Assembly (NCBI RefSeq): GCF_000764305.2
Contig: NW_025936059.1
Coordinates: forward strand, 186,001-250,000
DNA length: 64,000 bases
Reading direction: 5' to 3'
From: Hyalella azteca
Taxonomy: Eukaryota > Arthropoda > Malacostraca > Amphipoda > Hyalellidae
How positions within the stretch are numbered: the stretch's first letter is position 1; every line of letters begins with the position of its first letter. The translations under genes and the position numbers were made by a program. The notes under the pieces are model-generated. The model had not been told where the DNA came from and ran no database searches. It worked only from the letters and a program-made list of their open reading frames with translations. Shown piece after piece: positions 1 through 64,000 of this stretch.

Positions 1-77
1 CACATTCTTATTGTACCTTAAACTTCACTTCCGAACTTTTTGCAGCAAAGCAACTGTAGGAACTAAACTTTCCCAAG

Positions 78-262
78 TCACCACTATTACATTGTGCCGT
101 TACACTCTCTACAGCAACATTGTGCTCCTAAACATTTACCACTATAACACTGTGCTTCGCAACACTCACCACTGTAATTTTTTGCCCCTAAACACTCACC
201 ACTGTAACATTGTGCCTTTATACACTTCATTGTAACTGTGTCCCTAAACACTACCTATTGTA
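78..262. repeat. Degenerate short tandem repeat
   Basis: About six diverged copies of a unit like CTAAACACTCACCACTGTAA. The minus strand repeatedly shows a donor-like CAGTG|GTGAGTG. It may belong to a further exon border of the minus-strand gene, but no exon is convincing here. Confidence 0.6.
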
Positions 263-284
263 ACACCTGATCCTGCGTAGGAGC

Positions 285-1709
285 TCGAACTGAAAGATTT
301 AGGTTAGCCAATATGTCTTCAAGGAATAAAAAGCTTGCTATTACGAATAACGCTCGCCGTCAGTTCTCTGATAGTAAATTTCTAACTGAAGTGCGATCTT
401 TTTTCCTTGTGGAGATAAAATTGTTTTGCGTTCACTCCTTTGGCAATCGAGTTGTTACGTAAGCACATACGCATTCACTTGTGCGTTATATTGCTATGAA
501 CGCATTTACTTGCTTTCTCAGCAGCGCAGTGCGCATTCAATTGCCTTTGAAATTACTACGTTGCTAGGTACTCATTCACTTGTCCTTCAATTTATGCTCA
601 TGCTCTCAGATCAAGACAGCATCATATACTTTCACCTAAATTTTTTTTTATGTTGCAGCTGAGACATCTGACTCTTTCATAAATTTTTGCTATATAAGAA
701 ATTAGTTTGGACAATTATAATATCGAAACATGTTTTGTGCAGCGGAACTTTAAGAACTACTCATGAGTTAAGGGCAGTCTGGCAGTGAGGGTCCAACATT
801 GCAATATAGGTTTTCTCTCAGTCTACATTATCACGTTTTCGTTGACCATTTCAAAACATTATTGTATTCAGAATGTAAACTAGTTTATGGATAAAGGAAA
901 GCGCTAACGCTCTTATATTAATTTACAATTTAACTCTTGGACTAACAGAATTTTAGTTTCGGGGGAAATTTAAAATTAGAATGAGGCTTGCGCAACTCAC
1001 ATGACGAATTATATTACAATAGTTACCCCCATGAAGAAGAATTTTTCTTTGACTAGAGAAAACTTTTCTCCCTGGAACTAAAATAATAAATAAATCATAT
1101 GAGTTTCATATAGAAACTTGGCAACTTTATATAGACTTTTGAACAGCTAAAAAATGACTTGTTGATAAACTATGTTCAAGTTTTCACATTGTGAAAAACA
1201 CACATTCCTATTTAACATTTGGAGCAAAAGTTCACATTGGTGAGTAAAAAATTCTGATACGCATTGTGAGCAAAATAAATTGAGTCACAAGGAATTAACA
1301 GAATGAAAATTTGGAAAAATTATCATGTTCATTTAAGCTATCAGTTATCACACGCTCAAAAAATTACAGCACTAGAGGACAAATTCCTCAAATAATAAAT
1401 ACTGTCACTAATAAAACTTTTGTGATATTATCAGTACATACTGGTCGTGGTTACCTATATTTTATACGTGATTATGTTCAGAAGAGCTGAGATTACGTCA
1501 GCTACGATCAAAACGGTTAATAAATTGACATATCCAATCAAAGTTATTGATACTTGAGGCATCCAATCCCTTCATCAAATAGGCTTGGGTAGAATCGGTA
1601 TCATTCACGCTAGCTCGACGAGGCTGAGTGGATCATCAACATTGAAGTAGCGAGTAAAAGCGAGCTGTAAAAATTCTGCAATTTCTGCATGCGGCGAAAG
1701 GCCACACCA
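285..1709. other. No gene seen
   Basis: AT-rich sequence without a supportable exon, RNA gene or clear repeat. Confidence 0.5.
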
Positions 1710-1968
1710 GGGCCTATACTTTCAAAAAAGTTAAGAGATCGTAAGTTCATCAGCCAATCACTGACGGCCTTTCAAGCAAAATCCACCAATCATAGACAAG
1801 AAAATAGCGCGTAAGTACTTACGTTCACTATACTTTCAAAAAAAGCTTAGAGATCGTAAGTTCATCAGCCAATCATTGACGGCCTTTCAAGCAAAATCCA
1901 CCAATCATAGACAAGAAAATAGAGCGTAAGTACTTACTTTTATTTAGCGAATTTTGAAAGTATGGCCC
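1710..1968. mobile_element. MITE, tandem double copy
   Basis: Begins GGGCCTATACTTTCAAAA and ends with the inverted TTTTGAAAGTATGGCCC. Inside are two near-identical units, each with GTAAGTTCATCAGCCAATCA and CGTAAGTACTTAC. A single inverted copy is at 19686-19828. Confidence 0.75.
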
Positions 1969-2745
1969 TAGGCGTACATCTTAATTAAGCGCAGATGCTA
2001 CGCTGCTCGTGCTATAATAAACAGTGTACTGGAATGCTGTAGGATAATGAACTGATACAGGAAAAATAATCATTTTATTTCACTCACAACGGAACTTCTA
2101 AACTCCGAATGCTTCTTCATAACACACACACCAATCGCCAGTCATCACAATATAATGACAGAAATTCAACCATTCTTAAATAAATCGATAAATCAGAAAA
2201 GAAATAATAGAATGAAAAAATAATATATTCCAGTACATCACTGCAAGTATTTGGAAATAATTAAGGAATTTTCTAATTAATAAGTACGACACAGAATTGC
2301 TCATTAGAATGGGAGATAAACAAAATTTGTGAAAAATTCAAAATTAGAGTAGATCACGAGAGAAAATTATTCAAGGAAAAATTTTAAAATTCCGCTGACG
2401 CGACCTGTTCCTGTGAAAAAATCAAGGTTAATTCATTTCCACAACAGAGCATTTGAGATAACAAAGGGCCAAAAGGCACGAACTGTTAAAATACGTCAAT
2501 TATATAATGAAGAAAATATTTCTGGTCATTTCTGATAAGTACGTACGAGACGAGAAGACTCATATGTTTTACAAAGAAACATATATCAGAATTCAGAATT
2601 GACACGAGATCAACTGGAAACACTTGGATTGTAAATCAAATGATGCATGACATAAAAGTAATGCAAAGAAATATATAAAAATTGCCACAATATCAAATAA
2701 TTTTAATTCTTACAGATAGATGATATGATAGTGATGCTAACNTGA

Positions 2746-2990
2746 GTACACCACACTCTACCATGTTTACCTGGGTACACCACACTCTACCATGTTTACC
2801 TGGGTACACCAAACTCTACCATGTTTACCTGGGCACACCAGACTCTACCATGTTTACCTGGGCACACCAGACTCTACCATGTTTACCTGGGTACCCCACA
2901 CTCTACCATGTTTACCTGGGTACACCACACTCTACCATGTTTACCTGGGTACACCACACTCTACCATGTTTACCTGGGTACACCACACTC
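2746..2990. repeat. 29-bp tandem array over exon 17 donor (9 units)
   Basis: Starts every 29 bp from 2746 to 2978. On the minus strand each unit carries CCCAG|GTAAACATGG. The array stops beside a single N at 2742, suggesting a gap-filled repeat of unknown true length. Confidence 0.93.
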
Positions 2991-3417
2991 GTGACACCAG
3001 CAATGGAGGTGGTCGCCGCAGGGTTACTTGCCGCTGTGGTAGTGGTGGTAAGAGTTGCAGTGGTAGTCGCATCCGTGGTTGTTGCGGTGGTTGTGCCGAT
3101 AGTGGTTGTGGTGGGAGTTGTGATAGGAGTTGTTGTGGAAGTTGATGTTGAAGTAGTAGCTTGACTTGTTGGTGTTGATGTGACCGTGGTCGTGGTGGGT
3201 TGAGATGTGGTAGTGGATGTTGTGGTTGTGGCGGCTGGAGATGTGGCAGTGGATGTTGTTGTGGTTGTGGTTGGTTGAGAGGTGGTTGTGGTAGGTTGAG
3301 AAGTGGTGGTGGATGTTATGGTCGTGGTAGGTTGAGGAGTGGTGGTGGATGTTGATGTGGTAGTGGTAGGTTGAGAAGTGGTAGTGGAAGTGGTTGATGC
3401 CTCAGTTGTGGTTGTGA
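2974..3417 (-). CDS. Exon 17: Thr-rich mucin segment
   Basis: Acceptor TTGTTCCAACAG|TCACAAC (phase 1), donor TACCCAG|GTAAAC (phase 1). About 147 codons of Thr with Ser, Pro, Gln and Ala, e.g. TSTTTSQPTTTT, ending ASNPAATTSIAGVTSVVYP. The donor lies in the first unit of a 29-bp tandem array that repeats it. No confident next exon is visible; a weak candidate begins at 289 (acceptor ATCTTTCAG) and would add ten codons then a stop. Confidence 0.65.
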
Positions 3418-6400
3418 CTGTTGGAACAAAAATATCAGATGAGAACGTATGAAGACGCAACCGTTTTCGGCTTCGCAATCAATCACAGCCAATTTTAATC
3501 GTCGAGGATTTTGAATGTATCTCGATATAAAGGTTCTACTTGTATAATTATTATCACAATAAGATTAAAAATATCAATTACGCCTACATTTAGGACAAAA
3601 TATGCAATAAAATATGAAAATTGTTTCTACAGTTGTACAATTGTACAAAAATGTACAATTACGATAACAATAGCAGACCCCTAACAAGTATATTTGCAAA
3701 TTCCCCTGCCAGTATATTTGCAGTGACAGCATAGCACTTATGGTTGAGACACGCACTTATGCATGGCGCGGGATCGCTGATGTTGAGACTCCAGGTGCCT
3801 CCAGCCTGACACTGCGGCAGCACCGTGACCGTGCAGCTCACAAGGAAGCGACAGGCTCTAGACATGATTCAAGTGATTCCTTTACATTGCTTCATGTCTG
3901 CTATACCGCAACACTATGTACGGGCGCGCATAATGCTATTTCTACCAATATTGTGCAGCTCACTAGACTGCGACAGGCTCTAGACATGATTCAAGTGATT
4001 CCTTTACATTGCTTCATGTCTGCTATACCGGAACTCTTTGATCGGGCGCGCATAATGCTATTCTTACGAGGATAGTGCAGCTCACTAGACTGCGACGAGC
4101 TCTAGACATGATTCAAGTGATTCCTTTACATTGCTTCATATCTGCTATAGCGGAACACTATGTACGGGCGCGCATAATTCGGGCGCGCATAATGCTATTC
4201 TTACCAGGATAGTGCAGCTCATTAGACTGCGACAGGCTCTTGACATGACCGACCTGAGCGCCGGGCAGCGCATACGGTGAAGCAGGCGCGCCGTACCCCA
4301 TGTCAGGCTGCGTCAGGCCGTTGTAACGTAAATGAGGTGCCAACGTCTGGTCCGGGACTTTGCACATCACTGTAACAAATTGTCAGGGGATTTTCTACTG
4401 CACCAGGTCCTGTTATTTTCTTGTGCTGTATTTTTATTCTCCATATTGACGAAAACGCTGAATTTAAAACTACACTTCTTCCATCAAGTTTCGAGACAAT
4501 AGTTCAAACTGTTTACACAGATTATGCCTCACTAAATGAACGGTTGACAATCATTTGGTATATATTGTGTGGATTAACATTTTTATTTTTTATTGAAGTT
4601 AAATAATTTGAGAATTTGGCACAAGGAAGTACAAGGTTTGATCGTTTCTATGGAACCTGTTCTCAGAATTTAATTGTAGTGGTTTTAGTTTTCAGTAAGA
4701 TTTTGTAATGAATGGGGCTTGATTCTTTCTTTACTTGATATCGACTTTGAACTTAATTCGACTGGTTAAAAAAGAAACAATAATGAAAATTAAATCACAA
4801 CTTGCTGGCATATATCATGTATTCGATTAATAAATGAAATCGAAAGTTTGCCTTTCTTCCCTTCAAGATATTTCAACGAGCTTTCAACATGTTCGGAAAA
4901 AGCTTCCTATTTTTTATAGTTAAATCTTTCAAGTCAGTGTTTCACAATTGCAAAACTTGTATCGAGAAGTAGCAAATGTTACGATTTGGGCACTTTTATG
5001 GGGAATAAATGAGAAATTATTCTGAGATAATACTTCTTACTGAATACTTCGTTATTTCGAATACTTCGTTGTTACCGATAATGTTACTGAAAACTTCGTT
5101 ACTTCGAATACTTCGTTGTTACTGATAATGTTACTGAATACTTCATTATTTCGAATACTTCGTTGTTACTGATAATGTTACTGAATACTTCGTTACTTCG
5201 AATACTTCGTTGTTACTGATAATGTTACTGAAAACTTCATTATTCAAACTTGTACTCACACACGCACGGCGGCAGCGGACGGTCTGTACTGGGTGACTCG
5301 TACGTCCAGCGCATGTCGCAGCCGCACCCGCTAGAGAGGGTGGCCGGGTACGTGGAAGCCTGAAATGTTACGATTTGTTACGATGAATCACGACGCTATA
5401 TACCATTAAATTGGGCAAACTTTGACAAGTGGGAGAAATTACAAATTAAGTAAAATAGTAATACGACACTTTGTATTAATTAAATAATTAAAATGATCAC
5501 TGATTACATACTGATTACTTCCTGACTTCACATTTAATAGCAGTTCAAATTTAAATTTCCGACTTTCTTGTACATATTAGGTAAATTAAAGCGAAGTAAT
5601 TTCAATACTTCGAGGAAAAGATACTTCGAGTATGTGATTAGCTTCAACGGATCATGATTCGCTAATGTCTAACTTACTTCGATTTCGAGTTTGCCTCAAA
5701 TTTTGGTATCAAAACCAAATAGAATGTATGGAAAGTTGCACTGAAGTGAGGAAATACATGAAAAGTGCCAGCGCATCTAAAATTCACTTGCCTTGTGTTG
5801 AAATACTACAGAAAATTGTCATCATGCGTCACGAATGACAGCGACGCTTTCGCAAGCAGAAAAAAATATAACTCAGTACTCACTACAGTGAGTGACAGAA
5901 AGCGCATTTTCTCGTCGACGAAAACGTGAAGTCACGGACAGACGGACGGACAGACAGACGGACGGACGGACATGGCGAGCACAATAGTGCATTTTTTCCA
6001 TAAATGAGAAAATGCGCTAAAAACACCTGCCTGAAAAAAGTGATCAGCAGGACAAGTGAACTTCATGGAGCTGTCGTGCCGAACGGAGCCATCCCACTCC
6101 CTGGTGCCGTTGGTGGGAGCAGCACTTGGCACCGAGGAGCTGCAGTTCACAACTGGAACGACCACAGACCATGCAACAAACATAAGTTCTCTTCGAGATG
6201 ATGATAAGATAATAGCTTCAGCATTAGATAACTCCTTCATTTCAATACAATATGTGCAAGCATCAGCATTACAGCCTTTTCAAAAACCACTCACGTACAC
6301 TCATGTTCTAATGAACTGAGTACATTTGTACCGCGCTACTCACAGACGCAGCCATGGAAGGTGTTGGGGTAGTAGGAGAAGTCAGGCTGCACTTATGTTA

Positions 6401-9400
6401 TAATGAAATATTTACATGTGTAAGGCGCTACTCACAGACGCAGCCATGGAAGGTGTTGGGGTAGTAGGAGAAGTCAGGCTGCACTTATGTTATAATGAAA
6501 TATTTACATTTGTAAGGCTCTACTCACAGACGCAGCCATGTAAGGTGTTGGGGTAGTAGGAGAAGTCAGGCTGCACTCATGTTATAATGAAATATTTACA
6601 TTTGTAACGCGCCACTCACAGACGCAGCCATGGAAGGTGTTGGGGTAGTAGGAGAAGTCAGGCTGACAGACCAGCGGCTCAGCGTTGGACGCGTTCAGGG
6701 CGGTGATGTGTGGGCACTTGCAGCTGATGCGGTCCTCTGTACCCACGGCACGACCTGGCCCCGTCGTGCTGGGATACACCTGCAATGCGAAATATCCTCG
6801 AATTATTTAGTTTCCATGGTACTACTTAAAAACTGTTACACCTGCAATGCGAAATATGAAATATCAATACAATATGCAATATGAAAAATCCTCGAATTAT
6901 TTAGTTTATACGGTACTACTTAAAAGCTGTTACACCTGCAATGCGAAATATGAAATATCAATGCAATATGCAATATGAAATATCCTCGAATTATTTAGTT
7001 TATACGATCCTACTTAAAAACTGTTAGCAGAGCTGTAAGACACGAACAAAAAATTATATTTTTCTTATAATTTTGCAAATATTTTATTTATACGTCCACA
7101 TATGTTTGTTTCTAAGTTTGTTTATAACTTTTGTTTATTATGTCCACGTACTTCAGACGACTCTCATTTTTCTCATTTCAAGATTAAGCATTTCACTTCA
7201 CAATTTAGACACAAATGTGCGTTTTTAAGAGTTGAATTCTACAGCTTACTTCAGAAATGATCCCAATAGTAGTGGCATCTATGGCGTTGATGCGTCCGAT
7301 GATTGTACTAGAATTACACAGCGGCTCGTCGAGCAAAGGCAACCGCAGCTGCAGTGCATACAGAGCAGCGGGGGGGCCGGGGACACAGCGAGATGACTCC
7401 GGGGCAGGAGGGCTGCTCAGCGGCGGGACTTTGACCACCGGCGTGCAGTTGCTGGAGGCGTTCCCTGCTGCTACACTGGATGTTACTGGCGTAGTGTCGG
7501 GTGCAAGCGTCGTAGATGTAGTTGATGTTGTTGATGTAGGATCAGTCGGTGCAGGCGTCGTAGATGTAGTTGATGTTGTTGATGCAGGATCAGTCGGTGC
7601 AGGATTTGTCGGTGGAGGATAGGTTGATGTAGAGTTTGTTGATGTAGTATCAGTCGGTGCAGGCGTCGTAGCTGTAGTTGACGTTGTTGATGTAGGATCA
7701 GTCGGTGCAAAATTTGTTGGTGAAGGGTAAGTTGATGTAGAATTTGTTGATGCAAGATCGGTTGACGTAGAATTAGAGTCGAAGGCTGGTGGGTTGGTAA
7801 CAGAATCGATTAGATTCCCGCTGCTATCGGTCACAGAACGCTTACGTTTACGGCCTGAAGATGTATCTGTCGGATTCAGGTCTGGAGCCGCGGTCGTATT
7901 TAGGGACGTGGTGGCCCTAGCAGATGTGGTCGTGTCGGCGGAAGTGGTGGTGTCGGCGGAAGTGGTCGTGTCGGCTGAAGTTGTGTCGACGGAAGTTGCC
8001 ATGTCGGCGGAAGTCGTCGTATGGGCGGAAGTTGTGTCGGCGGAAGTCGTCGTGTCGGCTGAAGTTGTCGTGTCGGCTGAAGTTGTCGTGTCGGCTGAAG
8101 TTGTCGTGTCGGCTGAAGTTGTCGTGTCGGCTGAAGTTGTCGTGTCGGCGGAAGTCGTCGTGTCGGCTGACGTTGTCGTGTCGGCTGAAGTTGTCGTGCC
8201 TGCAGAAGTGGTGGTTTTTGCAGAAGTTGTGTCTGTGGAAGTTGTGTCTGCTGAGGAAGTCGGGTCTGCGGACGTCACGAGGTTCGTTGTCCCGGAGCAA
8301 ATTAACTAGAAAAAGATAAGATTTATTCCTACTCAATTCCAAGAATGTTTTTCAGTCTTTTGGGCAAATGCTAAAAAGAATCATGTACAAAATTTTGTTT
8401 GTCAGGTTCTTTTAACAGATTTTCATTTTGAGTAAATGAATAGGCTAAATGTTTAACTTCAGTTTTTTTTACATTACATCACAATAATCATCACTACATT
8501 TTTCACATCACATCTCTTCATTTCTTTCAGTTCACAATATGAAAATCGAAAGTTCTGAACAAGATAATGTTCATATCACATCCCTCCATGAAGAAGAAGC
8601 ATATTTATATTGTACCCTGTAACTTTTTGATGCTGTGATGAACACTAACTATATACTTTTTCTTCAGCATACCCAGTTGATTTATAATTCTAAAAATTCA
8701 TATTTTTTGTTAAAACTTTGATTTTGTTCTAAAAATTATAGACCCCCAATCATATTTTAAATTAATTTTAGAGTACGCAAGTTCTACCAAAGTGTCATTA
8801 ATTATTTTTCTTTAAATTAACTGAAGATTCCCATCGATCAAATGATTAAACAATATAAGTAATAAAAAAAAATCACTGAAACGTGAAGATTTGTTAAACA
8901 ACAAGAAATTTCGTATATTAGGCAATACGAACCGAGACGCAGAGGTAATAGGACTCCTTATAGTGCGCGACAATCTTCCTATCGATCAACTGATAAAACA
9001 ATATTAGTAATAGAAAAATCACTGAAACGTGAAAACTTGGTAACAACAGTAAATTAGCAACAACATTTAGCAGCACGAACCGAGACGCAGAGGTAATAGG
9101 ACTCATTGTGGTACGAGACGAGCTTCCTGTAGAGCTCCAGGGTTTGGTTGGGACACGTAGAGTGATGGCTGCCTTCGATGACGCGTTTCAGGACCTGACA
9201 AAATTCAAGCGTTTAATCTAATGCATTACAAACATGGATTGATCACTTTATCGTTCAGGAATATTTATCGGAATGCTGGGAATTTTAACACAACGAGCGC
9301 AGCTAAACATGAACAAATTTCGTTGTGCTGTGAAGCTGGATTGAGATATAAATCTCAAGACCCTAACTTCAACTGTAATGTGTTATCTCGCATGTACCTC

Positions 9401-12400
9401 AACTGTAATGTGTTATCTCGCATATACCTCAACAGTAATGTGTTTCTTCGCATGTGTCTCATTTGTGAAAATGGAGCTTTGCTGGTGCCACTCTCTGGCT
9501 GAATGCAGTGAGAAGCAAAGGTCTCGAACTCGTCCTAAGATGTCTACACAGCTGGTGCGGCTAACTCTCAAGTGTGTTCGAGGCCAGCAAATAAACAGCC
9601 TAATTAATGAGTGCGGTCGATTCACCTCTTACTTTGTAGCAACCTTTAATGGCCTCAATCAAGGAAATGCGTTACTGATCTCTATTTAGCAAGTGTATTA
9701 TCTATTATACAGTGTATTATATCTATTTCGCCGTATTTGTGCGAAATAATTAGGAATAAATAAACGCTTAAATTAAATGCTTGAAACAATCAAATCTAAA
9801 ATTTAATTTTTTACAACCTAAAAAGAATTTCTTTGGGCCCAAACCAATTTTGAAGCCTCATCAAAACCAAGAAATTGTTCGAAAAAGTAACTATAAATTT
9901 CTGAAGGGTTCTTCAGATAATAAATTGTATAGTTGAAGAAATAAAAAGATCAAATTTCCCATTTCGAAGTTCTGTGATTAGTAGCCTTGAAAATAGGAGC
10001 TAAAGAAGACATTGGAACATTTTGTCGACTTTTTATCACAAACTTTAATTTTGAACGAATTTTTGAGACAACGAATCAAAATTTCACAACTGAGAAGCAC
10101 CACGATCACGCCTACTGTATAGCGCCGCTCCTCTCCCATCAGTTAATGTACGAATTTGACGCACTCAACAACTACCGAAAACATTACTTTAATTATATTA
10201 TCATCATTACTACCGAAATCTTTCGTTACTTAAGTGGTAAAGGCGTAATTATAATCATGTATTAACCCCGAAGGAACAGTGGTGAAGGCTCAATTAGAAT
10301 CATGCATTAACCCGGAAGGAACAGTGGTGAAGGCTCAATTAGAATCATGTATTAACCCGGAAGGAACAGTGGTGAAGGCTCAATAATTAGAATCATATAT
10401 TAACCCCGAAGGATCGAAGAGCCGCCTTCTCGCACTCAGAGGCGTTGCTGTAGACGCCAGGATTCTGTCGCACCACCGAGTAGTTGCTTGCCATGGTCGC
10501 TGCCACTGACGCCGGCTGGCAGTTGATGGTCCCATTGTTGCCCATAATAATCTGCCATACACCAACAAACACAACTAATTACTGATGAGGTGTACGACTC
10601 AAATTAATAGCTCAGCTTAGCAATGCGTAGCAGCTTGACAATCAAATAACGCGCCTACACTGTTAGAAAAAATAACCGTTAACGGTATTACCGGCGTTTC
10701 AGTGGCCGGTCGGCACGTGAAAAGAAACACAGTGTCGCCGTTTTTATTCTAATTTAACACTAGAAATCCGTAAAACATCTTATAAAAACGGTGGAACAGT
10801 TTGTTTTCACAGGACGACCGGCCACTAGAACGCCAGTGGGACCGTTTTTCACCGTTTTTTCTAACAGTGTAGGTGATGTGGTACAGTACAGTATCCTGAT
10901 AACACAAGCTGATAAAACGTTGTAGAAAACTTAAAACCACGGTGAATGGGATGATACCTGTATGATGATCGTACACCTTCACGGTTGAGATAAATTCGTC
11001 TTATAGAATAATAATGGATTAAGATAATTAAAATTTTACACAAACTATTAAAGTAACTTCAATTATGAATGAGTTTCACGTTTTACCATGTAAATTGGGA
11101 TATTCTAACTACTACTCATTAACATAATTCAAATAACACCACTTGACCTCAATATACCTGATCATACTTTCATCTAAGAAGTTTATAGTAAAGCACTTGA
11201 ATTCCAATTTTCCTGAGATCGTATAACTTTAAAAATGATCAATTAATTTATATTGTCATTTATAAATGACAGGCAGCTGACCGCTTCCTGCGTGGCGCAG
11301 GTCGGCGGGCTGACGGTGGAGCACGAGGCTGGGTCCGGCGCCCGGCCCAGCGGCAGAGACGCTATCTTTGGTCCGTAGTAAAGCTCTTCAGTGATCTGAT
11401 GTGGACAGCAATACGGTCATTTTATTAAACATTTTGCATGATGCGGAGTCTCACAATCAAACAAATATAATACTTTTATGTAAACGAACTAACTAGTATA
11501 CTACCAGCACGCTACATCGCGGAGCGTTTATCAGCTGTACTGAGGGGGAGGTACTAAAGGCTGCTAGCCCTTTTATAGGCTTCGCTTCCGCCCACAACTA
11601 AGGTCTTGATCGCGTGATCTATCACGTGTCTTCCAGATGTTGACTCGTTATCAATCTCTATCAGTTCGAGTGAATATTAAATCTCAATTACATACAATTA
11701 TGATGATTATAATGAGAAGCCAGATTGACACGGGACACAACGTTGAAATCATAACTGCGATCATATCTGCACGATGTAACTATTTTATTCCGCGAGACAG
11801 TTTTCACAGTTTTCTTACAAACATCTTAAAAACGTCGCTACAGGCAGGCTCAACTACGATAAACAGAACTGGACGTGGTGATAACTGCACACTGACCGTG
11901 ATGGCGTCAGTATAGACGTGTTCCCCCGAGGTGTAAGCAGCGGTGGCAGACGTGGTCTTCGTCATGGGCTCCTGGAAGACCTGCGCGGTGCTGAAGAGGT
12001 AGCAGCCGTAGGTGTTGTACGCCACGCGGTTGCTCTCCATCTGCTCGTCGTAGCGGCACCCGATCAGCTCCATCTTCAGCCTCACCGGGTTCAGGGGCGA
12101 ATTTGGGATTTCAGTATTGTTCACATTGATGAGGTTTAAAGATTCTGATATAAATTGTAAAATAGACCATGATGTTCTCATGTTCAGTAGTTTTGTTGCA
12201 GTGAGTATGTTATTTCCAAGGTATTTAATGATCATCAAAGTTATTCTACATTGACAGATGAAAAGGCCATTGAAAGTGATGAACTTTTCGTACATATGTC
12301 GACGACCAGTTATCAGAGAACTAAGATCGTGCTTGATCGCACTAATTTAAGACGTATATTGCAATTTTTCGCAGCATTGTTAGCTGTTGACAAATCTCAG

Positions 12401-15400
12401 ACATGCTTCAACACGAGCAGACAATACTAAAGTAAATGAGTAATAAGTTATATTAATTTACTTACAAGGGATTACCCACACCGGTGGCGGTTATGGTGAT
12501 GGCCTGCGCAACAAATCTGCGCACTGGAATTCTTACGTAGCTCGCGTTCCCGAAAGCAACGGGTATGGCTTCAGGCGCGCTGCTATCGCTGGGCTTGGAC
12601 CTGTGTCGTAACAAGCGCAATTAAAGATTATATCTTACTGGACATCATCATCATGGAATCAATTGAAATTTTGTTGATTAGAAATGAACATCAGTCCCTA
12701 AAGTAATACGGTCAAAAATCAGGGACAGGCCATAATTGGTCTAATGAACGCCGACACCATATAGTAACTATTCTACTAAAAGGACATAAGCACGAATCCA
12801 TAGATTGTATTTGTACTGCTGTATCTCTGTATGCGCATTAATACGATTACATACCTTCGATCTTATGTATTATGTATTATTATGTATGTATTATTATGTA
12901 TTAAAATAATAATACATTATGTATGTATTATTATGTATTATGTATTATTATGGGGAAATTTTGAAATATAAACTATACCCTAATATTTTTGACATTTTTT
13001 ATCACCCTCGAATAATGACGATGATAAGATAGTGCAGTAAGTACGGGAAATATATTTTTTGTAATGATTTTTGCCCGTTTTGCGTGTTTTTGTAATGATT
13101 TATGCCCGTTGCCACCTCTATAAATGGTAAATGGATTTTTGGGACAATTTTCATATGTACGAAATTCATTCACATTTTTTGAATTTCAAACGACCCTCGA
13201 ACCATGAAGGAATCAACCAGGGGTCTGAAATAGGGTTGAAGCCAGGGATTGATCTTCCACGACTTTACCGTACCTTTGTGAGACCGAATTCCATGAACAT
13301 GAAGAAAACGTTCTACCCAACTGCATATACTGTGTTCATCCAAATATATGCAGCGTAAGTATTAGCACAATTAATGCATTCTATATGGAATTATTGGGTG
13401 CTCACGAGTATGCGTATTTGCTGATGTTATTGTAGTATTGTACGATGTTGTTGTCATAGTTGTAGTTGACCAGCAAGGAGGAGACGTAGTTAGACTCGTC
13501 CTGCCTCCATACGTCGATGTATCGCACGAGTATAGAGTGGTTGAAGCGTATCTGCGGACAACATCCCCGGTCATCTTAGATAATAATGACGAAATAGTAT
13601 AATGAAATGATTCTGAAAAAAATTGGCTGTTCCTGCTGATAAAATTGGGACAACTATATTTGTAACCGATGATATCCTTACATGAACAAATCTATCTACC
13701 TCAAATGCCTCAAATTCGGCAATAAGGCTAATTTAAAGAGCATCATCAAAATTTTTTCTTGATAGAAAAATCGTTATGTTTCTGCAAGAAATGATTTTCA
13801 GCCAATATTTAAATAGAAAATTTTTACTTAAGAGTTAGAATGTTGAGATGGAACGAAAAAAATATTGAAAAGAGAAAAATGTACTTCCTGAAGAATAAAT
13901 GACTTTTTCCAGTTACGGATAGAAAAACCTTGAGCAGCCTTGAACTAAGTAATTCATCGAAAAGTCACACAATAGTCCAGCTAAATATATCCGGCAAACA
14001 GCGCCATCGAGCATCACTCGTCCAGCTCAACAGCCGCTGTGAACAACTCTCTTTAACTATTATTATCATAACATTCCAGTTGAATGAATGACTTGATTAA
14101 TATGTGTGTAATAATGTATCTGCGAGTGAAATTTACGCCAGTTTTCTCACTGTGAAAGGATTGTCTGCCTTGAAATAGGGATGGACAGAAGGGTCGAGGA
14201 AAGGTGAGAGTTCGTTGAGCATCGTTGAATTCTGTGCGATCATGTCGGGGTGCAGGTGGCCCGATGCGCCGTGGATTAGGTTGCCGCGACACAAACCGAC
14301 ACCTGTGACAGACAACGCTTATATTAACACGTTTTAGCGCCAGGATGTGATAGAGAAAAAGAGATTAACACGTTTCAGCGCCAGGATGTAATAGAGAAAA
14401 AGAGATTAACACGTTTCAGCGCCAGGATGTAATAGAGAAAAAGAGATTAACACGTTTCAGCGCCANAGGATGTAATAGATTAACACGTTTCAGCGCCAGG
14501 ATGTAATAGATTAACTCGTTTCAGGATGTAATAGATTAACACGTTTCAACGCCATGTTGCAATGAATTGAGTAAAATTGCATTAAAATCACTAATAATGT
14601 CATATGAAAATTTTAAACGATTTTTTTAACTCTCCCAATTTAAATATTGTAGAGGCTTTTCTTTTTTCAAGACTTTGTTCACTTGCCTTTTAAGAAATAA
14701 AATGATTTCACTATTTATAGTTTCTATTTCCTTAGCCTCTGAGTTGCGAGCATTGCATTCAGAGCGTGAGAAACGGAAATCGTCTTTTACGTTGTAGACT
14801 GAACAGAGTCATTAGTTAGTAATTGATTTGCGAAAGGAAAATAATATGGGTTTAAAAATTACTTTTTAACGACAACACTTCTAAAGAGGCCAGTCTCTCC
14901 GATGTTACACATGTACAATGAATTTCTTATTTTATTTTTAAATATTAAAAAAAATATTTTTCAATTTTTTAATATTAAAAAATTTAAATTTTTACAATTA
15001 TTTATTCTGTCAATTTATTCATGCATTGTCTCTGACTTTGCGATAGTGTGCAAAGTTTCAGGTCGATTGGACAAGTAGAATGTGTTAAATATCGATTATA
15101 AGATTTATAGCACACAAACAAACAACAACAAGTGAAGTTAAAGAGAAGTGTTGTGAAAACGGGCACGATCTATAAAAATATTTTATTTGTATCCACAAAT
15201 AAAATACTTTTTAGTGCCCACGATCAATTGAGCCATGGTTGAACTATATAACTGTAACTTCCTGGGGTTTCACTGCGTCTTCCTAGGCATTTAATCCTTG
15301 CTTAATAATTATTTCATTATTGCTGAACGCCGCTACTCCTGCGAGTAATCGTTTTAGTGGCGAATATATGTTCTATGTAATCTCTAGTTAGAATATCAAT

Positions 15401-18400
15401 TCTATGCGCTGGAACTATATACTTGTCGACATGCCTCATTTACTCTCTATCGCCATGCCTGGAGTAAGAAATCTTTTCTCTTGCCAATTTTTGAGCTTAC
15501 AAGAACATTAAATGGATGATAAACCTACGTTCATTTTGCTTACTGTCTCGCCGACATTGCCTATACATGAAACACCTTGCCACTGATCATAGATGATCAT
15601 AGATGATCAGTGAAGAAATGATGAACATAGCATTAGCATCAATGGTCCGTGCTTATATATTTGAGCTGTCGTGAATGTTGAGCGACTCGCTTCATTTTCG
15701 TCAGGCTTGAATACTTGCGGCATGAATTTATCCGAACGACTCGTCACAAGCTGGTAAAATAGATACCATGTTTGATCAAATGGCGGTCAGTGTGCGAATT
15801 GAGTGCGTTTGGAACATCTGGACGGTCGGGCGAACATTGCGGCTAGAATGAGACCTGCGGGACGCTAATTTTGGTCTCATTTGTCATGACAAGTTATTGG
15901 CTGCAACAAGGTTCACTTGCGATTGTCATATGCGTTCTGCACCATTCCTAAAATTGTCTAGCATCATGTATAATGAAAAACTATGCCATCTTCAAGCGGT
16001 AATTTCAATCAATTATTTGTATGAATTTATGTCGTAACAACAATATTCGTGCACAACAAATTCGTGTTGTGTCGTAACAACAAAATGATAATAGTGCAAT
16101 ACGGATAGACGTCATCCTGAAATTTTGCGTGCAAAAATGGTAGCATCTTTTAAGTAAGTCATTTACTTCTTCACGATCACATTCAGCAACATATGCGCGA
16201 CGAGGAAGAGAGAAGCGGCTGGAATTAAATTGGATTTCAGTGTGTGAAGTTTATCTAGCCCGCTCATGTCTTCATCAGGCGCGAACAATCACAGCCATCA
16301 CGGCACCATGCAGGCATCGTGATGAGTTGAAGAACCATATACTGAATTGTTGCAAAGAGCCCTCATTTAACGCACACATTGATGGTCGAAGAGACTTGGC
16401 AGTTTTGAATTAAAATTAAATTTGCATTCATGTGAATAAAAGCAAAATTACTTCCTTATTTCAGTATTTAACTCCCTCATTACCACATCACCTCATGGTA
16501 TCATGGAGACCACACAATGGCACGCCTTCGAAGTAAATTGTAAATACTTTCATTCAGTTATAAAGATAATGGATTATTTCATTTGGAATATCGTTGCCTC
16601 AGGCCACGTTGTCTCCATTTCAGCGATTCATGCATTTAATCTGCCTTCACGATCATTATCGCGTAATTGCGGTACAAAGAAGGACCAATCCCGCTTCAAA
16701 CTCCGACAAACTACAAAGGTTAAACACAATAAGGGAAACACCTAAGAAATCAACAAATTTTATTTTTATATGGCGTAGGTCAGCCCTTTGCGGCGATTTC
16801 AGCCTTAATTCTCCGAGGTAAAACTCCCTCCAGAATTTTTGAAGACGATGGCGGCGGGAATCAACAACTGACTTTCTCCAAAACCGACCATAAATGCTCG
16901 ATAATATTCAGGTCTGGTGATTGTGGTGGAAAATGAGATGCTCAACTTCATTAGAATGTTCATCGTACCATTTTTTACCAATTCCTGCTATGTGGAGCTG
17001 GGCATTATCATCTTGAAAGATGGCGTTCCCCTCCGAAAACAGTGCTTGAACCATTGGGTGAACTTGGTCCTCCAAAATTACTAAATAGTCACGGATATTG
17101 ATAGTTCCATGATGAGAAATCATTGATCCGCCAGATGTTCAAGAAATAGCTCCCCAGATCATTACAGATCACCCGCCATGTTTTACGGTTAAAATGAGGC
17201 AGTCGGGAATAAATGACTGTCTTGGCTGTCTCCAAACGTAAAATCGGCCAAGGTTTGGAAATAAGTTAAACGATGATTCGTCAGGGACCGAGGGACCAAT
17301 CGAGGGACCAATTCTGGGGGATAATCGAGGACCAATTCTGGAGGAATAATCGAGGGGATTCTTCGAGGAATAATCGAGGGACCAATTCTGGAGGTTTCAA
17401 CACCACTCTAAACACTTGGAAGCATTTGTATTTGACACCAGAGGAATTCTAATTGCAGCTTTTCCATAGAATCCAGATCTGTACGTGCAGCTTTCGGCGG
17501 TCAGTCTTTATGGAAACTGGATTCTGTAGGTGTCCATTGAGGTCTGCAGTAATATTAACAGCCGCGGTATTTCGATTGTCCCTCACCATTCGATTTAGGT
17601 ATCAACGGTCTTTCTCAGACATTCGAATTTCGGTCAGCCCTGTGTTTTGCTGAGGACGTTTTTCTTCTCTTTCAAAAGCAGTCATTACTTTTGAGACAGT
17701 ACCTCTAGAAAATTCAAGCATTCGGGAAGTTACTGTATCACTAGCGCTATACGGGCACCAACAATTTGGCCACTTTGGAAGTCAGAGAGGTTTGCCATTT
17801 ATAGGCTATAGGTTAGGTTGTAGAAACAAAAATGTACTAAAAATATCAAAGCAAAGATAAATATAAATTAGCAGCAACGATAAACAATAAAACATGAAAA
17901 TATGTTACGTTTTCATAGTTTAAAACATGTTAAAAATTTACGACACCAAAATGTCAGGGGTTTCGCTTATTTCGTCCAACCTAATATTACGGTTTCTTGC
18001 TCAGATTATAGATGGTCATTCAGCATAAAATAGTTGACCATTATTGATTCGCGATGTTTTATGGCCAATTCTTTTTTAGGCGATTTGTGTTGGGGCAAAT
18101 ATCCCGGTAATAAATGACAGTATTTTTCATTGTCCTCGATCTCAACATACTTTCTTACTTACCTTTTTGCCGACTGATTGACGCAATCTGTTATATTTAT
18201 AAGTGCCCCATCAGCCTTGAATTTCCCAACTACAAAGCTAAACTGCGACGGCTTCTTAATTCCTATGTAATTTCTTAAAGCAAAGAGTAATTTTTTTAAC
18301 ATTAGGACCAGTACGTTTTGATTTTATGCACAAGTTTAACTTGAATTATATACCTATGTCTTAATTTTCGTTATTTTACATATTTTTATACGCTACAAGT

Positions 18401-21400
18401 TCCACTCGCACACATGCACATCAGATTTTAATAAAATACTTTCATTTAAGTCTGCGAAATCATTCTATCATTGACTCAAGCAACTATATTGTTGAACGGA
18501 GCATTATTAACCAACAAGAATAAAGTAATCTAACTACATGCGGTAGCCCACCTTCTATGTCGCAGATGAGGTAGCCGTGCTGGGTTAGGTATGGCGCCTG
18601 CACGAAGAGCTTCTTATTGATGTACACATCCTCGCATCCAGCCGACGCCTTCACATCAGCAGTTGACTTTCTGCGGTATAATAAGTCTGCTGATGTGGTA
18701 AATAGGAAATAATAAGTTATTAAACTGAGTAGTTCGGGATAAATTTATTACATGAAAATTGCAATTTTTTGGTCAGTTTAATATGGAAAACAACTGATCT
18801 TATTTGTGGCAAACATTTTTTGCCCCCGACATCAAATCCATGCGTTTGTTTAGAATTAATCGTAAAGGATTGAAGACTTCAGTATAAAGTTTATTTACAA
18901 CTTTGAGAAATCTTAATGATCCACGAATTTCCCTCACTGAAATTCAAGCGATCTGAATTACTTAATACAACCGTGCTCCATTATTATGAACGGAAGATTA
19001 ATTTATTTAACCATAAAAAGCACAGTGGCATGACTGGTGTAGTCGATCTTCGTAGCGTATGCATTGACATCAGAAAACACATTGGACTGATTGATGTGTG
19101 CGAATCTGTCGTTTAAAGAAACGAGCGATGAAATGGATGCGCTCATGGATTGCAATACAAGTTGTTAGAAATGACAAGGCGACCGGATCCTCTCGCCCTG
19201 ACATGAAACTGATCGTTCTTCATCTGCAGGTATGGGAATTATTGGTTTAGCAATTACTCATTTATACTTTTAAAATGGAGCAAGGCAGAAGAGTTGATAC
19301 GGTGTAGGAACATAACGCTGTTTGTGAAAAAGGCCGGAGAATAGTTTTACAATCGTCCATTACCGTCAGAGAACGCACACTGGCTAGGTTCGAATGGTTG
19401 TGTATTGATGTTTGCGATTTATTCATACTTTTCAGCATTATACTTTTTGTCATTTGTTTAGAGCATGTTTATTAAAATTTTCTTTATTTATTTCAGTAAT
19501 CCGAGTCAAATTATCTTTTCTTATGCGAAAGCCAACTGAGACCCAAGTGCTGATCCCTTACAACATCGGTATTCTTTGCTGTAGATATTCTACAACATAG
19601 ATTATATTCAACAATATTCTCGATATTTTCCGAACAATTACTTCAGCAAAGTAATCATCATTTCCTATCTCACGATGGGGATAGGGGCCCATACTTTCAA
19701 AACTCGTTAAGTGAACGTAAGTACTTACGCTCTATTTTCTTGTCTATGATTGGTGGATTTTGCTTGAAAGACCGTCAATGATTGGCTGATGAACTTACGA
19801 TCTCTTAACTTTTTTTGAAAGTAAAGGTTAGGGAACGATAGTGGATTCCCACAGTCACGTGTCAGATCATTTGGCTTTTGTTTTACTTATCATCTTGAAA
19901 TTAGTACTAAAAATACTTATCTCAACTGGGAAAAAATGGCTAGAATAAGCGTTCAGTGATGTAGCTAGCTAAAAAATGGATAGATATCGATTTGCACGCA
20001 AAAGCATTTCCTCTTATTTGTGGTGTTATTGATTTCACCAATTACTTTTTAGCATGGAATTCACCTGTTGATGTTGAAAAATCTGTGATTTCTGAAAAAT
20101 GTGCACCAAATTTGATGAAAAAAGTAAATTTTTCTGAAAACTTTTAAACACCAAACGTTTCGGATACTCTTAATTAATAGCCATATTAATTGCACTTGCA
20201 GCTGCCGTGTCGTTAGAGCAGATGCGGGCTGACAGACTCACCCAGTGCTCGGGGTGCCAGATGCATCTGCAGCTGCCGTGTCGTTGGAACAGGTGCAGGT
20301 GTAAGTAGCGACGTCGAGGGTGTAGGTAAGGGCCGCCTGTCCGGCGCAGAGTTCGAGGCACTGGGCGTCGGTGATGCGGCAGAAGGTGGCGGTGAAAGGA
20401 GAGCTGGCCACCGCAGCACCGGAGTCTGCGCACAATTCAACCAGCGCCATTAATATGGATTGAATGCCTGAACAATCATTTGGTGGAAGCATAATTCAAC
20501 TAAACCAGTGACATTAATACGAATTGAATGCCTGAGCTTCACCAATTACTTTTTAGCATGGAATTCATCTGTTGATGTTGAAAAATCTGTGATTTCTGAA
20601 AAATGTGCACCAAATTTGATGAAAAAAAGTAAATTTTTCTGAAATCTTTTAAACAGCAAACGTTTCGGATACTCCTAATTAATAGCCATATTAATTGCAT
20701 CTGCAGCTGCCGTGTCGTTGGAGCAGGTACAGGTGACAGACTCACCCAGTGCTCGGAGTGCCAGATGCATCTGCAGCTGCCGTGTCGTTGGAACAGGTGC
20801 AGGTGTAAGTAGCGACGTCGAGGGTGTAGGTAAGGGCCGCCTGTCCGGCGCAGAGTTCGAGGCACTGGGCGTCGGTGATGCGGCAGAAGGTGGCGGTGAA
20901 GGGAGAGCTGGCCACCGCAGCACCGGAGTCTGCGCACAATTCAACCAGCGCCATTAATACGAATTGAATGCCTGAGCAATCATTTGGTGGAAGCAAAATT
21001 CAACTAAACCAGCCCCATTAATACGAATTGAATGCCTGAGCAATCATTTGGTGGAAGCATAATTCAACTAAACCAGTGACATTAATACGGATTGAATGCC
21101 TGAACAATCATTTGGTGGAAGCATAATTCAACCAAACCAGTGACATTAATACGGATTGAATGCCTGAACAATCGTTATGAAGAATTGCAGGCGAGAATAG
21201 CGATTCGTGATTGTTAATGAGGTAATAGTATTAGTAAGGAATTAGTATTATTGAGGGAATCGTAACAGTGACAGTATGTTATTTAGTGCAACATTTTTAA
21301 AATCGACAGTATGTACGAATAAAATGGGAGATGTAAAGTTATTTCATCTTTATAATGCATGTTGAATCGTTGGAAAAATTAAAGATTACGAGTGTCGTCA

Positions 21401-24400
21401 AGAACATCTGAGAAAATGGCCACATTTTCTGGCAATAAATTAAATGTTTAGTTATAGGTATAGCTCAGCTATTGAAGTTTTATTTAACTACTTTTTTTGC
21501 ATTCCCGAACTCACCTTAATCAATAAATCGATAAGTCAATTTTCACATCTTATAACTTAATGTTTGTTTTTACATATCAATTCAAACCCGAATTAAGAGT
21601 TGAACAGCAGAACGGCATGTAAAAGCGTTTTATTCACGGGGCTATCGTGAATAAAATATGTTTACATTCTCACACTGACATGCAAAGGTTGAAAGTTTGA
21701 AAGATTAGTACTGAATTTTGCTGGAGCTAATTGCAGGTATAGGCAAGAACTTATCAAACTGCAGACTTGAACTCGCGTGAAGAAAATAATCGTGCATTGA
21801 TCTGTTAAGTCCAATACTGGTGTAGCGATATCGATTCCAGAGAGCAGCATCTATAAATGTTCAATTGAAACCATGCAAATGCTCTTAATGGTGAGAGTTA
21901 ATATTAACCAACCAACAATTGGAATCCTTGAGAAATGCCGGCAAATTTAATAATTCGTTTAATTTTAAATAAACGATCTCATTTCCGCACAATGATGTGT
22001 TAAGTAAGAATTCAACCATAAAATTAAATTTATCTTGAGAACGAGGCTCCTATAGTGAAAGAAAATACTATCAGAAAATAATAAATGACCATGTATTTCT
22101 CTATGGTTCTTTGTGAGGTGGCGTGCATGAGCTGTAATGAAAGACGACTTATTTGTACAGTACAGATGGAAGTTAAATATTGCCGAGTTATTACAGTCAA
22201 TTGGCAGCGCGCTCTTTTGTAGAAGCTATTAGCTCTAGATTGCCAGCCCGACAATTTTGTTGTAGAAATTATTTCTTTATTTTTCGATGGAATGTTTTTA
22301 TTTTAGAATTCTGTTCCCTTTTTATTGGCTGCTAAAGAAATTGAAATCAAATGTTATTGTTGAGTAGGATATTCGAGCTCATCAGTTATTCATCGCATTG
22401 CATAGGTGCCGTGTAAGATAATTTTTTGTGAAGGAAATATCTTATTCCGAATACATTTATCCCAATCGAACCGTAAAATTTGGAAAATCCCGAATTACTG
22501 TTATCTAAATTATTTTGTGATTTACTGTCTGTGCAAAAACTCTGCATATTTTACGTTCTTTCCAATCAACTTCATGTCATTTCTGCACATATTTGTAAAT
22601 CTTAGTTTGTTGCCTTACAAAAAAAATATAACTNGAGAAAATGCGCTAAAAATTGCGTCACTCCAGGGGCCGATGTTTTTTTTAAAGAGTTTAGCTTCTC
22701 AGCTACTATGGTACAATTTGTGAAATTGACATATATATTGTCTAATTGACATAAAATTGCTATTTTCTTGTTCTCGCACAAACAAAACGTATTTGCAACA
22801 CCCTGGCATGTCAGCATTATTGTTCCACTAATGTTGCAAGGTTCACCAAACAACTCCAACTGAATTACATGTTCTCTTCGTGGATATGCTAAAAATCAGC
22901 TATAGTAGATTTTAATGTGGTACAATTGAAGTTTAATATCTACTCTATATGAAACCTAATATTTATTGATCGTTGAACAAAATAACGCTGAAATTCATGC
23001 ACCAAAAATTTCAAGGTAATCATAGAGTGCCAAAAATAACCTATGCCACACTCTAACCATCACCCACACATCATCTGGTCGCGCTACGCTACAATATGCG
23101 TATGAGGCTCGAAAAAAGCTCTAATTGCTTCAATCTTGGACCATGTTTGGTTTACAGGTTTATAATTGAATACGAAATATTTCTTCGGAAGCATAACATC
23201 AATATTACAAATTTAACTTCAAAAAGTTGAACATTGAATTCCAAATAATGCTGGAATAAGCTTTTTTGTAATTTCAAATGTCATTCCGGCAACTCACAAA
23301 AATATTTGAGTGAAAAATCATGATTCATTTGTCAGGTGGCTACATGAAGAAATCATAGTCGGATGACGAATTTCCAAAAGTAATAGTTGCTTACTGTTGT
23401 TCAAGCTTTGAGAACACAAGATACGAAGCATGTTAGACTTGGAAATAGGCGTACAGTTGACCAGTAAAAAATCGATGCACTTAAACTTAATGATTGAAAA
23501 ATTCGTTGCTTTGAGCTGTGATGGATCTCGATTTCAGACTAAAGTTATAGCTATTCCGTTTGTATTTATTGCTTTAAAATAGCACGGCTCACCGAAATCG
23601 ACTGAAATAAAAACAATAATAAAGGTGAATTTTACAAGGCATCAGAAGCAAGCTGTTTTGATAAAAAATTGATTGCAGTCTTTCCAACTGGACTGCTGGC
23701 TAGCCTTCGCTGGTCGCATTGATTAGAAAAGTTTTGCTGCACAGTCTCTGGAATTGAGCCAGAGATTGCCGACTAACTTCACCTTCGATGAAAAGTTTGC
23801 ACCTCCAGCTAGGTGAGGCATTCCGAGCTTCACGCATTCATGACTTCGCTTAACTATACCTTCAATTATAAAATTTTCATTTGTTCCAGTCAAACATTGC
23901 TGCTGCAACGAGAACTTCAGCGTTAATCAAGTAGTATGTTCTCAGCAGCGATTAGGGTCCCAACTACAATGAATGCATTTATACAGTACAGGGTGATTAA
24001 TGGAAACTTTGATAGCTCAATAAAAAAAGATAAAAGTATAGATTTAATTACAATATAGTTTTATTGAAAAGTATATTACCCGAGTTTTTGCACCACTTAT
24101 TTTTAAAGATGAAATCGGACTAATGAGTGCCCCATAGTCAATGCATTCAGTTAGTCGATTTTTGAAGTTCAGTTCAACTCGCTGAAGCAAATTGACGGGT
24201 ATGTTGACGATGGCTTGGCGTATGTTGTTCTTTTGATGAGGTAGGGTCCTTAGACGGTCATTGTAAATGATTGACTCAAGATAACCAAATAAAATATCGC
24301 ACGAAACCAAATAGGGGGATCGGTCCGGCCAAGGAAGGTTACATTTCAAGAGATGGGGCGCTCGGCGAAATGTTGTCTGAGACAGAGACAACTCTGCAAA

Positions 24401-27400
24401 GCGGTCATTAGAAAAGTACTCCTCGACAGTAAACGCACGCTGCTCACTTGTCCAATGCATAGTGGCAACTGACTAAACGGAACACAAAACTTCATAATCT
24501 TGCCACGCTGCTTGGCGCAAAATACAAAACAGTAAGTTTCAGTGAATCACCCTGTATATCCCACATCTAATGGGTGTATTTACAAAAAGTGTACACACTT
24601 TCAATGAGTATGCGAGATTTCATATGTAATGAACAGCATCGAGCAGCAAATAATCCATGCAAATCATGACTGTAAGTACGGATATTTTTGACGTAGAAGC
24701 TATAAGACTACACGCATGCGTGCCGTCTTATCAACACCTGCATGATGGTCATTCATACGCGATGCTCGACTATATACGCGCTGGCTTAATTTTTAATAGG
24801 ATAACCTACGAGTTAATCAAGGTTATATTTCAGTAAGCATTAGTAACGCTAGATCAAACACTGGTAACGCGTCATGAGAGCATGGGTGAGTGACATGAGT
24901 TTTCTCCCAAAAACAACGCAAAAAATACAGTAATCTTTCCTCTATCGCGGGTGTTACTTTCCAGGCATCGGCCGCGATAGTTAAAATCTGAGATGGGAAA
25001 TTGATCAACTGATAGTAATTATTCATGTGTTTATATTATAAGGTCTTGAATAATTCATTGTACAAAGTATATCTGCACCAGGACCCGATAAAGTTCCAGC
25101 AGTGCTGCTGAATAAGTGAATCGAAGCACTGAAACTTCGCTCACAATGCTCTGAAAAGCATCGTTGATGAAGAGAACTATTCCTCAGGGCCTCAAAGTTC
25201 AACTAATGTTCACGTTGAAGCAACTCGCATATCGACGACTTGAAGACGGAAGGTGACGAATACGACGACCGGGGACCATGTATCCGCGAATGATTTTTCT
25301 TATCAATGTTTCTTGAAAACCCGCGATGAAGTGAATCCGCGGGAAGTTTAAGCGCGTTATAGAGAAGGATTATTGAAATCTAACTATCGGTAGCCATTCA
25401 AGCATTAAAATAGAGTTAGAAGAAAAGTATTAGATGTTGTAGCAGGATGATTTAGTGAATAACATTCCCATTTAGAAATAACATGCTGGTAATACAAACA
25501 ATTTATTCTCACAATAACAATTAGTGTTTAATTTAATACTACAGCTAGCCAATCATTCATCGCTGTGAATAACCGGTCAATTGGCGAACGAGGTAGATAA
25601 CCAGCCAATACCAATAATTATTAACAAAATATTATTCGGCATTGCAGAAGCGATTCTAACGTTTACTGCGTTGTCAACGTTACCTGATAACACAGCGGAC
25701 CATAACTACTTTTTCAACTTTGACCTCGTCGACCAAACTTCTTCAGGTGCCATTAGGTGCTTCGATAAAAACATGACATGCTGTAAAACTCTTCAGTGTT
25801 GCAAATTTATCTTTCTGCGCTAAATGTTGCCATGATTCGCTGTGCCGGGAACTTAGGCGATGGATTTGCTCAAGTTTATCGCGACTGAACCGTGAGCCTG
25901 GTTATCTGTTATCGATCCGTGCATCAAAGCCTGCACGGAGCAAAATTATTATGTTCTATTTACGATGAGATAATTTACCGGCTAATCAAATAGTGATTGT
26001 ATCATTTATGTATTATTTGTAGAGAACTGCTTTCATGGTTTACTTTAATGAACCTTGATCCAGAGAACTTATATTATCAGTCTGTTTATATCGCAAGTTC
26101 ACAAGGAATTTAAAAGCAAAGAAAACGCCAAGAAAATTCAACATATTGATATTGAAAACCAGATCCAGAGAGGGTCGTACTACAATATAAATAAATAAAA
26201 TCGTAAATAATTATATTGTGCAAAGTCTCTAAACCAGAACATTAATTGGTAAGAACTCCTTATGATTTCGTTGTGAATTAAGAAAACTACATTCATTTGG
26301 GAAAATAACGTTTCTAGACTACTTATTCTTGACTAGAGCATGTTTCCTATACTGAGCATCCCGTTTACTAGAATCTAAGCCAATTATTCACTTCAAAGAT
26401 TTCTCTCTACTAACGCATTCAAATTATAGTTTTGATTTATTACCACTGTTTTAATATTTATCGACTACTCATGGGATATAGCGTTAATTAAAAAAATAGA
26501 GCTTGAGAGAGACTTGCACTTAGTGTAATTATATACCTCATTTGCATATATAAATTCTACAATATTCAAATTAATTGCCTCGAAAATTTGATGCGTTTTG
26601 CCGTGTAAAAATGAATATGATAATCCGCGATGGCCATTGTTTAATTATTGACCCTCTGCAGCCTGCCCTCCATTGTGTGCAACGCTCATGAGAATAAAGA
26701 AATACTAATGTTAATTATTTTATTACTGGGTATTTGATAAGAAAATATTCACTCTGTCATTCCACGACTGCAACCCTGGACATTCATGGGGAAGTATCAT
26801 TACTCTGTCATTCCGCGACTGCAACCCTGGATATTCATGGGGAAGTATCATTAAAACTTACATAACGTACGTTCTAGTTCCGAGAAAGTTGGACGAAATT
26901 TATCATCACCCAAATTTGACTGCTGCAAATGGATAGAAGAGTTTGGGCGACTTCAGCTTCTGCGCACTCGTTTTATGCAAGTTTTCTCCTAAGAACAAAG
27001 CAGGTGAATTTTTCGTTGACCAATCGTGGGCAGACTATTATGAGTTGACGAATGACAGCTTCATGGAGCCTTATATTAGGGACAAATGATGCCTTTTTGT
27101 TCCCAATGCAATGCAGTTTACTGAAACATTGTCCATTAAAGCAATTTTACGAGCTCTCATTTACTGTAATGCCTCTATTGTTCTCTTACTAAATTTGCTC
27201 ATGACCGCGCACTTAATCTTTGATATAAAGCAGCCCGATTGTGTGGCCAGCAATCAGTGTAGCAGTGTCTGCACAATATCCAGCAATCAGTGTAGCAGTG
27301 TCTGCACAATATCCAGCAATCAGTGTAGCAGTGTCTGCACAATATCCAGCAATCAGTGTAGCAGTGTTACACAATATCCAGTAATCAGTGTAGCAGTGTT

Positions 27401-28928
27401 TGCACAATATCCAGCAATCAGTGTTGCAGTTCTTGAATCTAAATCTTTCTATATGACCGAACCGTTTGCGTTTGTAATAATGCAATTATTTTTTATTGAA
27501 TTTCGGATTTTGTTGCATTCTCGCGCTTTAAACGATATTTTTGATGATTATATACCAAATATAACTCAAGAACAAAGTTCAGCGTGAGCGACAGCAAAAA
27601 AGAATTGCAAACGATTGAAAATGGATCAAAGTGACCGAAATATATTGAAACATAAACATATTCACCATCCAGGTTGATAAGGAAATAAATTTCAAAGCAA
27701 TTTTAACAATTTTCGCAGAAAATGATTACTTGGTGCAGAGCGTGCAGCTGATGCAGAGCATGCAGCTGATGCAGAGCGTGCAGCTGATGCAGAGCGTGCA
27801 CCTGATGCAGAGCGTGCAGCTGATGCAGAGCGTGCACCTAAGGTTAGATATTGCATCAATTCTTCAACCTCGTTTTTTCGACGCATAAACTTCTATTCAT
27901 CAATGCCTCCGCTAACATTAAATATTCGTACAGCTTCGATTTATCGATACATCAGATCAGGTTTATAAATGCATTAGTCGCCATTTATTACCGTTCCAAC
28001 TCTTGTCGGGGTAAGAAATTGTGTAACATTTTATAATGTTAAATGATCGACTAGATTAAGAAAACTCGGCGAGCAGATTCCAAAACATGGCTTCAAAACT
28101 TACGGAATGAAGATTTACTATCCAGTCAAACCCAGGATATTGCGACAAATCTCTAAACCTACCCTTAATTTCTCGATAAACTGTAGCTACAGGTATTCAA
28201 CATCCACTTATTCAACGTCAACTGAATTTCCAGCGTAATAAATTCAGCGCCATGTGTCTTGATATGAAGCCACCAAGAGTCAATAAATCACATGAAACCC
28301 TTGCTGTAGTTTATTAATCTTTGCTTATTATTCACTTATATTGTTTGATTTATTGAGCTGCATGGCTATTAATTTTTCTCCATCTTAGGCTTAATAATAA
28401 TTTCTCTCCGTCTTAAACTTGCATCCAAGAAAAATTTCTCAAAATAATAAGAAAAATGTCAAAAATTTGAGCTTGTCATTTAATCCAATATAATAATTTA
28501 CAGTCGGAAATTTTCCTCACGCGTAATCCGCTAATTGGTTAACAAAATGCCGCTAACGTTATTACAGCCTAAACATTTTTAGGACAATTTTGTATGAACA
28601 TATTTACCACTTCAACCATTAGTACATTTTTCAGTCGGAAGAAAATTTTCCGTCTAAACTCATTAGTACATACAGGTACAGTCGGGCGAGAAACACATTA
28701 GTACTCACCGGTACAGTTGGGCGAGAAACACATTAGTACTCACCGGTACAGTCGGGCGAGAAACACATTAGTACTCACCGGTACAGTCGGGCGAGAAACA
28801 CATTAGTACTCACCGGTACAGTCGGGCGAGAAAGGCGCTACATCAGCCACTGCTGTCCCGCCCAGCGTACAGATGAGGGTGAGGAGACCGAGGGTAGCCC
28901 TCACATCGCTGTTGCGTGTCGCAGTCAT
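2974..28928 (-). CDS. Secreted multidomain mucin/sushi protein, 17 coding exons (3' end not found)
   Basis: Chained by hand from acceptor/donor sites and splice phase; every junction joins in an open frame, giving about 1,205 codons. Order of the product: signal peptide (residues 1-28), Cys-rich segment (about 39-100), a galactose-binding/discoidin-like segment (about 105-310, ending in VRLKMELIGC), Cys-bearing segments (310-490), a Thr/Ser mucin exon (489-840) with a polybasic RKRKRS site near residue 641, a Cys-rich piece (841-893), two sushi/CCP-like modules (about 894-970 and 971-1058), and a Thr-rich segment (1058-1205) that continues past a phase-1 donor. The signal peptide and O-glycosylation-type repeats imply an extracellular or surface protein; its ligand is unknown. 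I recognise no named orthologue. Exon 2 exists in two copies. Tandem arrays cover many of its splice sites. The least certain joins are exon 6 to 7, exon 13 to 14 and exon 15 to 16. Confidence 0.7.
3757..3855 (-). CDS. Exon 16: second half of sushi module 2
   Basis: Proposed acceptor TCTAGAG|CC (phase 1), donor GCATAA|GTGCGT (phase 1). Encodes ACRFLVSCTVTVLPQCQAGG then TWSLNISDPAPCI; the G-G-T-W-S...P-A-P-C end matches the sushi consensus strongly. A different acceptor (CTGCCGCAG|TGT) in the same frame is possible, so the 5' border is less certain than the 3' one. Confidence 0.5.
3831..4250. repeat. About 122-bp tandem array linking exons 15 and 16
   Basis: GTGCAGCTCA starts at 3831, 3953, 4075 and 4212. 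Units share GACAGGCTCTAGACATGATT and GGGCGCGCATAATGCTATT. The donor TATCCTG|GTAAGAAT of exon 15 is mirrored in the other units as TATCCTC|GTAAGAAT and AATATTG|GTAGAAAT. Confidence 0.88.
4205..4369 (-). CDS. Exon 15: first half of sushi module 2
   Basis: Acceptor TTTGTTACAG|TGATG (phase 1), donor TATCCTG|GTAAGAAT (phase 1). Encodes MCKVPDQTLAPHLRYNGLTQ, PDMGYGAPASPYALPGAQ and a tail ending LHYP. An internal CAG|GTCGGT is a possible alternative donor. Its last 80 or so bases are related to the 122-bp units that fill the interval to exon 16. Confidence 0.5.
5035..5248. repeat. 47-bp tandem array beside exon 14 donor (4 units)
   Basis: GATAATGTTACTGA recurs at 5077, 5124, 5171 and 5218. The array ends roughly 10 bases inside the intron after the exon 14 donor and, unlike the others, does not include it. 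Confidence 0.9.
5260..5359 (-). CDS. Exon 14: second half of sushi module 1
   Basis: Acceptor AACATTTCAG|GCTTCC, donor GCGTGT|GTGAGTAC (phase 1). Encodes ASTYPATLSSGCGCDMRWTY and then a stretch ending LPPCV; the C..W......LPPC pattern is the classic end of a sushi/CCP domain. A 47-bp tandem array begins about a dozen bases after the donor. Confidence 0.6.
5901..6018. mobile_element. Short element with 13-bp inverted ends
   Basis: AGCGCATTTTCTC at 5901 and its inverse GAGAAAATGCGCT ending at 6018, enclosing a GACG/GACA microsatellite (5936-5972). It lies immediately inside the intron after exon 13. An end of another copy appears right after the N at 22634. Confidence 0.6.
6025..6152 (-). CDS. 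Exon 13: first half of sushi module 1
   Basis: Acceptor GTCGTTCCAG|TTGTG (phase 1). Encodes FVNCSSSVPSAAPTNGTREW then DGSVRHDSSMKFTCPADHFF, which has the CCP layout of Cys, Pro-rich turn, N-G, then a strand ending in a second Cys. The donor is either GCAGGT|GTTTTT (end 6025, phase 0, joins exon 14) or GCAG|GTGTTT (end 6027, phase 1, leads to a stop). A small inverted-repeat element starts within 7 bases of this donor. Confidence 0.55.
6319..6680. repeat. 92-bp tandem array over exon 12 donor (4 units)
   Basis: ACTCACAGACGCAGCCATGG begins at 6338, 6430, 6522 and 6614 with a regular 92-bp step. Each unit contains the last 45 or so bases of exon 12 and the donor GTCT|GTGAGT. Past the first donor the frame reads TGT GAG TGG and then leaves the exon unit; in the other units GTGAGTAG supplies a stop. 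Confidence 0.92.
6620..6779 (-). CDS. Exon 12 (160 nt), Cys-rich
   Basis: Acceptor GCATTGCAG|GTGTATCC, donor GCGTCT|GTGAGT (phase 1). Encodes VYPSTTGPGRAVGTEDRISC, KCPHITALNASNAEPL and VCQPDFSYYPNTFHGCV: five cysteines including C-K-C. Both splice sites of this exon are copied in flanking tandem arrays: the donor four times in a 92-bp unit, the acceptor three times. Confidence 0.7.
6775..7024. repeat. Tandem units over exon 12 acceptor (3)
   Basis: TGCAATGCGAAATAT starts at 6781, 6843 and 6937; each minus-strand copy restores TTTCGCATTGCAG|GTGTA. The true exon uses the copy at 6779. Confidence 0.85.
7250..8305 (-). CDS. Exon 11: Thr/Ser mucin domain with polybasic site
   Basis: Acceptor TCTTTTTCTAG|TTAATTTGC, donor TCTGAA|GTAAGC; 352 codons, phase 0 on both sides. 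It opens LICSGTTNLVTSADPTSSAD, then runs through a hexapeptide array of the type TTSADT (18-bp units, a dozen or so), a basic island SSGRKRKRSVTD, a second Thr/Pro/Ser block of TDPTSTTSTT type, and a Cys-bearing end (SSRCVPGPP, then DEPLCNSSTIIG). Such tracts are O-glycosylated in mucins; RKRKR|S fits the furin R-x-K/R-R rule. Long open frames on the other strand here are shadows of the repeat. Confidence 0.75.
7920..8220. repeat. 18-bp coding minisatellite in exon 11
   Basis: GTCGTGTCGGCTGAAGTT units, many perfect, encode the TTSADT repeat on the minus strand. Confidence 0.9.
8826..9120. repeat. 148-bp duplication over exon 10 donor
   Basis: ACCGAGACGCAGAGGTAATA at 8931 recurs at 9079; the downstream intron sequence (CACTGAAACGTGAA) is shared as well. 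The distal copy holds the last bases of exon 10 and a matching CTCG|GTTCGT. Confidence 0.85.
9081..9194 (-). CDS. Exon 10 (114 nt)
   Basis: Acceptor TTTTGTCAG|GTCCTG, donor GTCTCG|GTTCGT; phase 0 on both sides (38 codons). Encodes VLKRVIEGSHHSTCPNQTLE then LYRKLVSYHNESYYLCVS. The last 40 or so bases plus the donor are duplicated 148 bp downstream. Confidence 0.6.
10249..10416. repeat. 45-bp tandem array over exon 9 donor
   Basis: The motif ATTAACCCCGAAGGA recurs at 10261, 10306, 10351 and 10399. On the minus strand each unit restores TTC(C/G)GG|GTTAAT, i.e. the exon 9 donor. Reading past the first donor gives GTT AAT ATA TGA. Confidence 0.9.
10405..10551 (-). CDS. Exon 9 (147 nt)
   Basis: Acceptor TATGGCAG|ATTATTATG, donor TTCGGG|GTTAAT; phase 0 on both sides (49 codons). 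Encodes IIMGNNGTINCQPASVAATM and then a stretch with three N-glycosylation sequons (NGT, NYS, NAS) and a second Cys. The donor has GTTAAT rather than GTRAGT and is the last element of a 45-bp tandem array that repeats it three more times downstream. Confidence 0.6.
10654..10873. mobile_element. 220-bp MITE with long terminal inverted repeats
   Basis: Left end CCTACACTGTTAGAAAAAA, right end its inverse. The arms extend about 55 bp with mismatches and both contain GTGGCCGGTCG. No coding capacity. Confidence 0.85.
11282..11395 (-). CDS. Exon 8 (114 nt)
   Basis: Acceptor CCACATCAG|ATCACTG, donor GAAGCG|GTCAGC; phase 0 on both sides (38 codons). Encodes ITEELYYGPKIASLPLGRAP then DPASCSTVSPPTCATQEA, with two cysteines. 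Confidence 0.6.
11897..12144 (-). CDS. Exon 7 (248 nt), end of discoidin-like segment
   Basis: Acceptor TATATCAG|AATC (alternative GGTGAG|G at 12081/12080), donor ATCACG|GTCAGT (phase 0). Encodes a segment reaching NPVRLKMELIGCRYDE, which matches the typical C-terminal strand of F5/8 type C domains (R-L-E-L-x-G-C), then YGCYLFSTAQVFQEP and a Thr-rich stretch. Confidence 0.6.
12476..12600 (-). CDS. Exon 6 (125 or 135 nt)
   Basis: Acceptor ACGACACAG|GTCC. Encodes SKPSDSSAPEAIPVAFGNAS and then YVRIPVRRF, reminiscent of the ARYVRI strand of discoidin domains. Two donors are possible: GTGTGG|GTAATC (end 12476, phase 1), which joins exon 7 in frame at its best acceptor, and TT|GTAAGT (end 12466, phase 2), a stronger consensus that would need a weaker exon 7 acceptor at 12081. 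I chose the first on phase. Confidence 0.55.
12868..12952. repeat. TATTATGTA microsatellite
   Basis: Runs of TATGTATTATTATGTATTA-type sequence in the intron between exons 5 and 6. Confidence 0.8.
13406..13551 (-). CDS. Exon 5 (146 nt)
   Basis: Acceptor TTGTCCGCAG|ATACGC, donor TACTC|GTGAGC (phase 2). Encodes IRFNHSILVRYIDVWRQDES and then a Tyr/Asn-rich strand region. The sequence xFTIRFNxSIxVRYIDVWR resembles the central strands of F5/8 type C and fucolectin-type galactose-binding domains, where a receptor loop is followed by a strand of the type V.sI.v..R; this is a resemblance only. Confidence 0.7.
14151..14302 (-). CDS. Exon 4 (152 nt)
   Basis: Acceptor GTCACAG|GTGTCGG, donor TTCACA|GTGAGA (phase 0). 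Encodes VGLCRGNLIHGASGHLHPDM followed by a segment ending FKADNPFT. Reading on past the donor gives a stop after about four codons, which supports the donor. A 41-bp tandem array begins about 25 bases upstream of the acceptor. Confidence 0.7.
14325..14552. repeat. 41-bp tandem array upstream of exon 4 acceptor
   Basis: Units of TTAACACGTTTCAGCGCCAG plus a GATGTAATAGAGAAAAAGAGA tail, later units losing the tail. A single N at 14466 lies inside, so copy number in the assembly is not reliable. Confidence 0.9.
14855..15170. mobile_element. Diverged repeat family (copy 1)
   Basis: Contains TTCATGCATTGTCTCTGACT, a GTGTTAAATATCGATTATAA block and GTGAAGTTAAAGAGAAGTGT. Related copies, partly inverted, are at 31540-31735, 32090-32290 and 32330-32640. 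Confidence 0.6.
15171..16727. other. Intron sequence, no gene seen
   Basis: No exon with good splice signals that would fit the phase of exons 3 and 4 was found, and no repeat stands out apart from short direct repeats such as CATAGATGATCA at 15588-15612. Confidence 0.4.
16728..17971 (-). mobile_element. Tc1-type DNA transposon, degraded
   Basis: Ends show an imperfect inverted repeat, ATAAGGGAAACACC at the left and ATAAGCGAAACCCC read inward from the right. On the minus strand a transposase core remains: GTINIRDYLVILED, then FQDDNAQLH, matching the second catalytic Asp of Tc1 (FQQDNAPxH). After a frameshift PPQSPDLNIIEHLW gives the final catalytic Glu of the DDE triad. Stops, shifts and a short local triplication of GAGGGACCAATTCTGG (about 17290-17395) disable it. 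It lies in the intron between exons 3 and 4 of the minus-strand gene. Confidence 0.85.
16908..17123 (-). pseudogene. Tc1 transposase catalytic-core fragment
   Basis: A 71-residue open stretch with NIRDYLVILEDQVHPMVQ and AIFQDDNAQLHIAG. The usual SPDLN motif is one frame away, showing a frameshift at about 16925. It is not functional as it stands. Confidence 0.8.
17972..18540. other. Intron sequence, nothing recognised
   Basis: No repeat or coding signal identified. Confidence 0.4.
18552..18670 (-). CDS. Exon 3 (119 nt)
   Basis: Acceptor TATACCGCAG|A, donor ATAGAAG|GTGGGC. Enters phase 2 and leaves phase 1. Encodes KSTADVKASAGCEDVYINKK and then LFVQAPYLTQHGYLICDIE, with two cysteines. Together with exons 4-7 it looks like a beta-sandwich ectodomain. 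Confidence 0.7.
18671..20160. other. Intron between exons 2 and 3
   Basis: Apart from the MITE at 19686-19828 I see no structure; short open frames here have no recognisable motif. Confidence 0.4.
19686..19828. mobile_element. MITE, single copy of the 1710 family
   Basis: Starts GGGCCCATACTTTCAAAA and ends TTTTTTGAAAGTA; the middle matches the 1710-1968 units on the opposite strand (ATTGGTGGATTTTGCTTGAA). Confidence 0.7.
20242..20425 (-). CDS. Exon 2, copy A (184 nt)
   Basis: Acceptor TGTGCGCAG|ACTCC; donor ACTGG|GTGAGTCTG. It enters in phase 1 and leaves in phase 2, joining exon 1 as a GAC codon and exon 3 as GGA. It encodes a small Cys-rich segment (FCRITDAQCLELCAGQ, then TYTCTCSNDT); the CLELCA followed by C-x-C is loosely like a WSC-type module but too short to assign. 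A near-identical copy B lies 504 bp away. Because 184 is not a multiple of three, both copies cannot be spliced in series without a frameshift. Confidence 0.7.
20746..20929 (-). CDS. Exon 2, copy B (184 nt, alternative or duplicated)
   Basis: Same acceptor, donor and length as copy A, offset by 504 bp. The two coding differences I can see (TCT CCT against TCT CCC, and GGC ACC against GGC ACT) are both synonymous, so the encoded peptide is identical. Either copy gives an open frame between exons 1 and 3. It may be a very recent duplication, a mutually exclusive exon pair, or two haplotypes assembled in tandem. Confidence 0.6.
21171..23986. other. First intron, no gene seen
   Basis: AT-rich. 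A single N at 22634 is followed directly by GAGAAAATGCGCT, the terminal repeat of the 5901 element. Short open frames at 21662-22254 and 23723-23908 have no motif I recognise. Confidence 0.45.
23987..24556 (-). mobile_element. Internally deleted DNA transposon (mariner/Tc-like)
   Basis: Terminal inverted repeats TACAGGGTGATTAA and, at the right, the inverse of TACAGGGTGATTCACT. The 138-residue minus-strand frame (24044-24460) starts MHWTSEQRAFTVEEYFSNDR, the helix-turn-helix start common to a group of arthropod mariner-like transposases, then jumps straight to a C-terminal part, WPDRSPYLVSCDILFGYLES and RTLPHQKNNIRQAIVNIPV. The catalytic middle is missing, so it is non-autonomous. Confidence 0.8.
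25050..25210 (+). pseudogene. Possible reverse-transcriptase fossil
   Basis: The frame reading APGPDKVPAVLLNK then a stop resembles the APGPDxIPxxLLK motif near the start of non-LTR reverse transcriptases. It is too short and broken for more. Confidence 0.3.
25211..26743. other. First intron, nothing recognised
   Basis: An 80-residue open frame at 25581-25823 has no motif I know and no splice context in a consistent phase. Confidence 0.4.
26748..26851. repeat. Two copies of a 52-bp direct repeat
   Basis: ACTCTGTCATTCC(A/G)CGACTG followed by CAACCCTGGA(C/T)ATTCATGG, twice in tandem. Confidence 0.85.
27243..27428. repeat. 33-bp minisatellite
   Basis: CCAGCAATCAGTGTAGCAGT plus GTCTGCACAATAT, about six copies, some shortened. 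Because 33 is a multiple of three it keeps a 158-residue frame open (27111-27587, repeating SNQCSSVCTIS), but nothing else supports a gene. Confidence 0.9.
27733..27842. repeat. 18-bp minisatellite
   Basis: About six units of GCAGCTGATGCAGAGCGT. Confidence 0.9.
28661..28835. repeat. 35-bp tandem array over exon 1 donor (5 units)
   Basis: Units start at 28661, 28696, 28731, 28766 and 28801. The last unit carries the true exon 1 end and donor; the next three repeat CTGTACCG|GTGAGTAC exactly, and the first has GTACCT|GTATGT. Extending the exon past the first donor reads GGT GAG TAC TAA. Confidence 0.9.
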
Positions 28929-28944
28929 AACACTGACAGCAGCT
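28814..28944 (-). CDS. Exon 1: start codon and signal peptide
   Basis: An acceptor (pyrimidine-rich, ending ACTTTACAG) precedes 28944, then 16 bases of leader, then ATG at 28928. The first residues MTATRNSDVR are followed by a hydrophobic run ATLGLLTLICTLGGTAVA and then DVAPFSPDCT, a classical signal peptide with cleavage probably after AVA. The donor ACCG|GTGAGTAC is at 28814/28813, phase 1. The acceptor upstream of the ATG means a further non-coding 5' exon should exist at higher coordinates. Confidence 0.75.
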
Positions 28945-29508
28945 CTGTAAAGTTAGGAAATTCTTTCTGTTCGCATTTCTTACTTGTTGTATAACGATGT
29001 TTGATTAATTTTACGCAGTCGCGAATTGTGGTTTTACACGGCAAATAAAATTATTTAATTCATTAATAATGATCAATTATAAATTAACAACCTTCGAGTA
29101 CATGCATAGCCATGATATTTATATCTATGCACTTTTCCCTTTTTAGGATTGAAAAAGCTTGAAATTGAAAACATTAGAAAAGTACTACGGCACCTATAAA
29201 AAAAACACTTTTAATTTGCATGATTACACCGTCGATATGAAATACTCTTAACAGTCTAGCTGAACCCAGAGAAGTTCACTATATCTTTTATCATTTCTCT
29301 CTTATTCAAATACATTTATGAACTGTTAGGTTCAAACTGAGAGATGTAATTTTCGACTTTCAAAATTACTCGCTCAAACGAGTACAAGTTTCACGGCAGC
29401 CGTTTTCTTATAAATAACAGATTTTCTAGCATATATTGTGAAGTCTGTTCCTGAGATTTAACTGACCTCTTATAATGTGTTTATTGTTCATTTCAAAACA
29501 TTGCCCGT
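28945..29508. other. 5' flank or intron upstream of exon 1
   Basis: No promoter can be assigned here because an acceptor site sits just upstream of the start codon; the transcription start should lie further right. Confidence 0.4.
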
Positions 29509-29692
29509 GTAAAGGACTTTCTTATAGTCTAGTCCTTTGTGAACTTTGTTTGGCTATTGTACTGATAAGTTATTAATAAGTTATTGGTAGTGATACGCCA
29601 TCATGACAGGATAAGAACGAATTCTCCATGACGTACGCAATGGAATAGCCAAACAAAGGTCCAAAGGACTAGACTATAAGAAAGTACTTTAC
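29509..29692. mobile_element. Foldback element with 49-bp arms
   Basis: Left arm 29509-29557 and right arm 29644-29692 are inverted copies with about three mismatches (shared core AAAGGACTAGACTATAAGAA); the loop is about 86 bp. Confidence 0.85.
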
Positions 29693-29809
29693 AGTTTCGA
29701 ATAGTTTGCGTTCTTCTGGTACTATACAGGCATCTATGGTCCCATACCGATACTCTGGCGCATCAGAAATTGACTACGTCTAGTACACTAATTCTACTTC
29801 TGAAAAATC

Positions 29810-30180
29810 CAGGAAATGGAAAATGGCGGCTACAGTCCGATTTAGAAAATTTGAAACCATTTTCACTAATGATGATCCAGAGAAATGGAAAATGGCGGCT
29901 ACAGTCCGATTTAGAAAATTTGAATTAGAAAATTTGAAGCCAGTTCACTAATGATGGTCGCTATACATATACATATATTGACAAAATATCATTCAAATGT
30001 ATATAAGTAAATTACTATTGCAAACCTAAGATCACGAGTGCATTGGCGGCTACAGTCCGATTTAGAAAATTTGAAGCCAGTTCACTAATGATGGTCGCTA
30101 TACATATAATTGACAAAATATCATTCAAATGTATATAAGTAAAATACTATTGCAAACCTAAGATCACAAGTGCATTTGTT
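29810..30180. repeat. Nested direct repeats
   Basis: GGCGGCTACAGTCCGATTTA occurs three times (about 29825, 29894, 30045). The last two belong to a duplication running through TCAAATGTATATAAGTAAA to ACCTAAGATCAC. Confidence 0.85.
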
Positions 30181-31539
30181 TTGGACGAGTGTCGCCAAAA
30201 GTTACGTCGAAACTTCCTTCGCAGTAATCGATTAAATCGATAATTAGTGATAAAAATATTCAAGATGAACATTGAACATAACTTAAGTATGCAAGGACAA
30301 TATCTCATGTCAAGGGCTGGGCGTGCTACTGTAAATATTAAGCGACCTGAAGTGGCTAATTAAGGCCCAGTTTTGTTTAGAAGTTTAATATTAAATTCAT
30401 CGATTGTTTTAATCAATTTAAGATTCATCCATGTGATAATTTTGCTTCGGTAAAATGTTTTTTTCGTGTTCAGGTTTTATTTATTACTCAGATATTTATG
30501 CTTAATTTTCTTACAGTGGCGACCGAACTGCAGGCAATTTTTAAAATTATTTACAAAAGTGCTTTTGCCCAAACTATAAAAAACTGAACTCATCCACGCG
30601 ATTTATAATTACATAAAATTAATTGCATGAAAATTTGTTGACGGTATTTATATAAGAACCGAGACTTTAATTGCAAAAAAGATGACAATTTTTCGCAGCT
30701 ATATTCAGATAACCTATTGTTAAATAATGACTAATATTTAAATGATAAACAGGCTCTGCTGAGAAAGTTAGTCGTGAGACTTCATGGCTGAACCCGGCAC
30801 AGCTTATGACATAGCTTACGGTATAGATTATGGTATAGCTTATAATGTAGCTCACAAGTTATCCGTAGCAGGTTAATCACGGTGTATGGAACGAAAGTTT
30901 CTAAGCTCTGCGACGCGGTAAGGGCACGGTGGTAAAACTACGACTGTACTCATGAAATGATTCACAATGCATATTAGTGTATAGTGAAATATTTATCACA
31001 CGTGCAATAATGTAATGCTTCTCTTATGAAGAACAAACTAGAGGGGACCCTGCGGTCTCCTCAGGGTACAAAGACATGTGAACAAAGGCCATTCCTCTCG
31101 CCATTATCAAACTAAGCCAATTCCAATAACTTGATTAGTAAGTTATTGGTAGTGATTAATAATAACTTTTTCGGCACCATATTTACCCTAACCGATATTG
31201 GTCATGTGTGAGCTAGTAAACAGAGCAAGGAATTCACTGATAGTTGAATAATGTTGACATTTCTATGCTAAATCATCATTCAACGATGATTGAATGTATT
31301 GATTGAATCTATGCTAAATCATTTCAAGACTCTATATTTGCTACGCTTTCAGACTGCAGTTCTGCGAAATTTATACCAAGAGCCAGACTTTGCAGCGAAA
31401 ATTATTATAACTTTTGCTAGATTATTGAATGCATTACGTAATAATTCACTGCAATTCGTTAAAAAATTATCAGTTATAAGATTTGTAGCTGACAAAATTA
31501 TTTTTTCAATTTTTTTAATATAAAAAAAAAATTTTTTTA
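30181..31539. other. No gene seen
   Basis: A short run of TATGGTATAGCTTA-type repeats lies at 30800-30850. Short open frames have no motif. Confidence 0.4.
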
Positions 31540-32640
31540 TTACTTTTTAAAATCATTTATTTTGACATTTGATTCATGCATTGTCTCCAACTTTAAACAA
31601 TTATGCAAAATTTCAGATCGATAAGATAAGTAGAAGTGTGTTAAATTTTGATTACAAGATTTGTAGCAGACAGACAGACAAACAAGAAGTGAAGTTAAAG
31701 AGAAGTGTTGTAAAAAACAGCCCGATTTTCAGCTAAAAACATACTGCCAGAGTTTCAGCTCTATGACCTGGAAGAGTTTCAACTTCATAAACTGCCTGCG
31801 TTCAGCTCTGAAAAGTGGTCTGACTTTCAGCTCTGAAATTGCCTTAGTTTAGTTTAGGCTCTAAAAATTGTCAGAATTTCAGCCTCAAAATTTCCAGCGT
31901 TTAAGGTGTTCAGGAATTGCGACGAGGCGCGACTCTTCGATGTCTTTTTCCGGACAAATTCTGCGATTTAGTTTTTTTCAATTACGTTTGTCGATAAGAA
32001 TTCTTGATCACATGACTACCTTATTAAATTTAAAAAAATTACGGAAAAAAGGAAAATTTGATTTATGCACGGGAACCTACAAATTTACTAGTATATTTTT
32101 ATGACACTTCTCTTTAACTTCACTTCTTGTTGTTTGTTTGTCTGTCTGTCTGTCTGTCTGCTACAAATCTTATAATCGATATTTAACACACTTCTACCTG
32201 TCAAATCAATCTGAAATTTTGCACACTTGCGTAAAGTTGGAGACAATGCATGACTCAATAGACAGAATAAATGATTTTAAGAATTAAAAAAATTTTTGTT
32301 CAATATTAAAAAAAAATAAAAATAATTTCGTCTGCTACAAATCTTATAATCCATATATAACACACTTCTACCTCTCCAATCGATCTGAAATTTGTCACAA
32401 TTGCATAAAGTCAGAGACAATGCATGGATCAGTTGACAGAATAAATAATTTTTGTAACGTACAAAATTTTGATATCTTAAAAAATTTTGAAAAATAATTT
32501 TTTCAATATATGAAAAAAAAATTTGAAAAATGCTTTTTTTAATATTGGAAAATAACATTAGAAATTCATTGTACATGTGTAACATCCAAGACACTGGATT
32601 GTTCAGAAGTGTTGTCATTAAAAAGTAATTTTTAAATGCA
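31540..32640. mobile_element. Inverted pair of a diverged repeat family
   Basis: 31555-31735 and 32095-32285 are inverted relative to each other: GAAGTTAAAGAGAAGTGTTG against CACTTCTCTTTAACTTCACT, each with a GTCTGTCTGT/ACAGACAG microsatellite and TGCATTGTCTCCAACTTTA. A third copy follows at 32330-32460 and matches 14855-15170 in reverse through GTACATGTGTAACATCC. It looks like a non-autonomous transposon hot spot. Confidence 0.6.
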
Positions 32641-33124
32641 TATTATTGAATTATAGGCCCTTTTCTCCACGGACTTGAGCGATTTTATTTCATCTGACAG
32701 CGCTATAGTGTGTGTGTCGCACTCAATGTGTTAAAACTGCTAAATTTTCTGCTCATAAATCAGTCATTAATCACTACATCATTTAATTTTTCTTGCGACA
32801 AGAGGTCAGCATTAAGAACTCTACGTATTTGGGACGTGAAAGGTTCTCATAATCTATATAATGGTTCTCATAATCTACTTAACTGTTATTAAGCTCATGA
32901 CACCAATTGCTACGAATACAAAATCAAACATATCAGGTAACACATCGTAATTTAAATTTCTTAATCAATTATACGACTTAGGGTGGAGGGACGACGAAAC
33001 GTCTGAATGCAATTAAACATTGATAAAGAAACTGATGGTCAGTATCATCCATAGATGTGGCTTAAACAAGAAAATTAATAAATTAAAAAAATTGAGCAGA
33101 TACGCTAATTTTTACCCTAAAAGT

Positions 33125-33400
33125 TTCAACCTGATAGCAGCGTGACCGACGATGATGCCTAATGCCGACTTTCCAGTGCAGGACTGAACACCTCAGGAGG
33201 GAGTTTGGTGACGAGGCTGGAGCTGCAGGCGAGACACGTCCGACGATGACAGCGTCCACTGCGCTACTGAACTAACTGAAGGGCACTTAGCAGTTGGGGC
33301 TGCACGCGCTGCTCATTAGCAGTTGGGGCTGCACGCTCTGCTCACTCCATGTCAGGCTGCACCACATGCAATAAATTAATAATAATCTTATATTCGGCCC
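33125..33400 (-). promoter_or_regulatory. Possible 5' non-coding exon or promoter area of the minus-strand gene
   Basis: An isolated GC-rich island in AT-rich surroundings. On the minus strand it ends at GCTATCAG|GTTGAAAC, a donor-like site, and contains TCAGTTAGTTCAGT, which resembles the arthropod initiator TCAGT. A 30-odd-bp unit (TAGCAGTTGGGGCTGCACGC) is repeated twice. Exon 1 needs an upstream leader exon and this is the best-looking candidate, but that is inference. Confidence 0.25.
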
Positions 33401-33919
33401 GTTGGACGCAGGCTGCTGTGGAAAGGGGTCCAGAGTTGGGTTGAGGGTTGACATACATCCTGCATTGAGGGAAATTACTTCGTGTGATTAGTCAGTGAGA
33501 TTTAAAGTTGTGCAAGTGTTCAACTGTGTTGAAAGAGGCCAAGGTCTTCGAGTACATGATAACGAGTTTACACCATGTGTTGCGAGTATATTTTCTAAGT
33601 ATTGGGATGGGGTTGTAGAAAGATTTTTTGGTTGACTATGTTGACATATATAAAAAATCGCTTCATTTTATTTCGTTACATCAAAAGGCGGTCACGCTTG
33701 CCTGTGACATGGAACCATTTCAAAGCGCTTAGTCTCCCCTACACAGTGCATTGCTTACATGCAGTAAGCAATCTTTAGGTCATATATGTGTGAGAATGAT
33801 ATCATTATTTTAAATAACAATTGAAGCCTTTGCTTATGTGCCCTGATTTGTACTGTTGTACTGAAATTTATCCTTTTAGTATAGGTGAAGCACGGTACGG
33901 ATAGTAAATGTAAACATGC
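33401..33919. other. No gene seen
   Basis: Nothing recognised. Confidence 0.4.
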
Positions 33920-34565
33920 AAAAGTTATAAAAATATGGGTTTAGTACATTTGATCATCTTTAAAGTGTGCAATACATAATTTAACGCAGCTCTCCTCAAT
34001 TTGACCGGAAGGATGAATCTTATAACATATTTTTTATTTGTATTAACTTGAAATTGGCAGCGGTTAAATCACTCACATTGTTTGAGTGCATTTTTTGAAG
34101 TTTTCATTCGATATTTCCAATAATATGGCCTATTAATGCACTTGAAAAATGTAAGAATGTTTAAAGTTTTTTTTAAGAAAAAAAGCGATAAAAAACATCA
34201 TTTTAACTTTTATAAATTATTCCTGAATTCGGATTTCGTTACCTACTTTCCGCGAGTGCGGAAGTCTCGTAGTCTAGTAACTCTAGTTAATTTTTAGTTT
34301 TTACCTTGCCTGAAGTCCTGAACCCCTGAACAGTGCAGTAGCCTATTAGGTACCTTTAATAAGATCTAAGAAGATTCGATGTCTGAACCCGAACATGTTT
34401 CTTCTCGTAAAGAAAACGATTCTGAAATTGATGCCCTTCTTGATGGTGAGAATATTGAGATCATATTCTATTGTGTAATTGCGATTTGTGAGACTGAGAC
34501 TTACTTACAGACGGCTGACCGGCCCACTGGCGGGCGGCGGCTGACGTTACTTTTTCTATCTCAGT
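33920..34565 (+). repeat. Dispersed duplicate, copy 1, with short reading frame
   Basis: Matches 35405-36315 (copy 2). The shared part includes GAGTGCGGAAGTCTCGTAGT, ATG at 34379 starting MSEPEHVSSRKENDSEIDAL LDG, and a donor-like GATG|GTGAGAATATTG. It looks like a first exon duplicated with its leader; an Asp/Glu-rich start of this kind is common in piggyBac-type transposases, but the catalytic part is absent. Confidence 0.6.
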
Positions 34566-34822
34566 TAGCCTAATTCCTTGTTGTTACAGACAGTTCGTTT
34601 ACTCTGTTAGCTACTATTGCAGTCATGATGGAATGCTAAAAATGATGGTTCATATATTATTTTTGATCAACCTCCGATCTATTTTTGGTCCAAAAATTTT
34701 AGTTAACATAGGGTAAACGCGGTATATTCCAACACATTAAGTTAATCATTAAGGACGCATCAAGAAATGAAAAACTATTAAAAAAAACCGTATGCGTTAC
34801 GTAAGTTCTGTTGCCTTCACGT

Positions 34823-35000
34823 CATAGTGGCAAACCAGTGATTTTTTGGAATCAGTTCATTTTTAATTTTCTCATTTACTCAAGATTTTAACAATTTCTT
34901 ATGTATGATAATTCTGGTATCCAAGATACTTTACTGGTCTACTCATAGGACTCAAAAATGAACTTGAGGAAGAGTCTAAAAAACTCTGCTTTGCCACTAT
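34823..35000. mobile_element. hAT-type MITE, family A, copy 1
   Basis: 178 bp between inverted ends CATAGTGGCAAA and TTTGCCACTATG. Flanked by an 8-bp target duplication CTTCACGT at 34815-34822 and 35001-35008. The interrupted host repeat exists without the insertion at about 53560-53580. Confidence 0.88.
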
Positions 35001-35117
35001 GCTTCACGTGACTCTCAAAACACTTCACTTCGCGCTAGTCTGGAAAAGTCCTATTTTTGTCTGAAATATCACGGTTCTAATATATAATTTCAGTAGGTAT
35101 GAAATCTCGCGGCTCGA

Positions 35118-35392
35118 ATGTCATAAATTTTTGTTTGATTAAAAAATCTATGCTATCAGGGAGGCTGTTCCACATGTCGGTGACTCGAAGCGAGAAGAAA
35201 TGTTGTCGCGTGGATGTGTTACAACGCAGTTTTTTTAGTTTATAACCGTGGCCCCTGGTGTTGGTTCATGTTTCAAATTCTAGTAATCCTTCGGGGACCT
35301 TGTGTGAGCCATGAGTATACTTGTATGCTTCAATGAGTTCCCCACGCATACGTCGATAACTGAGGCTTGGAAGCTTCATAATCTTTAATCTT
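35118..35392 (-). pseudogene. CR1/L2-like retrotransposon 3' fragment
   Basis: The minus strand matches 62480-62730: LKIMKLPSLSYRRMRGELIE, then GLLEFET, GHGYKLKKLRCN and SLRVTDMWNSLPD. This is the conserved end of CR1/L2-type reverse transcriptases. Broken by a stop and truncated. Confidence 0.75.
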
Positions 35393-35404
35393 AAGCAATA
35401 AGCA

Positions 35405-36315
35405 TAAGCAATAGTTTTAAAAACATGGGTTTAGTATATCTGTTCATCTTTAAAAGTGTGCAATACGCAATTCAACGCAGGTCTCCTCAACTTTGGTTTT
35501 GGTTTTTGGTTTTCCACTGGGGCTCTTAACAAAATTCACAATATGCTGTTAACGATTGTTTTGAAATTTACTAAACTATTTTTTATCATTCAGGGATTAC
35601 ACGAGCGTTATTAGTGCTCGAAAGTTGATGATTTACTGACTGGATATTTTTAAAATGGTTTGATAATGAAATTGATTAAATCCGAAATAAGCAATCGCGT
35701 TCAAGATAATCAAGTAAGATATTGCTACAGAGGTCGATAATCATGAGTTTAAAGGTTTAATAAAATTAATGATGACATTCAACAAAAATACTAATGCGAG
35801 ATATAATTCGAGTCACTACAGTTAAATCACACACGTTGTCTGAGTGTATTTTTTGAGGTTTTCATTCGATATTTCCAATATGCCTAATAATGCTTATAAA
35901 TGCACTTGAAGAATGTAAGAATGTTTGAAATTTTCGAAAAAAGATGAAAAATATCATTTTAACTTTTATAAATTATTCCTGAATTCGGATTTCGTTACCT
36001 ACTTTCCGCGAGTGCGGAAGTCTCGTAGTCTAGTAACTCTAGTTAATTTTTAGTTTTTACCTTGCCTGAAGTCCTGAACCCCTGAACAGTGCAGTAGCCT
36101 ATTAGGTACCTTTAATAAGATCTAAGAAGATTCGATGTCTGAACCCGAACATGTTTCTTCTCGTAAAGAAAACGATTCTGAAATTGATGCCCTTCTTGAT
36201 GGTGAGTATATTGAGATCATATTCTATTGTCAGACACTCAGACTTACTCTTACTGACGAGGCTGACCGGCCCGCTGGCGGCTGACGTTACGGTCGTTACC
36301 TACTTTTTCTATCAT
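35405..36315 (+). repeat. Dispersed duplicate, copy 2, with short reading frame
   Basis: ATG at 36135, 1,756 bp from copy 1, encodes the same first 23 residues and carries GATG|GTGAGTATATTG. The copies share the leader GAACCCCTGAACAGTGCAGT and diverge shortly after GGCTGACCGGCCC. Confidence 0.6.
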
Positions 36316-37020
36316 AATGCCGATTGCCGAGAATTATTTTCTGAACTTTTTTTGGTTCCTTGTGAGAATATTATCATTTGTGATGGTAATAAATAATAAA
36401 ATATATTCATATATTTCTTTTTCGTTGAATGTGAAAAATTATAGCTAACTTCACTTGGTTCCACTTCCAAGTTCCATAATCAGGATGGAATTCTAATTTC
36501 GGAGGTTCATATATTTTTTCGATCCACCAAGACCACTTCTTCTATCCAACATCGTTATTTGAGGCAAAAAATGAACTTCTTTAAGGCTTAACTTGCTCAG
36601 TTTCTATAAAGTACCTAATCACTTGGAAGTTGTAAACCTGCACCTATCACTCAACAATTAAAATTAGACTTATAAAAANCAGTGAAAGAGTTGAAGTTTA
36701 TCTCATAATTTTGTGTGAAATCAAAAACTTTGTGGGTGATGTCCAATTGTGAGAATTTTCTACGAAGCTGGATGTGTTTTTTTTTTTATTTTAGAATGTA
36801 TTCATTGCAAAAATGTGTCCGATAGCCTACAGATAAACGACTAATTAACTTGATTAGTCGTTGGCAACATGGGATTGGATTTCAAACCATGCGCGATTTT
36901 CAAATGAGCTCAGTTTGTCAATTTTCATTGCAGTGGAAGGTGGTGTAACGCAGTGGTAGGGTTGGTATTTTGATACGTTTTCTTATATTGACATGAGAAT
37001 ATATTACCTATACAGAATTC
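36316..37020. other. Repeat remains, no gene
   Basis: 36770-37020 is an inverted, diverged relative of the 53170-53460 repeat (shared GAATGTATTCATTGCAAAAA and GACATGAGAATATATTACC). A single N is at 36679. Confidence 0.5.
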
Positions 37021-37023
37021 CAC

Positions 37024-37112
37024 ACTGCAAACCAGAGATTTTTTAGAATTAGTTCATTTTTAATTTCCTCATTTACCCAAGATTTAAACCACTTTCTTAT
37101 GTATTGTTACCA
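37024..37112. mobile_element. hAT-type MITE, family A, truncated copy
   Basis: GCAAACCAGAGATTTTTTAG onward matches the left half of 34823-35000; the right half is missing. Confidence 0.7.
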
Positions 37113-37207
37113 TGTGTCTCTAGCGGGTGAGACAAACTCGTTGTCTGCTTATGAATTTAGAGGTAACTATCTAAGTGAAAGGATAATGAAACAATTTCTC
37201 TACAAAA

Positions 37208-37790
37208 TTAATTAAGGGATCTTGTACAAAATCTAAGGTGTGGGTTGCTGTGGTGGTGATAGGGGTGGTGGTGGTATTGAGTGTGGGGTTGACTGGGATA
37301 GGGGATGTGCTTGTGGTGTATAGGTTTGTGATGAGGTAGTGTTTGTGGTGTTGATTGTGGATAGGCAAGTGGTGCATTTAAAGTCGCTTGTGTAGTGGGT
37401 AAGTGAAGGGAGTGTAGTGCACCGAAGGTGGACCCACTCGCTGCAGGAATTGCAGCAAATGGAGCCAATGGTACATTTGATGCGTCTAGTGCAGGTAGCA
37501 GATGTAGATGAGTCCAGGATTGGACTCGATGTCCCCGGCGAGTAAGTGTAAGAGGGATTCGATGGCCGGGACATAGAACCCCTCTGTCGAAAAAACGAGG
37601 GACGAATCCCCCGCCGGCGGCGCCGCCCAGGACGCAAGGTACCCCGGGCCAGGGCCCGGGGTGGGGTTGAGGTCGGGAAGTTTGGCCGTCGAAGGTCGCA
37701 CGCTTCCTCCGACGGGTGCCGCCACTGCGCAGAGACACCCCAGTGAGAAGGGGCGCTCCACTTGAAGAAGCTCCTACATCCAGCGGCATA
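37208..37790 (-). pseudogene. Non-LTR retrotransposon 5' fragment with PHD-like finger
   Basis: Minus strand, near-identical to the 5' part of the 44-46 kb element. It encodes GTRRRKRATFDGQ, CTRRIKCTIGSICCNSCSEW and VHLRCTTLPSLTHYTSDFKC, a Cys4-His-Cys-type finger, then a Thr/Pro tail before the copy breaks off at about 37210. Frames are interrupted. Confidence 0.75.
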
Positions 37791-37862
37791 CTAGCTGTAG
37801 CTGGTGACGTCGGCTGACTGGACAGACTTTGATTTGCCTCCAGCTCAATCACAGAATCAGAT

Positions 37863-38123
37863 TCATCACTCTTGCCTTAAGTAATCTCCTTCAGCAAAAA
37901 GTTTGGAAGGAAATATCAACAACATTTTAAAATACAACAAAATTTAGGTTGGAAAAAATATAATAGCTTGATCTTCAAAAAAGAACTCGAAATATCTATG
38001 TTTATCCTTTCTAAATAACGTTAAACAAGACCAAGTGTTTGATAACAATTCAGGAAACTGCGCAATTGTGAAGATTTTCTGGAGGCGTAGCACAAAATTT
38101 TACAAAAGGCAGAGATAATCTAA
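37863..38123. other. No feature seen
   Basis: AT-rich spacer. Confidence 0.4.
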
Positions 38124-39489
38124 TATAGTCAGATGGGGTAAGACAGGACCGAAATCACTAACAAGCCTGTAGCATCTATACCAATAATAACTAAAAACCC
38201 TAAACCTATCACAAGGTGTATATATGCAATGGGCTTCTAAGCTACAACTTAGATGTTTTGCATACAACATAGTTTTCTGTACAGATTAAAAAAAGTGAGC
38301 TGGTCCCATCTTACCCCATTGGGGTAAGATGGGACCAGGCTGGGGTAAGAAAGGACCAACTGGTAATTCTTATGTTACAAGGTTTTTAATAAAAGTACAA
38401 ATCTGATATTCAATATTATCCATCTAGAAACACATTATTTGATTAAAGAACCACTTGTTACTGTTTTGTGTTGCGGGAAGTCCACTCTAATATCAGTCAC
38501 ATTGAAGTTTTTGTCACGAGAAAACTTTGTTAAGCATAGTGATAGTGGGTTGGCTTTGGTTCATTGTAGAGCACTGCTAAATGCTTCATGTATATTCAAT
38601 TAGTGTCACTGTCTGAAAAATTTATCAAATTGGTAATAAAAATAAAGTGTCAGATGTCAGTAAAAAGTGTCAGTAATAAACAGTGTCAGATGTCATATGT
38701 TTTCTTGCTAACTGCATTTGTGGTGCCCTGTCACAGAGTTGTGATCATAATTATTTTTCATGTTTCACACAATGATTTTTCCCCCAGCCAATCTTGCACA
38801 TGGTTCTGCAGCTCACTAATGGGAATAGACATCCCTAATTTCTATATCCCTTTGATGCAATTTAAAATACCGTAGTGCACTAAATTTCTCTAATTAAAAA
38901 AGCTAACAAGTTATAATGAAGTTTGAGCAAAAGATAAAAATTTTGACCAAAATACTCCATATACAACACAATAATATATTAATTTAAAAACTATTTTTGA
39001 TAAACTGTAGGGTAATAGAGGACCATTTGTGGGGGTAAGACAGGACCACTTGTGTGGTAAAACAGGATCATTTAGCGGTCCCGTCTTACCCCATGTCCGG
39101 TCCTTTTTTACCCCATTTTGGAATACATGTCAGGCAGTGATGGTAGCAGGTAGGAATGCCTAGTATGTCTAAAAAGTTGCCTATTACTTGAGGTTACCTG
39201 CCTACATCCACAAACCCGGCCAAAAAAATTTTTTGTCATTAGACAGAACTTATTTCCCAAACAGGGTTAACTATTTTGTGACCCATCTTTACATAGGTTT
39301 TCTTTAAAAATTAGCCAGAAATTAATTATTTGCAGAAAAGGGTTGTCACAAACACTGAAATGACAGGCAATGATTGGTCTAACATATTCTTTTGTCAAAT
39401 TAAATTCAGTGCAATTAGAATGTACGCCATGGGCTGGTCCTTTCTTACCCCATGAAGGTTGCGATCCTGTCTTACCCCATTTGACTATA
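38124..39489. mobile_element. 1.37-kb non-autonomous DNA transposon with GGGGTAAGA motifs
   Basis: Ends are inverted: TATAGTCAGATGGGG at the left and its near-inverse CCCCATTTGACTATA at the right, each next to GGGGTAAGACAGGA. The motif GGGGTAAGAxxGGACC recurs about nine times in both orientations, including a 39-bp palindrome at 38302-38340. No transposase remains. Repeated subterminal motifs of this sort normally bind the transposase; the superfamily is not clear to me. Confidence 0.75.
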
Positions 39490-41179
39490 CTAGCTTTAGT
39501 ATTATTAGGAATATCTTACCAGGACTCCACTCCTCTGTCTACTAATTGGCCTACTAATCTAGACACTGGCACACTGCATCCCTACTCCCTATCCAGGTCT
39601 CATAGTGTGGCACAAGAGTCGTTGTAAAATTATCTCCAGGTCAATCTGGCCAATGAACATCCACATCATGGCACATGCCAGTCAGTAGTCGATGTTTTAT
39701 CCAGTCGTCAGTTGATAGGTTTCTTCAGTCATTCAAGAAGTCATCTGAGATACGTTCAGTACTTTAGAAGATATTCCAGGTACACTGACGGCTGCGAGAC
39801 CGGCCGTAAATTTGTCCGAGACGTGTTCCGGTTGACATGACATCCGTTTGCTTGTTTGATGCTAATTTTGTAAAGGTTGCTTCAGATAAATTAATCATTG
39901 CCATTCCCACGTTTCACCCTCAATTTAATGTAGCTAACAATATTGAATGGCATTATTCATACAAAGCTGTATCTATTAAACTTTTACATTTTAAGATCTG
40001 ATGGAAGCGGCGAGCGTCCCTAACAATACGAGGATGTATATAAAAACATTATTGATCTAGAAGCGGGCTTCAAAAAAAAAAACATTTCAACATGGTTCTA
40101 ATTAAATAAAGATCATTAACTTTATTTCGTTGGTCATCAAAGATCAAAGTTTATATCAACTACGGGAGTCGAACTAACAATAATAAAATGTAAGACACGT
40201 CCGGGTTACTTCTGACTCCTCTGCTTGTTGGATACGGAACGTACGGTAATCGTAAACGGCGGCTATTATACATACGAAATGTAAACAGACGGTGTTCAGT
40301 GTTGCCATATGAGATATGACTTTGGAGAAAATTTCATCTAAAATAAAGTTCTAGATTTCTCATTCACCAAATTTCCGTATTAAGAAAAATAGTATATTAT
40401 TGAGAGATAATTAAAGGCATACTGTACTGAGTATTACGTCTGTTCCTCCACAAACTGCTCTTGCGCAGCATAGAATTGATGGCCGGGATTGCGCAAACAC
40501 GTGCGCGAAGAGAAACCATTTTGATTACATTGCGCCAGCTGTGTGCAGCAATGGCTTAAAAAAAATCAAAATGCGCAGGAAAATTCACTGAAAACATACA
40601 TCATCCTGAGTATGGTTAGAATGCACCAGCAGAGTGGAAATCTAAGATTAGAGGTTCACTTAAAAAAAGCGTTTCGCCTTAAAAAAACGTTCCAGGCAAG
40701 TGGCAACTAGAAACAGGTTTGCAGGTCGTCAGAAATCGGCCTCGGCATGAACGTTATGTCAGGTAACACAGAAAAATCCCAATATTGTTAATTGTGCGTG
40801 TCACTCACGGATTAGCAAGAGGAATCTACTGAAAGAGTACACGTTGTGCTCAGTAGAAGTTACAAGGTTGCTACTGACACCAGTAAAGTCTCATCACTCA
40901 CAGTCACCGATGAGCAAGGAAGATCTTGGGAAGGCTGCATAAGCTTTGCGCCCCGCATGAACGTTTCCGAGTTCGCCGATAGAGACGCGTCACTCTCCAG
41001 TGAGCATAGGATATTTTGAGGCTTCACAATGTTGCAGCTGGTAAAGGATGTACTCTTGATTCTGAAAAAAGTTCCATTAGATCTTGCTGATATACTTGAA
41101 TGCAAAAGTCGCCTATATACGAGTTGATTAAGAGCACTTGATGTATTAGTTGTTCAGAGTTTGACCAGTTGATTCAGAG
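39490..41179. other. No supportable gene
   Basis: An 81-residue minus-strand frame (40860-41105) has no motif I know. Its donor-like GGTGACT|GTGAGT at about 40905 is the only splice hint. Confidence 0.4.
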
Positions 41180-41217
41180 CCTGTCTCTTATACACATCTA
41201 GATGTGTATAAGAGACA
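41180..41217. other. Library junction adapter (artefact)
   Basis: CTGTCTCTTATACACATCT directly followed by its inverse: two 19-bp Tn5 mosaic ends head to head, the circularisation adapter of transposase-based mate-pair libraries. The flanks are not to be trusted as contiguous. Confidence 0.97.
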
Positions 41218-41340
41218 GCTACTATAGTTCGGCCAACAAAGTTATTCATCCAAGTTGACTTGATTTTACTTGAACTAAATTGTATAACTTCTCAAAGAAT
41301 ACTTTCTCATAAATTATGAATTGTGAACTGCATAAGCCCT

Positions 41341-41378
41341 GTCTCTTATACACATCTAGATGTGTATAAGAGACAGGT
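41341..41378. other. Second library junction adapter (artefact)
   Basis: The same 38-bp palindrome again, 161 bp later. A 78-residue frame reading through it yields the peptide SYTHLDVYKRQ, a telltale translation of this adapter. Confidence 0.97.
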
Positions 41379-42771
41379 GCTGGACATTCCAGATTTTTGG
41401 GTCCTGCTTTCCAATTTGCTATGTTTACCAGTTAATATATTACCCCTCTGGATTTCCACACTGTGCACCAGGGTGCAGAGGGTGGATGCCGCGTTGCCAA
41501 TATATGGGTTTTTAAGCCTTAAGCATTGCCGGGTAATTTTAAGATGCGTTGCCAGGTAATTTTTAATGAAAAGCCATTTATGCTGAGTAATGAAAAACTA
41601 TTTACAAGCCACAAACTTATTTACAAGGTTGCATGCACGTGTTACCCCAAATAACTAATTTTACCCTAAAAACAGTCTGATTGTACAGCAAGTGTCAACC
41701 GAACATGTGATAATGCACTAAATGCAGTCTGACCGCTCTAATGTGACCGCAACTACGTAATTGTAAACTTGATGTTTACATTTTTTTGGCGGGAACTCAT
41801 CGCAGCTCATTTCTGGACAAGCTTCACTGCATCCTGATCCATCCAACATACCGGAAACCTTACTTTTTTTTAAATAGTTGGCCGAAGACTGACAAATATA
41901 TTGAATGCAAGAATTTCAATCTAAATGTGTTGGCAAGATCTTCTGAAGGCGTAAATTTTGCTACTGAAGCGTCGCCAAAGATCTTGCAATATTCATCCAC
42001 TCTCTGCACAGTGGAGAATGCAAACCTACCAATTCCATATATTCCGACACTGTGTGTGACTAAATTTGGAATTTTGTAAGACTAATTCTGGCCGCGCTTC
42101 AAACTCTAATTTGTAATGTCGACACTCTTGTGTTCGAATTCCGATCGTTGTGTGAGCTATATCGGAATATGACACAGCTTGGAATTAGAACACTATTGAA
42201 TATCGAACACTACTTAATTAGGCTTTTGATTGAGAGCTATTAGGCTTTTAATTAATAAAATTTTAATTTTTGCACACAACTTGGAATGAGCTGTGTGTGT
42301 CTAATTCCAAGCTGTGTCAGAATTAGTTTTTATGTGTCTAAAACTGTCTCTTAACTTAATCATCTATTAATTTTTTTACCACTTGAAATCAGCAAATACA
42401 AGTATATTAAAGCCTCAAAGGATTCCTAATATATTCACAGACGTATTCAAAAGTCTCAAACCATAATATTCTTTCTACACAAACAGTTTATCACTATTTG
42501 ATAGAGCAAGGTCAACTATAATTTTTGACACATTTTTTGATATTCTCACTGGGTGACACGCACTGTCTCTCTCTGGATCTCAACATTTTCCTGCCAGACA
42601 GCCCAGACCAAGTGTTTTGGCAATAGTATGGCGCGCAAAAGTATGACATCACTATTTCAACCATCAACAAAGGCATAGGAACTAAGAAAAAGCTTAATAT
42701 AAAGGAAAAAAGTCATGAAGTGTCAGAATTACCCACGATGTACAAATATACCGTGTTTACCCTAGTGGCAG
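41379..42771. other. No supportable gene
   Basis: A 97-residue plus frame (41786-42079) has no recognisable motif. GAATTAG and AGCTGTGT motifs repeat at 42180-42320. Confidence 0.4.
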
Positions 42772-42949
42772 AACAGAGTGATTTTTAGACTCTCCCTCAA
42801 GTTCATTTTTGAGTCCTATACCTAAGTAGACCAGTAAAGTATCATGGATACCAGCATTATCATACATAAGAAATTAGTTTAAATATTAAATATTTAAATG
42901 AGGAAATTAAAAATGAACTGATTCTAAAAACCTCTGGTTTGTCACTATG
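42772..42949. mobile_element. hAT-type MITE, family A, copy 2 (inverted)
   Basis: Inverse of 34823-35000 with decayed ends (CTAGTGGCAGA and TTTGTCACTATG). Confidence 0.8.
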
Positions 42950-43320
42950 AACTCAAGCAAGGTTATTCATAATGGATAATACATAATATAAGTATCCATA
43001 ATGGACAATCCAGGGTGCAGAGGGTGTAAGCAGCATTGCCAATATATGGGGTTTTAAGCCCAAAGCATTTAAACTCCTGTGTTTGGTAATTTTTTTTATC
43101 AGAGACGAGACAACAGGCTCTGACCTGGTTCACAATGAAAACCGAGACAATTTTCAGCCCTCCGTTGGAATTCCGGGACGATAGCAAGATGAGTCAAGAC
43201 ATCCTGGTTAAAATAGGTACCTTAAAATTTCCTTGAATTTATAGCCATTTCAACAAGACATAACAAGACGAATCAATTATTGATATGGTGTAAACTTTGG
43301 CTTACCATCATGCATTTACA

Positions 43321-43794
43321 CAGAGCTGGGCAGCGCTACTTTGAAATGTAGCGGCCACTACCGCTACATGCTCTAAATGTAGCGGGAGCTACTGCTACCG
43401 CTACAATTGCTTGAATGTAGCACCGCTACCGCTACAGAATATGTAGCGGCTGCTACATGTAGCGTGCTACTGCCCACCTCTGGTCTGGTATCAATTAACA
43501 TGTTGACACTAGTAACAGGCTGAGGTTGACAACATTACACCAAAATCATTCGTACAGTTTAATTCTGTAATTTATATTTTGTATGTATCATGCTGGTTTT
43601 TTAATAGTTAATACTATTAAGTAAAATCTAAAGGCTTTATCTATAAATGTAGCGGTAGCGCTGTAGCGGCAAAACCTCATATCGCTACTTGAATATGTAG
43701 CGGGCACTACCGCTACAATTGCTTGAATGTAGCGCCGCTACCGATGCTGAAAATGTAGCGGCCGCTACATGTAGCGCGCTACTGCCCACCTCTG
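43321..43794. mobile_element. hAT-type element with TAGCGG repeats
   Basis: Begins CAGAGCTGGGCAG and ends CTGCCCACCTCTG. Flanked by an 8-bp duplication CATTTACA / CATTTATA (43313-43320, 43795-43802). Both ends carry arrays of ATGTAGCGG(C/T)xGCTAC in both orientations. An internal CTGCCCACCTCTG at 43470-43482 suggests a smaller copy nested with a larger one. Confidence 0.85.
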
Positions 43795-43976
43795 CATTTA
43801 TATAATAACTTGAGACATATCATTTTACTATTCTGATTGGAATTCGGTAATTGGAATGATTTTTGCTACAAATACATGTTGTGGTTTAATATGGTACTTA
43901 GTCTTGACAGGCAAATAAAAATGGAAAAAAGAGTTTTTTTTAAATTATGTTCTATGATGGTTTGGAGGAGGCCATA

Positions 43977-46062
43977 CTAGCTGTTGTTGTTGTGGTTCCC
44001 CGGTCTCAATTTTACAAGAGACCCCCCTCGCGCAAGTACGACACCACTGACAGGGGGTCGCTCCAGAGCTGTAGGGTCGAGGTTATGTGGTGGTGTTGTC
44101 TGAGGTCCTGCCAGAGCGGACATTCCAGGAGAATGTGAGTGATTGTGTGGGGAGCTCTCTGGCAGGATGGGCAGGTGTCTGTGTCTGCTTGGCCTACCTA
44201 TTCTGTTTGCGTATGTTTGTAGTGAGGGGTGGTGGCCGCAGCGAAGCCTGGCTAGGTGTACTCTCTCCAGTCTAGAGAGCTGTGTTTCTGTGCTGCTTAT
44301 GTCAGGTGGTGGGTGTCCAAGGACTTTGTTGTTGCCAGCCAGCTCCAGCGTTCTAAGTGTCATAATTGTGTGTAAGTTTTTTTTTGTGCTGGTGTTGCCT
44401 TGGGGTGGGGGTATTGTGTTTAGTTTGTTGGTGTAATATCTGTGTGGGGTTTGCACTATTTGTCTGTGTGTAGGTGGGTGGTTGCGTAGGTAGTGGCACG
44501 GGTGTTGTGTGTTGTTTATGGCTGCGGCTATGAATTGTGTTCCTCTCATGTCGAGGTGTGCTTTTATGGGAAGTATTTTTGTTTCTGCATGAAGGTGTTC
44601 TATGGGGGTGCTTTGTGTGCAGCCTGTGACTATCCTGAGTGCTTTGTTTTGTAGTGTTTGGAGTTTCTGTATGTTTGTGTTGGATNNNNNNNNNNNNNNN
44701 NNNNNNNNNNNNNNNNNNNNNNNNNNNNNNNNNNNNNNNNNNNNNNNNNNNNNNNNNNNNNNNNNNNNNNNNNNNNNNNNNNNNNNNNNNNNNNNNNNNN
44801 NNNNNNNNNNNNNNNNNNNNNNNNNNNNNNNNNNNNNNNNNNNNNNNNNNNNNNNNNNNNNNNNNNNNNNNNNNNNNNNNNNNNNNNNNNNNNNGCTCTG
44901 TGTCGTTGAGTATATAGAGTGTGTTAAGTTGTGTGGCTAAGTTTGTTCCCCTGTCGTCTGCTTGTTGGTTGTTGTACCATCCTGGGTGCTTGGCGTTGAA
45001 GTCACCGCCCAGGATGATGTTGTTTTGTGTATCCAGGGCCTGTAGTGAAAATTGGTAGTTGGCAGGTAATCCTGGAGAGTTGTGTGGGGGAATGTAGGTG
45101 TTTATGAGTGTGATGTTGGTGTTGTGGCCTGTCTGTACTCTGAGTGATTGAAGTTCAAGGTGTTGGTCTGCGTTTATGTCTCTGCGCGTCTGTTGTGTGG
45201 TGTCGGTGTATGAGATGCTCTCATGTATGTATGTGATGAGGCCCCCGCCAGCTCCATGGGCTCTGTCTTGTCGCATTGTGGAGTAGGACGGGATGTTGGG
45301 TGTTTTATGTCTGTGTTGTAGTTTTGTTTCTTGTATTAGTGCAACGTGTATGTTGTGCTTGTGCATTAGGTGTTTGAGCTCTTGGTGTTTGGTGCATATG
45401 CCGTCTATGTTAAGTTGCAGGATATTGAGAGCCCTGGTGTTTCTGGTGTTCCTGTGTTGTGGACGGTGTTGGGGAGGAGGTGGTGGTGGTCGTGGTGGTG
45501 ATGGTGATAGTGGTGGTGGTGATAGTGGTGGTGGTGGTGGCTGTGAGGGTGGTGTGGGTTGCTGTGGTGGTGATAGGGGTGGTGGTGGTATTGAGTGTGG
45601 GGTTGACTGGGATAGGGGATGTGCTTGTAGTGTATAGGTTTGTGATGAGGTAGTGTTTGTGGTGTTGTTTGTGGATAGGCAAGTGGTGCATTTAAAGTTG
45701 CTTGTGTAGTGGGTAAGTGAAGGGAGTGTAGTGCACCGAAGGTGGACCCACTTGCTGCAGGAATTGCAGTGAACGGAGCCAACGGTATGTTTGATGCGTC
45801 TAGTGCAGGTGGGGCAGATGTAGATGGGTCCAGGATAAGAATCGATATGCCGGGACATAGAACCCCTCTGTCGAAAAAACGAGGGACGAATCCCCCGCCG
45901 GCGCCGCCGCCCAGGACGCAAGGTACCCCGGGCCAGGGCCCGGGGTGGGGTTGAGGTCGGGGAGTTTGGCCGTCGAAGGTCGCACGCTTCCTCCGACGGG
46001 TGCCGCCACTGCGCAGAGACACCCCGGTGAGAAGGGGCGCTCCACTCGAAGCTCCCACATCC
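43977..46062 (-). mobile_element. Non-LTR retrotransposon, endonuclease type, gapped
   Basis: Read on the minus strand: a basic N-terminus, a PHD-like finger (CPTCTRRIKHTVGSVHCNSC, KWVHLRCTTLP, FKCTTCLS), a Thr/Pro/His linker, then an AP endonuclease domain with LNILQLNIDGI, ALIQETKL, GAGGGLITYI, LINTYIPP and ILGGDFNAKHPGW, the catalytic landmarks of Jockey/CR1-type elements. The 209-N gap follows. Beyond it come LQNKALRIVTGC and TPIEHLHAETKILPIKAHLD, typical of sequence just after the reverse transcriptase, and a C-terminal LERVHLARLRCGHHPSLQTY with CPSC-like residues. The reverse transcriptase itself is missing from the assembled sequence. Confidence 0.85.
44686..44894. other. Assembly gap (209 N)
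   Basis: It lies where about 2 kb of reverse transcriptase should be, so either the gap length is nominal or this copy is deleted. Confidence 0.95.
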
Positions 46063-46087
46063 AGCGGCAATGGTATATGTACTACTG

Positions 46088-46267
46088 CATAGTGACAAAG
46101 CAGAGTTTCTTAGACTCTCCCTCAAGTTCATTTTTGAGTCCTATAAGTAGACCAGTAAAGTATCCTGGATACCAACATTATAATACTTAAGAAATTTGAT
46201 TAAATCTCGAGTAAATGAGGAAATTAAAAATGAACTGATTCTAAAAGAGCTCTGGTTTGCCACTATG
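46088..46267. mobile_element. hAT-type MITE, family A, copy 3 (inverted)
   Basis: 180 bp, CATAGTGACAAA to TTTGCCACTATG, with an exact 8-bp duplication TACTACTG at 46080-46087 and 46268-46275. It abuts the 5' end of the retrotransposon. Confidence 0.9.
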
Positions 46268-46569
46268 TACTACTGTACTGGTTAACTAAATACTTAACTT
46301 AAACTTGATCATTACAAACAAAAAGCCTGGAAAAATTTCAAAAAAATCATTAAATAAAAGAAAAATAGAGAATATCTATCAAACAAGAGACATTCAAACA
46401 ATTTTATAACAAATCTGAGGTACTATACAATTGAAACAGTTTGTCCACTTTTGATCCTCCTTTTCATTTATAGTCAGTCACCTGGCAGAGCACTGTATCT
46501 AAGGAAAGCGTTCCACCTTGGGTGGAAAGCTTTTTTATAAGTTAACCTCCATTTCTAGAATTCCACCCT

Positions 46570-46698
46570 GCCTATAAGTAGATAAGCAAAGTATCATGGA
46601 TACCAGCATTATCATACATAAGAAATTGGTTTAAATATTGACTAAATGAAGAAATGAAAAATGAACTGATTCTAAAAAATCTCTGGTTTGCCACTATG
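46570..46698. mobile_element. hAT-type MITE, family A, copy 4 (truncated)
   Basis: Right end GGTTTGCCACTATG intact; the left end has lost the CATAGTGG terminus. Confidence 0.75.
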
Positions 46699-47200
46699 GC
46701 GCTGTGATGCTGTGTCACTTCTGGGACTAGACTTTCTGTCTCCCTGGTAAACTGGGTGAAATTTCTCCTGTACTTTTGTGTGCCAGGTCTCTGAGCAGGA
46801 GTCAAGATCTCATTTTCAGAGGTTACTGAGCTTGTGGAGAGCTCACACAAGTCACTTTTGCCATAGAAACCTTCAAAGTTACTATCCTTAGACTTAAGAG
46901 TTAGAAGAGCCAGTCTTGTCGCCAGGAGCTGAATCTGAGCTTCTGAAGTTCTGAGGCAGCTGATCTCCCATGACGGCGGTGGGGCCATGAGCAGAGCCTG
47001 GAATTGCTGTGGATGCATCTAGTAATGGCAAGCTTGGTGTTTCAGGAATGCATATCAGATCGAGATCGTTTGGTGCACCGTGCATCTCTTATTGGCAAGT
47101 TCAAGTTGGGCTCAGTAAGAGCTCTCAAGGCAGGCAAGGAAGAAGAGCCGGTGCCCTCGTTTGAAGACACACTGCTCTCCTTCCACCGCTTATGGCGCGA
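46699..47200 (-). pseudogene. Unrecognised minus-strand coding-like fragment
   Basis: Higher-GC sequence with overlapping minus-strand frames, one with SSLPALRALTEPNLNLPIRD, another with IPETPSLPLLDASTAIPGSA and a third with DSNFEGFYGKSDLCELSTSS. The switching of frames suggests a decayed gene piece. I cannot name its source. Confidence 0.25.
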
Positions 47201-47379
47201 CATACTCGGAGTTCAAATTGTGGTACTATTGACTGATTTCCAAGTACAAAGTAACGAAAGAAAGAGTGTTTCACAATACGGCAGTTTACCATATGGTTAG
47301 GTAACTCACACACGTCCGTCGTTGACCGCAGTCCGCAGCTCGAACCGGAATCCCAGGCTGCGCTCCCGGACCTCAGAAC

Positions 47380-47700
47380 CTGCGACTAAAACCCGGACCA
47401 GGACCCATGTATTCGGGTCGCAGAGAAGTGCATTTTTCGATCGAACTATTTGATAGAGAATGTTTCGAAACGACCAGAAAACAAGAACCATTTACATCGG
47501 ATTTTTGTCAATTCACTTAGAAAAATTTAAGTCGGGTCCGGGGGACCTCGGTTCCATGCACTCGGTCAGAGAAAAGTCAATTTTTTGATCGAACCATTCG
47601 ATAGAATAAGTTCTGAAACGTCCAGAAAAAATTGATCATTTCTATCGGACTTTAGTCATTGTACGTAGAAATATTCCATGCCAGAAATATTCAATATTCC
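47380..47700. repeat. Two diverged copies of an about 149-bp unit
   Basis: TTTTCGATCGAACTATTTGA at about 47431 and TTTTTGATCGAACCATTCGA at about 47580, with matching flanks (GGTCxxAGA and CATCGGACTT/TATCGGACTT). Confidence 0.65.
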
Positions 47701-48210
47701 ATCATGGGGACTCCAAACCAAGGGCCTAAAACTCGACCCCGACTAGTGAGACTAAGTAATTAATCAGAATAAGTAGTTTTTCCTTTAAATCTATTGAAAA
47801 ACTCAAAACTCAATTATGTCAAGTCCTGCTGTTTTTGACTGATTATGGGCCAACAATTTTTCTATGCACTAGATGATATACATTCTATGAATTGGGTAAG
47901 TTTAATTTGAGAAAGCTGTATTGTATTTATTCCGAATGTAAGAGTGAGTAGACAAGGCGAACTTTTTAATCTTTATATTCTATAAATAACAGTTGAGAGA
48001 ATATGACGCGCTATCATACCGTCGTGCCAGCAACGATTCTCTCCTAGCGACACACGTACAATACCCTTACGTATTCATGTAGAGATATTACTGTGTTACC
48101 GTATTCATGTATTATATTCACTGCGAACTTCGAAGGCTGAGGATGCAGATGAAGCTTCATAATCTGTCGTGACAATATCTAAGTATTATCGACTTGTGGC
48201 ATGTCAAATG

Positions 48211-48449
48211 GGCAGGGTGGCCCAGTGGTTACAGTTCAGAGTACCAAGATTGGCGCAGAGAGGCGCGGGTTCGATCCCAGCTCTGTGCGCCAGTTTCTGG
48301 TCAGAATCGGCGAGGAAGCCGGGCGGTTAAGCATAGCAGAATTGTAGCAGTGAGTTGCGAGTTCGAGACGGCAAAATGCTGTGAATGTTCTGCGATGTTA
48401 AGAATAGGCGACAGGCCTACGGCCTAATAACGCTGAAACCGCTATTATG
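48211..48449 (+). mobile_element. tRNA-derived SINE, copy 1
   Basis: The head has a pol III A box TGGCCCAGTGG and a B box GGTTCGATCCC. The body runs through TTTCTGGTCAGAATCGGCGA and GCAGTGAGTTGCGAGTTCGA to a tail GCTGAAACCGCTATTAT. Confidence 0.9.
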
Positions 48450-50331
48450 AGATAGTAAGTACAAAATTATTTAACGCGCTGACTAGAGTTGCCAAAAAGA
48501 ACAGCGTTGTTTTCTCACGTTTCCAAGCTTTGATATTTTATTACTTAGTAGTCTAAATAAATTACTAAAAGTTGAAAATAAGCTTATTTGAAATAAATAA
48601 AAACATTGACGAAAAACGGTCTGAAAATATATGTACCCACATGCCCATGAAAAACGTAACAAGTGGTACGTATATATGACAATATAGAGCCAACGTGTCA
48701 CAGCGATCTCTGTCTTTCTAATCACACGTTATTTCATGTGATGAGTGATAAAATAATTAACTTGACTTCGTCGCTAATATATTGATGATATTTACTAGCT
48801 GTCTAGCTCTGCCTGCATCGCTGGTGAAGGACTATAGCGGCAGAGATTCTGTCCCAGCAGAGGATATGAATATTTATAGATCAAGAATAACGGCAGTTAG
48901 AGTGGAGATCGTCCTGATTTACGAAATAATTCAATGACTTGAAAGAGACTGAAAAAAACTTGATATAATAGTTTCAACACAAATCTATCAATTAAGAGTG
49001 AACTATTCAGTATAAGAATGTTTCAGTCTATCCAACTGGACAGTTTTGACTCGAGAGCACAAACATATCTATAGCGGCATGACGATTTTGAGCCTTTGTC
49101 GAGACTTCGCAACTATTTTAGCTTTGGCTGACAAAAATTCACACGAACACTGAAATTAGTCACGAGATGACATTAATAAATCAAAACTTTGTTAATCTTA
49201 CATAATAATTATACTGAGCTTGCTTCATGCTAATTTTTGGCTACGACGCAATCAAGAATATAATGAGTTGCCATTTGCCATCAGTTCATTAATTCGCTCA
49301 ATACTCGAATGCAAAAGTAAGCTTCATATATCAACACTGAAGACATTTCATTAAAACTCAGGCCAATTTGCATTAAGTACATTGAAAAATGTTGCGATCC
49401 TTGCCTCACTCCGACATACTGTAACAAATTAATATTTGCAGTACAATTGAATTTTTGAAATAAAGTTTCGTTAATGGCGTGTCAGCAAGTTGCACTCAGA
49501 GTGTTTGCCCCAGGCAGCAAAAATTGCAATTATCGAGAGGTTGTTTTGGCGACCACATGAAGAAGCACATGCCAGTTTGCGGCTCTCAAGCTTGTGTCAT
49601 AAATCAAACTTGTGGTCGAGTGCGGGGAACACAGTAAGCATGAGGTGGTAACATTCCTGAGAATGTTTATTAATAGTGAGAATACGTTCAATATTAATAT
49701 AACGTTTTACGTTGCTGATTATTTATCGTTCATATTTGCCATGACAACAGTAAACAAGACGAAGACAATTGAAAAATTTTAAATATAAATAAATGTAAGA
49801 CAAATTTAAATCTTATGTAGAGTTACATATATCGACATGGAAGTTTCATAATATAATGCATTTTCTGACCGGCAACGTTTGCTGCTGCCATCAGTCTTGT
49901 TTAAGTCAAAACATCAATTTCCGACATCGACATGTTCGTTCGTATAAAGCTAATACTGTGAGATCAGTGGCATTGAAAAGAGTGGAATTCGTCTTGAAGT
50001 TGATGCATTAAAAGCTGAGTATTATTCGCGAATAACATTCGCGTTCAGGCAATTTCTACCCTACAGCATAAGCGTTTGTGAAACGCCTACCTAAAATTCG
50101 AAACGTTTGCTGAGAGCTTATTACTTAGGACGTATTCTGATAACAAAAAATCATTTATTCTGCAATTGATTTTCAGCGATACCTATTTAGCGATAAGTGA
50201 AGCGATACCTATTTTTCACTAGTCAGGGTCTAGTTAATCACTTTGTATGGAGTTCCCAAGATCAAACATGAAATTTCATTAAGTAAAATGACGCAAAATT
50301 TTCTATAAATGTGTTATAATAATAATGATAA
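48450..50331. other. No gene seen
   Basis: AT-rich intergenic sequence without a recognised repeat; the short open frames lack motifs. Confidence 0.45.
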
Positions 50332-50571
50332 TAATAGCGGTTTCAGCGTATAGTAGGCCGTAGGCCTGTCGCCGATTCTTATAACATCGCCGAATATTCA
50401 CAGCATTTTGCGGTCTCGAACTCGCAACTCACTGCTACAATTCTGCTATGCTTAAACGCCCGGCCTCCTCGCCGATTCTGACCAGAAACTGGCGCACAGA
50501 GCTGGGATCGAACCCGCGCCTCTCTGCGCCAATCCTGGTACTCGGAACTGTAACCACTAGGCCACCCTGCC
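50332..50571 (-). mobile_element. tRNA-derived SINE, copy 2
   Basis: Complete inverted copy, from AATAATAGCGGTTTCAGCG to GGCCACCCTGCC, with the B box present as GGGATCGAACC. Confidence 0.9.
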
Positions 50572-50599
50572 TATGTTCCCTGGACGTTTCTTAACATTA

Positions 50600-51180
50600 T
50601 CTATCAAATTTTTTCTGAATTTCTATTATTAAAATTTTTATAAAAATTAGTATTAAACTTACTATTAAAACCCATATTGATAGTATTATAGAAATTATTA
50701 TAAAAATTATTATTGAAATATTGAGAGTATGAATATAATTTTTAATATAATTATAATTGTAATATAATCATTGAATTTTTATTAGACATATTAGTATTAC
50801 ATTTATTTCATATATTGTTGAAATTCTTAACATTATAATCAATAATATTATTAATAATATTATTGAAATAATTTCAATAATAATTTTAACATTAATTACG
50901 ATAGTAATTTTAATAATCATTTCAATAAAAAGTTCACTAATAATTTTAATGCTATATACAATAATAATTTTAACATGTAATTAAATATTAATTTTAATAA
51001 TAAATTCAATAAGAATTTTAATAAGAATTTCAATAACATATATAGTAGCATTTTTTATACTAACCTTTGATAATTTTAATATAATATTTAATATTATTTT
51101 TAATAACATCTTGAATATTAACTTCAGTAATACTTTTTATAATAACTTTAATAAAATTTATTTAATCTTTTTTTAATGAT
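50600..51180. repeat. Extreme AT-rich tract
   Basis: Nearly all A and T with short reiterated TAATTTTAATAATAATTTCA-type words; no coding or RNA signal. Confidence 0.7.
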
Positions 51181-51813
51181 ATCGCCTCCTCATTCAATGT
51201 GAACTATAAGCTTTTTGCCGACGACGCCGTGTTCTATCGCTCGAGATTTGCGAGCTTTATCAAATGTTTTACCTTTCTCTTCATTAAAAACGATTTTATA
51301 TGCATTGTCTTATCAAAACTATGAAGCACTTTAGTAATCTGGAGTGATGTAACTTTCAATACAAAAAACGGGACATCACATTACTTAATAAATCGTTGCG
51401 TTCTATGCTTAGGGTTAGGTATGTTGATAATAAGTCCCTTGACATGCACTAGCGAATTATATAGGCAGTCGAAAATTTAAAACTTGATGAAATGTTCAGA
51501 TTTCAACTTTACAAATTCATGAATGTAGCACTTTGTCAGGATGAACGTCTTTTTAAATCTGCTTTCGCCCCTCTTGTTCCCCAACATTTTCACAAAACCG
51601 CGTTCGATTTAACTTGCCACCAGTTCGTTTAGAAATAGAAAGAAGCTAATCCGTTTTTAATTGTGTCAAATATTTCAACAAATAGCCAGATGAGTTCAAA
51701 CAAGATTGCTCCAAAAAGTCTTTAAAAATTAAATTTCGTCATTTTAAAATTAACCAGTATTAATTTGATTTCGAATATTACGCAAGTTTTAAGCATTCTG
51801 GCATGATAAGCTC

Positions 51814-51818
<5 letters not shown>

Positions 51819-51852
<34 letters not shown>

Positions 51853-51969
51853 GCGCTTTCAGCGTTTATTAGGCCGTAGGCCTGCCGCCGATTCTTAATA
51901 TCGCAGAAAATTCACAGCATTTTGAGGTCTCGAACTCGCAACTCACTGCTACAATTCTGCTGTGCTTAA
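51819..51969 (-). mobile_element. (AAT)n microsatellite and truncated SINE, copy 3
   Basis: A (TAA)n run is followed by AGCGCTTTCAGCGTTTATTA and the SINE body up to CTGCTGTGCTTAA, where an N at 51970 cuts off the tRNA-like head. Confidence 0.85.
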
Positions 51970-51970
51970 N

Positions 51971-52453
51971 GGAAGTCAGATTCGATCCGCGGCCTGGTGG
52001 TGCACGGCAGGTGGTGGTCAAAGCCGGAAGAGGACAAAGCCGAGTGGTGCACGGCTGATTGGTGGATGTCCGGAGAAATCCAAGGCGTTCGATTCAGGGC
52101 TTATTGGTGCACAAAATTGGTGGTGCACGGCTGCGCTCCCCTCCCGGGGCTCCCTGGACTAAGTAAATATCAAAATTTTTTATGAAAAATTAAAAGTTTT
52201 CTTGACGTTTCAGATGATTTGCAGCCTTTTATTTTTTTGAACCTGGTTTGCCGGACCGGTCTAGGTCCGGGTTTTAGTCACTCGGTATGGGAGGAGCGCA
52301 GCCGTGCACCACCAATTTTGTGCACCAATAAGCCCTGAATCGAATGCCTTGGATCTCTACGGACCTACACCAATCAGCCGTGCACCACTCGTTTTTGTTC
52401 TCCTCCGGCCTTGACTACCACCAACCGTGCACCACCGGGCCGCGGATCGAATA
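51971..52453. mobile_element. Large palindromic foldback element
   Basis: Arms of about 170 bp (51974-52140 and 52290-52450) are inverted copies: GATTCGATCCGCGGCC at the left and GGCCGCGGATCGAATATG at the right, with GTGCACCACCAATTTTGTGC inside. The loop is about 150 bp. GGTGGTGCACGGC is itself repeated within each arm. Confidence 0.85.
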
Positions 52454-52856
52454 TGACTGCCGGGCATCGGTAAATTACGTAATTTTACGTTCACCGCATC
52501 CGCATCTGAGGTTAGGTTTCAGATAGCATAGTTCAGTTCCAAAATTTTTCGTCCTTCTACAAGTGGCCGTTCGACCGAGGGCTGGTTCGACCCACGGCCT
52601 AGATACGGACGGCTTGAAGTGTTGAAGGCTACATTCCGGAAGGCAGGAATCATGATGTTCCATTACATCCATGATCCAGGGGGGACGCAGTATAGACCGC
52701 TACATAGCCCTTGCCCACAATTCAATATCTATTCCTTTCCGCTCGTAATCACGCTAGATTGCATATTAGCCTGTATGATTAAGTGTCTAAAGCCATAGGA
52801 GTCATTTCCTTTCCTGGATATGAAATCAATCAGCCAGATAACATCAAGCCACCCGG

Positions 52857-53036
52857 CATAGTGGCAAAGCAGCAGTTTTTTTAGACTCTTCATCAAGTTC
52901 ATTTTTGAGTCCTATAAGTAGACCAGAAAAGTATCTTGGATACCAGCATTTCCATACATAAAAAATTGATTAAAATATTGAGTAGATGACAAAATTAAAA
53001 ATAAACTGATTCTAAAAAATCTCTGGTTTGCCACTG
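52857..53036. mobile_element. hAT-type MITE, family A, copy 5 (inverted)
   Basis: CATAGTGGCAAAGCAG at the left; the right end is decayed (GGTTTGCCACTG). Confidence 0.82.
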
Positions 53037-53169
53037 CTGCCACTGAAGACACAGCCGTGGGCAAATAGCCAAACTGTTGCGTGCTTGTATTAAACACAGC
53101 CTGGCGTATTCGCGGCTTTTGAAAATAAGCGCGTACCGGACACTGGGTATGGGAAACCTGGAAATTCAT

Positions 53170-53885
53170 GCCCGGCTTGCAGTGTGGAATTCTGTATTGG
53201 TAATATATTATCATGTTAACATAATAAAATGTATCAACAAACTTACCACATTACACCTTCCAGTGCTTAGACCAAAGTGACAATTGATACCTACCCTTTA
53301 CACTGAGCTCATCAGAAATTGCGACTGCTGCGCTTCCTTTATCTCGCTTGCATGTGGTTCTAAATCCAATACCAAGTCGGCGACTCCTCCCTCAAATGCA
53401 TACAATAGTCATTTATCCATATCAACAAATTTTTGCAATGAATATGTTCTAAAATGAAAAAAAATTAGGGTAAACGCGGTATATTCCATCACATTAAGGA
53501 CGCATCGAGAAATGAAAAACTATAAAAAAATAACCGTATGCGTTACTCAAGTTCTGTTTGCTTTAGGTGACTCTCAAAACACCGTAGTATGCGTCGGCAA
53601 CCAGTGTGGAATTCTGTATCGGTAATATATTATCATGTTAACATAATTGAATGGATCAACAAACTTACCACATTACACCTTCCAGTGCTTAGACCAAGGT
53701 GACAATTGATACACTTTACACTGAGCTCATCAGAAATTGCTGACTGCTGCGCTTCCTTTATCTCGCTTGCGTGTGGTTCGAAATCCAATACCAAGTCGGC
53801 GACTCCTCCCTCGAATGCATACAATAGTCATTTATCCATATCAACAAATTTTTGTAATGAATATGTTCTAAAATGAAAAAAATTA
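53170..53885. repeat. Two copies of an about 290-bp dispersed repeat
   Basis: 53170-53470 and 53600-53885 share GGTAATATATTATCATGTTA, CTTCCAGTGCTTAGACCAA and CTCATCAGAAATTGC. The minus strand of the second copy has a 63-residue frame with VADLVLDFEPHASEIKEAQQ and KCINCHLGLSTGRCNV, ending near AATGTG|GTAAGT; the first copy has lost the frame. Between them (53466-53585) is a repeat also present, interrupted by the family A MITE, at 34707-35035. Confidence 0.65.
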
Positions 53886-54054
53886 GGTACATCAACTTTT
53901 GCAGAAAATCCTCATGATTTCACCAATACCAACAAAGTTTTCGAATCCACACGAAATGATGGGATAAACTGCTAATCTTTCATGGATTATGGGAACATTG
54001 TGCTGCCATGTTAACATTAGGCAAGAGGTGGCAGGGTGGTGGCAACCACGTTGT

Positions 54055-54292
54055 GGCAGGGTGGCCCAGCGGTGACAGTTCAGAGTACCAAGATTGGAGC
54101 AGAAAGGCGCAGGTTTGATCCCAGCTCTGTGCGCCAGTTTCTGGTCAGAATCGGCAAGGAGGCCGGGTGGTTAAGCACAGCAAAAATTGAAGCAGTGAGT
54201 TGCGAGTTCAAGCCCGCAACATGCTGTGGATGTTCTGCAATGTTAAGAATTGGCAACAGGCCTACGGTCTAATAAACGCTGAAACCGCTATT
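54055..54292 (+). mobile_element. tRNA-derived SINE, copy 4
   Basis: Same head and tail as copy 1; the B box is slightly changed to GGTTTGATCCC. Confidence 0.88.
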
Positions 54293-54690
54293 TATTTATA
54301 AGAGAGTGTCAGAGACCTTGTTTTGGTCTTGTGAATTTGATTTCACAATAAATAGATTTGATCCACATTTTACACTGACATTTAAATGATGGAAAATTGT
54401 TTCAAAATTGATTCTCTTCCAGATATGAATTTTTCATGTTTTTGCCCTATAATATTGATGTTGTCTTAATAACTTCATATCAAATTCTGAATGAATTTGT
54501 CTCCCATTGCAAGTTTTCTAACGTCTTGTGTCTTTTAGAAAATGTTTGTTGTTTAAAAGGGGAAACTATTGCATTATATAAAACATCAAGCATGTACCAT
54601 GAGGTGTATTAAATAATTCAATTTAATTTAATAAAATTAATTTTTAATTTTAAAATTTTAATCAAAATTTTCAATTCGACATTTTTTTAA

Positions 54691-56229
54691 GGGGATCGTC
54701 TGGGTCCAGGAAAAACTTCTGCATTTATTAACCAATCTTCCTGAAATTTCACACACATATGAAAGTTGTAAAATAAAAAATAATTTGCTTGTATGAATTT
54801 TTCAGAAAAAATTGAAGAAAACAAAAAATTAATAGAAAACGTCAAAATAGGGGGTACTCTCAAAAAGTTTCTAACTTTAGCAAATCACAAGCTACAATGT
54901 TGAGATACATATCATTCAATTTGTAACAACATTAACTAGCAACTCTAGAGGCCTAATTTTTTATTTTCCTCGTCATTTTTCTTTTATGTGCATTTTTCTC
55001 AATTTTTACACATTTTCCCCCCTTCCCCCACCCCTCCCACATATATAAGTCAAACCTTGCTCAAATTCGAAAAAAGGGCTTCTAGAGTTGCTAGGTATGG
55101 TCTTTACGAATCAAATGGTATCTCCTTCATTGCTGTAGCTTGAAAATTGTTGAAGTTATTACATTTTTCAGATGCGTTTTTTGGATTTTTTAAATTTTTC
55201 AAGGAAGCCAATTAAAGTAAAATTGATTGAAAAATGAAGAATATGTCACACATTTCTTGATATTATAGCCCAAGCTTTTTATTGTAGCCCAAGCTTTTTT
55301 GGGGGTATCCCAAATAGCCCCGGGGGTGTCCCGAATAGCCCCGGGGGTGTCCCGAATAGCCCCGGGGGTGTCCCGAGTAGCCCTGCCGTGCGGAAATGGC
55401 CACCATTTTTTTTTGATTGAGGTATGTAAATTCCGCAAATAAAGTTTTCATGCTGACACTTGTATGCCACTTTTTTCTAAGCAAAATTTTTTAATATAGC
55501 AAATATATTTTTTACTACAGACCTTAGCAGAAGTAACTTTTCAAAATATAATTTTCACCATTTTTTTCAGGAATTTTTTGAAGCTGGTAAATGTAGTATT
55601 TTTGAACTTCCTTTATACTACATAGATAGGAAAAATGTTGACGTTTACGCCACTATATTTAGTTTTGCTATATTCCAATTAGTTTTGCTACTAAAACAGT
55701 TTTACGCTGTGTAGGAGGACTCCCAAGTTACCCCGCCCATCCTGAATAGCCCTGGTTGACGGTAGTAGCTTTGTTGAACGCGTCTTTTTGTAGCTTTCAA
55801 ACGAGTGCAAACACTTTGCAATTAACGCAAATAATGATCTATAAATGCTATTTTTAAATAAAAAATGTGTAAATATTGATATAAAATGGACATTTTATAA
55901 AAGTTCTTAACAACCTTGCGCCAAATCTATTGCACGTACATTCTTGGTAGAGTTTTTGTTGAATGCGCCTTGTTTGTAGCTGTCAAACGAGTGCAAACAC
56001 TTTGCAATTAACAAGCATAGTGATCAATAAATTTAGATTTAAGTTGAAGAAATTTTTGTACATATTGTTAAAAAATGTTCATTTTATATATTTTAAAAAA
56101 TTTTTGAAAAAAATTAGAGATCACACATGCATCCGGATTGCTGCATTAGACGCACCTTTTCAGCAGCTACAAAATGAGCCAATAAAACGGAAAAACCAAA
56201 ATTTTAGATTTTTGACCCAGACGATCCCC
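54691..56229. mobile_element. 1.54-kb element with TTAA target duplication (piggyBac-type, non-autonomous)
   Basis: Both ends are GGGGATCGTCTGGGTC in inverted orientation, flanked by TTAA at 54687-54690 and 56230-56233, the target duplication of piggyBac transposons. There is no transposase. Inside are a 21-bp GC-rich minisatellite (55310-55385) and a repeated block with CAAACGAGTGCAAACACTTT at about 55798 and 55985. Confidence 0.82.
55305..55388. repeat. 21-bp minisatellite
   Basis: About four units of CCCGAATAGCCCCGGGGGTG plus T. Being divisible by three it keeps three frames open (for example RGYSGHP), which are not genes. Confidence 0.9.
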
Positions 56230-56744
56230 TTAATGGAATTCAATTCTACAGCATATACCATCTGGTGTATTAAATAACTAAATTTAATTGAATACAATTT
56301 AATTTTAATTCATTTTTCAAAATTTAATTTAATTCTACAGCTGCTACTGGTAAAAATGAGCATCATAAAAACAAAAGTAAAATTCATACATTTGTCATTC
56401 ATACACCCCAAATTGAATGACAATGAATGAATTTGATAGGTGTATTATTTATTAATCCTGTTCATATATAGGAATGGAATTGTCACTTCTATTTCGGAAT
56501 CTGTTCCTGATTACATTTGTGAAACTACTGTAATATGTACAGACATTACAGTAAATACCATATCCATAATACTATAGTACTTACAAACAGTAATATTAGT
56601 CGCATTGCAGCATTGCCAACCATAATATTACTGCTTGTTGCCACTTCATACGGCCAACGCCAACCTTCCGGAAGCGGCATTGCTGACTGCCAACCGTCCG
56701 ATGCAGTTGCTGCTTAGCTTTCACTGAGTGAGTGTGTAGTATTG

Positions 56745-56997
56745 GACAGGGTGGCCCAGTGGTTAAAGTTTAGAGTACCAAGATTGACATACTAGAGAGG
56801 CATGGGTTTGATCCCAGCTCTGTGGGGCAGTTTCTGGTCAGAATCGGCAAGGAGGCCGGGCAGTTAAGCACAGCAGAATTGTAGCAGTGAGTTGTGAGTT
56901 TGAGACCTCAAAATGCTGTGAATGTTCTGCGATGCTAAGAATCGGCCAGAGGCCTATGGCCTAATAAACGCTGAAACCGCTATTATTATCATTATTA
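56745..56997 (+). mobile_element. tRNA-derived SINE, copy 5
   Basis: Head with GTGGCCCAGTGG, body and GCTGAAACCGCTATTATTAT tail; the B box is GGTTTGATCCC. Confidence 0.88.
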
Positions 56998-59140
56998 TGT
57001 GATTTTGCTCTCTCGCAATAGCTTCCCAGTGCCTCATGTTAAGTTCAACTCTTATTGGTGGTGTGATTTATTATTGATTCATAAATTTTAGGTTGTTGTG
57101 TTTGACTGGGAGACAAATTGCTAATGAATTAATATTTAGTCTAATTGAAATCTTGAAGTATTGAAAGTTGCAACCTACATTCTTGATTCTTTCAAGTGTA
57201 ACTTTAATCCCTCTCTATTTTTATTCTTTCTTTCTCAACTAAAATTTATGTATCAAAAAAGTGGTTAAGGTGGATCAAAATAAAGATTGAACCTTAATTT
57301 TTAGAATTCCATCCTGAGTCATGGAATTTGATTTTCATTTTCCTGTTCTCAGTGTCCTGGAAAGTCATGGGATTTCATTTCAGGTTATGGAAATTACAAA
57401 TAAATATGAAGAAAAAAAAGGAAGTGTTTTTCGGTGCTGCATGTGTTGACCCATTGTTGAGCGGTTACATTTGGAACCAGTGGAGAAAAATGGATTCATA
57501 ATAAAATTGTGAGATCAAATAAATATACAAGTGGATGCATAGGTTTGATACACAACTTGTACATGTTCTGGCAAAGTTTGGTTTTGCTGCACAAACTACT
57601 CTCTTTTCACTTAACTTTCAAAGATTACTAGAACCAGGTCATGGAAAAGTCACGGAATTTTTTCTAAATACCAGTACGCACCCTGTAATAGACATCAGAG
57701 CATAATAACAGCATGAAAAATTTTCATCTACTTATACCTATATTATAATTTCCCCAGACTCCATTGAGCTTTTCCATTCCATTTTCTCCATTGAGCTTTT
57801 GAGAAGATGAAAAAATTAATAGCTGGCCCATGAAGTAAAATATTGTGATATCACAATTATTGAGGTTGTGATTGTTAAAAGTTGATTACTGCATAAGCCA
57901 CATGAAATAATGTTTGGACAGTGAATTGGTTGCTGTTGATGAGGGACGGAGGGGGAGTTGTTGCATTTGCAGCTTAACTCTTTAGCTTTCATTATTGTTT
58001 GTTAATTACTTGTGTACTTTGTTCTCTCTTTATGTAAATATTCATGTGAACTTTTTTCTCCCTATCTTATGCTAGTTTGCAGAACAATGATACTGACTAC
58101 TATCAAGCACACGCAAGTCAATATTTGGCTGGTACTAAACTTAACTTGCCATGCATATATACAAACCATATAATGCTGGTCAGAACTATAATTTGCCAGG
58201 TTTGGTTACATATAATTAGAGATGCATGTCTCTGACTGATTTAAAACAAGACATTATATTTTTTTAGTAAAATAAAATTACTTGAGTGGTTTCAGGTTTC
58301 TCTGGAGGCCATTTGACTAGTAGTGGATAGAAAGTTCATTATGAATCATTAACTTTGTATAACAAAACTGAACTGAACTCAGCTTTAACATCAATGTCAC
58401 TTATGCTGCCACAGCACTCATGTTACTGGCTTCAACAGAAATAATATATTTTATGAACAAAACTGAATCACAACTTTCAAGCAAGTTTGAAACTGTTTGT
58501 ACGTTAAAAATATTAAGTAATCACATGGGTGAATTTGTGATGCTTTTGAGGTGATCATGCCTTTTTAAAAAATCCAGTTTGCTCAACTTTTTTGTCAAGA
58601 GAGATAAAAGATACACATTTGTAGCCAAACTCAAGTGCAGCTACATATCTAAAAACATGACATATATTATGAAACTATTTTCAAACTTATGTAAGTATTT
58701 TCTTGCTACAGACAAGCTTTTTGCACCTCATTGTTTTTATTAAAAACTAGCAATGGCAGCAGATGTCATCTGAATGTGGCTACCTGATGTTCTAGATGAT
58801 CTGAATTATATATTTGCAACAAAATAGTTTTTTTTATTGATATTAAGCTACTGGTCTTGATGTGACTGTTGCATGACCCTGCTTAAAAAGCCTATAAAAA
58901 TATTACTTCATACTACTGCAGTGTAGGAAATTTTAATATTACAAATAATATAACTTGTAAGAATTAACAGGACTTTAACTTACATCAATTTTGCCAAATG
59001 AATTAGTATTTTTTTCTTTTAGTGTACTGAATAGCTCAATAATTTGGTTTATTTGTTTATTTTCTGTTGTTCCTTCTTCATCTTTAATTTGGTGAATTGA
59101 ATAATCAAAAAGTTATGAAGAATGTTTTCTTTATCTACAG
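56998..59140. other. Upstream region or leader introns of the zinc-finger gene
   Basis: No coding exon found. An acceptor at 59140 shows that a non-coding first exon lies somewhere in or beyond this stretch; I cannot place it. Confidence 0.45.
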
Positions 59141-59188
59141 ATTACTGAGTCCTAGATTGAATCATTGAATAAAACTTGTTTGGAAACA

Positions 59189-61209
59189 ATGGAGAACACA
59201 GTAGTGATGCTGCAATCCTTGGTAGATGCCGAAGACATGAGGCCTTTTCCTGACTCATATCCGATGCATCCCTCCCATAAAAACACTGAAGACATCTTTC
59301 CCTTTCTAGTCCGAGGTGAGGAGGGAATTTTTTTAATAATTTTAATCAATGGTCTGTCAATTTAAAAGCCACAGAAATTCATATTATTAAATTGCAATAA
59401 TCTTTGGAAAATATTAAAATTTTATCAAATTTTCTTTGTCTCGCTTCTGATTCAGTTAAAGCAATCATTGCTTTATTTTTATTTAGCTAATGCAAAGAAA
59501 TTACATTTTGAAATTGATTGATATTGAACTTGATTGAGGCCCATTATTCTCAGATACAGAATTATCAAACTAACTGCATTTTTTAGTTAGGTAGGGATTT
59601 TTTTTGTTATTTAAAATTCATGGAATGCTACTGTAACAAAGATAGAAGTCAGCTGTAGAAGATACATATATGCCTGCATTTTGATTTTAGGTATAATTGT
59701 TTAAACTGATATAATTTTGCTGAGTATTATATACAACAGGGCCTGACTTACTTACCATCTTTCCTTCAAGTGAAGACAAGAGATCTGAGGAGTTCTTGCA
59801 TCAATCCTGCTATCTCTAGTGAGGAAGTGGAGGAAGCTGAGGATGAGAATTGTGTTGAGGAAGATGAGCTGGAATGCATTGCAATGGAAGAAAAAACTCA
59901 CAATTGCCCTCAGGTAAGTAGTATTTGAAATCTCCTATCATTTATATTTAATTACATTTTATTCATGGGTGTAGTCCCTTGCATTTTGGAGTGTAAGTTG
60001 TAAAGACTTGAAATCTGGATTATTTTTTTTTCTGGCATATTGCTTGTAACCATTCTAAATAATATTTGTCTACATTGACTTATAAGTTTTTATTTTCTTA
60101 AGGATGACAAATCTAACAAGAGACAAATACAGTTGGGATCAGAGAATGAACAATTGGAGCAAGAAAATTCTCCATTGGAGATCCCTCCATCTACTTCATG
60201 TTTAACTAATAAATTATCTGTGTTTGATGATAACTTGATAGAAGTTGCAAGTGGTGCAAGGCAAATTGTGCAGCACATGCAATGTGGGTCTGTAGAAACA
60301 TCTCACAACCACAGCAACTTGTATGATGAAGATGACACAAGTATCATTGGCGTGTCAGCTGAAGCTCTCCCAGTAATGGCACATCCAAAAGTAAGCAAAG
60401 GACAGCTTCTGAAGAACACCAAGAAGGTCAGAAATTGCAGGTCTCCAAGAGTATATGATTCTGGAAAAGATGCACGTCCAAGGAAAGTTGGTGCCAGAAC
60501 TGAATTTAAGTGTAGGTTTTGTGTCTATACATGCCTGAGGAAAGATGCTTTAACTGCTCATCTCTTTTCTATCCACCAATACGGTGGTGGATTGAAATGC
60601 AAATTTTGTGATTATGTTACTACCAATAGCAATCATCTGAAAAGCCATCGTTTTTCTAAACATGATATTGGGAAGACACTCCAGTGTGATCTTTGTTCAT
60701 ATGCTTGCCCATTGATGAGCCTTTTGAAAGCTCATATGTTTGCTAAGCATGCTGTGGGAAAAGGGTTCAATTGCAAATTGTGTACCTATACATCATATAG
60801 ACAGAGCGATTTGATTGCCCACCAGTTTCATAGACATGGTATTGACAATAATGCATTTCAGTGTGAATCCTGTGACTTTACTTGTCCTCGAAAGAGCATT
60901 TTAAATGCTCATATGCTTTCTAAACATAATGTGGGAAAATTCTTTATTTGTGATCTGTGTGATATTAAATATAAGACTAAAATCAATTATGAGGCTCATC
61001 AGTTTACTAAGCATGGTGTAGGTAGTGGTTTTCAGTGCTCTATATGTAATTATTCATGTGGAAGAAAAGAAAAGTTGGAACTTCACCAGTTTTCTGAACA
61101 TAACATTGGCAATGGTTTTCATTGTGAACGTTGCACTTACTCATGTTTAAAAAGTAATCAGTTGAGCGCTCACCAGCTTTCTAAACATGGTCTGGGCCGT
61201 TTTAAGTGA
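59189..61209 (+). CDS. C2H2 zinc-finger protein, 3 coding exons, 458 residues
   Basis: Exons 59189-59315, 59771-59913 and 60103-61209. The exon holding the start begins at 59141 after TTTATCTACAG. The ATG sits in good context (ACAATGG) with an in-frame TAG upstream. Donors are CCGAG|GTGAGG and CCTCAG|GTAAGT; acceptors TTTCCTTCAAG|TG and TTTTCTTAAG|GAT; phases 1 and 0, frame open throughout. Residues 1-90 include a very acidic stretch (EEVEEAEDENCVEEDELECI); about 190-222 is basic, a likely nuclear signal. Eight fingers fill residues 225-455, all C-x2-C-x12-H-x4-H, about 28 residues apart, joined by H-x-(I/V)-G-type linkers instead of TGEKP. It is probably a nuclear DNA-binding regulator; its target is unknown. 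I recognise no named orthologue. Confidence 0.88.
59316..59770 (+). other. Intron 1 of the zinc-finger gene (phase 1)
   Basis: GTGAGG...TTCAAG. The alternative acceptor ATACAACAG at 59739 would bring in a stop (CTC TAG) and was not used. Confidence 0.8.
59914..60102 (+). other. Intron 2 of the zinc-finger gene (phase 0)
   Basis: GTAAGT...TTCTTAAG; 189 bp, no repeats. Confidence 0.85.
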
Positions 61210-61435
61210 CTAAATCAACTTTATTTAGTCACTTGACTCACTACAGAGTACTTAAATACTCTGTAGCTAGTCAGTGGTGGTAGTGCACTGTAGCATTTCA
61301 GTGGTGTAGTACATTGAATAATATTTAGTTGACTTATACTGTTAAGCATTTCATTGAACCTGTTACTGTAATTGATTTTAGTTTCATTTGTAAAAACTCA
61401 ACATTCATTGTGCAACCAGTAAATAGAATTGGATT

Positions 61436-61441
61436 ATTAAA
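61436..61441 (+). terminator. Probable polyadenylation signal
   Basis: ATTAAA about 230 bases after the stop codon of the zinc-finger gene; no better AATAAA lies nearer. Confidence 0.4.
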
Positions 61442-61499
61442 ATTTTTTATTTATGCACTCTGTCTATGTAGTTGAACAAATCTCGACCATGAGACCAGC

Positions 61500-62390
61500 A
61501 AAAACCCCAATTTTGTTATTGTCATCTTAATACTCAAGCTATAAAGAGAAGTAAAATTCAATATCAAGTTAATGGATGTGTAACTGCAAGTATTTTCACT
61601 ATTAAGCTAAACACAAAAGAATATCGTTACATTGATCACAGAGCAAAATCTAGAGCTATTAGCCGCATTTACGTTGTTGACGCACTTGCCTCTTGGTTTG
61701 AAGTTTTTCATGGTTGTAATTTTGTCAATGCCGTACTTTGAAATGGCCGACCGTACCTCATTGACACGACCGTACTGTTGACGTTACTTGAATGATCCGA
61801 CCCCCGGCTTTATAATTGCTTAAGCGACAGACCTAGCATCACCTCAAAGCCGCACGAATAATCATGATTGGACAGATCCGGAATTGACAATGAAAAGATA
61901 TCAATTATCACAGGAGCTCTCAGGAATAACACCAATCTCTCCAACAGAAGTTGCACTGTCTGTTGCAGGATGTAAATTATGAGCACTTCGAGCAAGTATA
62001 CCTGCTTAGGCTGCTTTCAAAATACGGAGTTCTGATTTTTTAACCACTGATGATACATTATCAATAATTCTGATCATCAAATTCTAGACCCACATAATGA
62101 TTTTTATTGCATCAGCAATGAATTATGTTATTTTAATTTCTCCTCTACCTAGAGCCGAAAATTGCCAAAATGTTTAATAAACGTCTGCTTGCTTTGCTGG
62201 CGTTACCTTTTTGGCAAGTAGAAGAGTCCATTTGAGCACTTGGCTACAATGCGGTTTCCATCACATTATATTGTATTATATTATAAATCAAAGCCTTACC
62301 AAATTTGGCCAAATTTAGATTTGGTTTGTATACAAGTTATTTATATTACTTCGCATCTTCATGCAGTATTTACGTCTAGAAGAACGTGTC
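61500..62390. other. No gene seen
   Basis: Short open frames without motifs; ATTATATTGTATTATATTAT at about 62265. Confidence 0.4.
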
Positions 62391-62392
62391 AT

Positions 62393-62950
62393 GATTTGAC
62401 CGAGACTTGAAAAGGACAAGAATTTAGTAGAGAGTGTTCATAGACGTGCAACAAGGATAATTCCAGGCTTAAAGTGTAAGTCTAATGAAGAAAGATTGAA
62501 GATTATGAAGCTTCCCAGTCTCTGTTATCGTGGCCTGCGTGGTGACATCATTGATATATACAAGTAAACTCGTGGTTTATACAAGGACCCTGAAGGATTA
62601 CTAGAATTTGAAACAAGAACCAACACCAGGGGCCACGGCTATAAACTAAAAAAACTGCGGTGCAACTCATTTATGCGACAACACTTCTACTCGCTGCGAG
62701 TCACCGACATGTGGAACAGCCTCCCTGAAGATATTGCTGACGCTACGAGTATAAACGCCTTCGAAAACAGACTAGACAAGGTCATGCAGGAGCATATGTT
62801 TAGCCTTGAAATGCCTAGTACCCTACGGAACAACCGAAATTTAGAAACGATTTTAAACCCACCGTCCGTTGATAAGATTTGATCAAAAGGCCAGTATTTT
62901 AGATCTGCGAACTAGTGAAGAAGAGTAGAAGAATCGGCGACAGGCCTATT
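62393..62950 (+). pseudogene. CR1/L2-like retrotransposon, 3' end
   Basis: Encodes the end of a reverse transcriptase: LVESVHRRATRIIPGLKCKS, RLKIMKLPSLCYRGLRGDII, then an in-frame stop, GHGYKLKKLRCNSFMRQHFY, RVTDMWNSLPEDI and INAFENRLDKVM. It ends with a stop at 62882. The 3' flank has GAATCGGCGACAGGCCTA, also found in the tRNA-SINEs of this window. It is a 5'-truncated, dead copy. Confidence 0.8.
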
Positions 62951-63109
62951 CTTCAATACCGAAGATACTATACTACCGTACTATACTATGAGAAGTCTAC
63001 GGATTATGAACTACATTTCACTTACTGTGAATTTCGCATTCGAAAAAAGGAACTTCAGTTTGGCATCTCGAATTCAGTTTGGCATCTAGAATTTTTCCTG
63101 TAATTCTGA

Positions 63110-63700
63110 GCATTGGATATTATAATTTCAATAAATTGGAATTAAATAATTAATCTATTTTTTTTCTAATAAAAATTTAGTAACTTAGGAAAATGCATCC
63201 CAATATATGAGCCTGTGTATTATATTATTATTAAGAAATGAGACTTTTAAACTGTTCAATTAGTGCACTACTTTTGGCATTCTGGCCACGCTTGCTTTGA
63301 TGACTTGTTTTACAAATTATACGTTATAACCGAGTGATTTCAATAAGCGCGGAGTTAATTTTGTGTTGACTAGCATTAGGACTGATGTTTTTGTTGCCGG
63401 CATGAAGGTGAGGAAGTAGCCCATTTGCACTCAAGTAGCTGCGCAATGACTACTTGTTACCCCTGGATTCTGCAGAGGTTAATTGGAAAGTTTCAGCATT
63501 ATGATGAGTCAATGACTTATGAAGATTTATCCAGGTGGGATTACGGTTTTCGATCATAGCTCAAACCAGGATGTTACTGGCGTACTACAGAGAAGCCAGG
63601 CAATTTGTTTGGGTTGAATTGGTGATTGCTACTCTTATTATTGCATGTTGAACATTTGTGCAAAAGTTGCCGCCTCCAAGAAGTATCCGAACATATAGAT
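63110..63700. other. No feature seen
   Basis: AT-rich sequence; nothing recognised. Confidence 0.4.
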
Positions 63701-63723
63701 GGAGGACACCCAAGGCTTGAGTA

Positions 63724-64000
63724 CTATTGATCAGCACCTGACGCTCCAGGCGGTACTACGTGCATGCCGGGGGGAAATGCTCTATGCTCCACCCCACAAT
63801 GCAAGCACATGGGAGTGTCAGCCATGCCAAGTCGATGAAGGTGCGACCGAACCCCAGCATGACACAAACGAAGGCGTGTAGGTACCGCAGCAGCACGACG
63901 AGAGCAACTGGCAACCCACGGAACAGGACAAATCACCTCGCACAGAAGCAAGATGATATCCCTTCCCCTCAACAGCCAAAGCAACGATCCAGTCCTGTTC
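63724..64000 (-). pseudogene. Possible retrotransposon C-terminal (RNase H-end) fragment
   Basis: The minus strand reads TRLRLCHAGVRSHLHRLGMA then DTPMCLHCGVE, close to the R-L-R-x-G-H...L-x-D-S-P-x-C-x-x-C segment at the C-terminus of many arthropod non-LTR elements. It runs off the window and is frameshifted. Confidence 0.4.

Follow-up and report, generated by a model that had tools for sequence, protein, structure and literature searches.

Introduction

Internal tandem repeats at exon-intron boundaries are known from human genes located in segmental duplications. Their units are of 30 bp, with 4 copies on average, and 162 alignments show repeats at a boundary, 27 intron modifications remaining after manual check (PMC2812944). 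Tandem duplication around splice motifs has also been reviewed as a route of intron gain (PMC3443670), with cases described in Drosophila (PMC2891723). The review's table, in the portion available, counts only gains with novel splice sites and not simple duplications (PMC3443670). Direct repeats of 4 to 30 bp near intron ends have been taken as footprints of insertion (PMC11782384).

The birth, movement and multiplication of introns and splice sites are an old question for which there are few live examples. Diverged, multicopy border duplications in ordinary genes would let the process be caught in steps. A genome with such duplications would allow one to measure which splice-site copy is chosen, and it could separate borders as mutational weak points from places where harmless duplications remain. 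In 2007, Zhuo et al. reportedly described human introns embedded in tandemly arrayed direct repeats, with a likeness between the two ends of an intron. An earlier survey is said to have dealt with small within-gene segment duplications taking in splice sites, not with minisatellites packed at borders. In our literature search, no title among those listed announced a genome-wide enrichment of tandem arrays at splice sites.

We analyzed a stretch of 64,000 nucleotides from the amphipod Hyalella azteca, hereafter the window, in which a sequence-only reading had noticed tandem arrays of unrelated sequence at many splice sites of one gene. That reading knew of no named phenomenon to match them, a point that is not supported in view of the human boundary repeats (PMC2812944) and of intron gain by tandem duplication (PMC3443670).

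Results

Gene model and homologue. The splice borders of the window gene were set by reading frame, phase, splice motifs and one homologous protein. The predicted gene has 18 coding exons plus one duplicated exon (exon 2) and would encode 1199 amino acids with no inner stop (Table 1). Exon labels run from E1 to E19. The segment 18262-18163 was discarded as a false exon 4, as it clashes with the frame and is missing from the homologue, and the label E4 is unused; the queries of the homologue search and of the Pfam scan were built from the first gene model, which still included this segment. In the final model the acceptor of exon 8 was placed at 12080, and E14 appears to use a GC donor at 6031 (CAG/GCAGGT), which is supported by the homologue alignment.

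The homologue, hypothetical protein P0001 of the amphipod (sand-hopper) Trinorchestia longiramus, was the sole match listed at an E value of 10 or better among 7992 candidates scored, with 45% identity over 99% of the query. At most junctions the residues correspond to those of this protein, which makes the borders concerned independent of the arrays. For the E18 donor the support comes from phase and frame, because the C terminus does not align to the homologue. When the first 480 residues were searched against the genome, all 11 matches were at the window gene, and no second genomic copy was found with this query. The protein had been labeled mucin/sushi. The first half of the label holds, as Ser/Thr-rich tandem repeats are present in E12 and E18, where all periods listed are multiples of three. 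The second half obtained no Pfam support, sushi being absent among the matches listed for the protein pieces (scanned at E 1) and for the homologue (scanned at E 10).

We also noted by eye a 115-bp tandem unit at 1714-1937 with a related single copy at about 19700-19820, in the intron after E2b, which makes it a dispersed repeat. At 16760-17800 on the minus strand, a broken stretch resembles, by eye, a mariner or Tc1-type transposase remnant and holds a 24-bp array. Other features of the window are the endonuclease part of a non-LTR retrotransposon (Pfam Exo_endo_phos_2; 44353-46140, minus strand), split by a gap of 209 Ns, and a C2H2 zinc-finger open frame of 376 codons (60079-61209, plus strand).

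Tandem arrays at the splice sites of the window gene. We scanned the gene by searching all diagonals for local repeats, a procedure that gave zero matches in three shuffles, and obtained 24 repeat intervals in 26.6 kb. Twelve of the 36 splice sites lie inside a tandem array, namely, the donors of E1, E2a, E2b, E10, E11, E13, E16 and E18 and the acceptors of E2a, E2b, E13 and E17 (Table 1). All seven donors listed by the sequence-only reading were recovered, with units of 35, 504, 45, 148, 92, 122 and 29 bp (its exons 1, 2, 9, 10, 12, 15 and 17 correspond to E1, E2, E10, E11, E13, E16 and E18). The acceptors that it had named, the second of them with a "perhaps", were found in arrays as well, that of E13 (its exon 12) in a separate 94-bp array, whose copies carry gcattgcag/gtg, and those of E2 within the 504-bp duplication. 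Its two near misses were also found, at 15 bp from the E15 donor and 20 bp from the E5 acceptor. Beyond that list, the E17 acceptor shares the 122-bp array with the E16 donor, the whole intron after E16 being inside this array, and a 64-bp array precedes the E2a acceptor at a distance of 13 bp. Four arrays located far from any splice site are exceptions to the pattern.

The units of the different arrays gave no mutual match at an E value of 0.01, apart from the overlapping 64- and 504-bp units, and no matches were found elsewhere in the window. The 92-bp array was compared with the genome, where its one match was itself; the units of the other arrays were compared within the window. As the units are unrelated, a single spreading satellite was rejected, in agreement with the initial description. 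Nor did we find copies of one element in many introns, as an introner or another dispersed intron-creating element would leave.

Table 1. Features of the window gene (positions are those of the window; a slash separates the two bases at a splice border)
Feature	Position	Strand	Relation to splice sites and remarks
Ser/Thr-rich (mucin-like) protein gene	28928-2367 (26.6 kb)	minus	In-frame joined exons and homologue
35-bp array, ~5 copies	28656..28833	minus	Spans E1 donor (28814/28813)
Three arrays (51, 33, 18 bp) in first intron	26751..27839	minus	974-1960 bp from any splice site; exceptions
64-bp array	20943..21173	minus	Ends 13 bp before E2a acceptor
504-bp tandem duplication	20034..21041	minus	Holds whole exon 2 twice: E2a 20929-20746, E2b 20425-20242
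41-bp array	14323..14554	minus	Ends 20 bp before E5 acceptor; single N at 14466
45-bp array, 4 copies	10233..10413	minus	Spans E10 donor (10405/10404), 9 bp into exon
30-bp array in intron after E10	9369..9444	minus	174 bp from splice site; exception
148-bp array, 2 copies ~80% identical	8828..9128	minus	Spans E11 donor (9081/9080), 48 bp into exon
Coding tandem repeats in E12	7500..8269	minus	Periods 15, 18, 30, 48, 108 bp
94-bp array	6775..7026	minus	Spans E13 acceptor (6780/6779), 5 bp into exon
92-bp array, 4 copies	6298..6665	minus	Spans E13 donor (6620/6619), 46 bp into exon
47-bp array	5037..5244	minus	Starts 15 bp after E15 donor
122-bp array	3831..4248	minus	Holds E16 donor (4205/4204) and E17 acceptor (3856/3855)
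Coding tandem repeats in E18	3098..3396	minus	Periods 12, 24, 36, 39, 96 bp
29-bp array, ~8 copies	2746..2990	minus	Spans E18 donor (2974/2973); N at 2742 beside array end

Chance tests in the window gene. We tested 15 robust arrays, after setting aside those that are wholly coding. A splice site is spanned by 8 of them (1.7 to 3.4 expected) and found at a distance of 25 bp or less from 11 (2.4 to 4.4 expected). This set excludes six arrays that are short or of low complexity; a second set of 21 includes them. In the null model each array, taken as one unit or at full length, was moved over the gene or within 1.5 to 3 kb, never wholly inside an exon. Across the variants of this null, 7 to 8 spanning arrays were observed against 1.2 to 3.7 expected (P = 3e-5 to 0.01), and 10 to 11 arrays within 25 bp against 1.9 to 5.1 expected (P below 1e-5 to 0.0011). 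As the gene had been picked for this very feature, these P values come from a post hoc test.

Array units are GC-richer than the background (0.436 versus 0.372, P = 0.0015, for 42 arrays in random stretches of the genome). We also weighted the null by GC; the weights came from the 42 arrays of the random stretches, 160 kb in all. Under these weights 7 of 14 arrays spanned a splice site, against 1.8 to 2.8 expected (P = 0.0006 to 0.004), and 10 of 14 were near one, against 2.5 to 3.7 expected.

Arrays in four other genes. The comparison sample consisted of 24 random 10-kb stretches of the same genome (28 were drawn). Four genes with Pfam support were counted, chosen for their well-placeable exons: Munc18/ROP, xanthine dehydrogenase (XDH), a large lipid-transfer protein (LLTP) and an OATP transporter. 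Arrays had already been noticed in Munc18/ROP and XDH before these two were chosen, and LLTP was included despite an earlier scan showing few arrays. The OATP gene, whose frame is unbroken over 12 exons, was picked from a list of open reading frames made without an array scan, and its sequence was viewed while its borders were being placed.

The Munc18/ROP model omits the uncertain donor of the seventh exon and any unplaceable exon after it, and the XDH model omits one out-of-order Pfam-supported exon, one uncertain acceptor and one uncertain donor. In stretch L012 (7568-7759, minus strand), an XDH molybdopterin-binding exon stands out of order between earlier exons, by misassembly or exon shuffling. 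A galactosyltransferase exon (L009), a CUB exon (L010) and a peroxin-13 exon (L022) were too fragmentary to count. The four- and five-gene counts exclude arrays with a period greater than 200, and the five-gene count also excludes the 504-bp duplication. Two AT-rich LLTP rows, 6 bp from a donor and 18 bp from an acceptor, and one low-complexity Munc18/ROP row near no site were likewise left out.

Arrays span 6 of 16 splice sites in Munc18/ROP, 1 of 25 in LLTP, 1 of 23 in OATP and 0 of 18 in XDH, together 8 of 82. Of the 22 arrays counted in these genes, eight span a splice site, where 2.4 were expected (P = 0.0009); for 14 of them the nearest site is no more than 25 bp away, where 4.1 were expected (P = 1e-5). 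Nine of the 14 near arrays are supplied by Munc18/ROP, and LLTP has one counted array. Munc18/ROP alone gives P values of 9e-4 for spanning and 4e-5 for nearness; examples in this gene are the donors after GEYPAIR and AAPSR, crossed by repeats of a 30-bp and a 42-bp unit, respectively. Without Munc18/ROP, 5 of 9 arrays in the three random genes are near a splice site (P = 0.016) and 2 of 9 span one (P = 0.25). Given the spanned sites of Munc18/ROP, a gene from a random stretch, the feature does not belong to one gene. The sequence-only reading had held that something keeps generating duplications at the borders of this gene; the gathering of arrays at borders beyond chance stands, but its confinement to the window gene does not.

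When the five genes were pooled, 24 of 36 arrays were within 25 bp of a splice site. The expectation was 5.4 to 6.1 under uniform placement, 7.4 with the measured GC weights and 13.5 with a much steeper GC weight. Nearness kept P values of 2e-4 or less under GC weighting, and spanning alone reached P = 0.06 under the exaggerated GC preference. Base composition as the sole cause is thus insufficient under both the measured and the exaggerated weights.

The distance profile of the five genes has 16 arrays at zero (3.3 expected), 8 at 1 to 25 bp (2.1 expected), 3 at 26 to 100 bp (5.4 expected) and 9 beyond (25.1 expected). The first figure is 16 instead of 15 because one Munc18/ROP array that ends exactly at an acceptor was counted as distance 0. 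As the excess ends at 25 bp, a broad protection of exon-near arrays from deletion is disfavored. Eight of the 24 near arrays abut a junction without clearly including exon sequence. A nearby array was found at 16 of 57 donors versus 9 of 61 acceptors, a difference that is not significant (P = 0.11).

Array background and genome-wide counts. The random sample contained 41 robust arrays in 160 kb, covering 6.5% of bases. The authors of the T. longiramus assembly tabulate a tandem-repeat share of 6.18% (PMC7062882), obtained by a method different from ours. Among the five genes, Munc18/ROP ranks first in the GC content of exons and introns and in array density. The 3′ part of the window gene is a local hot spot, with 11 robust arrays in 8.3 kb when coding arrays are counted too.

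Pairs of donor words were counted over the genome together with reversed control words. Pairs of CAGGTAAGT 20 to 49 bp apart numbered 39 on 16 contigs, and those of the reversed control 40 on 17 contigs; with 2835 single sites versus 3532 for the reversed word, the pairs were about as common as in the control. For CAGGTGAGT we counted 760 pairs versus 228 for the reversed control and 4404 single sites versus 2766, i.e., about twice as many pairs per site, a count inflated by a dispersed 21-bp family, GGTTAGTGYCCCCAGGTGAGT. Several CAGGTGAGT pairs, among the matches listed, look like coding exon ends. No P value is given for the motif pairs, because pairs within one array are not independent. 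The GGTTAGTGYCCCCAGGTGAGT minisatellite family itself carries a consensus donor and recurs on six contigs (C181, C190, C455, C563, C619 and C703) among the first 100 of the CAGGTGAGT pairs.

Among 104 array units from the 24 random stretches, the donor motif occurred once versus 0.4 expected and 3 times versus 1.7 expected, differences that are not significant in a test of weak power that used the first unit of each array only. Together, a moderate genome-wide excess at splice sites is possible. Nothing in these counts points to a high uniform rate across the genome, and the five genes may exceed the average.

We weighed these figures against chance, that is, arrays falling anywhere outside coding sequence in a minisatellite-rich genome, followed by the picking of the most striking gene. 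The array density of the random sample, the hot spot in the 3′ part of the gene, the single counted array for the 25 sites of LLTP, the lack of spanning arrays in XDH and the CAGGTAAGT pair test without clear excess all agree with it. However, the local nulls, which keep array density within 1.5 or 3 kb, still gave P values of 1e-4 to 0.01 for spanning, Munc18/ROP repeats the pattern in a random stretch, and the excess stops sharply at 25 bp. We consider chance an unlikely account of the pattern.

Assembly quality and the exon 2 duplication. The two copies of exon 2 are identical at 182 of 184 positions and encode the same protein, and their flanks show 17 mismatches in 319 ungapped columns. 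The exons are thus less diverged than the flanks (P = 0.015). Including both E2a and E2b breaks the frame, as each is 184 nt long. They may be mutually exclusive exons or a false haplotype duplication; both fit the sequence.

We noticed a 38-bp palindromic sequence at 41181-41218 and 41339-41376 of the window, in stretch L013 from position 6667, within an array, and in L016 from position 2809, at an array end. We take it to be the Nextera mate-pair junction adapter, left untrimmed in the assembly.

If the pattern were an assembly artifact, false copies would have been introduced at GC-rich exon edges by gap filling or by haplotypes that were not merged. Five of the nine single Ns listed lie in or beside arrays (window 2742 and 14466; L003, L006 and L009), and one further N lies inside an OATP array. 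The adapter-like sequence occurs inside the Munc18/ROP acceptor array, at the end of the 29-bp array in L016 and twice in the window. The differences between E2a and E2b (1.1% in the exons, 5.3% in the flanks) are such as alleles might show. Yet the copies within the splice-site arrays differ by 4 to 19% (TRF matches), and by about 21% in the 148-bp array, which is above the expected error of reads or gap closure. Many arrays also have more than two copies, and arrays without N or adapter are placed likewise. An artifactual origin of the pattern therefore seems improbable to us. Nevertheless, the adapters and single Ns at arrays make copy numbers unsafe, and the E2 duplication is unsafe as well; the substitutions between copies argue that the arrays themselves are real.

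Predicted effect on splicing and on the protein. In all six donor arrays, reading on beyond the donor leads to in-frame stops, and in five of them a stop comes before the second donor. The unit length is divisible by three in only one of the six. Exact downstream copies of the donor 9-mer were found for E1 (three further copies), E10, E11, E13 and E18, and none was found within 200 bp for E16. Spanning arrays touch eight junctions, and at four of these (E1/E2, E10/E11, E11/E12 and E12/E13) the homologue alignment is free of gaps. At E2/E3 there is a 3-residue gap, and at E13/E14 a 7-residue gap lies six residues further on. E16/E17 has 13 extra residues relative to the homologue, exactly at the 122-bp array, and E18/E19 has no alignment. 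In a fast-evolving protein these unclean junctions need not be caused by the arrays. The simplest reading of the sequence is that the outermost splice-site copy would be used and the rest removed with the intron, the arrays being tolerated by-products.

The intron after E16 looks as an intron should if tandem duplication had enlarged or created it. If the arrays had made the introns, exonic tandem duplications would have created pairs of splice sites, and this intron, wholly in one array with its donor and acceptor in copies of the same unit and 13 extra residues in the protein, would be an example. However, it is the only such case among the 17 introns of the main model; elsewhere an array takes in just one intron end, and each of the six donor arrays carries in-frame stops past the donor, so that we give intron gain little credence as the general explanation. 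That selection retained the extra donors of a diversifying surface protein as reserve sites or for alternative splicing, an idea in line with the exact donor copies and the fast-evolving, mucin-like protein, is hardly credible in view of the early stops, the units that are not multiples of three, the E16 donor without a nearby exact copy and the presence of the feature in the conserved gene Munc18/ROP.

Discussion

Our preferred explanation, which remains tentative and to which we give a probability of roughly 45%, is that the arrays are neutral minisatellites that start at exon edges and survive since splicing keeps the outermost site. Local tandem duplications would arise in the minisatellite-rich genome of this amphipod with one end at or beside an exon edge and then expand like ordinary minisatellites. 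The copy touching the exon would retain a working splice site, and the extra copies would fall in the intron and be spliced away. The arrays would survive because they are nearly neutral. Duplications within coding exons would survive only when whole codons are added, selection against frame damage acting as a filter. We infer which copy is used, the neutrality of the arrays and the cause of the edge preference.

The duplications might start preferentially in or beside exon DNA, as GC-rich islands amid AT-rich introns, or else where matching sequence ends during repair. Selection against coding damage explains the avoidance of exon interiors and the whole-codon periods of the coding arrays, but not the avoidance of intron interiors. 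GC-rich seeds explain part of the edge placement and do not suffice. As nearness to splice sites stays significant under GC weighting, the GC driver is incomplete, which leaves room for a process tied to the junction itself. In its broad form, such a process would make exon-intron junctions preferred sites of tandem duplication in many genes of this amphipod lineage, with unrelated units, and would supply spare splice sites and occasionally new introns, such as that after E16. One candidate would be a repair process left without a template at the point where the homology of the exon gives way to strongly diverged intron alleles; damage linked to transcription and splicing would be another. We think that this broad form is rather doubtful.

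Given the excess of border arrays over chance in the five genes taken together, the gene borders of this amphipod may be weak spots for DNA duplication. Border arrays also call for caution in gene finding, as they offer many false splice sites. Boundary minisatellites and introns made by tandem duplication were already known; their sharp enrichment at splice sites looks new, in five genes of which one was chosen for the feature.

The introns that Zhuo et al. are said to have described have their ends in tandem repeats, as some have here, and the likeness of both ends holds here for one intron. Repeats near borders are also common to our gene and to the insertion footprints; as far as the available text goes, the latter compare the two borders of one intron, whereas our arrays are mostly at one end (PMC11782384). 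With intron gain by tandem genomic duplication, the arrays share the duplicated splice motif and, for the intron after E16, the inclusion of its two ends in a single array. Unlike in that process, most arrays here copy one existing border and yield no new intron; both intron ends come from one duplicated segment in the intron after E16 and in none of the other 16. The human boundary repeats were studied by comparing copy numbers between paralogues with RNA support, whereas we worked on a crustacean with splice borders drawn from sequence. Many unrelated arrays occur in one gene here, and the available text of the human report notes no test of boundary enrichment (PMC2812944). Their defining feature is nonetheless found in H. 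azteca: minisatellite units overlap exon-intron boundaries, at 12 of 36 sites in the window gene and 8 of 82 in the other genes, and the human unit size, as given in that text, falls within the range observed here.
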